Positions 1 to 64,000 of a stretch of DNA of 64,000 bases are shown here, piece by piece. The translations under genes were made by a program, and so were the position numbers. This DNA comes from Fibrobacter sp. (lineage in GTDB: Bacteria; Fibrobacterota; Fibrobacteria; Fibrobacterales; Fibrobacteraceae), in the NCBI GenBank assembly GCA_016285835.1, contig JAEERM010000002.1:17089-81088 (forward strand). The letters run 5' to 3'. Below the pieces are notes generated by a model. The model was not told the DNA's origin. It saw nothing but the letters and a program-made list of their open reading frames with translations, and ran no database searches. Within the stretch, counting starts at the first letter, position 1; each line of letters begins with the position of its first letter.

Positions 1-357
1 CACGGAAAGGGCTACGCCCAGCTTGCCGCCCACCTGCCGCAACATAAAGTAGACAAACACCGTAAACGCAGCAAACGCAGCCAGCAACTCAAAAATAAAG
101 TACCAGCCCACCTTGGGGAAAATCGCATAGAATTGCTTCAAGAAATAGGCGTAGGCGCCGTTCACGAACAGCGTATGCGGATCGAATTCGCCCCCGTAAG
201 CCCCCGTAATCATCGCCGACATGAAGTAATCGTCCAGGGAGCCCCTATGGAGCCCGCAAACCGCAAGGCAAACCAGGAGGATCACCAGGTTCAAGCAAAG
301 CGCCAAAAGAAAGGAGCCATGCACAATCTTTAGCCTTGTCAAATCGCGAAACTTCAT
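1..357 (-). CDS. Polytopic membrane protein, N-terminal part only (runs off window edge); possibly glycosyltransferase-like
   Basis: Manual reverse translation from ATG at 357: MKFRDLTRLKIVHGSFLLALCLNLVILLVCLAVCGLHRGSLDDYFMSAMITGAYGGEFDPHTLFVNGAYAYFLKQF..., with hydrophobic segments and open to the window edge. Absent from the ORF track because it is truncated. Confidence 0.6.
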   Translation of the reverse strand, partial: MKFRDLTRLKIVHGSFLLALCLNLVILLVCLAVCGLHRGSLDDYFMSAMITGAYGGEFDPHTLFVNGAYAYFLKQFYAIFPKVGWYFIFELLAAFAAFTVFVYFMLRQVGGKLGVALSV

Positions 358-444
358 GTTGTAAATATACCTTATACAGCCTCATGGCCTCATTGATTCT
401 GCGATAAAAATATATATATTAAGCAAGAAACAAGTGATGTTTTC

Positions 445-1512
445 ATGACTAAGGAACCTGTAGACTTTCGCATATCCCTTGCCGAAACCAATATAATCAA
501 AGGCATCGCAATATGCGCCATGCTATTCCACCACCTATTCTTTGAAACAGATACTTACGGTTTCTTCACCCAGCAGGTTGCCATAATCTGCAAAGTCTGT
601 GTTTCAATGTTCCTATTCGTTTCTGGCTATGGTCTAGCAATACAATATTCCAAGCAGGCAAAACAAATAAGTATCCCTTTGAAAATCATTTGCACCATCA
701 AATTTCTACTGAAGAGATTCCGCAAATTCTATCTCAACTATTGGGTCATTTTTGCCCTACTGGTTCCTCTTGGTGTATTTGCTTTAGGAAGACCTTTATC
801 TGTAGCCTATGGCACAGAAACCGCCATTTGGCAAAACCTTATCAAAGATATTTTCGGCATCCAAGGCGGAGACTCCTATATTATCACATGGTGGTTCAAC
901 GCACTCATTATATCGCTTTATTTGTTATTCCCAATATTATATTGGCTGATGGGAAACGGATTGATTGCAATAGGAGCACTGACACTTCTCCTGTTATGGC
1001 CAAGAGATTACATCGTCGGAAATTTCTTTTATATATTCGAATTGTGGAATTCCAACCTTATCATTTTTTCTTTTGTTTTCACATTTGGAATATTTGCAGC
1101 ACGCCACAGCGATTTGTTGAACAAAATTCTAAACAAAATCAGGGCACAAGCCGTCCTAATTCTATCATTTTTCATCTCCGTAGGGTTATGTTTTGCAAGA
1201 CAAATATGGGCAGAATGTTATGCCGACGCTATAACAATTGATGCTTTCCTCACCGTCTTTATTGCACTATCCGTCATCAGTTTTTGCCGACTGACAAAAC
1301 TACAGATAAAACCTCTTGCCTTATTAGGCAAGCACTCAATGAACATTTATCTATTTCACACATTTCTCTTAATGTATTTCTTTCCAAAATTCATGTATGG
1401 CACAAATTTTCCATTGCTAATTTTTGCCGCATTACTTGGTGAATCCCTAATCATATCGATGTTATTAGAATTCGCAAAGAAAAAACTTGGATTTTACAAG
1501 CTATATGTTTAG
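445..1512 (+). CDS. Acyltransferase 3 family membrane protein
   Basis: 355 aa, N-terminal NIIKGIAICAMLFHHLFF and many TM segments, typical of acyltransferase-3 proteins. Confidence 0.75.
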   Translation: MTKEPVDFRISLAETNIIKGIAICAMLFHHLFFETDTYGFFTQQVAIICKVCVSMFLFVSGYGLAIQYSKQAKQISIPLKIICTIKFLLKRFRKFYLNYWVIFALLVPLGVFALGRPLSVAYGTETAIWQNLIKDIFGIQGGDSYIITWWFNALIISLYLLFPILYWLMGNGLIAIGALTLLLLWPRDYIVGNFFYIFELWNSNLIIFSFVFTFGIFAARHSDLLNKILNKIRAQAVLILSFFISVGLCFARQIWAECYADAITIDAFLTVFIALSVISFCRLTKLQIKPLALLGKHSMNIYLFHTFLLMYFFPKFMYGTNFPLLIFAALLGESLIISMLLEFAKKKLGFYKLYV

Positions 1513-2995
1513 AAAGATAATCCCTCCCATATCTTTATTCTTTTTTCTCTTTATAGAAATCTTTCTCATAAAGGCGATTCCCGTCTTGAAAGAGACTTTC
1601 CCTCTTGAAAATACAGAAGCGGTCCTTTTTACGCTATCTCAAAACATTGAGGGCAGTCGTGATTTCGTCGTCACGCTCTTCATAGGGATTCTAAAAGATT
1701 CGCTCATAACAACCGCGGCAATCGTCTCTTTATTTTCAATATTTTTCTTAATCATAAGAAAACTTTTTCACTACACGAAGCTTTCTAAAATTTCATACAA
1801 TCGTTTGATTCTTTTCGTCAATCTAGTTACAATCGTATGGTTTGCCTACACCGCCTATACACAACTACCTATTATAGACTATTATTTGAAATGGCAAAAT
1901 CTCGATGCAAAATCAGAGCATTCTGAATTTTATGCAAAAGAATACATCGATCCAGATTCAGTACAAATTGGATTTAAGGAGAAGCGTAATTTAATACTCA
2001 TTTTCCTTGAATCAATGGAATACAACTTCCAGGATTCAGCAAATGGGGGAAATTTATCCGAGAATTTAATTCCCGAAATTACAGAATACATCAAAAACGA
2101 GCAAAGTTTTATTCCCGGTGGCACACAAGCTTGGGGCATGGGATGGACAATGGCCGATGCAGTGGCCAAGACTTGCGGTATTCCTCTTACACTCCCTCCA
2201 AGTATTAGCGGATCATTTAAGCCAATGAAATCGTTCCTACCTGGAGCAACATGTCTGACAGATATTCTAATTCGCAACGATTATAATGTTGTCGTTTCAA
2301 AAGGTGCGAATATAAAATTTTCAGGAATGGACGATTTTTTGCACACGCACTCTTCTCCACAAGCTCTTGGATTACAGGAACACCGAAAAAAAGATTATGT
2401 AAAAAAAGAGGGCGTCCGAGACCAACTACATTACGAGCTAGTCAAAGAACAAATTAGCCACCTCGCAAAGCAGAATAAACCTTGGGCAATATGGTTCTTC
2501 ACAGTCGACACACATACTCCTTATGGCTACTTAGATCCAGAATGTTTCACAAATCAAAGCATCACAAAAGAGGAGCAATTTCCTTATGTTGTAAAATGCG
2601 CATCAAAACAACTTAAGTCTTTTATAGACTGGGCAAAAACCAACGACTGGTATAACCAAACCACAATTGCCGTCATGGGAGACCACGCCGCCATGGCAGA
2701 ACCGGAAATTATTGGATTCAAAGATCTTAATCTAATACACTATTGGCTTGATTTTTTCATCAACTCAGCCCAAACAACTGAGACATACAAAAGGCTCTTC
2801 ACATCATTAGATTTTTTTCCAACTATTCTTGAATCAATAGGAGCAGAGATTTCCGGTAGAGCTCTTGGACTTGGAAGATCCCTTTATTCATCAACGCCAA
2901 CCCTTCTCGAAAAATATGGTCTTGATTCTTTGAACGCAGCTTTAAAAAAGAAAAGCATTGAATACGACTATTTCTTGTATTTTGACAAGAAATAG
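1487..2995 (+). CDS. LTA synthase/sulfatase-like membrane phosphotransferase (alkaline phosphatase superfamily)
   Basis: N-terminal TM region, then NLILIFLESMEYNF, WAIWFFTVDTHTPYG and AVMGDHAAM motifs. Overlaps the preceding gene by 26 nt. Confidence 0.75.
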   Translation: MDFTSYMFRKIIPPISLFFFLFIEIFLIKAIPVLKETFPLENTEAVLFTLSQNIEGSRDFVVTLFIGILKDSLITTAAIVSLFSIFFLIIRKLFHYTKLSKISYNRLILFVNLVTIVWFAYTAYTQLPIIDYYLKWQNLDAKSEHSEFYAKEYIDPDSVQIGFKEKRNLILIFLESMEYNFQDSANGGNLSENLIPEITEYIKNEQSFIPGGTQAWGMGWTMADAVAKTCGIPLTLPPSISGSFKPMKSFLPGATCLTDILIRNDYNVVVSKGANIKFSGMDDFLHTHSSPQALGLQEHRKKDYVKKEGVRDQLHYELVKEQISHLAKQNKPWAIWFFTVDTHTPYGYLDPECFTNQSITKEEQFPYVVKCASKQLKSFIDWAKTNDWYNQTTIAVMGDHAAMAEPEIIGFKDLNLIHYWLDFFINSAQTTETYKRLFTSLDFFPTILESIGAEISGRALGLGRSLYSSTPTLLEKYGLDSLNAALKKKSIEYDYFLYFDKK

Positions 2996-3002
2996 TCGTA
3001 TT
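2961..3002. repeat. Perfect 18-bp inverted repeat with 6-nt loop spanning the stop codon of the sulfatase-like gene
   Basis: AATACGACTATTTCTTGT / ATTTTG / ACAAGAAATAGTCGTATT; arms are exact reverse complements. Confidence 0.95.
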
Positions 3003-3110
3003 GTCAAACAAAAGAACAACTGGGCAAGCAGGACGAAAGCAAGATTAACTCTATGTCATGGAAACGGATTGCCATTGCCGTGATTTTTTTAGAATCTTGA
3101 CAAACTATAC

Positions 3111-3145
3111 AAAAAAAAGAGACGGAAAATCCGTCTCCTTTTTTT
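3111..3145. terminator. Bidirectional Rho-independent terminator
   Basis: aaaaaaaagagacggaaaatccgtctccttttttt between convergent genes. Confidence 0.85.
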
Positions 3146-3157
3146 GTATTCGCTAAA

Positions 3158-3634
3158 TTACTTCACGAGCTTGTTGAAAGCCGGAGTCAAAGCAAGGCAC
3201 TTGGCTTCCATGGTAGAACCTGCTGTTGTATGGACTTCGCCTGCGTTAGCCTGAGTTGCAGATGCTACAGTAGCTTCCAGATTCCATGTTTTGTTTGCAG
3301 CGCAATCATCCAACTTGTGGAGAGCCTTTGCCTGCCAGGTACCCTTGGTGCCGGAAACTCCACCAGTATATTCAAACTCGTTGGATGTGTACTTTGCACT
3401 ATTGGACTTCGTACCCGGAGCGGTGTAACCAATCTGGCCCCAGTCACCAACAGTGTAGTTTTCAGAGCCGTAAGCTTCCATCATATTGATCCAGGTACCG
3501 GCGGCGGTCGGAACTTCCGAAGCCTTGGACTTGGCGATCATGCCGAACAGTTTCGGCACAGCGACGGCAGCCAGGATGCCCATGATAACAATCACGACCA
3601 TCAATTCGATAAGGGTAAAACCTTGTTTCTTCAT
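3158..3634 (-). CDS. Type IV pilin-like protein (major-pilin-like)
   Basis: MKKQGFTLIELMVVIVIMGILAAVAVPKLFG: class III signal, Glu5 present; C-terminal Cys pair. Confidence 0.9.
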   Translation of the reverse strand: MKKQGFTLIELMVVIVIMGILAAVAVPKLFGMIAKSKASEVPTAAGTWINMMEAYGSENYTVGDWGQIGYTAPGTKSNSAKYTSNEFEYTGGVSGTKGTWQAKALHKLDDCAANKTWNLEATVASATQANAGEVHTTAGSTMEAKCLALTPAFNKLVK

Positions 3635-3730
3635 AGTGTACTCCTTGTTGTTTGTGACACACTTGTTTTGGGCATCATTGCCCGTTTACTTCCATAAATA
3701 TACCATCTTTTTTCTCAAAAGCAACACTTC

Positions 3731-3758
3731 TGTCAAATTTTTGTCACGAATGTGTCAC
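3731..3758. promoter_or_regulatory. Three TGTCA[A/C] direct repeats at exact 11-bp spacing upstream of the 3158-3634 pilin gene
   Basis: tgtcaa at 3731, tgtcac at 3742, tgtcac at 3753; lies just upstream of a candidate promoter (TTGCTT-16-TATATT, minus strand). Confidence 0.5.
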
Positions 3759-3962
3759 AAAACACACTCGCCAGGCAAAAATGGCACTTTTGCGACCAAA
3801 AACAGCTCCTCATGGACTGTTGGATGTTCTATATATAGTAAATTTTTTTTAAAAAAATCGTATTTTTCCTCAATTTTTTTCACTTTTTTTTATTCCACCT
3901 TGGAATAATCAGCCTTTATTGCTAGTTTTTTTTTACAGAGTTTAAAAACCACGGGATTGGTT

Positions 3963-4481
3963 ATGAATTTTAGCACCAAAAATAGAGGATTCACGCTCAT
4001 AGAGCTTATGGTGGCCATTCTTATAACAGGCTTTCTCGCCGCCGTTGCCATACCCAAGGTTTTCGGACAAGTAGCAAAGGCACGAGCAAGTGAGCTCTAT
4101 TCAGCAGCAGGCAGTTACATTCACCTGCAAGATTCGTACAACATTCAGTTCCATGACAGCATCGGAACCTGGATTTCTATCGGGTACAAGCCGCCCGTCA
4201 GCAATAATTTCAAGTACTTTGAAGACAACACAGAAGGCGGAATAACAACAGCTACAGCGATATCCATTGATGTCGGCGAAACTGCCGGATGGAAAGCACA
4301 GAACATCAGCGATCTCAACGACTGCAATGCACAAAATTCTTGGCAACTGGATGTTTCCAAGTCCGCAAATAACGCATACAACATTGTGTACAAAGTTCTC
4401 ATCAGCGCTGTTGAATGCGAAGCACTCACCGCCAAGTTTGACGGGCTCGACACCTACAACAAAATCACCGCCACACCGTAG
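3963..4481 (+). CDS. Type IV pilin-like protein, paralogue of 3158-3634
   Basis: MNFSTKNRGFTLIELMVAILITGFLAAVAIPKVFGQ; shares the W-x-x-IGY-x-P, L-x-DC-x-A, EC-x-ALT-x-x-F pattern with the divergent neighbour. The track start at 3957 is TTG; ATG is at 3963. Confidence 0.88.
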   Translation: MNFSTKNRGFTLIELMVAILITGFLAAVAIPKVFGQVAKARASELYSAAGSYIHLQDSYNIQFHDSIGTWISIGYKPPVSNNFKYFEDNTEGGITTATAISIDVGETAGWKAQNISDLNDCNAQNSWQLDVSKSANNAYNIVYKVLISAVECEALTAKFDGLDTYNKITATP

Positions 4482-4510
4482 ACAGTTCACAATAAAGGCA
4501 TTACAAAACA

Positions 4511-4540
4511 AACGGGCCGGGTCAAATGAACCGGTCCGTT
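4511..4540. repeat. Terminator-like hairpin repeat, copy 1
   Basis: aacgggccgggtcaaatgaaccggtccgtt; same 28-nt core at 4921 and 5333. Confidence 0.85.
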
Positions 4541-4556
4541 GTCGCTATAGATACCA

Positions 4557-4871
4557 CTATTTAATTGCCGCCGCCCCGACAATAATCTCTTCGGGAACGC
4601 CCATTGAACGGAGGAAGTCCATCCGCTTGGCAGCCCGGTCATCGGCTCTTTTTTCGGCTGCGGCTTCGCCCTCGGCGCGTCCTTCGGCACGGGAACGTTT
4701 CTTCTCGACGTATAATTCGTAGTTTCGGTCGCTCATGTTCTTTGCCTCGCTTATAAGGAAGTCCTCTGTAAAAATACTCAATTTCGCACATTCGTGCAAG
4801 TGGGCAAACATCGAGCCTTCCGGCACGGGGAGCGGCTGTTCATTGTGAGTTTCATTGATGTCGATAAGCAT
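4557..4871 (-). pseudogene. C-terminal remnant or orphan C-terminal ORF of an Rpn-family protein
   Basis: Ends KRADDRAAKRMDFLRSMGVPEEIIVGAAAIK, like the C-terminus of the 26463-27431 gene (KKASDRTAKRIDYLRSMGVSEEIIAGAAAIE); lacks a nuclease domain. Confidence 0.6.
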
Positions 4872-4920
4872 TGCCGCATGCTGTTACTCGATTTTATCCT
4901 GAAAAAAATCACAATACAAT

Positions 4921-4948
4921 AACGGGCCGGGTCAAATGAACCGGTCCG
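4921..4948. repeat. Terminator-like hairpin repeat, copy 2
   Basis: aacgggccgggtcaaatgaaccggtccg followed by cattttttttt. Confidence 0.85.
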
Positions 4949-4984
4949 CATTTTTTTTGAACATTCCCAAATTAACTATAGAAA

Positions 4985-5347
4985 TCAAGGTTGCTTTGCA
5001 GCCATTGCGGCAAGCCGCGCCTGCACCTCGGCAATCTGCTCCGCGGGGAAGTTCATGTCTTTCATGACGCCTAGGACATTAGCTTCGCCTTCGGCACGGG
5101 AACGTTTCTTCTCGACGTATAATTCGTAGTTTCGGTCGCTCATGTTCTTCGCCTCGCTTATAAGGAAGTCCTCTGTAAAAATACTCAATTTTGCGCATTC
5201 GTGCAAGTGGGCAAACATCGAGTCTTCCGGCACGGGAACGCGCCCGCTGCGCAAACGGAATTTGCTTCCGCCTGTACTATAAGACGTTCTAAATGACGAT
5301 TTTATCCTCAAAAAAATTTTCACAAAACAGCAAACGGGCCGGGTCAA
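4985..5347 (-). pseudogene. Second C-terminal remnant of an Rpn-family protein
   Basis: 5088-5236 repeats 4681-4829 with four mismatches counted by eye; shared peptide SMFAHLHECAKLSIFTEDFLISEAKNMSDRNYELYVEKKRSRAEG. Confidence 0.6.
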
Positions 5348-5362
5348 ATGAACCGGTCCGTT
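5333..5362. repeat. Terminator-like hairpin repeat, copy 3 (downstream of the giant gene 5385-11429)
   Basis: aacgggccgggtcaaatgaaccggtccgtt. Confidence 0.85.
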
Positions 5363-5384
5363 GTTGAATTGTTCTTATCGTTTG

Positions 5385-8300
5385 TTAGGGATTTTCTTCG
5401 GATTCGTCCTTTACTTCATAAGTGACGGAGCAGAGGAGCTCACTTCCCCACAGATTGTAGGTGTACGTTCCCGGAGTTGTGGGCACGTAGGCATCCAGGT
5501 CCACGAACCCGTCCGCTGACCAGGAACCAGTACTCACCGTGTTGCCATAGGGCGTCCCGTTGTCATTACGGTTCAACGAGACACTGTATATTGTCTCACC
5601 GGTGTTCTTGTTCTTAGTCTTGAAGCGGCCATTCTCAATGTAGCAATCGGCTTTAATTTCAGCCGGTGCTGTATATTCGTAGTTCACGGAGCAAGCTTCC
5701 TTGCCATTGATGCTCAGCACGAGTACATACTGCCCACTGACCGTAATAGCCGGCAAATGTTCACGGAAGGACGTCGTCGAAGAAGACGTACTCTTCGCCT
5801 GACCAATGACATTGCCCAAGTAATCCGTATACCAAAGTTTCACAGAGCTGTTTCCACCAGAAGGCAGAGAAAGGTCGGCCGTGAAGGTACTGTCGGAGAA
5901 GTCAATAGCGCAATTGGTCGCTTCGCCGTCTTGCCCATCCTTGAAGGTGACCGAGGCTTCGCATGTAAGGCCACCGTATTCCAGTATGTACTGGTAGGTC
6001 CCGGCCTTAGTGTTGATGTTGGGCATCCAGCTTGCCACGAGTCCGTCATCTCGGTAATTCAAGGTAACAGGGGCCTCGCCACCCACAGTCGCAATCACAG
6101 AGCACCCACCTAGCGGACAGTTGGTAATGCTGTAATTGATGGCAGGCATTTCATCGCCCGCGACAAGTTCACCATGTGTCGAAACGCTACAAGTAAATTC
6201 GTTCCTGGACAGCACCACAGGATCCGTTGTGCAAGTCGTTTTCTGGCTCTTATTGTCCTTGGCGGTCGTAGTCACTGTAAAGGTATAGCTACGCTGCAAG
6301 TCACCGCTGTTATTCAAGTTTTTATAGACGTCAACAGCAGGAATGTAGAATACACCATCCGACGGGCAATCCTTTTCGGCGGTTCCGTATTTTTCAGAGC
6401 CATCCACCTTACAAACTGCAGCGCTCGCATTAGTTATCGTCGAGTGGACAACAAAACGGTCTCCTTCAATTTGCGCAGAGCATCCCAAAACGCCCACCGT
6501 ATTCGGGCAAGAACTGGTGAGGCCCGAGAGGGTGAAGGCATGGGCACTGCTGAATTCAATGGAAACGACTTTTTCAGGGTCAAATTCCTGCATGTCGGCC
6601 ATCAGGTTCACATCGCGGTTGAATCTCCCGTTTCCGTTAATCTGGAATTCCTGCGATAGTCGGCCATTTGCATCCTTCATAATCATCGAAATTGTCGGAG
6701 CAATACCGCTGTTCGGGTCTTCGGGAAGGCCAGACACATCTCCACTCATCGTAGAGGAGCGGAGGTTGGCGATGCCGCCAGAAACAGAAACCATGCAACT
6801 CGTCTGGTTGACGCAAGCATCTGTCGAGAAAGAGACATCCTGAGCACATTCCGTGATATCACCCACCATGAAACGGCCGCAACTGGCCGTATACAAATGG
6901 CCATTGCCTCCGCTGCCACTGCAATCTACAGTCACACTCGCCTCACGGACAGAGCCATAGACGGCCGATCCATTGTAGTTGTAGGTCTTCGACATACCAT
7001 GGAGCCCTGCAACACCAAATGTGTATGTCGAATTCTTGAGTGTATTCGCAGATTTTCCGGTCACATAGTAGGGGCCATCATCGGTATTAAAGTTACAAGA
7101 AGAGCAATGCGTCGTTCCATCAAGCCACGGATCGCAGCGATTCGTGAGCAAATTGTCATCGAGATCGCAACCATTATAGTGGTACGACAGAGTGCAGCCA
7201 TCGTGCATTTTCGTCGGATCCGTCGGATCATTGAACCACTTGGACAAACCGACCCACGGGGTAGTTTCTTCGTTCAGAGGCAGGATGCCGCCCAAGTAAT
7301 TCGTGGCGAAGGAACACGTGACCTTGGGAATATCAAAGCAATCCTGACCATACCAGTCATTCGATTCCCAGCCCAAGTTATACACCTTGAAGCAGTCTTC
7401 TGCAAGGCTCAGCCCCACAAACTGCCCGTAACTCGCCGGGATGGTCAGCGGGAGCGATACGGTAGAACGCACCCAAGAAGAGCCGTTCTTATAGCTCAAC
7501 TCGATAACCGCATTATCACCGCGGACATCAACATTGACATTGAATGCCGTATTGGCGAACTCAGAACTGGTCAAGCGGATTCCAAAGGGTTTCTCGGCAC
7601 TGCAATGCGCTTTGCTCACATTATTAATCCCAGTACCATCACCTTCGCACATCCTAGCAACCACGCTGAAATTCCCGGATTCTTGTATTCCATAAATACT
7701 CAGAATAGAATATTCACCGGCATTGTCGCTAGAGCGCAAGATAAATCCGCTGTTCATCAAGGAATTTTTCTTATTGCCTTGCATTGCACAAGATTTGAAA
7801 CGGGACATCAGGAGCCCATGGCCTCCCGCCTCGGCCCTGTTGAGTAGATAAGTCACAGTAGCATTGCTGCTGTTCCCGTTACCGGAGCCAGAATAGTAAA
7901 TCGCATCGGCATCTCTAGAAATCTCCGCATAATTGTGCCCGCTATTCGTGCGAGGCACGAGCCAGTGAGATTCAGGACGTAAACCGTCGCCCTTGACGCT
8001 GCAACTATTCTTTTTGCCGGTAGAAGTACACTTGTCAATACATTCACGGCTACTCGTCGCCGAGCACCAACCCGATTCCGTATCCTTGAAATCGGTATAG
8101 AAACAATGGTTTTTGTTCTTGTTGAACACGGCATGCACCAAGGTATCTCTCACAGCCAGAATTTTGAGTGTTTGATCACTCGAGGCACTATAGACCTCTC
8201 CCGTCGAGGCACTCTTTATGAATTGCCATTGGCTAAATTCATCGTTTCCATTTTCCTCATATTCCAAGAACACACTATCACCCGCGAACATGGGTATTTC

Positions 8301-11300
8301 GCAGGAATTCTTTGAATCACAAACCGAGGTCGCTACAGTTCCAGAAGCGTCCGTGGTGTAGTGAACTTTAACCTTGGAATTGTCGTTCACACCTTCCAAA
8401 AGAAGATTCAACTTGAAAACCTTCGCCTTGTATGATGCAAAGAAGTTATAGACTCCTTGATCATGCAAAGTTGCGACAGAAGAATCGTGAACAAACACTT
8501 CGCAGAAAGGCGAGATTACATCCTTTTCAAGGCGTACCGGGTCCCCGTTCACCAATCCACAGCGCCACCGTTTATTCTTCTCATTCGTATTTATCTCGGA
8601 ACAATTGGGCCGAACCCACTCACCCGCAGCACTGTGTAACAAGCTTCCAGCACAATCAGGGCGTTTGACAATATCTTCGCAAAGCTCACCATCAATGGTT
8701 TTATGCTTCTTGTTATCACAAAATCCCGTCGAAGGAATGTCTGAACGATTAACAAACGCCTCTCCCATCAAATTGACAGACTCATAACTCGGCTGGACAA
8801 TCGTCCCGTTTTCGTTACAGGATTTAAGACGGAAGAAAACGGTGCCATTGGTTGCCGAATTGTTTGCTGTCACTTTGAATATGGGTGTCGTTGAGTTACC
8901 CTCTAGCGCCACACGATAGGTCGTTAGTCCATTTGAAGAGCTGATTTTCACGACCGGATTCTCAGGCGAAATCTTCCAGTTTGCATCAGGGGGATCTTCC
9001 ACCGTAACATCAACCTCGATTGGCTTTTTTCCCTCGGTAACAAGACTTACTGTGACACCACTCGTAGAGGCATCGCCTGCAAAAAGACGTTCACTAGCAA
9101 CCTCAAACTTAACCCTAGTCGCCTCACCATTTTCTCCATCGACACTTATCCAGAATGGCATTTTCTTGTAGTTTTTTTTATCATTGGGCGTAAAAGAACA
9201 CTGATAGTTACCCGGAGACAACTTCCCATTGTGTGTAAGAACTTCGGTCATCGGGAAAGACGGGGTACAGTTCATTTGTCCCGCAGTCAAATTCATTTTA
9301 CCCCCATTCAAATTGACAATGCTCAGGTAATCAGAAAGCCTCCCAGGAGAATCCTTTGTCAGGTAAATAATTCTCGGTAACAATACGTAGCTCGGTTTGA
9401 TGGTTGTATAACTCCCCGAAGTCAAATTATCATACTGCACTTCCTTGTTCCTGTACTGAGATTCAAGCGTTACAGAAAGTTGCGGAGCATTAGAAATGTA
9501 GTAGTTGTCAAAGCCATTCACCAATTCCTCACCATCCGTGACAATCGTGGGATCTTTATCGTCTTCTGGGACATTACCACAACCTATTTCATTTTTACCG
9601 CAAATTATGTAATTGTCGACGAGATCCTGCTGCAAGGATTCGTCGAATCGAATAAATATGTTGTCCGAGTTGGTATTCTGAATCTTGGCGCAATTCTTGC
9701 CCGCCATGAAGAAGGTGCCATCCCACACCCTAACGTTACGACCATCAATTTTCTTCGTGTTTGAGTTAAGCATAAACATTCCAATATCACCCTTAGAATA
9801 GACATAATAGCGGTGAGTTCCAGCTCCTTCACCGATAACCTGGCTTGCGCCGTTACCCAAATAGACAAAAACATTTGACCGGGCCGTCGTCTCAGGGAAG
9901 TTTATATTTCCAAGTTTGTTTGCCGCATAAAAGATAAAGTTTCCGTCCAAAGTTCCGCTGGGATTATTGAATACATTTTTAGAACCGAGATTGACCACAA
10001 GATAACCATGATAAAGATTCTCAGGAGCCGCTTTTTTCCAGCAAGTGTTGAGCGCAGACACATTGAAGTTATCAACGTTCTTGCCATTAAGGCAGGTGGT
10101 CTTCTTATCGTAGTCCTTAAATGCATCATAAGCAGTTGTGATGCCATCTTCAATCTGGTAATTAGTGCCATTACATCCTTTTTGCTTGGTACCCAAAATA
10201 CTTTTACAATAGTCAACAATGCTCGTATTGCATTGCATCGAGGATGTCGAAGAACTCACCACATTTCCGAATGTCTTAAACATGTTATAGTCCTGCACAT
10301 ACGTAGTCGGAGATTGTTTCGGCATATTCGTGCAGCCATTGTAGTTAACACACTTTTGCGCACCTTTTATATATACGGACTTGCCTTGTCCACCGAGAGT
10401 CAAGTGCTTCGCACTGAATTCTTGCGATAACCCGCCATCATGATTCGGACCACTACCACCAAACGGAGACGATTTTTCAAATTTGACATGCCCCTTTGCA
10501 ACAAAATCATGCTGCAATTTCGCAACATAAAACTCGGCCGAAGGCCCCATACAGAAATTTCCTTTGATTTCCGCATCTTTTGTATCGTCTGGCGTGAATT
10601 TTCCATTTACGGTAAGGTCCCCACCCACCACAAATTTATAACCCGTATTCGCCATAAAAAGATTCTTTTCAAAAACGGCATTGCCCCCTAGATTCAACAT
10701 TAAATTAGTCGCATTTCCCATCACATAGAGGTCTCCGCCAGTTAAAGCTTCGTTCTGATATTTCAAATCCCCCGCAATACAAGCGCGTTTACCCGCGCTA
10801 ATGTTGTTACCGCTAAGTTCCATATTTCCCGTAATCACTAATTCATCTTGTATTATAAACGGGTTTCCGCTCCAGTTCCCGTTAATCAATGCAGAAGACG
10901 TCGTAAAGCCCTCCGTCGAATGGACGGAAGAACCGACATACGCATACGGGTTATCGACATGCTTGTGAACAACAATCTGCGGAACCTGGACCTTGTAAAG
11001 GCCACGAACATTGAATACAGCCGTCTCACTATATTTCGCATTCCCGCGAGAAGTTCCCGTCGACACGACGGTGAACTTGAAGGCCGAACCATCGGCATCG
11101 ACACCTGTCAGCCACACTGAAAAAAGTTGCTTTCCGCCATTCATCCCACGCACAACACTCGTAAGAGCAACGGGTTTCTTTTTACCATCGTAATATTGCC
11201 GGACAATGCCGCCCACATCATTCGCATGGTAAGTCATCCACGACCGGGCACTTTCGAGACCAGCATGGGCGGCTTCCCTCGCCTCAGACATAGCCATGCG

Positions 11301-11429
11301 TTCTGCACTCGTGAATCCTGTACTACTGAGCCACTTGTACGTAGCCGTAGCAGCAATCGTCGCAACCATCATGAAGATGAGGACTGTTATAAGGGATACA
11401 CCTTTCTTTTTTAGGCAATACATGTTCAT
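5385..11429 (-). CDS. Giant PilX/GspK-like minor pilin, 2014 aa (cluster 3)
   Basis: N-terminus MNMYCLKKKGVSLITVLIFMMVATIAATATYKW (prepilin-like, no Glu5); conserved modules shared with 13068-19505 and 27602-35242. Confidence 0.85.
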   Translation of the reverse strand: MNMYCLKKKGVSLITVLIFMMVATIAATATYKWLSSTGFTSAERMAMSEAREAAHAGLESARSWMTYHANDVGGIVRQYYDGKKKPVALTSVVRGMNGGKQLFSVWLTGVDADGSAFKFTVVSTGTSRGNAKYSETAVFNVRGLYKVQVPQIVVHKHVDNPYAYVGSSVHSTEGFTTSSALINGNWSGNPFIIQDELVITGNMELSGNNISAGKRACIAGDLKYQNEALTGGDLYVMGNATNLMLNLGGNAVFEKNLFMANTGYKFVVGGDLTVNGKFTPDDTKDAEIKGNFCMGPSAEFYVAKLQHDFVAKGHVKFEKSSPFGGSGPNHDGGLSQEFSAKHLTLGGQGKSVYIKGAQKCVNYNGCTNMPKQSPTTYVQDYNMFKTFGNVVSSSTSSMQCNTSIVDYCKSILGTKQKGCNGTNYQIEDGITTAYDAFKDYDKKTTCLNGKNVDNFNVSALNTCWKKAAPENLYHGYLVVNLGSKNVFNNPSGTLDGNFIFYAANKLGNINFPETTARSNVFVYLGNGASQVIGEGAGTHRYYVYSKGDIGMFMLNSNTKKIDGRNVRVWDGTFFMAGKNCAKIQNTNSDNIFIRFDESLQQDLVDNYIICGKNEIGCGNVPEDDKDPTIVTDGEELVNGFDNYYISNAPQLSVTLESQYRNKEVQYDNLTSGSYTTIKPSYVLLPRIIYLTKDSPGRLSDYLSIVNLNGGKMNLTAGQMNCTPSFPMTEVLTHNGKLSPGNYQCSFTPNDKKNYKKMPFWISVDGENGEATRVKFEVASERLFAGDASTSGVTVSLVTEGKKPIEVDVTVEDPPDANWKISPENPVVKISSSNGLTTYRVALEGNSTTPIFKVTANNSATNGTVFFRLKSCNENGTIVQPSYESVNLMGEAFVNRSDIPSTGFCDNKKHKTIDGELCEDIVKRPDCAGSLLHSAAGEWVRPNCSEINTNEKNKRWRCGLVNGDPVRLEKDVISPFCEVFVHDSSVATLHDQGVYNFFASYKAKVFKLNLLLEGVNDNSKVKVHYTTDASGTVATSVCDSKNSCEIPMFAGDSVFLEYEENGNDEFSQWQFIKSASTGEVYSASSDQTLKILAVRDTLVHAVFNKNKNHCFYTDFKDTESGWCSATSSRECIDKCTSTGKKNSCSVKGDGLRPESHWLVPRTNSGHNYAEISRDADAIYYSGSGNGNSSNATVTYLLNRAEAGGHGLLMSRFKSCAMQGNKKNSLMNSGFILRSSDNAGEYSILSIYGIQESGNFSVVARMCEGDGTGINNVSKAHCSAEKPFGIRLTSSEFANTAFNVNVDVRGDNAVIELSYKNGSSWVRSTVSLPLTIPASYGQFVGLSLAEDCFKVYNLGWESNDWYGQDCFDIPKVTCSFATNYLGGILPLNEETTPWVGLSKWFNDPTDPTKMHDGCTLSYHYNGCDLDDNLLTNRCDPWLDGTTHCSSCNFNTDDGPYYVTGKSANTLKNSTYTFGVAGLHGMSKTYNYNGSAVYGSVREASVTVDCSGSGGNGHLYTASCGRFMVGDITECAQDVSFSTDACVNQTSCMVSVSGGIANLRSSTMSGDVSGLPEDPNSGIAPTISMIMKDANGRLSQEFQINGNGRFNRDVNLMADMQEFDPEKVVSIEFSSAHAFTLSGLTSSCPNTVGVLGCSAQIEGDRFVVHSTITNASAAVCKVDGSEKYGTAEKDCPSDGVFYIPAVDVYKNLNNSGDLQRSYTFTVTTTAKDNKSQKTTCTTDPVVLSRNEFTCSVSTHGELVAGDEMPAINYSITNCPLGGCSVIATVGGEAPVTLNYRDDGLVASWMPNINTKAGTYQYILEYGGLTCEASVTFKDGQDGEATNCAIDFSDSTFTADLSLPSGGNSSVKLWYTDYLGNVIGQAKSTSSSTTSFREHLPAITVSGQYVLVLSINGKEACSVNYEYTAPAEIKADCYIENGRFKTKNKNTGETIYSVSLNRNDNGTPYGNTVSTGSWSADGFVDLDAYVPTTPGTYTYNLWGSELLCSVTYEVKDESEENP

Positions 11430-11438
11430 CTCGTCCCC

Positions 11439-12797
11439 CTAATCCCTCGGCCCGTTACTCGGAACGGGTACCACTAGTGAAATATTCGATTTTTCGCCGC
11501 CCCTGTTTACCGCGAGTTCCAGCAAGAACGCTTTCACATTCTTCTTATCCGGAATCAGAGGGACATAATTCTTGTCATCGAAGTTGTAATTCGCCGATTC
11601 GACTCTTCGCAACTGCAAATTCCGTATAGTCACCCTGCCCAACGCCGACGAGGGCGAATAGCTCGCGAAAGTGAATGCAAGACAAACGTTCTTCTCCTGT
11701 TTTTTCAAGCTAAAGCGGAAGGAACGCAAATTCGGTTCATAATCTGTCGCCGGTACATAGAACAAAAAGTCATCAAGATCCTGGACCAAGGTTCCATCCA
11801 AATGGCGAAATCCCACAGCAGCATGATCGCGGCCAGGGCAGAACAATCGACTATTGTCTGCATTGTACGGCAATTCAAACGAAATTTCATACGTCACGCT
11901 CGGTTCCAAAGTCACTTTAGAACAGAGGATGTTCCACTGGCTGCCGTCCACCGGCGCAACCCCCGTAAAGGCCTTGCCCACGAACACCTGGTTCACCTCT
12001 TTTCCCGTTGTAATGGGTTTATTGTGTTCTCTGTCGTAGTTGGACACAAAACCTGTAAGATTAATTTTTTCGCCCCCATCGGCAGGCGAAATAGAAAGGA
12101 AATGGAAATGCTCATCGCCACTATGGCCCGAAGCATATCTCGAAAGAAGCCTGAAAGGAGTTCCGCTCACCCCAGCACCGACAACAGGGAGCACGAGCGC
12201 TTTTTCCGCAGAAGTCGAGAACGCATCCCCGACAACGCCCGGCTGAGCAGGAATTACGTGGAATCGTTCGATATCGGAGGCAATTTCCACCACCACGGAC
12301 GGATCAGGGCAATCAGACGACGTTTTCGCTTTTATTTTTTCAACGACCGAACACTTACGGTAAAGGGACTTGCCACGTTTGAACCAGGCAACCTCTTCAA
12401 CGACATCAGCCTGTCCCGCCGAAGAATAGCGCAGGCGCCTCATCCTCAAAGTATCCGTTTCGCCATTTGCGGACTGGACTAGGTGGAACGACGATGAATC
12501 CGGAACTAGAGCGGATGGATCCATATAAACTTTAGGGGAAGCAACAAACATATCGGGCAAAGAGGCGCTGCCAGCTTCTTTATAGACCTTGGCCCCCATC
12601 TGCGACACATCAACAGAAAACATATCAGCAACTTTTTCCGCGACTTCGCTAGCCTTGAGCATGTTCTGAGTGCGTACTCGGAACTTGGTACTGTCACTGA
12701 AAGCACGGCCTGCAACAAGGACCACCACCCCTAGAATGGCGATATAGACCATAAGCTCCATTAACGTGAAGCCGCGTTTTTCACAATTCCCGTTCAT
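11439..12797 (-). CDS. PilW/GspJ-like minor pilin with large C-terminal extension (cluster 3)
   Basis: MNGNCEKRGFTLMELMVYIAILGVVVLVAG; start moved to the ATG at 12797. Ends 9 nt before the giant gene. Confidence 0.85.
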   Translation of the reverse strand: MNGNCEKRGFTLMELMVYIAILGVVVLVAGRAFSDSTKFRVRTQNMLKASEVAEKVADMFSVDVSQMGAKVYKEAGSASLPDMFVASPKVYMDPSALVPDSSSFHLVQSANGETDTLRMRRLRYSSAGQADVVEEVAWFKRGKSLYRKCSVVEKIKAKTSSDCPDPSVVVEIASDIERFHVIPAQPGVVGDAFSTSAEKALVLPVVGAGVSGTPFRLLSRYASGHSGDEHFHFLSISPADGGEKINLTGFVSNYDREHNKPITTGKEVNQVFVGKAFTGVAPVDGSQWNILCSKVTLEPSVTYEISFELPYNADNSRLFCPGRDHAAVGFRHLDGTLVQDLDDFLFYVPATDYEPNLRSFRFSLKKQEKNVCLAFTFASYSPSSALGRVTIRNLQLRRVESANYNFDDKNYVPLIPDKKNVKAFLLELAVNRGGEKSNISLVVPVPSNGPRD

Positions 12798-12886
12798 ACG
12801 CCCCGACGGTAACGTCCTCCAGAGGAGGACAATTTCAAACAACATCCCGAATCCACCGGACCCCGGAGTTCATAAAATAATAAAAA

Positions 12887-12908
12887 GGGTGTGACGTACG
12901 CCACACCC
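12887..12908 (-). terminator. Hairpin plus U-run about 90 nt upstream of cluster 3 pilW-like start
   Basis: Minus strand GGGTGTGGCGTACGTCACACCC followed by TTTTTATTATTTT. Confidence 0.7.
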
Positions 12909-13003
12909 AACAGATAAAATAGTGGTAAAATAAGAAATCAAAGACTCAGCCACCAAAAGGGCCACCAGTCAAGACGTAATTTTATGATAAGAAAAATATA
13001 ACA

Positions 13004-13038
13004 AAAAGGAGAAAGCCCCCAAAGGGGCATCCTCCTAC
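13004..13038 (-). terminator. Rho-independent terminator of the giant gene 13068-19505
   Basis: Minus strand AGGAGGATGCCCCTTTGGGGGCTTTCTCCTTTTT. Confidence 0.8.
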
Positions 13039-13067
13039 TTATTGCCAAATATGAACATCAAACTCCT

Positions 13068-16000
13068 CTATTCAAAACAACTGGTTTGTACCCACCACCA
13101 AGCATCACTTGCATCTTGATTTATCCATTCTGGATCATCAGTTCTGTCTGGATTCACTTTATAACACTTTCCACTGGCCATGTTATCAAGCCCACTCTTA
13201 TAACATTTACCATGATAACCACCTTTACCATTTACAAAGTCCACACAAATATTTTGTTGCGCCGGAGCAAATGTCACCTTAAACGTGCACTCCTTGGACA
13301 CCTTCACACCATTCACATCACGGCTGATATTGAATTGATAATCCTTTTCACCAGTACCGCTTTGATCATAGAACGATACATTTCCGGAAGTGTAGCCAGA
13401 CCCACTTTCATATACCGTCGGCCCTTTTTTAATTTTCCATTCGCACTCTCCATCGCATCCACTCACGTTAGGAGAAACCACAATTGGGCTTTCGGGATTC
13501 TGTCCGGTCGTTGGCGAAGGACACGTCAAGGTCAGGTTAACATTGTTCACCGTATGCGTCACCGTACAAGCCGGATTACCATTCAAACTCAGGATGAAAT
13601 CATAGGTTCCATTGGCATATTCACCCAAATGCAAATCGAAATTCAGTGGGGCGTTAGAATTCGCAGCCACATTCTGTTGACCAAGCACATTGCCCAAGAG
13701 ATCAGATCTCGTGAGAGTTGCAGCGACATTCCCCATATTTCCGCCAGAAACAAATGCCGTAAAATGCCCCTGAGGCGTAATCTTACACTCTGATGCAGAC
13801 GCAGGAATAGACTCTATTATTTCAAAGCTACCCGACGTACAGGAACCGTAAACCTTTGTTTTTGTCGCATTATAAACCGTCACCGTATAGGAATAGGTTC
13901 CAGCACTCATCGCTGTCGCCGTATTCAGGCTCGGCGCCCAAGACATGGAGCCTTGAAGGGTCGAGCTATGTGCGTATTCCGTACCATCCGACAGAGTAAG
14001 GTCGTATACGCAGCCTCCAGCAGGGCAATTATTGGCTTCGACAACAACTGCCGGGACACCTCCCCCCTGCACAAAGCTAGTCGTAGGTCCATCAAGCCGG
14101 CAATTTAAGGAAACTGGGCTAAGAGGCATCGATGTCGCAGTACATTCGCTCGTTGGAGGAGTAAGTTCTGTCGCGGCATCATCATCGTACACCGACACCT
14201 TGAAGGAATACTGTTGCGCTTGAGTTCCTTCGTACAATCTATCTTCAAAATTTGGATCATCGATGAGGAATATGCCTTGTGAATTACAGGGGCCAAAATA
14301 AGTCGGTAAGGAAGATTCCGTTAGAGATTCCACCTTGCACTTCTTTGCAATCTGGAACGGGTCAATATTCGTACTTATACGCCACTGTCCTGCCGGAGTA
14401 TAAGTAACATCGTTTTCACCGCAATTCACGCTCAAGGTTGCCGAGCATTGGCTCGTAATGGAATCAATCGTATAAGTGCCGAACCCGCTTCTCAGAATTA
14501 TTTCTTTAACATGTTCCGGATCAAACCCATAACGGGAAGCAAAGTCCTTGTTTTCAAAATCGTTCACTGCGGAGGCCTCTAAATTTACCGCATCGGAGGT
14601 TTTGCCCGAGACATCTTTAAATGTAGCCGTAACCTTAGTCCCCGCGTCCATCGTCACATAGAACATCACTCTCGCATCGCGGAGATTTACTCCACCTTCT
14701 CTATTCAAAACAACTTTGTGCTCTCCGGTAATGCCCGATGTCGTCCCTGCCAAGCGTTCATTCTGGACACAAGTATGCTTTTGGCCCACATAAAACTCAC
14801 CGCAGCCAGCCGTAAACACTTTTCCGCGTTGCATACAATAGACCCTTACAGAGGCATTACGGACCGCTCCATTCAGGCTATCGTGCTGGAAGCCATGATC
14901 TCCTTCGTACTTGAAATAGAAGTTACCCGATCTGAGTTCGAGCGCATCATTCACAAGGCCACTCTCCACATATCCATCGGCTCCAATATTCCCGCCACAA
15001 TACGTTCCATTTATCAAGCCGGCACCAAGCAAACGTTTATATCTACCACTGGGCATATCGCAACCATTATAATAATACGAGATGTCGTCAACACAATCCG
15101 CACCTTTATCCGCGAACCACTTGGAATAACCGATCACAGGGGTCACGTCTTCATTGCGTGGGACCTGACCTGCCATATATTTAGCTGCAAAAGAACAAGT
15201 TATGGTCGGGGTGGCATAGCACTTGTCTTTATACTGTTCAGAGAACCAGCTTACATCGTACACACCAAAATCGGAATCACCCAATTTAAGCCCAACATAA
15301 GCATGTTCATCATCATCCAAGGAGCCACCCATTAAGGCAGAAAGCGCTTTCAAATCAAATTTTGCGACAGCACGCCTAAAACCGGATGCGCCAGGAACAT
15401 TCCCCATAATAAGTAAGCTATCTCTCTTATATATAGTCACATCGAAATTCAACGAGGCCCTAGATTCCCAAGAAAGCCCAGCCCCCGAAACGGAGTCTTT
15501 CAATCGAGCGGACATACAATTTGCCCCCTTTGCATAAGTTTCAGTCATCGAGACCGATGTCAAATAACAGACACGGGCAAACGTTTCCTTTGCTGTCGAA
15601 TTACGTCCAGTTGAATCAATTCCAAAGAAATTCACCGAAACATATTCCGTTCCAGCCCTATTTGACCTAATTACAAGGCCACTATTCAAGGATGTTTTGT
15701 CCACTTTTGTAGGGCTGGTTATATCCGTCCAAAGTTGAATATTATATGTACCTTCAATACCTGCATCCACAGTATTCATCATCATCGCAACATTTCCGTC
15801 ATCAGGCCGTTTTAAATATTTATGCGAGAAAATTTCCGGCCGAGCACGTCCACCACCATTACTATTTACAACGATCCAGTTGGCATTTTCATAGCGAAGG
15901 TCGTTATTTTTGCATGGCATCGACCCTTGACAATAATCTATACAATCAGGATCTTTGTTGTTTTTACACCAAATATCCGTTTTATTGAATTCCGCATAGA

Positions 16001-19000
16001 AGCAATGCGGATCTCTCTCATTGAACACGGCCGTATAGGACACATCATCACTCATTACAAACCGTACTGTATCCGAGGAGTTTTCAGAATGGTTCCCTGA
16101 GCCATCCGAAATAGACCAACGAGCAAATCGATCATCACCACCTTCTTTTGTGGTCAAACGAACATTTTGGCCCGAATAGACAATTATATCGCACCCTACC
16201 GAACTCGAACAAGTTTTCTTTTTGGGGTGAGAGAATGTTGTATCTTCCGGTTCGAAAATATCTATGAGAACATCACTGTCATCGGCGTTTTTTAGCGCAA
16301 CATGGAGCATGTAGTGTAAGCGTTTGAGCGAGGCATACAGGATATACCCTCCAGCGTTAGTTGCATCATCCTTTGGCGCAGTCACATAATTGAATTTTTC
16401 AGGATTATACATGACACAAGTTCGTCTGTCAAACGAGCCCTCTATAAAACCGTATTTTACAGATTCACCTAAACCCGCATCACATTCCCACTTTTCATTT
16501 GCAACTTTATTATCACACCCATGGTATCGAGGAAGATCAACCCATTCCAATGGCGTTGGCATCGGGCAATTTTCCAAGGAATCGGCGGCCAGTTTGTACT
16601 TAGGATTTTTTTCACATTCTTCCTCATATTCACGGCAGTAATCAGCAATCGAGCCTCGATGTATCGTTGCAACACCACGACGGTTAAAGGCCTTTATTAC
16701 AGAACCCCCACCAACAATACAGCCTTCTGGGTTTTGCAAAGTAAACCGAACCGTACCAGGCAAAGCCGATGGACTTACAGACACATTAAATATCGGATAC
16801 GTGGTTTCTACACTGGAGTATGGTTTTTCGACGGCATAATACTGGGAGCCATCCGCAGCTTGTTTCCAGGTAATATTAGAATTATCGGATTTCCTCACAT
16901 CCCAACCGGTGGGCAAGTCCGACATTCCGATACGTATCTTAAAATCGCCCGTTAATGACGAGGGTTTTACAACCAGTTTGACTTCACCGGAACCCGATTG
17001 CCCCACTTGGAAGAATTCATTTGCGGCACCTGCAAAATGGACCATGGGAGTCGTCGTAGAGTCGCCCTCTAGAAGTTGCACATAGAAATCGGATTTAAGC
17101 GTTCCACCTTGCGGATTATTCCGAGTGAAAGAACAATTATAGACATTCGTATTCAAGTTAGCACTGACAATTTTGTCTTTAACCTTACCACTTGTAAGAT
17201 CATTTGCACGCCCGTCACACGAAAGAATTCCACCTTGTTTCGGCGCTCCCGTACGCGGAATCACCGTTATATAATCCGACAGTTGACCAGGAGAACTGGC
17301 ATTCAGGTAAACAACTCTCGGCATAACCTGGATGGTGGGCCCAGGATTAACCACATTCATTTCATCAATTTTATCAGGACTCTTATATTCAGACTCTACG
17401 GTAACATACAGCTGAGGGCCCATCGCAACAAAATCCGGATCGTACGGACCTTCCACAAAGCCAACCGACGACGAGGAGACCAACGCTGCCGATGACGAAC
17501 TTGTAGGAGAATCGCCGCAATAAGCACTATCGGCTACGGGGCAAACAATTCCACTTTGCGCAATATCGTCGACAACATCTTCGTCGTACATCATGGTGAC
17601 CGTACCATTTATATCCGGAATTTTTGCACAGCTTGACGCCGTTGCATATACAGAACCGGCCCAAGTACACTGCCCCAGGAAGCCCTTTATATCAGCCCTT
17701 GTAAAAAAGAAATAATTTCGAGTTGACTTGTCATTTTCACAGTTGATATGAACATCAGCCCCATCTTTCAAATACACAAAAACACGGGAATTCGGCGTTG
17801 TTTTGGGGAAACGGCCATGGTTTGCATTCGGCCCACCAAATTTAGTGTCATAGATAAACAAGAATTTTCCATTCAAAGACGGGGCGCTAGCATCGTTAAC
17901 ACCTCCAGCAGCATTCTCGTTAAAAGTCAATTTAAGAACCAGATAATCATTAAACAAGTATCTCTTTCTCTTATCCTTATCGTTGTATAGCTTTTCGTAA
18001 CAGCTATTCATTTTTGTTGTTTTATCATTTGAAATATGATTAAGGTGATTGCAGTCTGGAATACCCGACTTCGACGCAGTATCGGCGTATTTCTCAAATT
18101 TTTTCCACCCTGTCATAAGAATATCGCTAACATAATACGGCGAATTGCTACAAGATTTCCCTGTTTGTGATTTCGGTTTCCAAATAGCATCACAGTAATT
18201 TTTTACAGATTTGCCACATTGGAAAGACGGATTTTCTGGAAGCGTTCCGCGCACAATTCCCCTTGACGCAAATCCTGCGTAACCCAAGTCCTTATTTCCA
18301 CCCTTAATTTGATAATATTTTTTGAATTTTTTCCCGTTTACAGTCTCTTCATTACAATTATCCACGCCAGGAACCACATTAACTTGGCATGCGGCAGCAT
18401 CTTTTACATACACTGTATCTTTGTCACTTGTTCCAAGTTGCCTATGGCTAAGTCCGGAAATCCCGTTGTTTGTATTTAAGCCATATCCACGGCCATTCTT
18501 AAACGATGTCGGCATCCAGACATGATGCGCTACAATAAAATCATGGTTTGCTGACTCCGATTCAAACTGGATGGAAGCAGAATTCCCTAGGCACAGATTC
18601 CCTCCTATCGAATGTTGGAAAGCACTTAAATTCGGACGCATCACGCCCTCTAAGTACATATTTCCACCCACAGAAAAACCGGGATCGCCAATATTGCCGA
18701 TGGTCAAGTTGCCCGCAAAATAGGCATTTTCTCCAATATTTCCAACAAACTTATTCGAACCAGATCCAGCCAGGCCACCCACAAAAAGATTTTTGGTCCA
18801 TATTCCGTTATTGGGATCCAAATTGCCCCCCACGCAAGTCGTTCCGCCAGCCTTAATCTTGTTACCGCTCAACGTGACTTTACCCGTAACAACAAAGTCT
18901 CCATCCAGATTAATCGGGTTCGACCCATTCGCCATACCCCAGTCCCCATTGATAAGGGCAGATGTGACTCCATGCCCACCAGCAAAGGATGTAGAGCCAC

Positions 19001-19505
19001 CAAAATAAGCATAATGGTAATCAAGGTGAAATTCTTCTTCGGGAACTGGTTTCAGGACTCTATACAAGCCCGAGACATTCAAGATTGCAGTTTCGGTGTA
19101 CGAAGCAGCATTATTGTGAGCATAACCGGTAGATACAATCTTTAACTTATAAGTAGCACTTGTCGTCGGAGCATCAGCCCCTACGAGAGCCACAGAAAAG
19201 GACTGCCCCGATTTGGCCATGGGCTTAAGAAAATCATCCAACGATATCGGATTCCTGTTTGCGACATCTTCGCTAAAATACTGCTGCAAAATGGACCCAA
19301 CGTCATTGGCGTGGTACATCATCCATGCACGTGCAGCCTCGACACCGGCTTGAGACGATGTACGAGCCTCATTGACCAACATTCTGTCTGCAGAAGAAAA
19401 ACCTTCGGAGGACAGCCACTTATACGTCGCCGTACCGGCGATAGTCGCCACCAGCATAAACATCAATACAGCAAAGAGAGAAACGCCTTTTTGCGACTTG
19501 AACAT
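13068..19505 (-). CDS. Giant PilX/GspK-like minor pilin, about 2145 aa (cluster 2)
   Basis: MFKSQKGVSLFAVLMFMLVATIAGTATYKW (no Glu5); start moved to the ATG at 19505; same module order as its paralogues plus an aromatic C-terminal tail. Confidence 0.85.
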   Translation of the reverse strand: MFKSQKGVSLFAVLMFMLVATIAGTATYKWLSSEGFSSADRMLVNEARTSSQAGVEAARAWMMYHANDVGSILQQYFSEDVANRNPISLDDFLKPMAKSGQSFSVALVGADAPTTSATYKLKIVSTGYAHNNAASYTETAILNVSGLYRVLKPVPEEEFHLDYHYAYFGGSTSFAGGHGVTSALINGDWGMANGSNPINLDGDFVVTGKVTLSGNKIKAGGTTCVGGNLDPNNGIWTKNLFVGGLAGSGSNKFVGNIGENAYFAGNLTIGNIGDPGFSVGGNMYLEGVMRPNLSAFQHSIGGNLCLGNSASIQFESESANHDFIVAHHVWMPTSFKNGRGYGLNTNNGISGLSHRQLGTSDKDTVYVKDAAACQVNVVPGVDNCNEETVNGKKFKKYYQIKGGNKDLGYAGFASRGIVRGTLPENPSFQCGKSVKNYCDAIWKPKSQTGKSCSNSPYYVSDILMTGWKKFEKYADTASKSGIPDCNHLNHISNDKTTKMNSCYEKLYNDKDKRKRYLFNDYLVLKLTFNENAAGGVNDASAPSLNGKFLFIYDTKFGGPNANHGRFPKTTPNSRVFVYLKDGADVHINCENDKSTRNYFFFTRADIKGFLGQCTWAGSVYATASSCAKIPDINGTVTMMYDEDVVDDIAQSGIVCPVADSAYCGDSPTSSSSAALVSSSSVGFVEGPYDPDFVAMGPQLYVTVESEYKSPDKIDEMNVVNPGPTIQVMPRVVYLNASSPGQLSDYITVIPRTGAPKQGGILSCDGRANDLTSGKVKDKIVSANLNTNVYNCSFTRNNPQGGTLKSDFYVQLLEGDSTTTPMVHFAGAANEFFQVGQSGSGEVKLVVKPSSLTGDFKIRIGMSDLPTGWDVRKSDNSNITWKQAADGSQYYAVEKPYSSVETTYPIFNVSVSPSALPGTVRFTLQNPEGCIVGGGSVIKAFNRRGVATIHRGSIADYCREYEEECEKNPKYKLAADSLENCPMPTPLEWVDLPRYHGCDNKVANEKWECDAGLGESVKYGFIEGSFDRRTCVMYNPEKFNYVTAPKDDATNAGGYILYASLKRLHYMLHVALKNADDSDVLIDIFEPEDTTFSHPKKKTCSSSVGCDIIVYSGQNVRLTTKEGGDDRFARWSISDGSGNHSENSSDTVRFVMSDDVSYTAVFNERDPHCFYAEFNKTDIWCKNNKDPDCIDYCQGSMPCKNNDLRYENANWIVVNSNGGGRARPEIFSHKYLKRPDDGNVAMMMNTVDAGIEGTYNIQLWTDITSPTKVDKTSLNSGLVIRSNRAGTEYVSVNFFGIDSTGRNSTAKETFARVCYLTSVSMTETYAKGANCMSARLKDSVSGAGLSWESRASLNFDVTIYKRDSLLIMGNVPGASGFRRAVAKFDLKALSALMGGSLDDDEHAYVGLKLGDSDFGVYDVSWFSEQYKDKCYATPTITCSFAAKYMAGQVPRNEDVTPVIGYSKWFADKGADCVDDISYYYNGCDMPSGRYKRLLGAGLINGTYCGGNIGADGYVESGLVNDALELRSGNFYFKYEGDHGFQHDSLNGAVRNASVRVYCMQRGKVFTAGCGEFYVGQKHTCVQNERLAGTTSGITGEHKVVLNREGGVNLRDARVMFYVTMDAGTKVTATFKDVSGKTSDAVNLEASAVNDFENKDFASRYGFDPEHVKEIILRSGFGTYTIDSITSQCSATLSVNCGENDVTYTPAGQWRISTNIDPFQIAKKCKVESLTESSLPTYFGPCNSQGIFLIDDPNFEDRLYEGTQAQQYSFKVSVYDDDAATELTPPTSECTATSMPLSPVSLNCRLDGPTTSFVQGGGVPAVVVEANNCPAGGCVYDLTLSDGTEYAHSSTLQGSMSWAPSLNTATAMSAGTYSYTVTVYNATKTKVYGSCTSGSFEIIESIPASASECKITPQGHFTAFVSGGNMGNVAATLTRSDLLGNVLGQQNVAANSNAPLNFDLHLGEYANGTYDFILSLNGNPACTVTHTVNNVNLTLTCPSPTTGQNPESPIVVSPNVSGCDGECEWKIKKGPTVYESGSGYTSGNVSFYDQSGTGEKDYQFNISRDVNGVKVSKECTFKVTFAPAQQNICVDFVNGKGGYHGKCYKSGLDNMASGKCYKVNPDRTDDPEWINQDASDAWWWVQTSCFE

Positions 19506-19515
19506 AACGCCTCCT

Positions 19516-20844
19516 TTATAACTCCGTCGTTCCGTTACTAGGAACCGGGACAACAACGGAAGTCTCTCCACTCACGTGATTTTCCATTAGTTTTAAATCC
19601 AATTTAAAAGCACGAACATTCGCTTTGTCTAGCGTGTCTGGAACATACCCTTGAACAAACTTGTAATTTCTGTCGGAAATTTTTTTCAGACGCAAATCGG
19701 CAAACGAGAATGTGCCTGAACCGACGGTTGGCGAAAAAACGGCCATCCTAAACACAATACATGCATTACTAAAATTATTCCGCGGGACAAAGCGCATCAC
19801 ATGTTCATCCGGAGCTTCGGACGTCTGCGGAGGAAAAATCATCAAATCATCAACATCATCAGAAGGGATGGATTCGGCATTCGAAACCATCCTAAACCCA
19901 ATAGACAAGTGATCCATCCCAGGTCGGAACATGCGGGCATCGTCTCTTACGTTCAACGGAGTTCTGAACCTAAGTTCGTAAGTTAGATCCTTGCTAAAAT
20001 TAAACTTTTCACAATCTTTCCAATCATCGGTATTTTCTCCCGTTTTGCCAACATACACCTCATGAGATTTTATATCAACCCCGTGGTAGTTGCCATCCTC
20101 GCGGAAATTCGAAGAAAATCCGGACATTGTAAATGATGTCGCTCCATAGTCTGGAATCACATTTATTTTGACCACATGAGTCGCAGCGTGTTCACGGGAA
20201 ATCAGACGGAATTGCCCCGCATCGGCACTCGAAGGAAACAACACCGAATCGGCAACACTTTTGAGAAGTCCCGGTGTCGCAGGAGTTATCACAAACTTGG
20301 AAACGCCCGAAGCCATGGTGACTGTTCTTGGCTTGATTTCCGGACAACTCGCTGTATCTTCAGTCCCTCGAATCGTACGGCACGAACGTTTCAAAATGCC
20401 ATCATTAGTGGTATACCAAGAAATTTCTTCAACACGCTTAAATCTACCTACACTATCCACAACCTTACGGAAAACAAGACTATCTTTATCCGCCCCTCTT
20501 TTTGTGCTATTCGGATTATTAACATTCGTATCGCCTCGGAAATAATCAAACGACGAGAAATCGTTTCTGGCCACATTCATGAAAACTTCAGGCCTTACGT
20601 CAAATCCGGATCTAAGTTCATCTGTAAATTCCGGGTCTATAACCGTTTTCGCACCCATCTGGGCAACATCGTCCCGGAAAAGATTTCCCAGATTTTCAGC
20701 TTTTTGGTTCGCCTTAATCATACTTTCGGAAACAATGCGCATCTTTGTACTATCGCTAAACGCATGCCCAGCAATAATGACAACGACACCGACAATAGCC
20801 AGGTAGACCATTAATTCAATCATTGTAAAACCGCGCTTATTCAT
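19516..20844 (-). CDS. PilW/GspJ-like minor pilin with C-terminal extension (cluster 2)
   Basis: MNKRGFTMIELMVYLAIVGVVVIIAGHAFSDSTKMR; start at 20844 overlaps the pilV-like stop. Confidence 0.87.
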   Translation of the reverse strand: MNKRGFTMIELMVYLAIVGVVVIIAGHAFSDSTKMRIVSESMIKANQKAENLGNLFRDDVAQMGAKTVIDPEFTDELRSGFDVRPEVFMNVARNDFSSFDYFRGDTNVNNPNSTKRGADKDSLVFRKVVDSVGRFKRVEEISWYTTNDGILKRSCRTIRGTEDTASCPEIKPRTVTMASGVSKFVITPATPGLLKSVADSVLFPSSADAGQFRLISREHAATHVVKINVIPDYGATSFTMSGFSSNFREDGNYHGVDIKSHEVYVGKTGENTDDWKDCEKFNFSKDLTYELRFRTPLNVRDDARMFRPGMDHLSIGFRMVSNAESIPSDDVDDLMIFPPQTSEAPDEHVMRFVPRNNFSNACIVFRMAVFSPTVGSGTFSFADLRLKKISDRNYKFVQGYVPDTLDKANVRAFKLDLKLMENHVSGETSVVVPVPSNGTTEL

Positions 20845-21341
20845 CGTATAACCCCCGAAACGCTGACGCTCTGGATAGACCCCTTGAACCGCCATGAAAC
20901 ATCGACCTTAACATTCTTCGCATAAACATGCTTTACAGAATCAATCAAGGATGTATCTTTTGAAAAATAAATGTTGTCAGGCATTACCGTAATTTTCGTG
21001 AAATATTTCACCTCAGAAACAACACAATCTTGATTCTGGTTATTACACCGCTCCCAAGTTCGCACGTAGTCCGGATTACCGTCATAGTCCGGCATTTTAG
21101 CGATGGTTTCGTCGTCACGTGCAGATTCGATGGCAGCAGCCCCGACCGCCTGCAGCGAATCGAGCACCAGCTGAGCCACCTCGACAGCGCCATCACGCCC
21201 GCGAATGCGCTGCAAAGTCTGCCGGTTCCCCAACTGGAGCTGCATCACGGCAAGATACAGGAATCCAAGGACAGCAGCAGAAACCAGCACCTCAACGATG
21301 CCGAAGCCCTTCCTTCTTTTAAGAGCCTTACCTAGCAACAT
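20841..21341 (-). CDS. PilV/GspI-like minor pilin (cluster 2)
   Basis: RRKGFGIVEVLVSAAVLGFLYLAVMQLQLGNRQTLQRIRGRDGAVEVAQ; paralogue of 36564-37016. Confidence 0.88.
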   Translation of the reverse strand: MLLGKALKRRKGFGIVEVLVSAAVLGFLYLAVMQLQLGNRQTLQRIRGRDGAVEVAQLVLDSLQAVGAAAIESARDDETIAKMPDYDGNPDYVRTWERCNNQNQDCVVSEVKYFTKITVMPDNIYFSKDTSLIDSVKHVYAKNVKVDVSWRFKGSIQSVSVSGVIR

Positions 21342-21390
21342 CTCAACCTCTTCTTGCGCCTATCGGCGCGTCCTATCCACATATACGAAC

Positions 21391-21424
21391 AAAAAGGCCA
21401 ATCCCTCCAAACAGGCCTTTTTTA
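21391..21424 (-). terminator. Intrinsic terminator-like hairpin upstream of cluster 2
   Basis: AAAAAGGCC - 14-nt loop - GGCCTTTTT. Confidence 0.75.
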
Positions 21425-21544
21425 CCAATATATATATGTTTTCGCCCCACGTATAAAAAATTTTTACATCCATGAGAAAAATCACGTTTTCGGAGGTATA
21501 AAACGGATTTTCCTGCTCAAACGGGGCTTTTTTTGTAAAAAAAT

Positions 21545-23824
21545 CTAATTAATGTAGGGACGGACCTGCTTGAACACCATCCGGCGGTCCTCCCCCATGA
21601 CCTTGAACTCGATATCGAGGGCGAGTGCATCGGCATTTTTCTTGTAAAGCGAGGCAAAGTGGTCCTGGATCATCTTGACCGTCCGGTAGAGCACGTAAAT
21701 TTCGCCGCTATTGAGGATTAGCGAGTCGGGGCAGAGCGTAGAATGTTGCAAGAGCACACTCTGCACGCCGCGCTGCGGTGGTGGCGAGGGGATGATGGAA
21801 ATGATTTCCGGGAGTTCGCCGCCTTCGGGATTGGTGACGGATGTTTCGCCAACCTGGATGTTCGCATAGATACCCGCGACCGAGTAGTCCGCGATGTTCT
21901 GCGTGATGATGACGCCATTTGCGACTTCGTCCGGGTAGGATTCATGCACGGCCACGGCCATCTGCACCGAGAAGTGGTCGATGTTCCAGAGGGAACGCTC
22001 CTCGAAAACCTTGAAACTCCATACAGAGGCCCACACCTTGCGAATCTCGTCGGACGGGAGGTCCTTTTCGCGCGTGGTGGCCTTGACGGACTTGTAGAGG
22101 CCCGCTCCGTTGAAGTCGCTCAAGTCTTCGGAATTGGTGCTGGAACGCAGGCGCACGCCAGCTTCGCCATAAAGCCCGCGCACCTTGGCATCGAGAGCTT
22201 CGCCAAAAGAAGTTTCGACGGGGATGTGCTTGAACATGTAGCGGATGTTGTCGAGCATCGCTTCGCGGAGGCGCGTATTGGCGGCAAAGTCTTCGCGGGA
22301 AACCAAAGACGTAATGTAGTTGCGGAGAGATGTTCCCTTCGAAAAGCTCAGGGAACTTGTTGAGGACGCTTCGACAGGCTCAGCGGCCTTTGATTCAGCG
22401 TCCAAAACCTGCAGGGCGCCAGCACAGGCGGTTTTTACCTGGGTACATATTTCCGAAGAGCGGCCCTCGGTCCCGCAGTCAGCAAAGGAGCGTTCGCAAA
22501 GTTCCCCGGTCACCTGGGCATAATCCATAAAGTGGCTGTAATGGTAGAACGGCACAGCGAACCCGTCGGGCGAGTTGTCGGGGAGCAGTTTGTGGAGTTC
22601 CGCAAGGTTCGCGGCCTTCACGCCCACCGATTTCGCCGAATTGAAATCGAGGTCCGCGAAGTCAATGAATCCTGTATCCGACAAATCATAGGAGAGCGTC
22701 ACCGGATCGCGCACGTTCTTGTTCCAGAAAGTTTTTGCCTCGTCAAGAGCGGCCTCGACCACCGTATAGGAATTTGACTTGACTTCCAACTTCACCAACT
22801 TTCCGCAAAGGGCGAGCAGGCTATCGGGAAGTTCGTTGCCGTTAAACGCGATGTTCGGAGTCTTGCGGGCCTTCGCGGCTAGGTTCACGTGCGAAAGCGG
22901 AGTCTGCGCATCTTTGCTGATTGTCGCCGCGACAAGCGGGATTTCGGCGGGGAGCGTTTCGAGAATCAGGATGTCGTGCGAAGAGACAATCGCCGTATCG
23001 AGTTCCGCGGCAGTCAGTTTGCGAAGCGTTCCGTATGCAATCCCGGAGTTCATAATCAAGAAGGGTATATCGCCAAACAACTGGGCATGTGTATAGACAG
23101 GGATGTTCGCCGCCTTGAACTCAGCGGCATATTCGGCGGCAGCCTCCTCGGCATTTGTCCCCGCAGGCATATAGAACAGGCAGTTTTTGGGCGCTCCCGG
23201 AGAAAGGAACAGCATACGGGATTCTATCAGCTTGTATACCGCAGCCACTTGCTCGGGCGTAATGAGATCGGTCGGGAAGAACGTCAGCGCAATCATGGAA
23301 TCGACAGAAGCGTAGTACGCAAGCGTCCCGGCAACCGTGTTCTTCTCTGTCGTGAAATACGTCTCGCTTTCGAACTCAAACACAGTACGGGTATCGTGGA
23401 GAATTATTTCCGCAAAATCGTAATGTATCGGGTACGCCTTCGTGTTCATGAAATGAACTTCAGGGGTATCCGTATCGAAACCGGTAATGACAAATTTCAC
23501 CAAGTAGCTCGAGCCCATTTCTGTCTTCGACGTGTAGGCTAACTTACGGAAAGCGGAGTAGCCGTCTTCTTTGTAGAAGCCTGTGTACTCGTTCTCGTTC
23601 TGGATAAAAACAGGAAGTGTATCAGTTTTGATAGAATCCGACCGCGTCGTGTCTGTATGGGTTGTGTCTTTCTTGGTGGTATCTGTACTCGTCGTGTCCG
23701 GCACAATGATATCGGGATCGTCAGGACCGCTCGGATCCCTGGAAGAATCATCATTTGAGCACGCCCAAAACGTCGCCACTAAAACCGACAACAAGAAATA
23801 GGCAAGTACAGACAAACGCATCAT
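21545..23824 (-). CDS. Predicted lipoprotein with PEP-utilising/phosphohistidine-like and PPDK-type ATP-binding-like domains
   Basis: Lipobox LVATFWAC, Thr/Asp-rich linker, TPLSHVNLAAKARKTPNIAF (swivelling-domain-like), then VRLRSSTNSEDLSDFNGAGLYKS and C-terminal FKQVRPYIN. Confidence 0.75.
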   Translation of the reverse strand: MMRLSVLAYFLLSVLVATFWACSNDDSSRDPSGPDDPDIIVPDTTSTDTTKKDTTHTDTTRSDSIKTDTLPVFIQNENEYTGFYKEDGYSAFRKLAYTSKTEMGSSYLVKFVITGFDTDTPEVHFMNTKAYPIHYDFAEIILHDTRTVFEFESETYFTTEKNTVAGTLAYYASVDSMIALTFFPTDLITPEQVAAVYKLIESRMLFLSPGAPKNCLFYMPAGTNAEEAAAEYAAEFKAANIPVYTHAQLFGDIPFLIMNSGIAYGTLRKLTAAELDTAIVSSHDILILETLPAEIPLVAATISKDAQTPLSHVNLAAKARKTPNIAFNGNELPDSLLALCGKLVKLEVKSNSYTVVEAALDEAKTFWNKNVRDPVTLSYDLSDTGFIDFADLDFNSAKSVGVKAANLAELHKLLPDNSPDGFAVPFYHYSHFMDYAQVTGELCERSFADCGTEGRSSEICTQVKTACAGALQVLDAESKAAEPVEASSTSSLSFSKGTSLRNYITSLVSREDFAANTRLREAMLDNIRYMFKHIPVETSFGEALDAKVRGLYGEAGVRLRSSTNSEDLSDFNGAGLYKSVKATTREKDLPSDEIRKVWASVWSFKVFEERSLWNIDHFSVQMAVAVHESYPDEVANGVIITQNIADYSVAGIYANIQVGETSVTNPEGGELPEIISIIPSPPPQRGVQSVLLQHSTLCPDSLILNSGEIYVLYRTVKMIQDHFASLYKKNADALALDIEFKVMGEDRRMVFKQVRPYIN

Positions 23825-23833
23825 AGGAACAGT

Positions 23834-24823
23834 TTATTCTTGATCCATGTCCAGTCGGAAATCGCCATTACAGAGCTCAAACGTGTCGGTAAAATCACCG
23901 AACGAGCCGTCTTCCAGGCTAGCAAAACGACACACGACCGGCAGCGAACGCACTTCGCTGAGGTCTTCGTCAAAGGTCTTGCAACCATCTTCGATAAGCG
24001 TCGTACCATCTGACTCGAAAACTCTTATGCAATCCATTTCTTGGCAACTACGGCCGCCCCAGCCATACGAAGAATGGAAGTATTCGTAAACCTTGCCATC
24101 GTAAGCGAAGCGGAACTTGTCGTTGTGGTGGTTGCCACCCCATTCATAGCTCAAGTTTTTCGGGGTCGAATATTTACCGTTCACGTACAACACGGCCGTG
24201 TCCACACTGATTTCTGGATTCATTCCCATACCTACCTTCTGGCAATCAGTCGGCGAGCCCTGCACATAAATAAAGCCTTCCAAATCGGCATACTTGAAAG
24301 TGCAAATCCAATCTTGCTGGTCAAAATCCATGTCCCACTTTATAGATTCTTTTCCAATTTTTTCTTCAAAACTGCATTGATGGACAGCCGCTTTCGGAGT
24401 TCGAGTTTTGAAAATTTTCATAGGGTCCGTCAGGACAACTTTTGCAGAACTGGAGGAGTTTTTCACAACCGAGGAACTGGAAGATTTCGAAGACTTCTTG
24501 GACGAGCTGGAAGAACTATTCGATTTTGTTGAGCTAGAGGAACTATTGGATTTTTTCGAACTAGAGGAGTGTTTTGATTTCCCCGAGCTAGAAGATTCTT
24601 CGACAGCTGAGGAACTAGATGAGCGCGCTTCCTTTTTGCTTGAAGACGAAACCTTAGCTTTGCCAGAGGAACTTTTACCTTTCTCGAAGCTGGAGCTGGT
24701 TTCAGCAATTTCATCCGAGCTAGAAGAAGTTTCGGGGTCAGCACTAATTGCACTGGAAGAATCGTCACCGCAAGCGACGAAGAAAAGCAAAGAGAAAACA
24801 GGTAATAAATTGAGAATCTTCAT
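23834..24823 (-). CDS. Predicted lipoprotein with long polyserine/lysine low-complexity linker
   Basis: Start at 24823: MKILNLLPVFSLLFFVACGDDSSSA (lipobox), then SSSSKKSNSSSSSTKSNSSSSSSKK; unassigned C-terminal domain. Confidence 0.75.
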   Translation of the reverse strand: MKILNLLPVFSLLFFVACGDDSSSAISADPETSSSSDEIAETSSSFEKGKSSSGKAKVSSSSKKEARSSSSSAVEESSSSGKSKHSSSSKKSNSSSSSTKSNSSSSSSKKSSKSSSSSVVKNSSSSAKVVLTDPMKIFKTRTPKAAVHQCSFEEKIGKESIKWDMDFDQQDWICTFKYADLEGFIYVQGSPTDCQKVGMGMNPEISVDTAVLYVNGKYSTPKNLSYEWGGNHHNDKFRFAYDGKVYEYFHSSYGWGGRSCQEMDCIRVFESDGTTLIEDGCKTFDEDLSEVRSLPVVCRFASLEDGSFGDFTDTFELCNGDFRLDMDQE

Positions 24824-24925
24824 ATCTAAAATATACCATGTTTTGGTAAAATTTTTCATTTTTTGGGGACAAAAGTGTCTGTTAAAACGTCTATAGGATA
24901 TGAACCCTCTATATGGAGTAAACAG

Positions 24926-25921
24926 ATGGGAAATACAGATCCAAAGACAAAAAAAGACGAAGCATCCGAACCAAAACCACACGACGCTTTTTTCAGATGG
25001 CTTTTTTCCGACGTCGGGCGGCTCCGGCACCTGCTGGAGCTTTCCGGCAAGGTGAACAGGGACATAGGCGAGTTCATCTCAGAAGTGGATCTTGACACGC
25101 TCGTACGCATCCCCGATTCGTATTCCGAAGTCGAAGAAACCGGAGAAGCCGACCTCGCCTTCCGCGTGGAAGTCGCCTCGGGGGCGCCGCTGCTCGTGGG
25201 CATCCTCGTGGAACACAAGTCCGGGCGCGATTCCGGCACGCTTGACCAGATTGCGCGATACGTGAATTCCGTGATGAAGATATACAGCGAGCACAGGGCT
25301 TTCAGCGGGCTCCCCACGATGGCCATCATCTTCTACAACGGGCGCGAGAACTGGAACCCGCTCGGGAGCATCGAGGACAAATATCCATCGTGTTTCCGCG
25401 GGAGGATTCTCCCGTTCGCCTGCTCGTTCGTGAACATGATCGATATACCCGACAGCGACTGCCTCACCTGCGAGGACACGGCCGCGGGAATGGGCATCGT
25501 AGCAATGAAGTACGCCTACGACAAGGAAAACCTGCTCAGAGTACTACCTTTATTCAAAAAGGCGCTGCAGCGAATGCCGCACGACGAGGCTGCTTGCCTA
25601 TTGGCGAAGATTAGTATATATTTGAAGGAGTACGTCACCAGGGACGTGCTGAAGGAGCTTGACATGGCATTCGTAAGCATCGGACAGAAATACGGTTTCG
25701 TGAGTGCCGGAGACGAATTCCGCAGGGAACTCGCGGAAGCGCGCGCGGAAGCGCAAGCGAAGGCGAAAGCTGAGGAACAGGCACGGGCTGAATTTGAAAG
25801 GAACCAGGATCGTGCAGACACATTGGCCATTTTACGGAAAATGGGTTTGTCCGAAAAAAAGATTACCGAGGCTTGCGCCGAACTTGACGCACTTCAGAAG
25901 AAGCGGCGTAGACAGGCGTAA
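24926..25921 (+). CDS. Rpn family PD-(D/E)XK nuclease/putative transposase-like protein
   Basis: PHDAFFRWLFSDVGRLRHLLELSGKV, DLAFRVEV...LVGILVEHKS, IIFYNGRENW; typical Rpn/YhgA-like motifs. Confidence 0.85.
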   Translation: MGNTDPKTKKDEASEPKPHDAFFRWLFSDVGRLRHLLELSGKVNRDIGEFISEVDLDTLVRIPDSYSEVEETGEADLAFRVEVASGAPLLVGILVEHKSGRDSGTLDQIARYVNSVMKIYSEHRAFSGLPTMAIIFYNGRENWNPLGSIEDKYPSCFRGRILPFACSFVNMIDIPDSDCLTCEDTAAGMGIVAMKYAYDKENLLRVLPLFKKALQRMPHDEAACLLAKISIYLKEYVTRDVLKELDMAFVSIGQKYGFVSAGDEFRRELAEARAEAQAKAKAEEQARAEFERNQDRADTLAILRKMGLSEKKITEACAELDALQKKRRRQA

Positions 25922-25986
25922 GCCAAATACTTTTATACGAGCGGCTCCTGAAAGGGGGTCGTTTTCTCACAACAAAAGTACCTAAA

Positions 25987-26334
25987 ATGCCGCCCGCCAA
26001 CGCAGCTTGCCTATTGGCGAAGATTAGTATATATTTGAAGGAGTACGTCACCAGGGACGTGCTGAAGGAGCTTGACATGGCATTCGTAAGCATCGGACAG
26101 AAATACGGTTTCGTGAGTGCCGGAGACGAATTCCGCAGGGAAATCGCGGAAGCGCGCGCGGAAGCACAAGCGAAGGCGCAGAAGCAAATTGCCAACGCAC
26201 GCTCCGATGAGCAAGCGAAAGCAGAAGAAAACAAACTAGCAACAGCCCAGAAAATGGTCCGCGACGGAGTCATTTCCGTTGAAAATGCAATCTCCTACTT
26301 TGGGTATTCCAAGGAACAAATCCTTGCGAAATAG
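25987..26334 (+). pseudogene. Duplicated 3' segment of the Rpn gene with a different C-terminal end (orphan C-terminal ORF, 115 aa)
   Basis: 26005-26179 repeats 25592-25766 with two mismatches counted; the final C-terminal segment is unrelated. Confidence 0.75.
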
Positions 26335-26370
26335 CGGCGCGAGCAGGCGTAAGCCAAATACTTTTATACG

Positions 26371-26397
26371 AACGGCTCCCGACGGGGAGCCGTTTTT
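26371..26397 (+). terminator. Rho-independent terminator
   Basis: aacggctcccgacggggagccgttttt. Confidence 0.85.
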
Positions 26398-26462
26398 GTT
26401 TATACAAAAAGGCCCGCGGCTAGCGCGAAACCTAGAGTCAATAACATTACTTTTGTAGACAC

Positions 26463-27431
26463 TTATTCGATAGCCGCCGCCCCGGCAATGATCTCTTCGG
26501 AAACGCCCATAGAACGGAGGTAATCTATCCGTTTAGCTGTGCGGTCGGAGGCCTTCTTCTCAGCCTCCGCTTTGCCACGGGATTCGCCAACAATCTCGCC
26601 TTCGGCTCTTGCCTTGATTACTTTCCCGGCCATCCAGCTCTCATAATCTTCCTTCGTTGTCATGTTCAGCTCCTGTGCCTGTAAAAGTTCATCATCGGCG
26701 TTCTCCACACGGATGCGTTCCAACGCATCCTCGACAATCCCGCTGCCGAAATCGGGAAGTTCGCCGCCATCCCTCGCGTGATTCAGCAGATAGAGCCACA
26801 CATCAGCGGCACAATCCACCTCGTCGGCGGACTTGGTGAAGTTGGGGACGCTCAAGAAAATATACCTATTTTTTCCCGAAAGAGGTACAGTCTTGCCCTC
26901 CCTAACGGCATGCCTGCTGTAGAGCGCCCATTCGTCGCGGTACTCGCCCTTGGCGTCGGGCAGGTCAAAATCGCAGATCCAGATGGAAATTGTTTCCGGT
27001 AGCAAGTAGCGACGATACCTCTGTTGCTCCGGAGTCAGTGCCTTGAACTCTGGCGAGATTTCCATCTCCTTGCGACCCTTGATAACGAGGAACGCCTTGT
27101 AAAGTATGGTGCGGTCTACGAAGAAGTCGTTTTCCAATCGCTGCATCTCTACATTGAGAAAACGCCCACTACCCGTGGTCGCAAAGATATCGAAGACGAC
27201 CTTCGACCGCTGCGGGACACGGAAAAGAACGGCCTTATCGAAACTGAACCGTAGCGTCTTGATTTTGTCGTCTCCCTCAAGGTCAAGCACACCATCGAGA
27301 AAATCCCTCAACGCATCCTCGCTGTCGAAAAGTTCTTTGAATGCCGGGTCGTATGTCGGATCTAGATAAACCTTCCCCCTAAACGCCTCGGGAATAGGTC
27401 TGTTGCGAGAAACCTTGCGAGTCTTATTCAT
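26463..27431 (-). CDS. Rpn/PD-(D/E)XK nuclease family transposase-like protein
   Basis: VYLDPTYDPAFKELFDSEDALRDFLDGVLDLEGDD, VVFDIFATTGSGRFLNVEMQ; start moved to the ATG at 27431. Confidence 0.82.
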   Translation of the reverse strand: MNKTRKVSRNRPIPEAFRGKVYLDPTYDPAFKELFDSEDALRDFLDGVLDLEGDDKIKTLRFSFDKAVLFRVPQRSKVVFDIFATTGSGRFLNVEMQRLENDFFVDRTILYKAFLVIKGRKEMEISPEFKALTPEQQRYRRYLLPETISIWICDFDLPDAKGEYRDEWALYSRHAVREGKTVPLSGKNRYIFLSVPNFTKSADEVDCAADVWLYLLNHARDGGELPDFGSGIVEDALERIRVENADDELLQAQELNMTTKEDYESWMAGKVIKARAEGEIVGESRGKAEAEKKASDRTAKRIDYLRSMGVSEEIIAGAAAIE

Positions 27432-27543
27432 TTTCTGACCTCTTTCGCGGGGACGCGCCCGCTGCGCAGGCAGGACTTGTTCCCGCCTGTACCTATAGAC
27501 ATATTTGCCGACTCTTTTTTCCAGAAAAAGATGTTTACAAGAC

Positions 27544-27566
27544 AAAAAGGCCCGCGGCTAGCGCGG
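27544..27566 (-). terminator. Terminator-like hairpin downstream of the giant gene 27602-35242
   Basis: aaggcccgcggctagcgcgggacc; related sequence at 26406-26428. Confidence 0.7.
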
Positions 27567-27601
27567 GACCTTCGGGAAATTTTTTAGTGCTTATGGGAAA
27601 A

Positions 27602-30600
27602 TTAGTAGTCGTTCGGGCAGGGGTACGTTTTACTTGGATTATCATCAAAATAGACTCTCCATGTAGATTCTCCACTAACATTTTCTTTTGTAAAGGTATT
27701 CGTTATATAATTACCACTATATTTATTTTGTCCATGATATGTGAAATAACAACCTTGTTTACAGCCGGTAGCTTGAACAACGAGAGAATACGATGTATAC
27801 ATTTTACATTTACCATACCAATCTTTATCACATGTCCTCTTGCAAGTTAAAGATTTCGGCATTTGACCACTAACACAATTAACAGCAGTACTTACATCAT
27901 TTTCCGCAAAATAAACTTTATAGCCAGAAGAACTATGAACACTTTGTACATCCGCTATTGTTATATCATAAGGGCCATGAGAAGAGCTTCCTTGATACTT
28001 ATATGTACAGCCACTTTCACACCCTACAGCTTGAACATAAATTTGTTTTCCATCCTGAATGCAAGACAATGATTTTTTCTTTACATTGAGATCCGCAGAA
28101 CAAGTCTTTCCACTGCCATTCAGCGTAAACACATACGTTCCCGCCGTTGCAGAAGTCGCCTTGAAATTGTTACTGCCATACGTAGAGAATTCTTCGTCAA
28201 GCTTGTTCAAGCCAGAGCCACTTGCAAAAACGGTATTTCCCTTCTTAATCGTCCAGGATTCATTCATTGCAGAGACCCCTGTAGCAATAAACTTGACATA
28301 GCCTTCATTATTGCTATACTCATCCTTTTCGAAACGACAGCTGCCTATACCGCTGGGAGTCATTCCTTCGTCTGTTATTTCAATCGTACAAGCAGCGGCA
28401 TCGCTACCGTTGAGGTACAGAGCATACGTACCGCCACCGGTAATTTCCTTCTCTATTGTTCCATTGGACTGGACTTCTCCAGAGTAGATTTCACCATTAT
28501 TTTTCTTGAGAACCCAAGGCCACTTGCAACTACCATCGGAGCAAGTACCGAAGGTCGCCGTGAACATTGCCTTTTGGTCTGAATAAAGTTTAGTCACATT
28601 GTTCCCGATATCGCAAGATGCCGGAATAGTTCCCATGACTGGGATTTTATCGGAGCATTCATCGATCTTCTTGCCATTGACCGTCAAGTCAAATGTTTCA
28701 ACCTTGGACACTGTAAATTCAACGTCCGTTGCACCATTTTCCAAGAGGTTCGTCACGCCAGAATATCCAACACCTGTCGGAGATCTTAATTCATAGCTAC
28801 AACCAGCACAATTTGTCGTGAACGTGTATTTAGCGAGTCCACCCCATTCGGTATTACCCGTAAATCCACAGTTCCCTACACTCAAAGCAGCGTTCGTATA
28901 TGTCACATTAAAGTCGCAATTAAACAAGCCTTGAGAGAACTCATCATCTGCCGAGACTGTGAAGGTGTAGGTTTTCGTTCCCACGGATCCCGGATCCGAG
29001 AATGTCAAGAGAGTATTGCCATCGTAGCCAGAGCCCTCGGCAAGGGTATTCCCGTTCCTCGTCACAGACCACTTACAAGAATTATCTTCGCAGCCGCCAA
29101 TCGCAGGCTGGAAACTGACCAACGCAGAAGCATCCTGGTTCTGGATGGACGGGCAACTGGAATTGAGGTTATTCATTGCTCGAACTTTCCATTCCTTAGT
29201 GCAGTAATTACCACCATACAGCAGCAACGAAACAAGGTAGTTGCATACACCCATGTTGCATTGGAACATTTCATGAGGAAGCGCGTACTTAAATTCGGCC
29301 ACAGATTGCTTAACACCCTCATTGAAGAAGACAGAGTCCGCCGTCGCAATCCTTTGGTTTTCCACTTCCAAAACATGGCCAAGATAGTCGGTATAGACAA
29401 TCCTTGCGGAGCCGGCAATGCTACCCTTCCAATAGCCTCCATCATCAAAAGCGATAGATGCAGCAAAGAATTCATTGCCATTTTCATCGATTTCAATTCT
29501 GGGATCGTTACAAACGCCCTTTTCTGGTTCTGGAGCTACGTAGAACTTATTGCTATCGATCGGGCAGCTATGTCCCATTACATCGAGCTGATATTCATAA
29601 GTACCCTTATTCAACTTATTGTGTTCGGTATTAATCGCTGTACAGCTTCCACCCGGACAGTTCTGGAATTGGTCACCTGCAACGAGGCTACCTTCCTCCG
29701 GCTCCAGCCCAAATTCGGCAGGATACGTAACCGTGTACGGGCACCCTCCCGAAGGACAGTTCTCAATACTGAATTTAAACAGAGGTATACCAAAGCCCTG
29801 TTCCACAGTATCAGCCGAAAGCGAACAATGCACTTTGAAGGGCTCATATGTTTTTGTGGGAGTTTCACATTCATCCAAAACTTGTCCATGAATATCCCTT
29901 GCTACAACCTTGAACGCGTAATTACGCTGAACAAACTGGCCATAAACGTTGTCTTGATCATAGAACTGGACAAAATCTTCGCCACAGGCCTGCGGTTCGG
30001 GAACATCTCCACTGTGGACTTCGAAACCATCTTCCAACGGAATAATTTCACAAGTTTCCGCACGTTCAGGATGAACAACGCTGGCGGACACAGTCCATTT
30101 TTTCGTCAGGAAGTCATACGTGCCATCCTTACAAGTAACGCTAAATGCATAACGGCACTTGCTTTGCACGTGATTCACCCGGAACACCTGCGAAACATTC
30201 TTGAAAAGGATTCCGCGTAGATTCTGGGGATTGAATCCTGCTGCATCCGATACAGATGCAACATCAATGGAATATTCCTTTTCACCAACCTTTTCCACAT
30301 TCAAATCGCTAATGTTGCTATCAACATCTACTAAATACGCATAAATTGTAGACGTTATGGCATCCTCTAGCGTAAACGAAAGCGAGGCATCGCGCACATT
30401 ATAGATGGTATCTAGTTCAATAAAGCAGCTACCATCCGTGGCATAACAATTTTCTGGGTATGAAAGCATTTCGGAGAAAGATTCATCGCACTGTTTGTAC
30501 TCACCCACAATAAAGTCGCCGCAACTAGCATCATACATGTGCGTATTGTTATTATTGGCATCTGCCGCACAAGTTACAATGACAGAAGCTTCATTGACTC

Positions 30601-33600
30601 GGCCTTTACCCCTAGAAGTCTGTATCGGGTAACCATGGTAACCTTCATCCTCGAACCAATATTTATCCGATTTGAGGCGGCCCTTCTTATATTTTTCCAA
30701 TTTCCTTGCAGAATATGTATACAGGCCCTTTCCACGCGGACGGACATAACTACAAACCAAATCATTCGTATTGTTCGCAATACCGTATTGTTTCAATATT
30801 CTGTATTCTTCCTGGAAATGACTATCATCTAAATCACAACCATTGTAGTAATACGTCACTTTACAATTCTTGCCTTCAAACCACGATGACATACCCACCC
30901 AAGGAGTGACATCTGCACTATCAGGAACCATTCCTCCAATATAGTTCGCCTTGAAGGAGCAATTCACCTTCGGAGTATCCCAGCAGTTCGCATCATAGTC
31001 ATAGCTTCGCCAGCCAATATCACGGAACTTATATTCCAGCGTGCCAAGAAGCCCAGTATACGGATGGCCCAAATTTATACCGACATACTGATGCGCATCA
31101 TCAAGAAGCGTCGTGCCGAATTTATTTTTCAGGTTAAAGGTCGCCTTCGCAGCACCCCATTCCCTGCCACCAAAATTTTTACTCAGGACGATTTCTACTT
31201 CTTCTCCATCCACATCAATATTGAATGTTAACGGAACATCACCAATATCAAGTTCTATTGATTCCGAACCAGCCGAGAACGGGACCTCGACACATTTTGA
31301 TTGATTATAATCCTGATTCTTAACATAGCAAAGGCGCGCAATCAATTTAATATTGTTTATCACATTCAACATGAAATATTCAGATCCATTTTCATTGGAA
31401 CGAATAATGAAACCATAGTCCTGCATTAAGGGCTTATTCATAATTTCGCTTATGATTTGCCCACCAAATGTCATTATATTGGTATAAAGATCCGGAATCG
31501 AGAACATTACCGTCATCAATCCATTAGACCCAGCCTTGACATTACTCAACAAGACCGATGCACTTCCCCTAGAATCAATGTCCAAATAGGGAATAATGAA
31601 AGCCCACTTCAAAGCTAACTGGTCCCTAATATAGTTCTTTGGAGTCAGCATACTGTTATCCGTAAAATCAGGGAATCTAAAGTTGCTTCCATCATTTGAA
31701 CGGACCATTAACCAATTAGAATTACTATAGCGGCCACCATAATTATCCGGATTAACAGAGCACACAGTACCCGTTTTACACTTGTCTATACACTGATCGT
31801 CTTCTTCATTACTCGTACACCAATCGGATTTTTTAAATTCCTCAAAGTTTGTATAGAAGCAGTGAGCATCCTTCTGACCAAACCAAGCCGTTACGGAGTC
31901 ACGCCCCCCCTGTAATGTCATCATCGTCGGCATGTCATTATTTTGCACATTTGGACCGTAAGGACAAGATTTTCCATTACAAGTCCAATACGAGAACCGT
32001 CCCGATCCGCCATCCTTTCCTAAATACACCGTATCACCGGCAAACAAAGCAAATTTGCAAATACCTTCCGAACAGGTCATATCTTCGCTATGAACATAGT
32101 CACTCATCAAGCGCTGATAATTGACGGTAACATTTGTCCCCTTGTTGGGCCCTTCAATCTTCACAACGAGAGTATCGCGCTTACGCTTAAGAGATGCGGG
32201 CAACCTGTATTCGCCCTTATGTGATTCCAATTTTTTATTGATTGACGGAACGTAAGCCTCGCACAACTGATCTGCAGAAAGGGTAGCTTCCAAAGAAACC
32301 CGAGATCCACCTGTATAACAGTTCCACTTATTGTTCCTCTCCAGAGGGAAGCAACCCGAACCACGTGCAGTCACCCATGTTTCTTTTTCATCATCCAGTA
32401 ATGTTCCACAAGGAGGCATCGCATACAGTTCGTTACACTCCATCCCGTATGCCTGTATAAAATCACCCAGTTCGCCCTCACTGAGCTGGCTACAATTCAC
32501 TTCTTCGCGAGAAACTCGCACTCGGTTTCCAATAAACACAACCGCTTCCGTGGGAGAGCGGATAATACAATTGTCGCAAACCTTGAGGTGCAGGTCTACG
32601 TCTCCGAGTTCCGCGTCCTCAGTGGTGCTCACGCGGAATACAGGAATATCATTCCCAGAAGGAATTGTATGCAGCGTATATATCTTCCAGCCATTTTCGA
32701 CCTCTTTCAAATTCAAATTTGCGTGAATGGGTTCCACAGACCAGCCATTCAACAAATGATTGGGCACCATGATGTCCAAATCCATTGCCGTTGCGCTCTG
32801 AGTTGTAGCCAAGCGTATATCGACACTGCTACCGGCATCAATTTCCCTGTTTTGATCGTCAGGATGGAATCTCACTTCGGCATTTTCGCCAAGAGTTCCT
32901 TCCACGACAACATAGACCGGGACATAGCCTGCAACATCATCACCATAACTACACAAATACTTCCCTTCCTGCAAGCTAGACAGTTTTGATTCCCCCGTGG
33001 GAATTTCATTGGGGCACTGCATCTTAGAGGCAACTTTCTTTGCCTTAGAACCATTCAAGCCAATAACATTGTAATAATCAGAAAGGCGGCCAAAAGCATC
33101 ACGAGGCAAGTAGATTACACGCGGCAAAACAATCTCCGACGGAACGACAGTCCCATACGATAGAGCCCCCTGCGGCAAAGGTTCTGTGTTCCTATACTGC
33201 GATTCCACATCGACAATCAACTGCGGAGATGTAGAAATATGGTAGGGATCGACCGTCTGGTACTGATTGATTCCAGCAAATCCAACCGCACCCGAGAAAT
33301 CCGAACACATATTGGTTCCATCATATTCGCAGAGCACCGAAGATTTAACAAGAGCTTTAAACAAAGTCGGATTAAAGGTTACTGACAACGTATTGTTACC
33401 CGTAAGCGTATTCAACTGCGAACAGCCCTGCATATACACAGAACCTAGAATCGGTGTTCCCGCTCTAGTATCAAAGCGGCCGATGTTGTCAACACTATAA
33501 ATAAAATAATTATATACGGCGTTAGCTTTATTTTGATTTGTTTTTAAGGCCTTCTCGGAAGACGTATTTTTCCATCCATCCGGCAAATAAATCATCACGT

Positions 33601-35242
33601 TGGCACTATAGTCCGTTTCGGGCAGTTCCAGCTCTGCCTGCGGGGCAGAAGAAGAATTAATGATGAAAATGAAATTACCAGACAATTTATCTTCCGTGGC
33701 ACGCCATTTAGGAGCATTGTCCCATTTTACGACAAGCCAAGTCTTATCCAAGAGTTGATTATCATTGTTCGCCGTATTGAAGCAAGTGTTCAGAGCTTGC
33801 ACAGGGAATTCGATATCGTTCTTCCAGATATCTTCATTACAACCGAACCTTGCATTTGCAGAATGAACAAAATCGGAATTCAATATACCCGTATTGAACT
33901 GTATCCGGTCCTTAGAGACCCCACACTCATCATACTTCTCGGACGAAATCATGTCGCGGTAAGCGGTCATTTCATTGGCATTCCAATCCCTATATTCTTC
34001 CTCCAACGGCATAGAAATCAAACTGCCTTTGTAAGCAACATAAATATTGCCGTTTGTAGACTTAGCACACTTGAACATGGCGCCACCACACACATTGCCG
34101 TCACTAATATTCTGGAAAGCGGACAAATAAAGTTTATCATCGGAACTAGAGCCGAATCGAGTCTTACTCACATAGTTGGCATTAATATTACCCGAAGAAG
34201 TCGAGTTATCACGGATGAATGCATTATGCAAGATTTCAATGGAATCCGTTCTCGCAGCAACAGCCGACGGGAAATTAATTCTACCATTCAAGACAAGGTT
34301 TTCACGCATCTTGATGTAACTGACACCCGTGTTCCCCGTAAAATGGTCAATATTGCCATTTGAGGTCACGTTACCATAAAAATCAAACTTGCCCCCCACA
34401 ACAGCGGGCGCCCCTCCAGGGAGACTCTGCGCATAACTAGAAAGGTTATTGATCCTAATTCCCCCATTTAAGTAGGAGGTCCCAGATACAGACAGCTTGT
34501 TACCAGACGCCGTTCCATATACCGTACCGCCAACATAAAGGTTTCCACTCACATTGAGGTTGTTCCCGAAAGACAAATCACCTGTAACATACAGGTCCTT
34601 CACATCGCCATTATTATTTACATAGAAATTTCCATCTAAAACAAGATAATCCGAAACGTTAATTTTGTTCAGAGCCTGTCCACCCGCTCCTGCAACCGCC
34701 GGAGTCTGTTTAATAAAGGCCGAAGACACTTCAATAACGTCAGCAGTTGCAAGCCCCCCGTAGAAGGCTTCCTTATAATCGACCTTGTGTTCTTCTGTGG
34801 GAATCTCGACTTGGTATAATCCGTTTACATTGAAGATAGCGACTTCGCTATACTTCACATTTTCCCTGGTAGTCCCCAACGAGACTATCTTGATCTTGTA
34901 CCTTGACGATTTTTCAACGTTCACGCCCATGAGCCAAACACTGTCCCTCATCTTGGCAGAGCCCATCCTCGGCAGCACAGAATTCAGCAAAATCGGTTTC
35001 TTCCCGTTTTCAAAGTATTGCTTGATAACGGCACCCAAATCATTACCGTTAAAGGTCATCCACGAACGGGCGGCTTCAATACCGGACAGGGCAGCTTGAC
35101 GAGCCTCGCTCACCTGCAGGCGAGCAGCCGACGAAGAGCCAATCGAGCTAACCCACTTGTATGTAGCAGTCGCAGCAATCGTAGCCACCATCATGAACAG
35201 CAGCACGGTTACAAGAGATACACCTTTTTTCATCTTTCTCAT
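27602..35242 (-). CDS. Giant PilX/GspK-like minor pilin, 2546 aa (cluster 1)
   Basis: MRKMKKGVSLVTVLLFMMVATIAATATYKWVSS (no Glu5), same modules as the other two giants, plus extra C-terminal Cys-rich repeats. Confidence 0.86.
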   Translation of the reverse strand: MRKMKKGVSLVTVLLFMMVATIAATATYKWVSSIGSSSAARLQVSEARQAALSGIEAARSWMTFNGNDLGAVIKQYFENGKKPILLNSVLPRMGSAKMRDSVWLMGVNVEKSSRYKIKIVSLGTTRENVKYSEVAIFNVNGLYQVEIPTEEHKVDYKEAFYGGLATADVIEVSSAFIKQTPAVAGAGGQALNKINVSDYLVLDGNFYVNNNGDVKDLYVTGDLSFGNNLNVSGNLYVGGTVYGTASGNKLSVSGTSYLNGGIRINNLSSYAQSLPGGAPAVVGGKFDFYGNVTSNGNIDHFTGNTGVSYIKMRENLVLNGRINFPSAVAARTDSIEILHNAFIRDNSTSSGNINANYVSKTRFGSSSDDKLYLSAFQNISDGNVCGGAMFKCAKSTNGNIYVAYKGSLISMPLEEEYRDWNANEMTAYRDMISSEKYDECGVSKDRIQFNTGILNSDFVHSANARFGCNEDIWKNDIEFPVQALNTCFNTANNDNQLLDKTWLVVKWDNAPKWRATEDKLSGNFIFIINSSSAPQAELELPETDYSANVMIYLPDGWKNTSSEKALKTNQNKANAVYNYFIYSVDNIGRFDTRAGTPILGSVYMQGCSQLNTLTGNNTLSVTFNPTLFKALVKSSVLCEYDGTNMCSDFSGAVGFAGINQYQTVDPYHISTSPQLIVDVESQYRNTEPLPQGALSYGTVVPSEIVLPRVIYLPRDAFGRLSDYYNVIGLNGSKAKKVASKMQCPNEIPTGESKLSSLQEGKYLCSYGDDVAGYVPVYVVVEGTLGENAEVRFHPDDQNREIDAGSSVDIRLATTQSATAMDLDIMVPNHLLNGWSVEPIHANLNLKEVENGWKIYTLHTIPSGNDIPVFRVSTTEDAELGDVDLHLKVCDNCIIRSPTEAVVFIGNRVRVSREEVNCSQLSEGELGDFIQAYGMECNELYAMPPCGTLLDDEKETWVTARGSGCFPLERNNKWNCYTGGSRVSLEATLSADQLCEAYVPSINKKLESHKGEYRLPASLKRKRDTLVVKIEGPNKGTNVTVNYQRLMSDYVHSEDMTCSEGICKFALFAGDTVYLGKDGGSGRFSYWTCNGKSCPYGPNVQNNDMPTMMTLQGGRDSVTAWFGQKDAHCFYTNFEEFKKSDWCTSNEEDDQCIDKCKTGTVCSVNPDNYGGRYSNSNWLMVRSNDGSNFRFPDFTDNSMLTPKNYIRDQLALKWAFIIPYLDIDSRGSASVLLSNVKAGSNGLMTVMFSIPDLYTNIMTFGGQIISEIMNKPLMQDYGFIIRSNENGSEYFMLNVINNIKLIARLCYVKNQDYNQSKCVEVPFSAGSESIELDIGDVPLTFNIDVDGEEVEIVLSKNFGGREWGAAKATFNLKNKFGTTLLDDAHQYVGINLGHPYTGLLGTLEYKFRDIGWRSYDYDANCWDTPKVNCSFKANYIGGMVPDSADVTPWVGMSSWFEGKNCKVTYYYNGCDLDDSHFQEEYRILKQYGIANNTNDLVCSYVRPRGKGLYTYSARKLEKYKKGRLKSDKYWFEDEGYHGYPIQTSRGKGRVNEASVIVTCAADANNNNTHMYDASCGDFIVGEYKQCDESFSEMLSYPENCYATDGSCFIELDTIYNVRDASLSFTLEDAITSTIYAYLVDVDSNISDLNVEKVGEKEYSIDVASVSDAAGFNPQNLRGILFKNVSQVFRVNHVQSKCRYAFSVTCKDGTYDFLTKKWTVSASVVHPERAETCEIIPLEDGFEVHSGDVPEPQACGEDFVQFYDQDNVYGQFVQRNYAFKVVARDIHGQVLDECETPTKTYEPFKVHCSLSADTVEQGFGIPLFKFSIENCPSGGCPYTVTYPAEFGLEPEEGSLVAGDQFQNCPGGSCTAINTEHNKLNKGTYEYQLDVMGHSCPIDSNKFYVAPEPEKGVCNDPRIEIDENGNEFFAASIAFDDGGYWKGSIAGSARIVYTDYLGHVLEVENQRIATADSVFFNEGVKQSVAEFKYALPHEMFQCNMGVCNYLVSLLLYGGNYCTKEWKVRAMNNLNSSCPSIQNQDASALVSFQPAIGGCEDNSCKWSVTRNGNTLAEGSGYDGNTLLTFSDPGSVGTKTYTFTVSADDEFSQGLFNCDFNVTYTNAALSVGNCGFTGNTEWGGLAKYTFTTNCAGCSYELRSPTGVGYSGVTNLLENGATDVEFTVSKVETFDLTVNGKKIDECSDKIPVMGTIPASCDIGNNVTKLYSDQKAMFTATFGTCSDGSCKWPWVLKKNNGEIYSGEVQSNGTIEKEITGGGTYALYLNGSDAAACTIEITDEGMTPSGIGSCRFEKDEYSNNEGYVKFIATGVSAMNESWTIKKGNTVFASGSGLNKLDEEFSTYGSNNFKATSATAGTYVFTLNGSGKTCSADLNVKKKSLSCIQDGKQIYVQAVGCESGCTYKYQGSSSHGPYDITIADVQSVHSSSGYKVYFAENDVSTAVNCVSGQMPKSLTCKRTCDKDWYGKCKMYTSYSLVVQATGCKQGCYFTYHGQNKYSGNYITNTFTKENVSGESTWRVYFDDNPSKTYPCPNDY

Positions 35243-35253
35243 ACTTTCTCACT

Positions 35254-36567
35254 CTAGTCCTTAGGACCATTACTTGGCGTAGGAACAACCAAAGCGACAT
35301 CACCCTTCTCGCCGTTCCTGCCTACCTGCAATTTAAACTTGAAAGCTTTAACTTTAGCTTTGTCCGGCAACGCCGGTTTGTAGGAATCAACAAACTCGAA
35401 ATTAGAGGTTTCCACTTTATTCAATTCCAAATTGCTAATGGCAACTCTACCCTTCGAGGCCATAGGTGAATAAAAGGCGAACGTAAATGCAAGACACAAA
35501 TCCTTCTTGGCATTTTTTACTGAGAATCGCATTGAGCGCTTATTATTCGCCGCGGCATCAATCGGCGGATAGAACGCAAAATCAGGCAATTCCGAATCCA
35601 TCACACCAGCCATATTACGGAATCCGACAGTCATGTGGTCCATACCCGGAGTAAATGAACGAACCATATTCTCGTTCAAGAACGGAATCTTGAAGGAAAT
35701 CTCATATTCCACATTCGGTTCCAAATTAACCTTCGTACAAACATCCGACCAAACCGAAGATAAAGGAATTACTCCCGTCCCCCCCACGACAAAAACCTGG
35801 TTCGCCTTTTTGGTGTCCTTCGCCTCTTCTGCATCCTCGTCATAATTAGATTCAAAATTGGTTAGCGTGACACTCGACCCACCCCTTTCAGGATCACGAT
35901 CTACATTGTAGAATTCGTTTCCCTGAATTCGAGGAAAAAGGCGGAAGGCTTGATCAGCAACATTCGCAGTTGAAGGCAGAAGCCGCGGAGAAACCCCTGC
36001 AACAGCACTATTGTAATCGCTGTTCAACACGGCAGGCTTAGCAGGAATCGCTTTGAACGATTCCACATTATCCAAGACCTCAACCGCAGGAGAATTTGAT
36101 TCAAGGCATGTTTCCGGTGCAGACGGGAGCCTGCTTTTATCTCGGTCAATCGTCTTGCAAACACGGAAGAGTTGTTTGCCCTTCAGGTACCAGGCGACTT
36201 CCTCGATGGAGAGAAAACGCCCCTGCGAATCGTAGTTCATACGTCGGAGAATCAAGGAATCCCCATTTATGCGGAAAGACGAGGAATCGCCCTTCTCGGC
36301 ATCCATGTAGACCATATTTGACTTGAAAAACACATCCGATGCAGAGCCGCTTCCCGATTCCTTCGCACTCTTCGCCCCCATCTGGGCAACATCTTCTTGT
36401 ATGAGCATTCCGGCTTCTTCGACAGTTGCATTGGCCTTGATCATGCTCTCGGTGCGGACTCGCATCTTGGTGCTGTTGCTGAACGCCTGCCCCGCTACGA
36501 TGACCACCACACCGACAATCCCGATGTAGACCATGAGTTCAACTAGGGTAAAGCCGGATTTTTTCAT
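35254..36567 (-). CDS. PilW/GspJ-like minor pilin with C-terminal extension (cluster 1)
   Basis: MKKSGFTLVELMVYIGIVGVVVIVAGQAFSNSTKMRVRTESM. Confidence 0.88.
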   Translation of the reverse strand: MKKSGFTLVELMVYIGIVGVVVIVAGQAFSNSTKMRVRTESMIKANATVEEAGMLIQEDVAQMGAKSAKESGSGSASDVFFKSNMVYMDAEKGDSSSFRINGDSLILRRMNYDSQGRFLSIEEVAWYLKGKQLFRVCKTIDRDKSRLPSAPETCLESNSPAVEVLDNVESFKAIPAKPAVLNSDYNSAVAGVSPRLLPSTANVADQAFRLFPRIQGNEFYNVDRDPERGGSSVTLTNFESNYDEDAEEAKDTKKANQVFVVGGTGVIPLSSVWSDVCTKVNLEPNVEYEISFKIPFLNENMVRSFTPGMDHMTVGFRNMAGVMDSELPDFAFYPPIDAAANNKRSMRFSVKNAKKDLCLAFTFAFYSPMASKGRVAISNLELNKVETSNFEFVDSYKPALPDKAKVKAFKFKLQVGRNGEKGDVALVVPTPSNGPKD

Positions 36568-37016
36568 CTTACCACGCTAGATACATTGACGGATTGTTCT
36601 GACCCCTTGAAGTTCCACGAAACCTTGACGTCCACCTGCTTGGCGTACACATGTTCAACGTTCTCGTAGTTGGACTTTGTCGTAGCCTTGTATTCGTTGG
36701 CATTGCCTACGGTCACGTCGGCCTTGTAAGTCACAGTGGATGTACCACCCGGACCGCGTTCCCAGGACTTGACGATGTTGTCTTTGCTGAACGACGCGAT
36801 GGATGCCACACCGACGGTCTTGAGGGAATCGATGATGTTCTGCGCCACCTCGACGGCGCCGTCGCGGCCGCGGATTCTGAGGAGCGCTTCGCGGTTGCCG
36901 ACCTGCATGTGCAGGAGGGCGAGATATAAAAAGCCGAGTACGGCGGCAGAGATGAGCACTTCGACGATACCGAAGCCGGACAAGTTGCCAAATATTTTTC
37001 TGCGTAAATCTTTCAT
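36564..37016 (-). CDS. PilV/GspI-like minor pilin (cluster 1)
   Basis: MKDLRRKIFGNLSGFGIVEVLISAAVLGFLYLALLHMQVGNREALLRIRGRDGAVEVAQ; start moved to the ATG at 37016. Confidence 0.87.
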   Translation of the reverse strand: MKDLRRKIFGNLSGFGIVEVLISAAVLGFLYLALLHMQVGNREALLRIRGRDGAVEVAQNIIDSLKTVGVASIASFSKDNIVKSWERGPGGTSTVTYKADVTVGNANEYKATTKSNYENVEHVYAKQVDVKVSWNFKGSEQSVNVSSVVR

Positions 37017-37020
37017 AAGG

Positions 37021-37563
37021 CTACAGGTCCGTCCAAGAATTGCCGCGATCGTAAGAGACTTGCGGGATAATGTTGTTCTTTTCTTTTTTCTTGAGCGCAC
37101 GTGCCTTCTTTTCGCCGCCACTGTATTTAACAACGATACACCCCTGTACCGGAGCCGCACTCAAGCCGAACTTGGGTTCGAAGGTATCTGTAACATCACT
37201 ATTATACCAACTGTTGGTGCAATCCTTATGAGTCGCATTCTCAAAAGTGAGCGCATTCTCTAGAGTGAGTTGGCTTATGGCTTTATTGATTCCAGCACTA
37301 TTGGGACATGCGCCCTTGACCGCATAAATCGTTTTGCCGTTATTACCGATTTTAACGCAAACCTTATCAGAAAAACGGTTTGCTTCGCTAGCCACGCGTT
37401 CCAGGTAAGCGGTGACATTCACTGCAGCGTCACGAACACGGTTGTTCACGATGGCCGCATGCAGGCTCGCGACACCCATCGTAGACAAAATACCCATGAT
37501 GGACACCACCACGAGCAGCTCAACCATTGTGAAGCCTTTTTTCATCTCTATAGAATGTTTCAT
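37021..37563 (-). CDS. FimT/GspH-like minor pilin (cluster 1)
   Basis: MKHSIEMKKGFTMVELLVVVSIMGILSTMGVASLHAAIVNNRVRDAAVNVTAYLERVASEANR. Confidence 0.85.
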   Translation of the reverse strand: MKHSIEMKKGFTMVELLVVVSIMGILSTMGVASLHAAIVNNRVRDAAVNVTAYLERVASEANRFSDKVCVKIGNNGKTIYAVKGACPNSAGINKAISQLTLENALTFENATHKDCTNSWYNSDVTDTFEPKFGLSAAPVQGCIVVKYSGGEKKARALKKKEKNNIIPQVSYDRGNSWTDL

Positions 37564-37642
37564 ATGTATACCCTATTTCTCCTAAGTGATTATGTGTCAC
37601 AAAGTAAGAAATATCGCAGACATCTCCTGGACATGTAAGAAA

Positions 37643-37674
37643 AGGGAGCTCACTTTTCGGAAGTAAGCTCACCC
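37643..37674 (-). terminator. Terminator-like hairpin in the predicted 5' leader of cluster 1
   Basis: Minus strand AGGGTGAGCTTACTTCCGAAAAGTGAGCTCCCTTTTCTT. Confidence 0.65.
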
Positions 37675-37689
37675 TACCTACATAGCTCT

Positions 37690-37718
37690 AATATAAGTAA
37701 TTATATCGATGACATCAA
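37690..37718 (-). promoter_or_regulatory. Sigma70-like promoter of cluster 1
   Basis: Minus strand TTGATG - 17 nt - TATATT, -10 immediately upstream of the leader hairpin. Confidence 0.55.
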
Positions 37719-37791
37719 GTGATTATGTTAACATTTTCTTACTCTAGACACGGAGTAAATATTTTTTAACACAAATAATGCGTAAAATGAT

Positions 37792-37809
37792 GGCGGACCG
37801 AAGCCCGCC
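37792..37809 (-). terminator. Terminator-like hairpin downstream of 37852-38418
   Basis: ggcggaccgaagcccgcc. Confidence 0.6.
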
Positions 37810-37851
37810 ATATCGTGTTAAATGGGATGTTGGCCCATTGGCCAGCTGTTT

Positions 37852-38418
37852 TTACTTTTTCTTCTTCTTGAGGCCCAAGGTGCCCTGCTTGTATTCGTGA
37901 ATGCAGGTCACGGCAGCCATCTTGCAAGGCGTGGAGTTATCGTAGTACACCACGCGGTCGTTACGGAAGAGTTCCATCACGAGGTTCTTGAAGTCTGCGC
38001 TGGTGCCCTTCATGAACACGCGGTCGTAGAAGATGTCCATGTCGCGGGTAACGACCGTAATCTTCACGTCGCCACTGTACTGCCCGACCTTGCCCTGGAT
38101 ATGCAGGCCATACGGAATTTCGGTGACCTTCAGGTGCTGAAGGCTCTTGGGAACCTCATAGCTGAGATCGGCCCATGTGGCGGCCTTGCCTTCGTCGCGG
38201 AGGTGGAACCACGGGGTAAGATCCTCGGTGTTCTCGCCGAGAGAGGCTTCGATGGCCTCGTTCAAGCTGACAAGGTAGCTATCGCGGATGAGGGCGAGTT
38301 CTTCCTTGAGAATGGTGAAGTTATCGGGGGGTTCCGACCCGTCGTCAACGGCAAAAGCCGGAACAAAAGACGCAAGGCACACGGCCAATGCAAAAAAGAG
38401 GGAGGTTGTTTTTTTCAT
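37852..38418 (-). CDS. Secreted protein of unknown function
   Basis: 188 aa, signal peptide MKKTTSLFFALAVCLASFVPAFA. Confidence 0.7.
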   Translation of the reverse strand: MKKTTSLFFALAVCLASFVPAFAVDDGSEPPDNFTILKEELALIRDSYLVSLNEAIEASLGENTEDLTPWFHLRDEGKAATWADLSYEVPKSLQHLKVTEIPYGLHIQGKVGQYSGDVKITVVTRDMDIFYDRVFMKGTSADFKNLVMELFRNDRVVYYDNSTPCKMAAVTCIHEYKQGTLGLKKKKK

Positions 38419-38467
38419 AAATTAAAAGTTAACAAAATTTGCTATATTTTCAAGGCAACTCACTGCT

Positions 38468-38550
<83 letters not shown>

Positions 38551-38588
38551 TTAAAAACAAAGGTTTTTCGTAAAATTTCGAGTAAAAC

Positions 38589-39014
38589 ATGATAGAATTC
38601 TACCCCAACAGCATTTACTACCCCCGCGAGGCGGTAGAAGAAAAGCTCGCCAAGGGCGAACTCGACAAGACAGAGAAACACCTGATGGGCTGGACCGAGC
38701 GCCATCGCGGCGAAATCTGGGACTGCGCCCGTGACGATGCAGAGAACCCTACCGACGAAATCCTGCTCGATAACCTGCGCGCCCTGCTCCTGTGCAAGGG
38801 CTCCCTGCAGCCTGCCGCCGAGATGGGCGACATGATCAAGGAAATCAAGAAGGAAGTCTGGTACAGGAACGAGAAGGAACACGAAGCCGCCGAAGAAGTA
38901 GCCGAAGAATGGCGTGCCAAGTACCTGGTCAAGTGGCGCGAAGCCCGCATGTTCGAAGCCTTCATCCTCATCGAGAAGCGCGCCGCTGAACTGCTCAAGA
39001 TTCTGAGGGACTAG
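38589..39014 (+). CDS. Conserved hypothetical protein, 141 aa
   Basis: Intact ORF MIEFYPNSIYYPREAVEEKLAKGELDKTEKHLMGW just after tRNA-Leu. Confidence 0.65.
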   Translation: MIEFYPNSIYYPREAVEEKLAKGELDKTEKHLMGWTERHRGEIWDCARDDAENPTDEILLDNLRALLLCKGSLQPAAEMGDMIKEIKKEVWYRNEKEHEAAEEVAEEWRAKYLVKWREARMFEAFILIEKRAAELLKILRD

Positions 39015-39023
39015 CCCCCGCCG

Positions 39024-39533
39024 TCAGGGCCGGTTATTGTATTCCGCTAACCAGCGGACCGGGAACCAGAATTCCGTTATGCCGTGCACGCTGCGCGGGT
39101 AAACCCAGTACGTCCTGATGTGGTGGATGAGTTTCCACTTGAAATCATCGTCGTTGGTACTGCAATACAGTATTTCGGGGTAATCGATGTGCCCCGTGGA
39201 ATCAATCGTCAGCTTTAAGCCGACGAGTACATCCTCGTCGTTGGTGCGGAAATGCTGGGTGGCGAGCCAGTGCAACCCGGCGGCCCTCCCCTGCAGAGAC
39301 TTGCCCAATTTGAGTACGTCACGGCCGGCACTATTTTCCAACACGTACAGTTCGTCGACATCGGGCATGAGGACTCGCCCACGGTAATAGGAGTGCGGCA
39401 CGAACTCCTCCACCTCCTCCATGACCATCTTGGTCTTGGCGGGGGCATAGCGCGGTGGTGTCGTGATAAGGCCATAGGCGATGACCAGGAACACCAAAGC
39501 GAACAGGACGACAGGCAAGTCTCTCTTGATCAT
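39024..39533 (-). CDS. Membrane-anchored protein with TonB/AgmX-like C-terminal region
   Basis: N-terminal TM; GLKLTIDSTGHIDYPEILYCSTNDDDFKWKLIHHIRTYWVYP resembles TonB-type C-terminal domains. Confidence 0.55.
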   Translation of the reverse strand: MIKRDLPVVLFALVFLVIAYGLITTPPRYAPAKTKMVMEEVEEFVPHSYYRGRVLMPDVDELYVLENSAGRDVLKLGKSLQGRAAGLHWLATQHFRTNDEDVLVGLKLTIDSTGHIDYPEILYCSTNDDDFKWKLIHHIRTYWVYPRSVHGITEFWFPVRWLAEYNNRP

Positions 39534-39542
39534 TTCGCCTCC

Positions 39543-41243
39543 CTACTCTATCGCCTTCACACAGAGCTGGATAGTCTTCTTGTCGTTGTAGTAGTTCCAC
39601 GTAGGTTCGAAGACTATGGACAGGGGCTTGTTCTTGCCGACAAGCACCTTGTTCTTGCGCAGGCCAAAACCGATGGCGGAGTATGCCGGGCTCCCGGCCT
39701 GGGAAATTTCCATTTGCAAGTGGCCGCCGCGCAGTTCGCGCACACGGTGCACCTTGACTCCCTCGGCGCGGAAAACCGGGTAAGGGAAGTTGCCGCCGAA
39801 CGGCTCCATCAATTCGAAATAGTCGAGCACGGTGTGCGCCTTCGGGCGCGACAACGACGGGGCCACGGAAAGTTCACGCAGCGCGACATCGATGTCGAAA
39901 CGGTGGGCCTCGTCCACCTCGGGGGCGCCGCCGGTGTAGCCCTGCTCACGGGCGGCGGCTTCCAGCCGCTCCCGGAGTTCGTCAATCTTTGTCGCGGCAA
40001 GCGAAAAGCCTGCGGCATTCGCATGGCCGCCCCAGCGTTCGAACAAATCGCGCACGTCGAAAAGGGCCTTGTGCCAATTAAAACCGGGAACGGCGCGGGC
40101 ACTCGCATGCGCCATGCCGTCGATAATCGACAGCACCGCCGCGGGTCTGTGGAATTCCTGGGCGAGTTTCGCAGAGACAATGCCGATAACGCCCACGTGC
40201 CAGTTTTCGCCCGCCACCACGATGACCTCGGGAATTTTTTCGCCGTACTGTTCGCGAACGTTCTTGAGCGCCATCTCGGTAATCTCGGATTCCTTCTGCT
40301 TGCGGCGGGCGTTCCAATTCTTGAGTTCCGAAAGCAACGCCATTGCCTCGGTCTTGCTTGCACTCAACAACAACTTAAGTGCCGGGTCGGGCCGTTCCAT
40401 ACGGCCAGGCGCATTGAAGAGTGGCGCATACTTGTACATCACGTCGATGCCGCCCACACTGCTCGCGGACTTCATGAGCGAACTGTACATGGCCTGCAAT
40501 CCCGGCCACTCGCTATTGCGCAAGTGTTCAAGACCAATCTTGGTGAAGCGTCTGTTTTCCGGAGTCATCTGCACAAGGTCGGCCAAAGTACCCAAGGCGA
40601 CCAAGTCGAGATACCGCGTCGGCACGGGCCGGCCAAGCTTTGCAAACAGGGCACATACAAACTTGTACGAAACACCGACACCGCAGAGTTCCGGGTTCGG
40701 ATAAGCGTCGCCCTCCTGGTGCGGGTCGAGCAGTACATCGCACTGCGGCAGTCCATCACCGCTGGGCTGATGGTGATCCATGACCATGACCCGCATCCCA
40801 AGTTCCTTGGCGTGGGCTATTTCTGCATTCGCCGTGATGCCTGTATCTACCGTAATCAGGTTGCGCGCACCGGCCTCGTACATTTCGTCGACAGCGCTGA
40901 CAGAAAGCCCGTACCCGTCGCCGAATCGGTTGGGCAGGCGCCACTGCGTCGCGATGCCGATTTCGGCGAGCGCCTTGCTGAGCAGCGTCACCGAGGTCAT
41001 GCCGTCCAAGTCGTAGTCGCCGAAGATGAAAATTTCTTCACCGCTCTTCTGGACATCCAAAAGCCATTCAACGGCCTCCCCCATGCCCTTCATGAGCATC
41101 GGGTCTGCGATGTCGCTGTCGCTGCCATACAGGAACTTGTATGCATCGGCCACGTTCTTCACGCCACGCGACACGAGGAACCGGGCCACCAGGTGCGGCA
41201 CCTTGAGTTCGCGAGCGAGCGTCGAGGCGACAAGTTCTTCCAT
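39543..41243 (-). CDS. recJ: Single-stranded-DNA-specific exonuclease RecJ
   Basis: FIFGDYDLDGMTSVTLLSKAL, VMDHHQPSGDGLP, AHASARAVPGFN; start moved to 41243 overlapping the upstream stop. Confidence 0.9.
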   Translation of the reverse strand: MEELVASTLARELKVPHLVARFLVSRGVKNVADAYKFLYGSDSDIADPMLMKGMGEAVEWLLDVQKSGEEIFIFGDYDLDGMTSVTLLSKALAEIGIATQWRLPNRFGDGYGLSVSAVDEMYEAGARNLITVDTGITANAEIAHAKELGMRVMVMDHHQPSGDGLPQCDVLLDPHQEGDAYPNPELCGVGVSYKFVCALFAKLGRPVPTRYLDLVALGTLADLVQMTPENRRFTKIGLEHLRNSEWPGLQAMYSSLMKSASSVGGIDVMYKYAPLFNAPGRMERPDPALKLLLSASKTEAMALLSELKNWNARRKQKESEITEMALKNVREQYGEKIPEVIVVAGENWHVGVIGIVSAKLAQEFHRPAAVLSIIDGMAHASARAVPGFNWHKALFDVRDLFERWGGHANAAGFSLAATKIDELRERLEAAAREQGYTGGAPEVDEAHRFDIDVALRELSVAPSLSRPKAHTVLDYFELMEPFGGNFPYPVFRAEGVKVHRVRELRGGHLQMEISQAGSPAYSAIGFGLRKNKVLVGKNKPLSIVFEPTWNYYNDKKTIQLCVKAIE

Positions 41244-42382
41244 CACTTGGCCCCCTCGAATAGTTTTACCGCAAGGGCCTGGATGCACACGCGCGGCGAT
41301 GTACGGCGGCTCGCAATGCGCGACATAGTCTCCTGCACGTCCACCAGGGCGAGGTCCACGGCATTCGCATCGATCTGCGGATAACGGGATGTATCGACCT
41401 TGGCCGTCGTGTCGGCGATGCGAAGCGGGGCTCCGGCCATTCCGCGGGCCATATCGGCCAGCAAGAACGAAACCACTTCCAAAAAGCGGTTCGCGACGGC
41501 GGCATCTTCGATGCCCGCATCTTCCAAATCAAAGAACAAGTCGGTGTAATCGCCCGAAAGGGAAAGGTTCACGAACCTAGCCGACAGGTCGAGCCAAGCA
41601 GAAGCGTGCTGCGCGTAATACATGGCCTTGCCGGGGGAACCCACAGAAAGCCCAACCACGTCGTCGGTGACGGCGGACTCGTCGTAGTCGTCGTGCGCAT
41701 ACTCCACCGCAATGTTGCGAACTTCGTCGTCGGTCAGCGGCAAAAGGTGCAAGGCAAGGCAGCGGCTGCGGATGGTCTGCAGCAAACGTTCGCGGCTGCT
41801 GGTCGTCAAAATAAAGTAGGTGTCCGGCGGGACTTCCTCTAGTGTCTTGAGGAAGGCGTTCGCAGCGGAATCATTCATGCGATCCGCTTCCGCGACAATA
41901 ATCGTGCGAACGCGGTCGCCCTTGAGGGCGAATCCCGCCGTCATGTTGCGAATAAGGTCCACCGTTATACCCGCAGCGGCGCTGAACACGTCGATGCGGT
42001 AAGGGTTCTTCACAATTTCTTCGATGTAGGCTTGCTTGTAATCCTGAATTGTCTTCGCGGTGCTCCCCGCCGACACGTCGGACGCGCTCCGCGCGGAAGA
42101 CTCCTTGGACTCCATGGGAACGACCCAGCCATCGGTATTGCCCGGATCGGCAGCCATCTTACAGCCGAAGCAATGCCCACAAGGCCTGGATTCCCCAGCG
42201 CTGCACTGTAGTGCCTTCGCGATTTCCATCGCGAGCGCCTTCTTGCCTATGCCTACCGGCCCATCGATAAGAATCGCCTGCGGGAACCGGTTTTCACGGA
42301 GCGCAGCCATAAGACGGATGCGTTGCCGGTTCTGCGATGATGGGCCGTTCAAGCGATATTCAATCATTTCTGTTTCAACCAT
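41243..42382 (-). CDS. holB: DNA polymerase III delta' subunit-like clamp-loader ATPase
   Basis: RFPQAILIDGPVGIGKKALAMEIAKALQC, CGHCFGC, NAFLKTLEEVPPDTYFILTTSSRERLLQTIRSRC. Confidence 0.88.
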   Translation of the reverse strand: MVETEMIEYRLNGPSSQNRQRIRLMAALRENRFPQAILIDGPVGIGKKALAMEIAKALQCSAGESRPCGHCFGCKMAADPGNTDGWVVPMESKESSARSASDVSAGSTAKTIQDYKQAYIEEIVKNPYRIDVFSAAAGITVDLIRNMTAGFALKGDRVRTIIVAEADRMNDSAANAFLKTLEEVPPDTYFILTTSSRERLLQTIRSRCLALHLLPLTDDEVRNIAVEYAHDDYDESAVTDDVVGLSVGSPGKAMYYAQHASAWLDLSARFVNLSLSGDYTDLFFDLEDAGIEDAAVANRFLEVVSFLLADMARGMAGAPLRIADTTAKVDTSRYPQIDANAVDLALVDVQETMSRIASRRTSPRVCIQALAVKLFEGAK

Positions 42383-43626
42383 TCAAGAGGGTCCACGGTC
42401 TGTGTACCCTCGCTAACTTGGAAATACAATTTAATTCCATTTAAAGAAGCGATGTCACCGACAATGCCGATTTCTTCGCAATTCTGTACCGTTTTTCCCT
42501 CCTGCACACGGATGCTCTGGAGGTGCCCGTACACGGAATATGTTCCGCCCTCGTGCTCGATAATTACAGACGGACCGCGCCCGTCAATTTCTGCAACCAT
42601 GGCCACGGTACCTGCCGCTGCAGCACGCACCGCGGAGCCCTTCTTGCCACGGATTTCCACACCGAGGTTACGCGTAGTGATATGCAATACCGGATGTTCC
42701 TGCAAGCCGTACTGGCTTATGACTTCGCCCTTGAGCGGCATGCACTTGGGGCCTGTCACCGGAGTCGTCACGGCGACCTGCGGTTTCTTCACAACCTTCT
42801 CTTCCTTCTCGGGCTTGCCGCCCTTGCCCTTCTTGGCCTTGGCCGCCTTCTCTTTCCTCTTACGTTCTTCTTCGGCCTTCTTCGCCGCCTCAATTTCCTT
42901 CTTGCGCTTTTCTTCGAGTTTCTTGATGAGGGCCTGCATCGTCTTCTGGTTGCGTTCAAATTCTTGCAGCGCCTTCTTCTGCATGTTCTTGTCTTGCTTG
43001 AGCGAGAGGAGCATTTTTTCTTGGCCACTCATCTGGGTCACGAGGCCCTTCTCCTCTTGTGCCTTGCGGCTACGCATCCTGTTCAAATCTTCCAGGTGCC
43101 CCTGTTCCGTCTTCTTCATCTCGTCGCGTTCTTCCATCATGCGCGAAAGCATCAGCACCTGTTCACGGTCCTCGTTGAGGATGTGGTGTACCCAGTACAC
43201 CTGCCTGTCTGGGTTTCCCTTCTGCGAAAGGAGGTTATACAAAACAAGGGCTTCGCTCTGCCGGCCATTCACGTAGAGGCTGCGGATTCGGCGCCTCATG
43301 GCCTCCTTGCGTTCGACAATTTTGCGGTCAAGCGAATCGATATCGGCAGCAAGCCGCACCACAGCCCCCTGCACCATGGCCTCGCTCTTCTCCAATTCGG
43401 CAATGTAGGTACGGGTCTGGTTGAGGTTCTGGTCCAAAAGAGAAATCGTGTTGAGGACGCCCTTTTCCTCGCTTTCAAGCATCGCCAGTTCCTGCCGTTT
43501 CTTGGCGAGGTCTCCTTCGAGTTTCTTGAGAGCCTGCTTCTGCTCCTTGATTTGCGCATCGGTCTTCTTGGGCGCAGCAAGCGGAAAACAGACCAACAAG
43601 CACAGGAGAATCGTGAACAGGCGCAT
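42364..43626 (-). CDS. EnvC-like murein hydrolase activator (coiled coil plus M23 domain)
   Basis: Signal peptide, long coiled coil, C-terminal GKKGSAVRAAAAGTVAMVAEIDGRGPSVIIEHEGGTYSVYGHLQSIRVQEGKTV. Confidence 0.85.
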   Translation of the reverse strand: MRLFTILLCLLVCFPLAAPKKTDAQIKEQKQALKKLEGDLAKKRQELAMLESEEKGVLNTISLLDQNLNQTRTYIAELEKSEAMVQGAVVRLAADIDSLDRKIVERKEAMRRRIRSLYVNGRQSEALVLYNLLSQKGNPDRQVYWVHHILNEDREQVLMLSRMMEERDEMKKTEQGHLEDLNRMRSRKAQEEKGLVTQMSGQEKMLLSLKQDKNMQKKALQEFERNQKTMQALIKKLEEKRKKEIEAAKKAEEERKRKEKAAKAKKGKGGKPEKEEKVVKKPQVAVTTPVTGPKCMPLKGEVISQYGLQEHPVLHITTRNLGVEIRGKKGSAVRAAAAGTVAMVAEIDGRGPSVIIEHEGGTYSVYGHLQSIRVQEGKTVQNCEEIGIVGDIASLNGIKLYFQVSEGTQTVDPLEWLKQK

Positions 43627-43632
43627 GGGTTT

Positions 43633-44553
43633 CTATTCCTGCTCGTTGCGTTTAATCTTGAGGAACCCGCGAACCGTGTGGAAGCTGAAATAGGTCGAGA
43701 GGGAAGAAACCGCAAGTACGACGAGGAACAAAATCCCGCCAAACCCGTCGACATAGCTACCGACTATCGGGAACGATTCCGTGAAGGCATCCACGACCAT
43801 CCAAAGGACAATCACCGCCGAAACACTCCCGAACAAGCCTTGCACAAGGCCTTCCAGCACAAAGGGGAACTGGATAAAGAACGTACTGCCGCCCGCATAC
43901 TTCATGTTTTCGACAAGCAACTTGCGCGAAAGCAGGGAAAGCCGCACCGAATTACAAATGATGAGCGAAAGCGTCACAAGCAAAAGGATACATATCGTCA
44001 CGGGCCAGAACACCATCTTGAACTTCCATTCGGCGATACGGTTCACCCAGTCCACGGGGGCCTGCACCTCCTCAAACACTCCGTCTCTCGCAATGGACTT
44101 GCGCACCTCGATGAGGTCAATCGGAGTCTTGCTCCTGTCGTCTAGCTTGATGCGGAAAAAAGGCGGAATGGGATTGTCGTCCACCAGGTCGAGCATGTCT
44201 CCCGAGAAATGCCTCCGGAAGTCGGCCAAGGCACTGTCGGCGCTCACGTACTCAACGCTGTCCACATGCTTCATGTGCAAAAGCCGTGAACGCACTGCCG
44301 CCACGGAATCGTCCGGAATGGGCCCCGGCAAAAATGCCTCGATAGCGTAAAGCGACTTTTCGGTGTCGATGACGCGCATCGCGCCCCCAAGGAACAGCGA
44401 AGACGCCGCCAGCAACAGCGAGCAGAGGAATATCGTCACAAGGGAGGGCAAAATAACCGTGCGGTGCTGCTTCCATCCCCTGAAGGATTCCGATACTAAA
44501 TAACCTAATTGACCTAACACAAAGCGAATAATAACTAAATTTAAAGGAGTCAT
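43633..44553 (-). CDS. ftsX: FtsX-like cell division permease
   Basis: Four TM segments and FtsX-type periplasmic loop (VRSRLLHMKHVDSVEYVSADSALADFRRHFSGDMLD). Confidence 0.8.
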   Translation of the reverse strand: MTPLNLVIIRFVLGQLGYLVSESFRGWKQHRTVILPSLVTIFLCSLLLAASSLFLGGAMRVIDTEKSLYAIEAFLPGPIPDDSVAAVRSRLLHMKHVDSVEYVSADSALADFRRHFSGDMLDLVDDNPIPPFFRIKLDDRSKTPIDLIEVRKSIARDGVFEEVQAPVDWVNRIAEWKFKMVFWPVTICILLLVTLSLIICNSVRLSLLSRKLLVENMKYAGGSTFFIQFPFVLEGLVQGLFGSVSAVIVLWMVVDAFTESFPIVGSYVDGFGGILFLVVLAVSSLSTYFSFHTVRGFLKIKRNEQE

Positions 44554-44565
44554 TTAGGGGCGAAC

Positions 44566-45609
44566 ATGAAACACATCGCATTAAAGATTACAGCCTTCCT
44601 CTTCGGGATTGCCCTCTGGTTCTATGTCATCTCACTGAAGAATTTCCAGCTCGAGATAGAAGCCCCCATCATCCTCTCCAAACTCCCGGAAACGCTCGCC
44701 ATCGCTTCGAGGCCACCGCAGAGCATGCCCATCACCGTGGAAGGCCGGCCATTTGACCTCATCCGCATGCGCGCCCAGGAGACAAAGGCCGCAAGCATCA
44801 TCGTCGATCTGCACGACATTGAACTCGGCAGCCACCGCGTACACATTGGTTCCAAGAACTACTCCTCCCCGAACTTTCCGAACATCCATTACGTGGACTC
44901 CGACGAAAGGCTCAGCTTTATTGACCTCGACATCGACACGCGCATCGTCCGTAACGTTCCCATCAAGTCGAACGTGACTTTCCGGCCCGCCAGCGGTTAT
45001 ATCATCACCAGCGACCCGGTGCTCAACCCCGAAGGCCTCAACGTGTCCGGTGCACGCAACGCACTCATGCGCATCATCGAAGTACCCACCGATTCCATCC
45101 GCTACGATTCCGTCAAGGCGCCCGGCCGGTACACGGTGCCACTCCGCTTTGACCAGTTACCCGCATACGTTGCACCAAACGATTCTGCAATCGAGATTTC
45201 TATCGACGTACAGAAAGTTACAAATAAAGTATTTAAGAACATTCCGGTTCACCTGATTGGCCGCTACGACAAGAACGAGGTAAGCCTCGTGCCAAGCACC
45301 GTCGAGGTGGAAATCACCGGCGGCGAAAAAATTCTGGACACGCTCAAGGCCGAAGCGCTTGACCTGTTCGTCGAAATCAACCGGTTCACCATCGAAGACG
45401 TGGATAGCCTACCTCCCACCGTAAGGCTCATACTCGACAAGAGCATCAACACCGACATGAGCATCAAGGGCATCCAGATCAAGCCCGACAAGGTGCGCCT
45501 GCAGAGGAAGATTCCTCAATCCACCACCGGGACGGAATCCGATTCCACGCAACCACCGGCCAAGCCCACCGTATTCACGATGGACGACCTCGAAGAGGAG
45601 GGCAAATAG
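44566..45609 (+). CDS. YbbR/CdaR-like domain protein
   Basis: FLFGIALWFYVISLKNFQLEIEAPIILSKLPETLAIAS, repeated YbbR-type domains. Confidence 0.75.
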   Translation: MKHIALKITAFLFGIALWFYVISLKNFQLEIEAPIILSKLPETLAIASRPPQSMPITVEGRPFDLIRMRAQETKAASIIVDLHDIELGSHRVHIGSKNYSSPNFPNIHYVDSDERLSFIDLDIDTRIVRNVPIKSNVTFRPASGYIITSDPVLNPEGLNVSGARNALMRIIEVPTDSIRYDSVKAPGRYTVPLRFDQLPAYVAPNDSAIEISIDVQKVTNKVFKNIPVHLIGRYDKNEVSLVPSTVEVEITGGEKILDTLKAEALDLFVEINRFTIEDVDSLPPTVRLILDKSINTDMSIKGIQIKPDKVRLQRKIPQSTTGTESDSTQPPAKPTVFTMDDLEEEGK

Positions 45610-46616
45610 TGCTCTGGCTCGGAATTGAATCCAGCTGCGACGAGACCGCCTGCGCCGTACTGCAAGATGAACCTCTTCAGGTGCTTTCGAACCCGCTCTA
45701 TAGCCAAATCGACGAACATGCGCTTTACGGGGGCGTAGTCCCCGAAATTGCGGCAAGGGCCCACCTGCAAAAGATTGCGCCCATCGCCGAAGCCGCCGTC
45801 AAAGAGGCGGGAATTTCGCTCAAGGATATCGACGCCATCGCCTACACCACGGGCCCCGGGCTCATGGGACCGCTACTCGTCGGTGCGAGCTTCGCCAAGG
45901 GGCTTTCCCGCGACCTGGGAATCCCGGCATACGGCATGAACCACCTCGAAGGCCATCTCGCGGCCGCCTGGCTCAGCAACCCCGATATCGAGCCGCCCTT
46001 CCTCACGCTCACAGTCTCGGGCGGGCACACGGAACTCATCCTGGAAGAACCCGGGTTTAAATACACAAGCATCGGCCGTACCCGCGACGATGCCGCCGGA
46101 GAAGCCTTCGACAAATGTGGCAAACTTATCGGCCTCAAGTACCCCGCAGGAGCGACCATCAGCAAGCTCGCCCAGGGGCACAACCGCAAGTTCGTGGACT
46201 TCCCGCGAGCACTGCATGTCCGCAACAACTGCGAATTCTCTTTCAGCGGCCTCAAGACGGCCGTGCTCCGCTACACGGAAACCCATGAGCCCGACTTTAT
46301 CAAGGTCCACCTCGGCGACATCTGCGCTTCGCTTGAAGACGCCATCGTCGACAGCCTCGTGGAAAAGACCATCACGGCCCTCAAATTGACCAAAATGAAG
46401 ACCCTGGTGGTCGGAGGCGGCGTGAGCGCGAACGCCTGGCTGCGCACACGCCTCCAAGACTACTGCGACCGTCACGGCATCCGATTCTGCATCCCCGACA
46501 GGAGCCTCAGCACCGACAACGGGGCGATGATTGCCGCCGCGGCCATCCGCCGCAACCGGCAGGGACTGCTCAAGTCTATCGACACAGTGAAACCATGGAT
46601 GCCGTTAGCCCCTTAA
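45609..46616 (+). CDS. tsaD: tRNA N6-adenosine threonylcarbamoyltransferase TsaD
   Basis: LGIESSCDETACAVL, VVPEIAARAHLQKI, NHLEGHLAAAWL; GTG start. Confidence 0.95.
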   Translation: MLWLGIESSCDETACAVLQDEPLQVLSNPLYSQIDEHALYGGVVPEIAARAHLQKIAPIAEAAVKEAGISLKDIDAIAYTTGPGLMGPLLVGASFAKGLSRDLGIPAYGMNHLEGHLAAAWLSNPDIEPPFLTLTVSGGHTELILEEPGFKYTSIGRTRDDAAGEAFDKCGKLIGLKYPAGATISKLAQGHNRKFVDFPRALHVRNNCEFSFSGLKTAVLRYTETHEPDFIKVHLGDICASLEDAIVDSLVEKTITALKLTKMKTLVVGGGVSANAWLRTRLQDYCDRHGIRFCIPDRSLSTDNGAMIAAAAIRRNRQGLLKSIDTVKPWMPLAP

Positions 46617-46749
46617 AAGGCATACAAGTTCAATTTTTCGCCCTAATTTCTTCAAAATCCCGTATTTTTACTCACAGATTTCGAAATTTATGCGAAATCC
46701 CAAAAAATATTATACTTCCATGCACCTCTAAAAATTATATTATACACGT

Positions 46750-47220
46750 ATGAGACTCTGGGGTTACCATAAGCATTTCGAGCACCGGGCAATTAACCGG
46801 TGCATTTTTGGCGTTTTTACGCTCTGTGCACTTCTTGCATTCCCCGCTGCCGCCCAAGACATAAATAAAAAGGTCAACGATGTAGACGTTTTCCGTCCGG
46901 AGAAACGCGAGACTAGAGTCGAACTTGTCGATTCCAGCAAGAGCAATTCCATCAAATTGAACGTCGACATTTTCGGTAGCCTGGATGTGCAATCCTACTA
47001 CATTTTGTGGGACGAAGTAGACCTTTCCGAGGACATCAAGAAATTGATGACCACCCGCGACTTCGCCCGCGACGAGTTCTTCATGCAGAACATCGACCGC
47101 GAGCAGTTCGAACAGGAACGCCTACTGCAACTCTTTGAAGACAAGAAGCGCGAATACTTCAACATCTTCCCCGAAGAGGCGCTCAAGATGCTCGAAGACG
47201 AGCGCAAGGACGACGACTAG
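46750..47220 (+). CDS. Secreted/periplasmic hypothetical protein
   Basis: 156 aa, signal-like N-terminus LCALLAFPAAAQD. Confidence 0.6.
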   Translation: MRLWGYHKHFEHRAINRCIFGVFTLCALLAFPAAAQDINKKVNDVDVFRPEKRETRVELVDSSKSNSIKLNVDIFGSLDVQSYYILWDEVDLSEDIKKLMTTRDFARDEFFMQNIDREQFEQERLLQLFEDKKREYFNIFPEEALKMLEDERKDDD

Positions 47221-47232
47221 CCGGAACCGCAA

Positions 47233-48072
47233 ATGGACACCCATAAGTTCCATGACTGGCAAGTATTCGGCTTTGACAGCGCACCGGCAAGACTCTTTGA
47301 CGAAATCGGCAGCACGCACACGCACATGAAGGAACAGGCCCGCGAAGGGCTTATTCCGCCAGGCACCCTCTTCGTCGCAAATTCGCAGAGCGCAGGACGC
47401 GGACGGCACGAGAGGACCTGGAGTTCGCCAGTCGGCAAAAACCTCTACTTCAACATTCTCATCCCGCTCGAGGGCATTCCCCCGAAGCGCTTCGCGCAGA
47501 TTACCCAAGTCGCAGCACTCACGTTCGCCGAGGTGTTCACCGGGATGCAGGAACAGCAGGCAAGCGACGGCACAAAGATTACCGTCAAGTGGCCCAACGA
47601 CATCCTTTACGGCAAGAGCAAGTTCTGCGGGATCCTTTCCGAGATTGTCTATATCCCGGCCAGCACGGTCAACAACTCGCACGGCAGGACCGTCCCCGCT
47701 CTTTCCATGGGTGTTGGCATCAACGTGAACAGCGACCCAGAAGACTACGCGGAACTCAACCGCGACGTCACGACGCTCAAGGCGATTCTCGGATTCGAAG
47801 TGGACAGGGAAAGATTACTGAAGGCACTCATCGGGAGCCTGGAACGCGCAGTGAAGCAGTTCACGGCTTTCGGCATCGCCCCATGGGTTAACGCTTGGCG
47901 AAAGATGGACAAGTTCATCGGAGCCCCAGGCACAATTATCGAGTTGGACATGAGCGGGCAACCCATCCGCAAGCACGGCAAAATCCTCGACATGCAAGAA
48001 GACGGCAGCCTGAAATTTGAATGTGACGACGGGACAATCGAAACCGTCTACAGCGCGGATTTAGAAATTTAA
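47233..48072 (+). CDS. birA: Biotin--[acetyl-CoA-carboxylase] ligase
   Basis: ANSQSAGRGRHERTWSSPVGKNLYFNIL, KWPNDILYGKSKFCGILSE, GVGINVN. Confidence 0.9.
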   Translation: MDTHKFHDWQVFGFDSAPARLFDEIGSTHTHMKEQAREGLIPPGTLFVANSQSAGRGRHERTWSSPVGKNLYFNILIPLEGIPPKRFAQITQVAALTFAEVFTGMQEQQASDGTKITVKWPNDILYGKSKFCGILSEIVYIPASTVNNSHGRTVPALSMGVGINVNSDPEDYAELNRDVTTLKAILGFEVDRERLLKALIGSLERAVKQFTAFGIAPWVNAWRKMDKFIGAPGTIIELDMSGQPIRKHGKILDMQEDGSLKFECDDGTIETVYSADLEI

Positions 48073-48105
48073 TAGTGGTTGGTGGTTAGGAATTGCCAAT
48101 CACTA

Positions 48106-48324
48106 TTATTTTTTACGTTTGAAGAACATGCTGCCGACAAGCGAGACGGCAAGCACCACAATCATCGCCGTAAGGGCCGTATCGGCGGCTTCCCTGTTTT
48201 CACCCGCAAGGCCTGTTTCGATGAGGACCACCAGCACAAGCGCGATAACGGCGGCAGTGGAGCCCATGCGTTCGAACATCTTGATTTTATCTTCGGTAGT
48301 AAAGGGCTTTTTAATAAAGGGCAT
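48106..48324 (-). CDS. Small membrane protein
   Basis: MPFIKKPFTTEDKIKMFERMGSTAAVIALVLVVLIETGLAG..., two TM segments; overlaps the ubiA-like stop. Confidence 0.55.
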   Translation of the reverse strand: MPFIKKPFTTEDKIKMFERMGSTAAVIALVLVVLIETGLAGENREAADTALTAMIVVLAVSLVGSMFFKRKK

Positions 48325-49204
48325 TGACGTCGCCTCCCATGCAAATCCACACGATGAGCCCAACCATTACGAGTACGCTGATGGCGACATTCGCCAAGAA
48401 AAAGTCGCGGTTCATGGCGTCCAGGTCATCGGACTTGCGGAACAAGTGTATATAAAGAACTGCTGCGGCCATGAGGCCCGACACAATCCACCAAGGCAAT
48501 CCCATACTCCAAATAAAGCCGAACGCTCCACATAGAGCGAGCATGGCGATGTGGCTCCAGAAAGCAATCTGCAAGGCTCGCTTGCGGCCAAAGCGGGCGG
48601 GCACCGAATGTAGCCCCATCGCACGGTCAATTTCTTCGTCCTGCGTCGCGTAGATGATGTCAAAGCCGCCCATCCAGAGCATGAGAATCACGAGCAGGAA
48701 TATCGGGAATACGGCGAACTCGCCGCGGATGGCAATCCAGGCGCCGAGCGGGCTCATTCCGATGGCGAAGCCGAGGAACCAGTGGCAAAGCCACGAGAAG
48801 CGTTTCCAGTACGAATACGAGAGCAGCAGAAGCCACACCGGAAGCGCGAGCGCACCCGCGAGGGGCTGCAACAAAAAGGCGAACAGCACGAACAGCAAAC
48901 CGTTGACGGCGAGGAACGCAATGACCGAAGCCTTGCTCAAGCGCCCATCCGGCAAATGGCGTTTTGCGGTGCGCGGGTTCTTCGCGTCAATATCGACATC
49001 GGCAATGCGGTTGAAACTCATCGCGCTATTGCGGGCAGTCACCATGCAGCCCACGATGAGCAAAACAATCCGCGCAGTCTCGGCAGCAGTCATACCACGG
49101 AAACCGTTTGCCGCCACCCACATGGAACCGAGGGCAAAAGGCATCGCGAACAGCGAGTGGCTGAAGCGAACGAGATGGCCGAATTCGAGAATTTTCTTCA
49201 ACAT
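48311..49204 (-). CDS. UbiA-family prenyltransferase (4-hydroxybenzoate polyprenyltransferase/MqnP-like)
   Basis: NSAMSFNRIADVDIDAKNPRTAKRHLPDG, DIIYATQDEEIDRAMGLHSVPARFG; start moved to the ATG at 49204. Confidence 0.88.
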   Translation of the reverse strand: MLKKILEFGHLVRFSHSLFAMPFALGSMWVAANGFRGMTAAETARIVLLIVGCMVTARNSAMSFNRIADVDIDAKNPRTAKRHLPDGRLSKASVIAFLAVNGLLFVLFAFLLQPLAGALALPVWLLLLSYSYWKRFSWLCHWFLGFAIGMSPLGAWIAIRGEFAVFPIFLLVILMLWMGGFDIIYATQDEEIDRAMGLHSVPARFGRKRALQIAFWSHIAMLALCGAFGFIWSMGLPWWIVSGLMAAAVLYIHLFRKSDDLDAMNRDFFLANVAISVLVMVGLIVWICMGGDVNALY

Positions 49205-49206
49205 AA

Positions 49207-49782
49207 TCAATTTTTTTTGGGGGGTCCCCATGGTTTGACGATTCCGGCGCAGTCCGCAGCCGATCCCGCACCTAGGTGTTTCAGAACCTTCGCGACAACG
49301 GTATCCACGAGGTCTTCGATGGTGGCGGCCTTGCTGTAAAACTGTGGCGAAGCGGGAATCACCACGGCACCAGCGCGGGTCACGCGCTCCATGTTTTCGA
49401 GATGAATCAAGTTGTACGGCATTTCGCGGGGTACGATTACCAACGGGCGGCGCTCCTTGAGGCACACGTCCGCGCTGCGCACCAGCAAATTATCCGAAGT
49501 TCCCGCAGCAATGCGGCCTAGCGTTCCCATGGAACACGGCACCACGGCCATGCCCGCATAGTCGGCAGAACCGCTCGCACATTCCGCAAAGAAATCGTCC
49601 ACATTGAACACGGTATCGGTATAATCAAAAAGCGCCTTCTGCCCTTCGTATTCCACAACTTCACGGCCCGGCGCCGTCACAATCAGCGACACATCATGCC
49701 CGAGGCGTTTCAAGTGCATCGCCGTGCGCGTGGCGTAAATGGCCCCGCTAGCGCCAGTCACCCCAAGAATATAGCGGTTCAC
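49207..49782 (-). CDS. ubiX: UbiX-like flavin prenyltransferase
   Basis: LGVTGASGAIYATRTAMHLKRLG, VPCSMGTLGRIAAGTSDNLLVRSADVCLKERRPLVIVPREMPYNLIHLENM. Confidence 0.92.
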   Translation of the reverse strand: MNRYILGVTGASGAIYATRTAMHLKRLGHDVSLIVTAPGREVVEYEGQKALFDYTDTVFNVDDFFAECASGSADYAGMAVVPCSMGTLGRIAAGTSDNLLVRSADVCLKERRPLVIVPREMPYNLIHLENMERVTRAGAVVIPASPQFYSKAATIEDLVDTVVAKVLKHLGAGSAADCAGIVKPWGPPKKN

Positions 49783-50480
49783 GCTTCACCTCCCGCCGGC
49801 ACAGACTTCCGGCGTAAAAGCACGCGGTACGCCACCCCGAAAAAGCAGGGCTTCACATGCACGAGTTCAAAGCCGTTATTCTCCGCCAAGGCAACAAAGT
49901 CCGCCACCGGCAAAAAACGGATAATCGAATTCACCAGATATTCATACGCATCCCGCTTGCTGAAGAACGCTCCAAGCACAGGGATAAACAAGGGCGCAAG
50001 CCTCTTGTAAAAAAACTTGTTGAACACATTCCGCGGTGAAAAGAATTCAAGCACCTGCAAATAACCGCCCTCTGAAAGGACTCGAGCAGATTCCCGCAAG
50101 CCGCCTTCCGCATTAGGGAGGTTGCGCATCCCGAACCCATTCAAGATTACATCGAACGAGCCATCGGCAAAGGGCATCTTCATCGCATCAAGCTGCACGG
50201 GAACAGCCGACGTCTTCTTGCCCGCAGCCCCCTTTAGCATGCCGTATGAGAAATCCCCCAGCACAGCCACATCGGGTTTTCCGTTGAACTTTTCGTAGGT
50301 CGCCGCAAAATCACCCGTTCCGCCACAAAGGTCGAGCAAGCGCTTGCCCGGCTTCACGCGCTTCAGTTCGCGACAGCAGTTCCTACGCCAAAGAATGTCT
50401 TGGCAGCCACTCAACGCATGATTCAAGAAATCATAGCGGTTTGCAATTTCGTCGAACATCTTGCGCACAGGGCTCTTCAT
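49779..50480 (-). CDS. ubiE: Demethylmenaquinone methyltransferase (UbiE/MenG)
   Basis: MFDEIANRYDFLNHALSGCQDILWRR, LDLCGGTGDFAATYEKFNG, GFGMRNLPNAEGGLRESARVL. Confidence 0.92.
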   Translation of the reverse strand: MKSPVRKMFDEIANRYDFLNHALSGCQDILWRRNCCRELKRVKPGKRLLDLCGGTGDFAATYEKFNGKPDVAVLGDFSYGMLKGAAGKKTSAVPVQLDAMKMPFADGSFDVILNGFGMRNLPNAEGGLRESARVLSEGGYLQVLEFFSPRNVFNKFFYKRLAPLFIPVLGAFFSKRDAYEYLVNSIIRFLPVADFVALAENNGFELVHVKPCFFGVAYRVLLRRKSVPAGGEA

Positions 50481-50530
50481 GCCACAAATTTAGAAATATA
50501 CCTCGCACAAGCCATGTACAAAAAAAGAAA

Positions 50531-50560
50531 AGCGCGGACTTAAAAGCCCGCGCGAAAAAT
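50531..50560 (-). terminator. Terminator-like hairpin downstream of the CotH-family gene
   Basis: gcgcggacttaaaagcccgcgcgaaaaatttt. Confidence 0.6.
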
Positions 50561-50577
50561 TTTGCCAAACAACAATC

Positions 50578-53151
50578 TTACTTGAAGCTAGCAGTAATCG
50601 TCAAACCATCCGTAACCGTCGCACGGCAGGTTTCCGGCTTGCCTTCTACGGCTTCGCAACCCGACCAGCTCTTGAACACGGCACCATTCGTTGGCACGGC
50701 AGTCAGTTCCATCTGCATTCCGTTGAAGAATTCGCCAGAATAGTTCGTAGGCGAGCTCGTTCCCGGCAGATTCATGCCTTCCATGAGCACCGTGCCATCA
50801 CCATCGGCTTTAATCTTGACCGTCACAAGTTTGGCATCCCCTTCGTCCTTGAAGAATTCACCCTTGTAGAGGCTGACGACTTCACCATCGCGAGATCTTG
50901 CCCATTCCTTGAGACGATCACCCTTCCAGTCGAAACCGCCCGGATAGTACATCTCGTTCTGCTTGAACTTTTCAAGGTCCCTATCCTTCTCGGACGACGG
51001 AATAGTGGAAACCATCTTGTCGACGACCTTGCTCACATTATTACCATTCAAGTAGCCTTTCCACATAGCGCAACTGCGGTTGATGAACAAACGCTTGAAA
51101 TCGGGGTTCTTGATAAGCTGGATGTACAGGTTGGCAAAGCAGCCGGTTTCCTTACAGAGTCTCTTACCGCCGCCCTGCTTAATCCAGGTAAACATATTCG
51201 TTCCTTCGCTAAATTTGCCTCCACCAACAGGATCGGCAACACCCCAATCCGACGCCCAACCGAAACCATGATCCAAGTCATAGACCATGAACTTCCAGGG
51301 CTGTTCGGGACTGCGCCAAGCACGGACGTTGTTGTTCGGCCAGTCACCGTTGTGGATGTAAATCTCGGCCGCCATGTAATCGGCAAAGTTGCCCACATCG
51401 ATCAATTTCTTCGCTTCTTCGTATTTGGCGTTATTTTCACCAGAGAAATCGTTCGTGCCGATAAACTTAAGCATCTGCTCGTAACCTTCTGTGGAACCGC
51501 CATTGGCATGCAAACTATCGTTGAGGTGCTTCACCATATCAACTGTTTTGCTGTCGATGCCGTAGTTAGATTCGACATAGCTCTCGTTGAAGCGTTCGCG
51601 CATATCGTGGATACCGTAGTAACGACCGTTGTAGAACACAACCACTTGACGGCTGTGCTGGTAATCCACACCGCTGCCGTTCAAGATTTCACCGCCCATG
51701 GCGTCTTCGATATAGTCGCTCACGAAACGGTTACCATTGTTGCGGAGGTTGAACGCCTTGTATTTAGTGACATTCGGGTTCGTCGGGAACAGCGGATAAT
51801 TGATACGCCCATTCTGATACTTTTCACGCATCACAATGGCAACAGACTTCTTGTCCTTGACACGGCTCCAGTTACCCATGAGAGAAATACCGGCATCGAT
51901 CTCCCAAGTTTTTTCCTTAGAATCGCTGCCATTCTCGAAATATTCCACATGGACCGGACGTTCCACGTCGGCGTACATGCCGCTCGGACATTCATCAGGA
52001 TCAGAAGCCTCGCACTTGACATAATTTTCCCTAAAGAAGGCGGAGTCCACAGTCACGGCTACTACCGGCATCCTGACCTGTTCATTGATGAAGTAAGTGT
52101 TAGTGACGACTTCCTTCGTCAGATAGCCTTCCTTATACGCAGCGCAACGCAGCACCATGCTGTGGTCAATGACCATGTCGCTGTTAAATTCTTCGGAACT
52201 CTTCGTGGGGAGTGATCCGTTCTTAGTGCAACGAATCTTGGTACCATCAGAAACTTTCGGCTTTTTCAAAGTAACCGTAGAATTGTAGAAACCTGCCTTC
52301 GCAGAGCCGAAATCAAACTTGGGAACCACTCCCTGATACGCTTCGGCCTCGGTATTCGGGGCTTCGGGAGTAGGCTTGTTCATGTATCTCCAGACACCGC
52401 CATCGACACGGCCCCAGCTCATGCCTGGTTCAAGCACCGGGAACTGGACCGTATCACGAATTTGGTAATACCTGTCAATTAGGTAGATCTTGCCACCATT
52501 CTTGTCAAGTTTCCAGTTAGTGTGCGTACGATAATGGCGATTGTCGACATCCTTGGCTTCGGAAGCCTTCGGGATGTTCTTCTTGGAGATAAATACATTG
52601 CGGAATGATTTAGGACGGATGATTTCGTTACTGAAAGCCCACTTGCGTGTTTTATCCTCTTTTTCGACCAGATAATAGCCGTTCAAGTCTGCGACTTCGT
52701 CGCCGGCATTATAGATTTCGACCCATGCGGGATCGTCTCCGTCTTCGTCAAGCCAGTCCAAGTTGATCGAAACAACTTCGGTTATACGTAATGCAGACTT
52801 ACCCACCCAATGGATAAGCGTATCGCGAGGAATGTACAACGTGTCATATCGCCAGATAGTATCACCTTCTTCGGTGATATCCTCAATGGTCGAATGAACT
52901 TCCGGGTCCTTGATTTCAACGACCTTATTCACTTCACCCGTCTTAGGATCTACAACTTCGGTAGTATCGATCCTTGGCGGAAGATCAAGCGAATGATCAG
53001 GATCAGCCGGATTATTAGGATTATCCGGTACACTAGAATCCGTAGAGGTAGGTTGTGTTACGTCCTCGCTCTCAGAATCCCCGCAAGCAAGCAAGAATCC
53101 AGCGACAGCCCCAACAGTCATTAGATTTCGAATCATTTTAAAGTAACGCAC
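50578..53151 (-). CDS. CotH kinase-family lipoprotein with lamin-tail-like, CHB_HEX_C-like and InlB/bacterial-repeat-like domains
   Basis: Lipobox VAGFLLACGDS; KYKAFNLRNNGNRFVSDYIEDAMGG...YYGIHDMRERFNESYVESNYGID; FMVYDLDHGFGW; C-terminal GTVLMEG...AVFKSWSG...ITASFK. Confidence 0.82.
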   Translation of the reverse strand: MRYFKMIRNLMTVGAVAGFLLACGDSESEDVTQPTSTDSSVPDNPNNPADPDHSLDLPPRIDTTEVVDPKTGEVNKVVEIKDPEVHSTIEDITEEGDTIWRYDTLYIPRDTLIHWVGKSALRITEVVSINLDWLDEDGDDPAWVEIYNAGDEVADLNGYYLVEKEDKTRKWAFSNEIIRPKSFRNVFISKKNIPKASEAKDVDNRHYRTHTNWKLDKNGGKIYLIDRYYQIRDTVQFPVLEPGMSWGRVDGGVWRYMNKPTPEAPNTEAEAYQGVVPKFDFGSAKAGFYNSTVTLKKPKVSDGTKIRCTKNGSLPTKSSEEFNSDMVIDHSMVLRCAAYKEGYLTKEVVTNTYFINEQVRMPVVAVTVDSAFFRENYVKCEASDPDECPSGMYADVERPVHVEYFENGSDSKEKTWEIDAGISLMGNWSRVKDKKSVAIVMREKYQNGRINYPLFPTNPNVTKYKAFNLRNNGNRFVSDYIEDAMGGEILNGSGVDYQHSRQVVVFYNGRYYGIHDMRERFNESYVESNYGIDSKTVDMVKHLNDSLHANGGSTEGYEQMLKFIGTNDFSGENNAKYEEAKKLIDVGNFADYMAAEIYIHNGDWPNNNVRAWRSPEQPWKFMVYDLDHGFGWASDWGVADPVGGGKFSEGTNMFTWIKQGGGKRLCKETGCFANLYIQLIKNPDFKRLFINRSCAMWKGYLNGNNVSKVVDKMVSTIPSSEKDRDLEKFKQNEMYYPGGFDWKGDRLKEWARSRDGEVVSLYKGEFFKDEGDAKLVTVKIKADGDGTVLMEGMNLPGTSSPTNYSGEFFNGMQMELTAVPTNGAVFKSWSGCEAVEGKPETCRATVTDGLTITASFK

Positions 53152-53329
53152 AATATCCGCCTATAAAATAAAGAAACCATTCCACACGTTCCCCGTGTAG
53201 AAACAGCCCAATTCAATTCATCCACTACTAAATCTAGTAGAAAATCAAGAAAAAATGAAAAAACATTGGTAATATCTTCTTTACACCTTGACAAGGAACA
53301 CATTTTTGCTAAATTTGGTCTACCCAAAT

Positions 53330-53402
53330 GGTTCTGTAGCTCAGTTGGTAGAGCAGTGGACTGAAAATCCACGTGTCGGCGGTTCAATTCCGCCCGGGAC
53401 CA
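53330..53402 (+). tRNA. tRNA-Phe(GAA)
   Basis: ggttctgtagctcagttggtagagcagtggactgaaaatccacgtgtcggcggttcaattccgcccgggacca; acceptor stem pairs. Confidence 0.95.
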
Positions 53403-53404
53403 CG

Positions 53405-53435
53405 AAAAGCCTCCGGTAACGGAGGCTTTTTTTTT
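53405..53435 (+). terminator. Rho-independent terminator after tRNA-Phe
   Basis: aaaagcctccggtaacggaggcttttttttt. Confidence 0.9.
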
Positions 53436-53520
53436 ACCCAAAATTTACACGATTTGGCTAGTCCAAGAAGGTCTGCCTTTTGTACGCGGAGCATAAGGCA
53501 CAAAAAAAGGCACGCAGGGC

Positions 53521-54648
53521 CTAAATTCGCCTATTACGGTATCCAGAGTAGAAAAGTTCCCAATGATCCAGAAGAACATCCACCAGTTCCGGTTGGAACT
53601 GCGTTCCACGCTGTTTAATGAACTCGGCGCGCACATCCTCTTCGGGCCAAGCTTCTTTGTAGCAACGCGGGCAAGACAAGGCGTCCAGCACGTCGGCAAC
53701 AGCGCAGATACGCCCAGAAAGCGGGATATCTTCGCCCTTGAGCCCATCGGGATAACCCGTGCCGTCCCAGCGCTCGTGGTGAGTACCGGCAATCTCGGCA
53801 GCAAAGCGCAGCAATTTGCGCTTGGAAGCTCGCAACATCTCGCGCCCGATGACAGAATGCGTCTTCATGACAGCGAACTCCGTCGTGTTGAGGCGGCCCG
53901 GCTTATTGAGCACAGCATCGGGGATGCCAATCTTGCCCAAGTCGTGCAGAGGCGCCGCAAGGCGAATCTTCTGGCAGTAGGATTCTGGCAGTCCCATGAA
54001 TTTCGCTAGGTTGTACGAGACCTCGGCAACACGCTGAATGTGGTCACCCGTCTCCTGACTGCGATACTCGGATGCGTCACCCAAGATATGGATAATATCC
54101 CTCTGGGTCGCTTCCAGTTCGGCATTGAGCATCGTGGATTCCACAGTCTTCGCGGAATACACGGCGATAAGCGAAAGGTTTTCAAGATCCTTCGGGGTGA
54201 AATACCCCGGTTCCCCTTGTTTGTTGATAGCCTGGTAAACACCCATGACCTTTCCAACGGAATTCTTGAGGGGGACGGCCAGCACGGACTTCGTGTGGTA
54301 GTGCGTCTTCTCGTCGCTGCGGCGGTCGAACCGCTCATCGTTGTACGCATCTTCCACAAGCAGGGACACACCCGTCGTCATACAATGCCCGGCAAAGCCC
54401 GCTTCCATCGGAATGCGGAGTTCGTCGACACCGTGGGCAACCTTGGTCCACAGTTCGCGTTTTTCCTTATCCAAAAGCCACAGGGAACAGCGGTCAGAGC
54501 GTACGATAGAACGCCCCAAATCGTTCATGAGCACAAGGAGACTGTCCACCTTGCGTTCCGAAGCAATCTTGGGCATATACTCAAAAAGCAGATGAAGTAT
54601 CCGCTGAGAGTCGTCCATTTCGTTTTTGTGCTCTTCCGTAGCCATCAC
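53521..54648 (-). CDS. GAF plus HD-GYP domain protein (c-di-GMP phosphodiesterase-like)
   Basis: LHDLGKIGIPDAVLNKPGRL, HHERWDGTGYPDGLKGEDIPLSGRICAVADVLDAL. Confidence 0.9.
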   Translation of the reverse strand: MMATEEHKNEMDDSQRILHLLFEYMPKIASERKVDSLLVLMNDLGRSIVRSDRCSLWLLDKEKRELWTKVAHGVDELRIPMEAGFAGHCMTTGVSLLVEDAYNDERFDRRSDEKTHYHTKSVLAVPLKNSVGKVMGVYQAINKQGEPGYFTPKDLENLSLIAVYSAKTVESTMLNAELEATQRDIIHILGDASEYRSQETGDHIQRVAEVSYNLAKFMGLPESYCQKIRLAAPLHDLGKIGIPDAVLNKPGRLNTTEFAVMKTHSVIGREMLRASKRKLLRFAAEIAGTHHERWDGTGYPDGLKGEDIPLSGRICAVADVLDALSCPRCYKEAWPEEDVRAEFIKQRGTQFQPELVDVLLDHWELFYSGYRNRRI

Positions 54649-54726
54649 CTTAAAAGTATAAAACTTTTCAGCAAAATGGTTTACCTGTTGACACGGAAGA
54701 TAAACTTTTTTACCTTACACTCGCCT

Positions 54727-54807
54727 GGAGGAATAGGCTAATTGGTAAGTCAGCGGTCTTGAAAACCGCCGCCGTAAGGCTTGGGGGTTCGAGTCCCTCT
54801 TCCTCCG
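54727..54807 (+). tRNA. tRNA-Ser(TGA)
   Basis: ggaggaataggctaattgg...gcggtcttgaaaaccgc...ggggttcgagtccctcttcctccg; anticodon loop CTTGAAA, short variable arm. Confidence 0.88.
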
Positions 54808-54810
54808 CTA

Positions 54811-54842
54811 AAAAAGAGTCGGTTTACGCCGGCTTTTTTTTA
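54811..54842 (+). terminator. Rho-independent terminator after tRNA-Ser
   Basis: aaaaaagagtcggtttacgccggctttttttt. Confidence 0.8.
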
Positions 54843-55607
54843 TTGTTCGACCCCATAAAATTCCTGCATGTCTGCCGCGAAATCGGCCGATGCCGAGACC
54901 GGTTGGTCGTAAAGCAGGGTAAAGACCTTTACAGGCAACGGGAAATCCCGCCCAAGCGCGTTCAGACAGGAGAACGTGGTCGCCCCCGTGGTGAACACGT
55001 CGTCCACCACAAAAACGGTCCCACGGGGCGGCAATCGCGCAGGCAAGGCCCCTTCGAAAGCACCCGCTACGTTCCATTCGCGTTGCGAACGCGAGAGCTT
55101 GGTCTGCGACACCCGAAACGTCCTGCGCCGCAGCCAACGGCACACACGGCCGCTGTACAGTTCGGCAAGCGCCCGCGCAATCATCTCGGCCTGGTTGTAG
55201 CCCCGCTCCCTATAGCGAGCCCTATGAAGCGGCACCGGCACAAAGAAGAACGGCCTCGGGAGCGTATCCACAGTCTGGTAAATTTCACCTCCCGGCATCG
55301 CCGACGAGTGGCGCACCAAGAAGCGAGCCATCCCAGGTATCGACTTGTACTTGAGCGAATGGATAAGGCGCCGCGTGAGAGAATCCATCGGGTAAAGGCA
55401 GAACACGTCCGGCGCAGGGAAGCTCATCCCGAGCGACTCGCGCCTCAGCCGGCGTTCGCAGTCCGGGCACAGCCACGGGTCCAGCGCATCCGAGCTTTTG
55501 CCACAACCGAGGCAATCCATACCAAAAACAAAATTTTCTATGGTCCTAAGAACACCCATATAAGGCCTCCTAAGGCTATAGACGTTTTTACGCGGGATTT
55601 TGTCCAC
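54840..55607 (-). CDS. ComF family phosphoribosyltransferase-like protein
   Basis: CLGCGKSSDALDPWLCPDCERRL, GYNQAEMIARAL, PRGTVFVVDDVFTTGATTFSC. Confidence 0.88.
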   Translation of the reverse strand: MDKIPRKNVYSLRRPYMGVLRTIENFVFGMDCLGCGKSSDALDPWLCPDCERRLRRESLGMSFPAPDVFCLYPMDSLTRRLIHSLKYKSIPGMARFLVRHSSAMPGGEIYQTVDTLPRPFFFVPVPLHRARYRERGYNQAEMIARALAELYSGRVCRWLRRRTFRVSQTKLSRSQREWNVAGAFEGALPARLPPRGTVFVVDDVFTTGATTFSCLNALGRDFPLPVKVFTLLYDQPVSASADFAADMQEFYGVEQ

Positions 55608-55665
55608 CCCAAACGAAAAAAAACGGCAGACAGGCGTCTTTTCGCAAATAAGGGGGGGGTATGGC

Positions 55666-56916
55666 CTACTGATGGCCGTGGAGCCTCATGTTCACGAGGA
55701 AGCCGACTAAAACCATGCAGGTAAGCGCGAACGAACCACCATACGAGATAAACGGGAGCGGGAGGCCAGTGACCGGCATAAGCCCCACCGTCATGGCGAT
55801 ATTCACCACCACATGGAACAAAATAATTGTCGAAGCACCCATCGTCACGAGGGTGACAAACGGGTCGGAAGACATCTTGCAAATACTCGTTGCCCGCCAG
55901 AGGAACAGGGCAAAGAGCAGCAGCACGAACGTACAACCGAAAAAGCCGAATTGCTCGCCAAGCACGCTGAAGATGAAGTCCGTATGTTCTTCGGGCAAGA
56001 AAGCGAGGTTCGTCTGCGAACCGTTACCAAAGCCCTTCCCCACCGCGCCACCGGAACCGATAGCCGTAATGGACTGCAATACCTGGTAGCCGTCGCCTAG
56101 CGGGTCACTCATCGGGTCGAGGAACGTATTCACGCGCTTCTGCTGGTGCGGTTCAAGCATGTTCCACGCCATGGAACTCGCATACCCCGAAAGGATGTTC
56201 ACCACAAGGATAGCCGCCATCAGAGCCTTGGGCAAGCGCCTACGGAACACGGCAAACACAACGAGGCAAATGAAGGCTCCCCACAGCACCTGGAACAGGA
56301 TAGACTGCGAATGTGAAAGCAGCACCGAGAACACTGGGCTTACCACGAGGAACAAATCCGTGAGCGAAAGCCCCGCAAAGAAGAACGCCACCAGCGTCAC
56401 CGCAATAAACACGAGCGCCGTACTCAAGTCCGGCTGTTTGAGCACCAGCGCAAAAGGCACGATGAACAGCAGAGCAGGCACAGCAAACGTTTTAAGTTTA
56501 AACAAACTAACAGGATGCTTAGAAAGCCAAAACGATATGGTCAGCAAATACGCAATCTTTGCAAACTCCGAAGGCTGCAACTTGAAGATGCCCAAGTCAA
56601 TCCATCGCCCGGCGCCCTTCACCACATCACCCGCCAAGAAAAGCACAATGCACAGCAGCACGAGCGACACGACATAGATAGGGAACGCAATATTCTTGAG
56701 CCAGTCAATTTTCACGAACACGATACCGGCCGCAAGGAGGCTACCGCCGAAAAAGTAGACAATCTGCTTGAACCAGAAGGTATCGTACATGGGGATATCC
56801 TCGCCGGTCGTCGCAGAATACACCAAGCACACGCCGACAGTCATCAGCGCAAACGTGATGCCCAAGAATAGCCAGTCGTACTTGAGCGACTTGTCTAAGA
56901 AGCGTCCTGAGCTCAT
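55666..56916 (-). CDS. rodA: Rod shape-determining protein RodA (SEDS family)
   Basis: AGRWIDLGIFKLQPSEFAKI, LKQPDLSTALVF, LPEEHTDFIFSVLGEQFGF, GLPLPFISYGGSF. Confidence 0.93.
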   Translation of the reverse strand: MSSGRFLDKSLKYDWLFLGITFALMTVGVCLVYSATTGEDIPMYDTFWFKQIVYFFGGSLLAAGIVFVKIDWLKNIAFPIYVVSLVLLCIVLFLAGDVVKGAGRWIDLGIFKLQPSEFAKIAYLLTISFWLSKHPVSLFKLKTFAVPALLFIVPFALVLKQPDLSTALVFIAVTLVAFFFAGLSLTDLFLVVSPVFSVLLSHSQSILFQVLWGAFICLVVFAVFRRRLPKALMAAILVVNILSGYASSMAWNMLEPHQQKRVNTFLDPMSDPLGDGYQVLQSITAIGSGGAVGKGFGNGSQTNLAFLPEEHTDFIFSVLGEQFGFFGCTFVLLLFALFLWRATSICKMSSDPFVTLVTMGASTIILFHVVVNIAMTVGLMPVTGLPLPFISYGGSFALTCMVLVGFLVNMRLHGHQ

Positions 56917-58766
56917 TTCTTGGTTTCCTCCTCCTCGATACCGAAATACGCCATAAGGACCTTACGGGCCACCGGAGCGGCCTTCGCGCCACCACCGCCC
57001 GCCGCCTCAAGAATCACGGCAACCGCAATCTGCGGGTCGTTGAGCGGGGCTACCGCCGCAAACCAAGCGTGCGTCTTCTCGCCCTTTTTCCATTCGCCCG
57101 ACCCTGTCTTGCCACCGACACGGATGCCAGGCACAGCGCCACGCTTACCCGTGCCGCCCGGATGGTTCACCACAGAATCGAGGGCGTTCATCAAAATACG
57201 GTGGGTCTCGGGCTTCATATGGCCCGAACGGATTATCTTCGGCTCGTAACGGCGCACCAGCGTGCCATTCTCGTCACGGAGTTCCTTCATGAAGTGCGGC
57301 TGGTACACTCCCCTGTTGGTCGCAATGGAGCCGATGAGGACAGCCTGCTGCAGCGGAGTCACCAGTTCGCCCTGGCCAATAGCGAGGTTCAGAATGAGGC
57401 CTCGAGCCCAACGCCAGCCGAGGCGCTTGTTCTTCGCGTTGAAGGACGTTGAATCCGGCAACCATCCACCCTTCTCGCCAGGAATGTCCACACCGAGAGG
57501 TTTCTCGCCCAGGCCGAAACGTCTGCCGAATTCGTTGATGCGCGCCATGTCGATATCGAGACCCGCCTGGTAGAAGAAAACGTCACAGGAGAGGCGCAAC
57601 GCATGCACCACGTTCAGGTTCCCATGCACACCCCAGCACTTTTGGTAGCGGGCACCATACTGGTAGCCGCCCGTACAAGATTTCGGGTAATACTTGCTCT
57701 CGGAAAGGACCCCATATTCCAAACCCGCACCCGCCGTGACGAGCTTGAACACCGACGCAGGCGTATACGTACCGGATATGGCACGGTTCGTGAGCGGACG
57801 CATGGAATCGAGCGCCACCTGAGCCCATCCCTTGTTGCGTTCGCGCTTTTTCAACGAGAAAATATTCGGGTCGAGCCTCGGAGAACTCACCATCGCAAGA
57901 ATTTCGCCATTTCGCGGATCAATCGCCACAAGAGCCCCCTTCACTGAATCGGGAATCGCTTCTTCGGCCACTTTCTGCAATTTCAGGTCAATCGTCGAAA
58001 TCAATTGCAAGCCCGTAATCGGCGCCTGAGTTTCCACACCGCGCACCTGGCCCACCTCACGCCCGGCCGCGTTCACCTCGACCAGCTTCAAGCCGTTCTT
58101 GCCACGGAACTCCTGGTCGTAACCCTGCTCCAAGCCTTTTTGGCCAATGCGGTCCCCCAGAGAATAGCTTTCGTATTCGGGCAGCTTGAGCTGTTCTTCC
58201 GATATTTCGCTCGTATAGCCAAGCACGTGCGAGGCAAGCGTTCCGTAGGGATATTCGCGGCGAGATTCAATTTGCGTGATAACACCAGGAAGTTCGGAGG
58301 AATGTTCTTCGATAATGGCCACCTGTTCCGCAGTTGCATCTTCGAGAATGCGGATGGGGCGCGTCTTGATCCAGTTGATACGCTGGAAAGCCGTATCCAA
58401 GGAAAGCGTGTCGAACAGGTACTCGCCCTCCTTGTCCTTGATTTGCAGGAGTTTGTTGAAAATAACCTTGCGGTCTTCCTTCTTCTTGGGAAGGCTCATC
58501 GCATGGAGAGCTATCTGGTACGAGGGCCTGTTGCGCACGAGCACGTTGCCGTTGCGGTCGTAAATGTAGCCACGCTCGGCTGTAAGCACCACCTTACGCA
58601 AGCGGTTGTTTTCGGAACGTTGGAGGTTTTCCTCGTAATGCGTGAACTGCAAGGAATACAGCCTAATGACCAAGACCAAGAAAAGCAGGCCTACGCCCGC
58701 GAGGAACACGACGATATGCCAGTTCCTGCTCTGTACCGCCTCGTTATCTTGATTGTCATTTAGCAT
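56913..58766 (-). CDS. mrdA: Penicillin-binding protein 2
   Basis: RNGNVLVRNRPSYQI, YTPASVFKLVTAGAGLEYG, VGGKTGSGEWKKGEKTHAWFAAVAP. Confidence 0.93.
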   Translation of the reverse strand: MLNDNQDNEAVQSRNWHIVVFLAGVGLLFLVLVIRLYSLQFTHYEENLQRSENNRLRKVVLTAERGYIYDRNGNVLVRNRPSYQIALHAMSLPKKKEDRKVIFNKLLQIKDKEGEYLFDTLSLDTAFQRINWIKTRPIRILEDATAEQVAIIEEHSSELPGVITQIESRREYPYGTLASHVLGYTSEISEEQLKLPEYESYSLGDRIGQKGLEQGYDQEFRGKNGLKLVEVNAAGREVGQVRGVETQAPITGLQLISTIDLKLQKVAEEAIPDSVKGALVAIDPRNGEILAMVSSPRLDPNIFSLKKRERNKGWAQVALDSMRPLTNRAISGTYTPASVFKLVTAGAGLEYGVLSESKYYPKSCTGGYQYGARYQKCWGVHGNLNVVHALRLSCDVFFYQAGLDIDMARINEFGRRFGLGEKPLGVDIPGEKGGWLPDSTSFNAKNKRLGWRWARGLILNLAIGQGELVTPLQQAVLIGSIATNRGVYQPHFMKELRDENGTLVRRYEPKIIRSGHMKPETHRILMNALDSVVNHPGGTGKRGAVPGIRVGGKTGSGEWKKGEKTHAWFAAVAPLNDPQIAVAVILEAAGGGGAKAAPVARKVLMAYFGIEEEETKK

Positions 58767-59241
58767 GCTTTGCCGGTTTCCCCATACTCAAGTAGAACAC
58801 CAAGGCACCGACAAAAAGCGTGTATGCGCATTCCGGTAACGTTTCCTTGAAGAACAGGTTCGTGACGGCCTCCCCTTCCAGCCCAGTAAAGAAGAAGTAC
58901 ACCATATCGCACACGAAAAAGGCGAGCCCGAGCACACCGACCTTGGTCGGGAAATTAAGCGTAAGGAAGCGTTCCTCGAGTTGTCCGACAAGGAATCCAA
59001 TCAAGGTCATCGATATCGCATGCGCTCCGAGCCATTCCACCGGTGCGTAGACATCCTGCGTAAAGCCCGCCAGGAAACCCCAGAAGCATCCCGAAGCCGG
59101 GCCGCGCTTGATAGCGGCGGCAACGACGAAGATGATGACGAAATCCGGAGAAACGCCGAACATACTGATCCAGTCCGCAACGGTTGTCTGCAGGACAAAG
59201 CTCAGCAAAAAGAGCACAAATGCCTTCAGCCACTTACTCAT
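58756..59241 (-). CDS. mreD: Rod shape-determining protein MreD-like
   Basis: Polytopic; start moved to MSKWLKAFV at 59241; position between mreC and mrdA. Confidence 0.8.
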   Translation of the reverse strand: MSKWLKAFVLFLLSFVLQTTVADWISMFGVSPDFVIIFVVAAAIKRGPASGCFWGFLAGFTQDVYAPVEWLGAHAISMTLIGFLVGQLEERFLTLNFPTKVGVLGLAFFVCDMVYFFFTGLEGEAVTNLFFKETLPECAYTLFVGALVFYLSMGKPAKHAK

Positions 59242-60061
59242 CCAGCAACTCCTGAATGACCCATTCCGGATCCTTCTGCATAATGAACACTTCCTCGAGC
59301 ATGGAAATATCCTGGAACGGTGTGACGTCAAGCTTGCGCATCACGTCGAGATCCGCCCTGTTCACATCCTTCACGAGCCCCACCGGGATACCCTTCGGGA
59401 ATATGCCTCCCAGCCCAGAAGTAATCAGCGTATCGCCTTCCTTGACACCGGCATGCGTTGGCACCATTGCCGAAAGCATATGGCCATCGGCGCTTTCGAG
59501 GAAGCCCACCACACGGGTGCGGCGCTCCATTACAGACAACTTAAGGTTTGGATCCGAAATCAGCTGGACCCTGGAATGAGTAAACGAAGCCTTGGTCACC
59601 TTGCCAACCAAACCCTTCGTCGAAAACACAGGCATGTTTTCCTTTATGCCATGGTAAGTTCCCCTGTTCACAACAAGCGTCGTGAGGAACCTTCCCGGAT
59701 TATGACCGACAACACGAGCCGTCACGATGGGAAAATCCCACTTGTCATCAAACCGGACCAGCGTATGGAGTCTAGCCAATTCTTCCAACCCTTCGCTGGC
59801 ATGGTACAGTTCCTGACGGAGGCGAGCATTTTCTTCTTTAAGCCGCTCGTTTTCGTCTACAACCGAACGGTATTCGTTCAGCGAAGACAGGGCCACCTGT
59901 GCCGGATAGAACACAGAACCAAGCACCGACGACACGATGCTCTCGCGCACCGTGTTGGGAGCCTCGCGCATAAGCAATCCAAGCAGCATAAAAAAGACAA
60001 AAGCAACAATGCCATGTCTTTGGGTAAACAAGTCTAAAATAAAGCGGAACGCCTTACGCAT
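59234..60061 (-). CDS. mreC: Rod shape-determining protein MreC
   Basis: N-terminal TM, coiled coil ENERLKEENARLRQEL, GLVGKVTKASFTHSRVQLISDPNLKLSVM. Confidence 0.9.
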   Translation of the reverse strand: MRKAFRFILDLFTQRHGIVAFVFFMLLGLLMREAPNTVRESIVSSVLGSVFYPAQVALSSLNEYRSVVDENERLKEENARLRQELYHASEGLEELARLHTLVRFDDKWDFPIVTARVVGHNPGRFLTTLVVNRGTYHGIKENMPVFSTKGLVGKVTKASFTHSRVQLISDPNLKLSVMERRTRVVGFLESADGHMLSAMVPTHAGVKEGDTLITSGLGGIFPKGIPVGLVKDVNRADLDVMRKLDVTPFQDISMLEEVFIMQKDPEWVIQELLDE

Positions 60062-60082
60062 CAGACTCCAACCAAACGGAAA

Positions 60083-61105
60083 TTAGTTGGACGAGGCGAT
60101 AAGGACAGGACGATACTTGTCGAGATCTTCGAGAATTCGGGCAGCACCCTTGCACACGCACACGAGGGCGTCATCAATCACGTTGACGGACAGGCCCGTT
60201 TCCTTGCGGATACGTTCGTCGAAACCGCGCAACTGGGACGCACCGCCAGTCATGATGATACCCTTGTCCAAAATGTCGGAAGACAGTTCGGGAGGAGTCA
60301 TGCTGAGAGCCTGCTTGACGGCTTCGATAATGGCCGTGACCGGCTCTTCCAGTGCGGAACGGATTTCGGTACTGGTAATGGTCATGGTACGCGGAACGCC
60401 GGCGATAAAGTCGTGTCCCTTGACTTCCATGGAAAGTTCTTCTTCGAGCGGGCTTGCAGAACCAATCTGGATCTTGATCTGTTCGGCAGTGCTCTCGCCC
60501 ACGCAGAGGTTGTACATTGTACGCAGGTGGCGCACAATAGCCTCGTCCATCTCGTCACCGCCCACACGCACGGAAGCGTTACAGACAGTGCCATTCAGCG
60601 CGATAACCGCAATATCGGACGTACCGCCGCCGATATCGACAATCATGTTGCCCACGGGATCTTCTACGGGGATTCCCATACCCACGGCAGCAGCCATCGG
60701 TTCGTGCACCAGGTGAACTTCCTTGGCACCAGCCTGGCGAGCAGCATCAATCACGGCACGCTTTTCCACCTCGGTAATGCCCGAAGGAACACCGACCACC
60801 ACACGAGGTTTCACCATCCACAGCGGGTATTTCTGCACACGCTTGATGAACGTCTGGAGGAGGTTTTCAACCAATTCAAAATCGGCAATCACGCCATCGC
60901 GCATCGGGCGCACGGCACGGCTTTCGCCGGGAGTACGGCCAAGCATCTTCTTGGCCTCGAAACCGATAGCCGAAACGCGATTGTTCTTGCTGTCTACGGC
61001 AATCACGGTCGGTTCGTTGATGACAATACCTTGGCCCGCCACATGAACGAGTGTATTTGCGGTCCCCAGGTCAATACCAATATCACAAGAAAATAAGCCG
61101 AACAA
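60083..61105 (-). CDS. mreB: Rod shape-determining protein MreB
   Basis: DIGIDLGTANTLVHVAGQGIVINEPTVIAVD, VDIGGGTSDIAVIALNG. Confidence 0.97.
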   Translation of the reverse strand: MFGLFSCDIGIDLGTANTLVHVAGQGIVINEPTVIAVDSKNNRVSAIGFEAKKMLGRTPGESRAVRPMRDGVIADFELVENLLQTFIKRVQKYPLWMVKPRVVVGVPSGITEVEKRAVIDAARQAGAKEVHLVHEPMAAAVGMGIPVEDPVGNMIVDIGGGTSDIAVIALNGTVCNASVRVGGDEMDEAIVRHLRTMYNLCVGESTAEQIKIQIGSASPLEEELSMEVKGHDFIAGVPRTMTITSTEIRSALEEPVTAIIEAVKQALSMTPPELSSDILDKGIIMTGGASQLRGFDERIRKETGLSVNVIDDALVCVCKGAARILEDLDKYRPVLIASSN

Positions 61106-61184
61106 AATGTGGTCCTTTTTAAGGGGTTAAAACCAAATAATCCTATGTAAGAAAAATACAATTATTTGAGGAGCTCAGAGTGCG

Positions 61185-61547
61185 CTACTGCAAGGAATCC
61201 CCACCAAAATAGAGTTTCTTGAAATAGCGGTCCCAGTGGCGATAATGCGCGTCGTAGCGGTACTTGCGCTTCTCGTGCAACCTGATATCCTTGTACATGA
61301 AGAAGTCCACTTCGGCGTATGCCGAATAGATTTCCGCCTTTGCCCCTTCAAACAAACGAAAATCCTTGATGCGGTAGTAAGGCGTGTCGAGCAACGCGGC
61401 ACGGTCACCCGACCCATGCAGGAATTCTGCGACATTGAATTCGAGGTCGTCCTGGAGGAACGCCTCAAGCTTGGTCTCTATACGTTCCGTGGGTTCGGAA
61501 CAGCCAAGGAACAGGGCGCATGCGATTGCAAAAAAGAAAAATTTCAT
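61185..61547 (-). CDS. Small predicted lipoprotein
   Basis: MKFFFFAIACALFLGCSEPTER lipobox. Confidence 0.65.
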   Translation of the reverse strand: MKFFFFAIACALFLGCSEPTERIETKLEAFLQDDLEFNVAEFLHGSGDRAALLDTPYYRIKDFRLFEGAKAEIYSAYAEVDFFMYKDIRLHEKRKYRYDAHYRHWDRYFKKLYFGGDSLQ

Positions 61548-61594
61548 GGCGAAAAAATATAAATCTTGGTCCTAGGAAAAACACCATAAAAAAA

Positions 61595-61620
61595 GAAACG
61601 CGCCCTTAAGGCGCGTTTCC
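61595..61620 (-). terminator. Terminator-like hairpin downstream of 61638-62927
   Basis: gaaacgcgcccttaaggcgcgtttc. Confidence 0.8.
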
Positions 61621-61637
61621 CGTATTTAGGATTTCAA

Positions 61638-62927
61638 CTAGAAGGAGTAAGTTGCAGAAATTCTAGAGAAGATACGCCCTTCGCCCTGGAACGGGTTGCG
61701 GAAGAGCAAGTCTTCGGCAACGGTCACGTCGATCTTCAGTTTCTCTTCGATATTGATGCCGAAGCCGAAACCGACATGGTCGTCTGCAGTACCGTCTGCA
61801 AGCGGGTTCGTGGCGAAGAAGTTGCCATTGTCACGGCAAATACCGTTATTGCCGGTATTCTTCGAATCCACATCACATTCCGTATAGAAGATGGACTTCT
61901 GACCGCCAACGCGGATTACGAACCAATCCCACCAGATGTTGCGTTCAATACCGAAGCTGATCATGCCGCCGATATCGTTGCGCTTGTCCCAGTTCGGATC
62001 GTCTTCGTTCTGAGAATTGTAGAGGCTCTCGCCCGTCGAATAATCAAACGACCAATCATGAGCCTTCAGCTGGTTCCAGATGAAATCACCGCCCAACCAG
62101 AAGAAGCCGCGGTCGAGGGCAACATTGATACCGAGACCAACCTGGGCATGCTTGTCGTCGATGCCCGGAGCCTGGATGAGGTTCATGGAGAACGCCGGCA
62201 CGAGTTCGCCATCGATAGCGTCGAGGCTAAAGAACGCGCGGGAATTGGCGAGGAAAGAGAAGTCACCATCGTCAAAGAAGTTCTTGTGTTCGGGGCCGTA
62301 CTGGATACGGGCGAGGCCGAAGCTGAACTCGAAGTCGATGCTGCTGCCGAACTGGAGGTTAAGACCTGCATCCGCTTGCACAATGGAAGCAAAGGCATTC
62401 GGGACCACCTGGTAAGAACCATCTTCGGCCTTGTCACCACCGTCCTGGTGAGCGATATAGACATGCAAGCCCCATGCATCGCCGTTAGAAAGCGAACCGC
62501 CCAAGAAACCATCGAAGTTGGTCACAGTTTCGGGGACAAGAGTTGTGTCGTTCGCGGCATCACCAATGACGCGCGTCGGCAAATACTTGGCAAGAGGAGA
62601 CGTACGTCCAAACAGGCCACCGATAGAGAGGCGCGGATCCGGATTGCTTTCGTCACCAAGGGATACAGAGAATATGCCGCCGAAATTCGGATGCTGCGGA
62701 TCGAGGTTCGTCCCACGTTCCACGTCCTGCGTATAAGGACCGAATTCACCAATCAAGTAGTTCGGGTAGAGATTGATGTTTGCAGGATTGTCGAAAATAC
62801 TCACGTCATCCATGATGTACGTTGTATTCTTGCCCATAGATTCGATTCGGGCAAAAGTTGCAAAGGCGGAACCGACTCCTAAAATGCCGAACGCCATGCC
62901 CACTGCAGCAGCTGATTTGAAATTCAT
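61638..62927 (-). CDS. Predicted outer-membrane beta-barrel protein
   Basis: Signal peptide, alternating beta-strand-like sequence, C-terminal aromatic IFSRISATYSF. Confidence 0.65.
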   Translation of the reverse strand: MNFKSAAAVGMAFGILGVGSAFATFARIESMGKNTTYIMDDVSIFDNPANINLYPNYLIGEFGPYTQDVERGTNLDPQHPNFGGIFSVSLGDESNPDPRLSIGGLFGRTSPLAKYLPTRVIGDAANDTTLVPETVTNFDGFLGGSLSNGDAWGLHVYIAHQDGGDKAEDGSYQVVPNAFASIVQADAGLNLQFGSSIDFEFSFGLARIQYGPEHKNFFDDGDFSFLANSRAFFSLDAIDGELVPAFSMNLIQAPGIDDKHAQVGLGINVALDRGFFWLGGDFIWNQLKAHDWSFDYSTGESLYNSQNEDDPNWDKRNDIGGMISFGIERNIWWDWFVIRVGGQKSIFYTECDVDSKNTGNNGICRDNGNFFATNPLADGTADDHVGFGFGINIEEKLKIDVTVAEDLLFRNPFQGEGRIFSRISATYSF

Positions 62928-63030
62928 AGAGAACTCCTGTTGAAAAACCTGCTATAAAGTTAATTTTATTTAACCATAAAAACAATAGATTGTAACAAAT
63001 TTGCTCTTTTTTTTGGACATTTTCTACAAA

Positions 63031-63063
63031 AAAAAGGACCGAGCCAAACTCGGTCCTTTTTTC
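63031..63063 (-). terminator. Rho-independent terminator
   Basis: aaaaaaggaccgagccaaactcggtccttttttc. Confidence 0.88.
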
Positions 63064-63077
63064 AAGCTTTCCAAAGA

Positions 63078-63989
63078 TTATTCGGAGAACGTGAACGGAA
63101 TGGTTACCGTCGTGTTACCGGACTTCACCTTGCTGAACTTCCAGCGGCTCACAGCAGACTTGATTTCGCCATCAAATTCGCCGTAACCAGTGGTGGAAGA
63201 TGCAATGGAGATGCTGATAACTTCGCCACCCGGAGCAATCGTGAACTTCAAGGTAACCTTACCCTGGAATCCCGGTTTCTTCTTCAGGAACTTGTTATAG
63301 ATGTGACGGAGACCCGGAGTACGCTGACGGACGACCTTCATGATGTCCGCTGCGGAACGGGAACCACCGCCGGCGCCCATGTCGATATCGCGTTCAGACG
63401 GAGTCTTGATGGAGCCCTTAGCCTTAGTAGCGATACCACCGCCACCACCGCCAAGGAGGCCAGCAAGGCCGTCACCGATACCACCGGAACCACCTTCAGC
63501 ATAACCTTCGTTGAAGCCGCCATCAGCCTTACCGCGACGACCACCGAGCACGGTCTTACCCGTTGTCTGGAGGCCAGCCACGTCCTTAAGAACCTTATCG
63601 ATGTCCTTGGTGAACTTCTGGTTCTTCATGAGGTCGTAAGCAGCAGCAGAGGCGTTCTTGGTCTGAGCGGTGAGGAGCTTGAGCACGCCGCGAGTCTGCG
63701 GAGCGTTCGGCTGACCCTTACCACGCGGCTTACCGCCACCACCAGCCTTCTTACGAGGCTTCTTGGGTTCTTCTTTCTTCTTTTCTTCCTTCTTCTCTTC
63801 CTTCTGTTCGATGGACATAGAAGCGGAAAGATCTTCATTTGCGGATTCTTCGAACACGACTTCGTCAACGACTGCTTCGTACATGGAAGCCCACATACAG
63901 ATAGCCAGAGCGACGACCAAGGAGATACCGGCGATAGCGCCCATCTTCTTGTCGGATTCCGGCATAAGCGACGCGACTAACGGATCCAT
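63078..63989 (-). CDS. AgmX/PglI- or TonB-like C-terminal domain protein with Lys/Glu- and Gly-rich linkers
   Basis: N-terminal TM, EEKKEEKKKEEPKKPRKK, Gly-rich region, C-terminal GFQGKVTLKFTIAPGGEVISISIASSTTGYGEFDGEIKSAVSRWKFSK. Confidence 0.78.
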   Translation of the reverse strand: MDPLVASLMPESDKKMGAIAGISLVVALAICMWASMYEAVVDEVVFEESANEDLSASMSIEQKEEKKEEKKKEEPKKPRKKAGGGGKPRGKGQPNAPQTRGVLKLLTAQTKNASAAAYDLMKNQKFTKDIDKVLKDVAGLQTTGKTVLGGRRGKADGGFNEGYAEGGSGGIGDGLAGLLGGGGGGIATKAKGSIKTPSERDIDMGAGGGSRSAADIMKVVRQRTPGLRHIYNKFLKKKPGFQGKVTLKFTIAPGGEVISISIASSTTGYGEFDGEIKSAVSRWKFSKVKSGNTTVTIPFTFSE

Positions 63990-64000
63990 AGCAACATTCT

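Follow-up and report, generated by a model that had tools for sequence, protein, structure and literature searches.

Candidate giant pilus-tip pilins with apparently exchangeable heads in the genus Fibrobacter

The window analysed here is a stretch of 64,000 nucleotides on contig C194 of a 3.5 Mb MAG that is 86% complete. A Fibrobacter-like host had been suspected, and GTDB indeed gives the name Fibrobacter to the sequence relatives of this DNA, one of which is the isolate F. intestinalis ATCC 43854. Three very long genes on the minus strand, called giants below, are located where the initial annotation placed them, at positions 5385-11429 (giant 1, 2014 aa), 13068-19505 (giant 2, 2145 aa) and 27602-35242 (giant 3, 2546 aa). 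Each follows a PilW/GspJ-like gene at a distance given as about 10 nt, for which we measured gaps of 9, 10 and 11 nt. The same annotation described three paralogous minor-pilin operons that each end in a giant, and this holds apart from the implied equality of the operons, whose gene sets differ: cluster 3 consists of GspH, PilV, PilW and giant genes, cluster 2 of PilV, PilW and giant genes, and cluster 1 of a PilW gene and a giant only.

All operon genes lie on the minus strand. Cluster 3 carries a GspH/FimU-like minor pilin gene (37021-37563; GspH profile, E = 3.8e-09), a PilV/GspI-like gene (36564-37016; PilV profile, E = 0.0024, and family synteny) whose start is likely an internal ATG, and a PilW/GspJ-like gene for 437 aa (35254-36567; N_methyl, 5.4e-06). 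Cluster 2 encodes a PilV/GspI-like protein of 166 aa (20841-21341; PilV, 0.0012; GspI, 0.0034) and a PilW/GspJ-like protein of 459 aa (19516-20895; N_methyl, 2.1e-07), and cluster 1 a PilW/GspJ-like protein of 468 aa (11439-12845; N_methyl, 5.2e-07). All three PilW-like proteins carry an extra C-terminal domain of about 200 aa, and the median length of their family is 472.5 aa.

Several other genes adjoin the giants. A PilA-like candidate major pilin gene (3158-3634, minus strand; N_methyl, 8.4e-10) lies 3' of giant 1, and a second, divergent PilA-like gene is on the plus strand (3957-4481; E = 1.6e-27 to the first). The presence of PilA-like genes beside cluster 1 is conserved in three orthologous loci (L035-L037). 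Directly behind giant 3 is a PDDEXK_2 (Rpn-like) gene (26463-27545, minus strand; PF12784, 6.4e-23), and directly behind giant 1 is a remnant-like fragment (4985-5347, minus strand) similar to the C-terminus of Rpn-like proteins, as judged from its translation and from a partial match about 505 nt behind the giant. As a separate observation, the product of the gene at 21545-23824 is predicted to be a lipoprotein and, oddly, also has a PPDK_N (pyruvate phosphate dikinase ATP-binding) domain (PF01326, 1.2e-17).

The three giants are collinear paralogues with about 31% identity over about 2000 aa, rising to 51-56% in the pilin part, and a search for further copies in the window genome found none. 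They had been called modular, which applies mainly to the distal C-terminus; the remainder is one collinear family. Their common N-terminal segment, KKGVSLxxVLxFMxVATIAxTATYKWxSS, is present as claimed, as is the absence of Glu at mature position 5. Both points can be extended to a collection of 71 distinct near-full-length giants of 1.9-3.2 kaa. A class III signal peptide, with Gly at position -1 and a hydrophobic stretch, is found in 71/71, mature position +1 is Val in 70 and Ile in one, and position 5 is always Thr, Ala, Val or Met, never Glu. The Glu5 motif occurs in the homologues of the partner proteins (PilW, 83/90; PilV, 54/57; GspH, 47/48). Operon counts were made on 74 giant ORFs, every one of which directly follows a PilW-like gene; in most cases PilV and GspH genes come first, giving the HIJK order.

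In profile comparisons, the N-termini of single giants match K-type minor pilins weakly. PilX_N is matched at E <= 0.1 by 50 of the 71 giants (best, 2.9e-7) and GspK by 63 (best, 2.5e-6). These scores are far below the curated 130-bit GspK cut-off because the match covers the N-terminus only, and no Pfam or NCBIfam model matched the window giants above its cut-off. When six genomes were searched with the GspK profile, matches appeared in five, and every match was a giant. PF03934 (T2SSK) was set aside as a marker, as it mostly finds short ORFs and proteins of about 800 aa that are presumed to be unrelated helix-hairpin-helix proteins. The initial annotation also supposed that the giants might replace PilY1. 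No Pfam match to PF05567 (PilC/PilY1) was seen in the giants, and a PilY1 search hit 0/168 genomes, but its control search matched nowhere either, so absence is not proven.

Giant 1 was modelled with AlphaFold as two overlapping halves, the residue numbering of the N-terminal piece starting at residue 3. The N-terminal half has a mean pLDDT of 84, with low confidence in the first ~40 residues. As the initial annotation had anticipated, its N-terminus is predicted to be a pilin (10947-11429, minus strand), with a signal peptide, a long helix (DSSP helices 11-33, 39-65 and 67-79) and a four-stranded antiparallel sheet (strands 100-109, 115-124, 130-140 and 142-146), the same region that matches the GspK N-terminus. 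A predicted beta-solenoid spans approximately residues 160-320 and apparently continues at about 495-592 past an insertion, after which sandwiches follow. The second half (mean pLDDT 83) is modelled as Ig/FN3-like domains. When the first half was compared with the PDB using Foldseek, the majority of matches were Ig-type, and sequence searches against solved structures returned weak Ig-type, solenoid or chance matches only.

Given the predicted pilin fold, the PilX_N and GspK matches and the K position in HIJK-ordered operons, the giants are best interpreted as tip-capping minor pilins, in line with the GspK/PilX-like assignment made earlier. The tip complex of type IV filaments is capped by a subunit without Glu5 (PMC10191384). 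We consider it highly probable that the giants are K-type tip-capping pilins with a giant ectodomain, and we infer that they reside at the tip and are displayed on the surface. A 321-aa pilin-like protein without Glu5 and without a Pfam match is present in some genomes; at locus L077 (24935-25897) it lies with a GspI-like gene in a possible canonical minor-pilin set (24552-25897) and may be a divergent canonical K subunit.

If the giants were type II secretion (T2SS) pseudopilins, the K subunit would cap a periplasmic pseudopilus and its ectodomain would recognize or expel cargo such as cellulases. The GspK profile matches and the HIJK order accord with such a role, as does a second secretin, of GspD type, in the window genome. 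However, each of four genomes checked has a single platform protein, which carries two T2SSF domains, and a single prepilin peptidase; separate pilM, pilN and pilO genes beside a secretin, which in genome G144 form one operon with it, are of the type IVa pilus (T4aP) type. Nor does a periplasmic cargo role create an obvious need for stalks of about 2000 aa, adjoining PilA-like genes or fast diversification of heads, and we therefore regard the T2SS interpretation as unlikely. In the window genome, a PilT/PilB-type ATPase gene precedes pilC. With one platform protein and one prepilin peptidase in each genome checked, a single T4aP-type machine probably serves several giant tips.

The initial annotation proposed an HMM search of Fibrobacterota genomes, and a profile built from the three window giants detected the family in 110/168 of them. 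It is found in 79/80 genomes of the genus Fibrobacter, the window genome counted, and in most genomes of the same taxonomic family, with weak matches only beyond it. The near-universal presence in the genus indicates that the giant clusters are not a chance finding. Matches labelled 'Bacteroidales' or 'Paludibacteraceae' (L098, L100 and L103) seem to be contigs of Fibrobacter placed in mis-binned MAGs. The three window giants have separate orthologues in other species, and contig JAFPWY010000010.1 carries giant 3-like, giant 2-like and giant 1-like genes in the same order as the window, as judged from their positions.

Outside the family, a profile of the N-terminal 163 aa found a 1504-aa open frame in the sister family and shorter ones, of 542 and 665 aa, in classes further removed. 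Homologues of about 1500 aa and of 538 aa also close GspH-PilV-PilW-X operons, which suggests that the giants may have arisen through stepwise enlargement of an ordinary PilX. Large grafts apparently occur on other minor pilins in related classes as well: locus L125 encodes PilV-like proteins of 532-535 aa (4005-5600 and 8906-10510), the second with a cadherin match (3.7e-07).

Conservation along the giants is uneven. Per-column values are about 0.72-0.75 in the pilin helix and N-terminus, versus about 0.2-0.5 over most of the ectodomain, and the last ~80-110 aa, often preceded by linkers rich in Ser or Gly, fall into many groups with no relationship to one another. We compared these distal heads by a whole-protein test, as an earlier head clustering may merge groups via the Ser-rich linkers. 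Of the 47 giant pairs whose cores are at least 45% identical, 25 carry heads that match nothing in the partner. The head of giant 2 is unrelated to those of its closest relatives. The reverse also occurs. L035_1760 and L036_1991 are 51% identical in the core and 90% in the head, and the head of giant 1 (last ~80 aa; 5388-5627, minus strand) is 64-86% identical to those of three orthologues with cores at 46-47% (in L036, core 46% and head about 86%). One pair with 99% core identity and different tails (L045 and L064) was removed as an artefact of a cut locus. Unrelated heads on similar cores, together with similar heads on diverged cores, lead us to conclude from sequence comparison that heads are exchanged as units between lineages.

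A conserved long stalk with a swapped C-terminal domain, at times with an orphan cassette behind it, is also the arrangement expected if the C-termini were contact-dependent toxins of the polymorphic type. Yet the heads are short, contain Cys and Trp, and match no toxin family, and no conserved small immunity gene lies directly behind the giants inspected, so that a toxin function appears highly improbable. Tail-like C-termini are also found on Fibrobacter lipoprotein-like ORFs (L076:21606-22883, L092:17061-18359 and L048:14055-15347), which suggests that they may serve as general-purpose binding modules.

Two relatives carry what appear to be silent cassettes, a feature that, like the exchangeable heads, had escaped the initial annotation. 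At L071 (UBA4223), an inverted ORF of 516 aa with homology to the C-termini of giants lies just 3' of the giant, and a perfect 61-nt inverted repeat joins the two in frame (8711-8771 in the giant, 12471-12531 at the ORF start). The part exchanged would be about 500-650 aa, comprising Ig-like modules and the head. At L077, a perfect, in-frame inverted repeat of 16 nt (17203-17218 and 17901-17916) marks the boundary of the head, and the inverted cassette shares 81-86% identity with the head of a giant from another species. Inversion in silico leaves the frames open at both loci, changing the giants from 2617 to 2460 aa (L071) and from 2492 to 2498 aa (L077). A systematic scan found clear cassettes with in-frame repeats at these two of the 65 giants with usable 3' flanks, and found none behind the three window giants; the evidence for inversion is drawn from two metagenome assemblies.

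A tyrosine recombinase (PF00589, 2.5e-16) forms a giant-linked subfamily with at least 88% identity in 6/80 genus genomes, the next homologues having about 36% identity or less. In all six it is encoded, by position, beside giant operons (L080:6144-7157; also in L072, L077, L092 and L096), and in several it lies between two divergent giant operons. Both cassette genomes are among these six: L071 has the assembly prefix DFTB01 in common with L092, and the contig coordinates of L077 correspond to G115:C3. The subfamily is absent from the window genome, which has a homologue of about 36% identity elsewhere. At two such loci, L127 (G115:C3) and L130 (G073:C31), divergent GspH genes start with perfect inverted repeats of 96 and 90 nt. 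These are compatible with inversion or with gene conversion, which could also generate perfect repeats, and possibly reflect an operon-level switch.

The repeats and cassettes could instead be by-products of duplication, of gene conversion or of Rpn-like insertion behind giants, with no programmed switching. PDDEXK_2 genes are enriched there, within 1.5 kb of 12/57 giants versus 1.1 expected (a figure that assumes an even spread, for loci that are giant-centred), window giants 3 and 1 included. They also lie behind both silent cassettes. Repeat-joined cassettes are as rare as the scan indicates. On the other hand, each cassette is in inverted orientation and in frame, its junction falls precisely at the edge of the exchanged segment, and the rare giant-linked recombinase is present in both genomes. 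We judge a by-product origin to be a serious contender that falls somewhat short of even odds. Switching by DNA inversion in some relatives stands at about even; we infer it strongly for those relatives and not for the window genome, with the recombinase presumably acting on these repeats to drive the inversion.

No recognized carbohydrate-binding module was matched in the window giants. CBM64 was matched in 2/31 giant C-terminal parts (best, 0.0014), and a CBM5/12 match of 3.6e-4, below cut-off, was seen in the ~1500-aa homologue of the sister family. The most notable non-Ig match of the N-terminal half from Foldseek was to 4wa0, an adhesin domain of Caldicellulosiruptor kronotskyensis (E = 1.5e-4; TM 0.44 on the target), at 12% identity and with a large rmsd of 11 Å. 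4wa0 belongs to the tapirins, cellulose adhesins encoded beside type IV pilus genes; it is a fold lead only, and tapirins are not 2000-aa pilins. Polysaccharide adhesion by the giants is plausible, with the 4wa0 and CBM5/12 matches as its only leads, and we lean towards adhesion through the distal head.

Rapid head turnover and apparent inversion switching are also typical of antigenic variation, and shufflon PilV heads choose recipient cells (PMC9045228). The head variation might accordingly stem from phage receptor use, predation or competition, the giants functioning mainly in evasion or cell-cell recognition and not in binding plant fibre. However, the tail-like C-termini on lipoproteins favour general-purpose binding modules, and type IV pili have been implicated in cellulose adhesion by F. 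succinogenes (PMC4704652, PMC3079729). We consider evasion or recognition rather unlikely as the principal role.

We favour an explanation, to which we assign a probability of roughly 0.7, in which each giant would be the K subunit of a GspH-PilV-PilW-K complex on a T4aP, with exchangeable heads and, in some relatives, inversion. This complex would prime and cap the pilus. The N-terminal ~145 aa would form the pilin module, and the missing Glu5 would fit a subunit with no neighbour above it, so that the other ~1900-3000 aa would extend outward from the tip as a beta-solenoid, then a stalk of Ig/FN3-like sandwiches and then an exchangeable head of ~80-110 aa. One machine, with one PilC platform and one prepilin peptidase, would build pili bearing one of several paralogous tips, so that the cell could draw on a range of binding specificities, whose targets are most likely plant polysaccharides or other surfaces. 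Recombination would exchange heads between lineages, and in some relatives the inverted silent cassette, in-frame repeats and linked tyrosine recombinase would allow the DNA to invert and the head to be switched, a functional parallel to the PilV shufflon found on conjugative plasmids. In the most extended form of this proposal, which is more tentative and which we rate slightly below an even chance, the giant tips would display a surface-binding repertoire, lineages would trade heads, and some species would also switch them reversibly when a recombinase inverts the silent head cassettes, making a chromosomal shufflon-like tip switch in this fibre-degrading gut bacterium.

Modular tip pilins and shufflon-like variation are known kinds of system. 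The giants resemble the K subunits of PilHIJK/FimU-PilV-PilW-PilX and T2SS GspHIJK in gene order, class III signal peptides, lack of Glu5 and use of one machine (PMC10191384), but GspK has just a small extra alpha-domain (PMC8179133), whereas the Fibrobacter K proteins are 1.9-3.2 kaa long, with solenoid, stalk and head, and occur as several complexes per genome. Like the modular pilins S. sanguinis PilB/PilC, CofB and Thermus ComZ, which carries a beta-solenoid (PMC8179133), they appear to have a binding module grafted onto a pilin for display. The most extreme multi-domain protein in an InterPro survey has 860 residues (PMC8179133), and the giants have 2-4 times that length; as the N_methyl model does not match them, surveys of this type would overlook them. 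PilC/PilY1 adhesins are likewise large and modular, with a proposed position at the tip on top of HIJK, but they are not pilins; in Fibrobacter, the K pilin itself would carry the adhesive mass as a fusion.

The relatives share with the R64/TP114 PilV shufflon a variable minor-pilin C-terminus (69-113 residues in TP114 PilV; PMC9045228), inverted silent cassettes and a tyrosine recombinase. In-frame inverted C-terminal segments with repeats are found at L071 and L077, and the linked recombinase in six relatives. The Fibrobacter version differs in being chromosomal, with a single cassette and a T4aP K subunit that has a giant stalk; the likeness described here is one of organization, and the switching is putative. 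The literature examined offers no precedent for the giant size, for several such tips on one machine or for the head exchange, and its Fibrobacter papers mention small pilin genes only.

The giants are five to ten times the usual size of a pilus-tip protein. Pili have been implicated in the attachment of Fibrobacter to plant fibre, for which the adhesin is not known, and the giants offer a concrete and near-universal set of adhesin candidates in the genus, with a head that can be tested. If the proposed explanation is true, tip pilins would reach more than 3000 aa, one machine would carry several alternative tips, and chromosomal head-switching would join the biology of pili.
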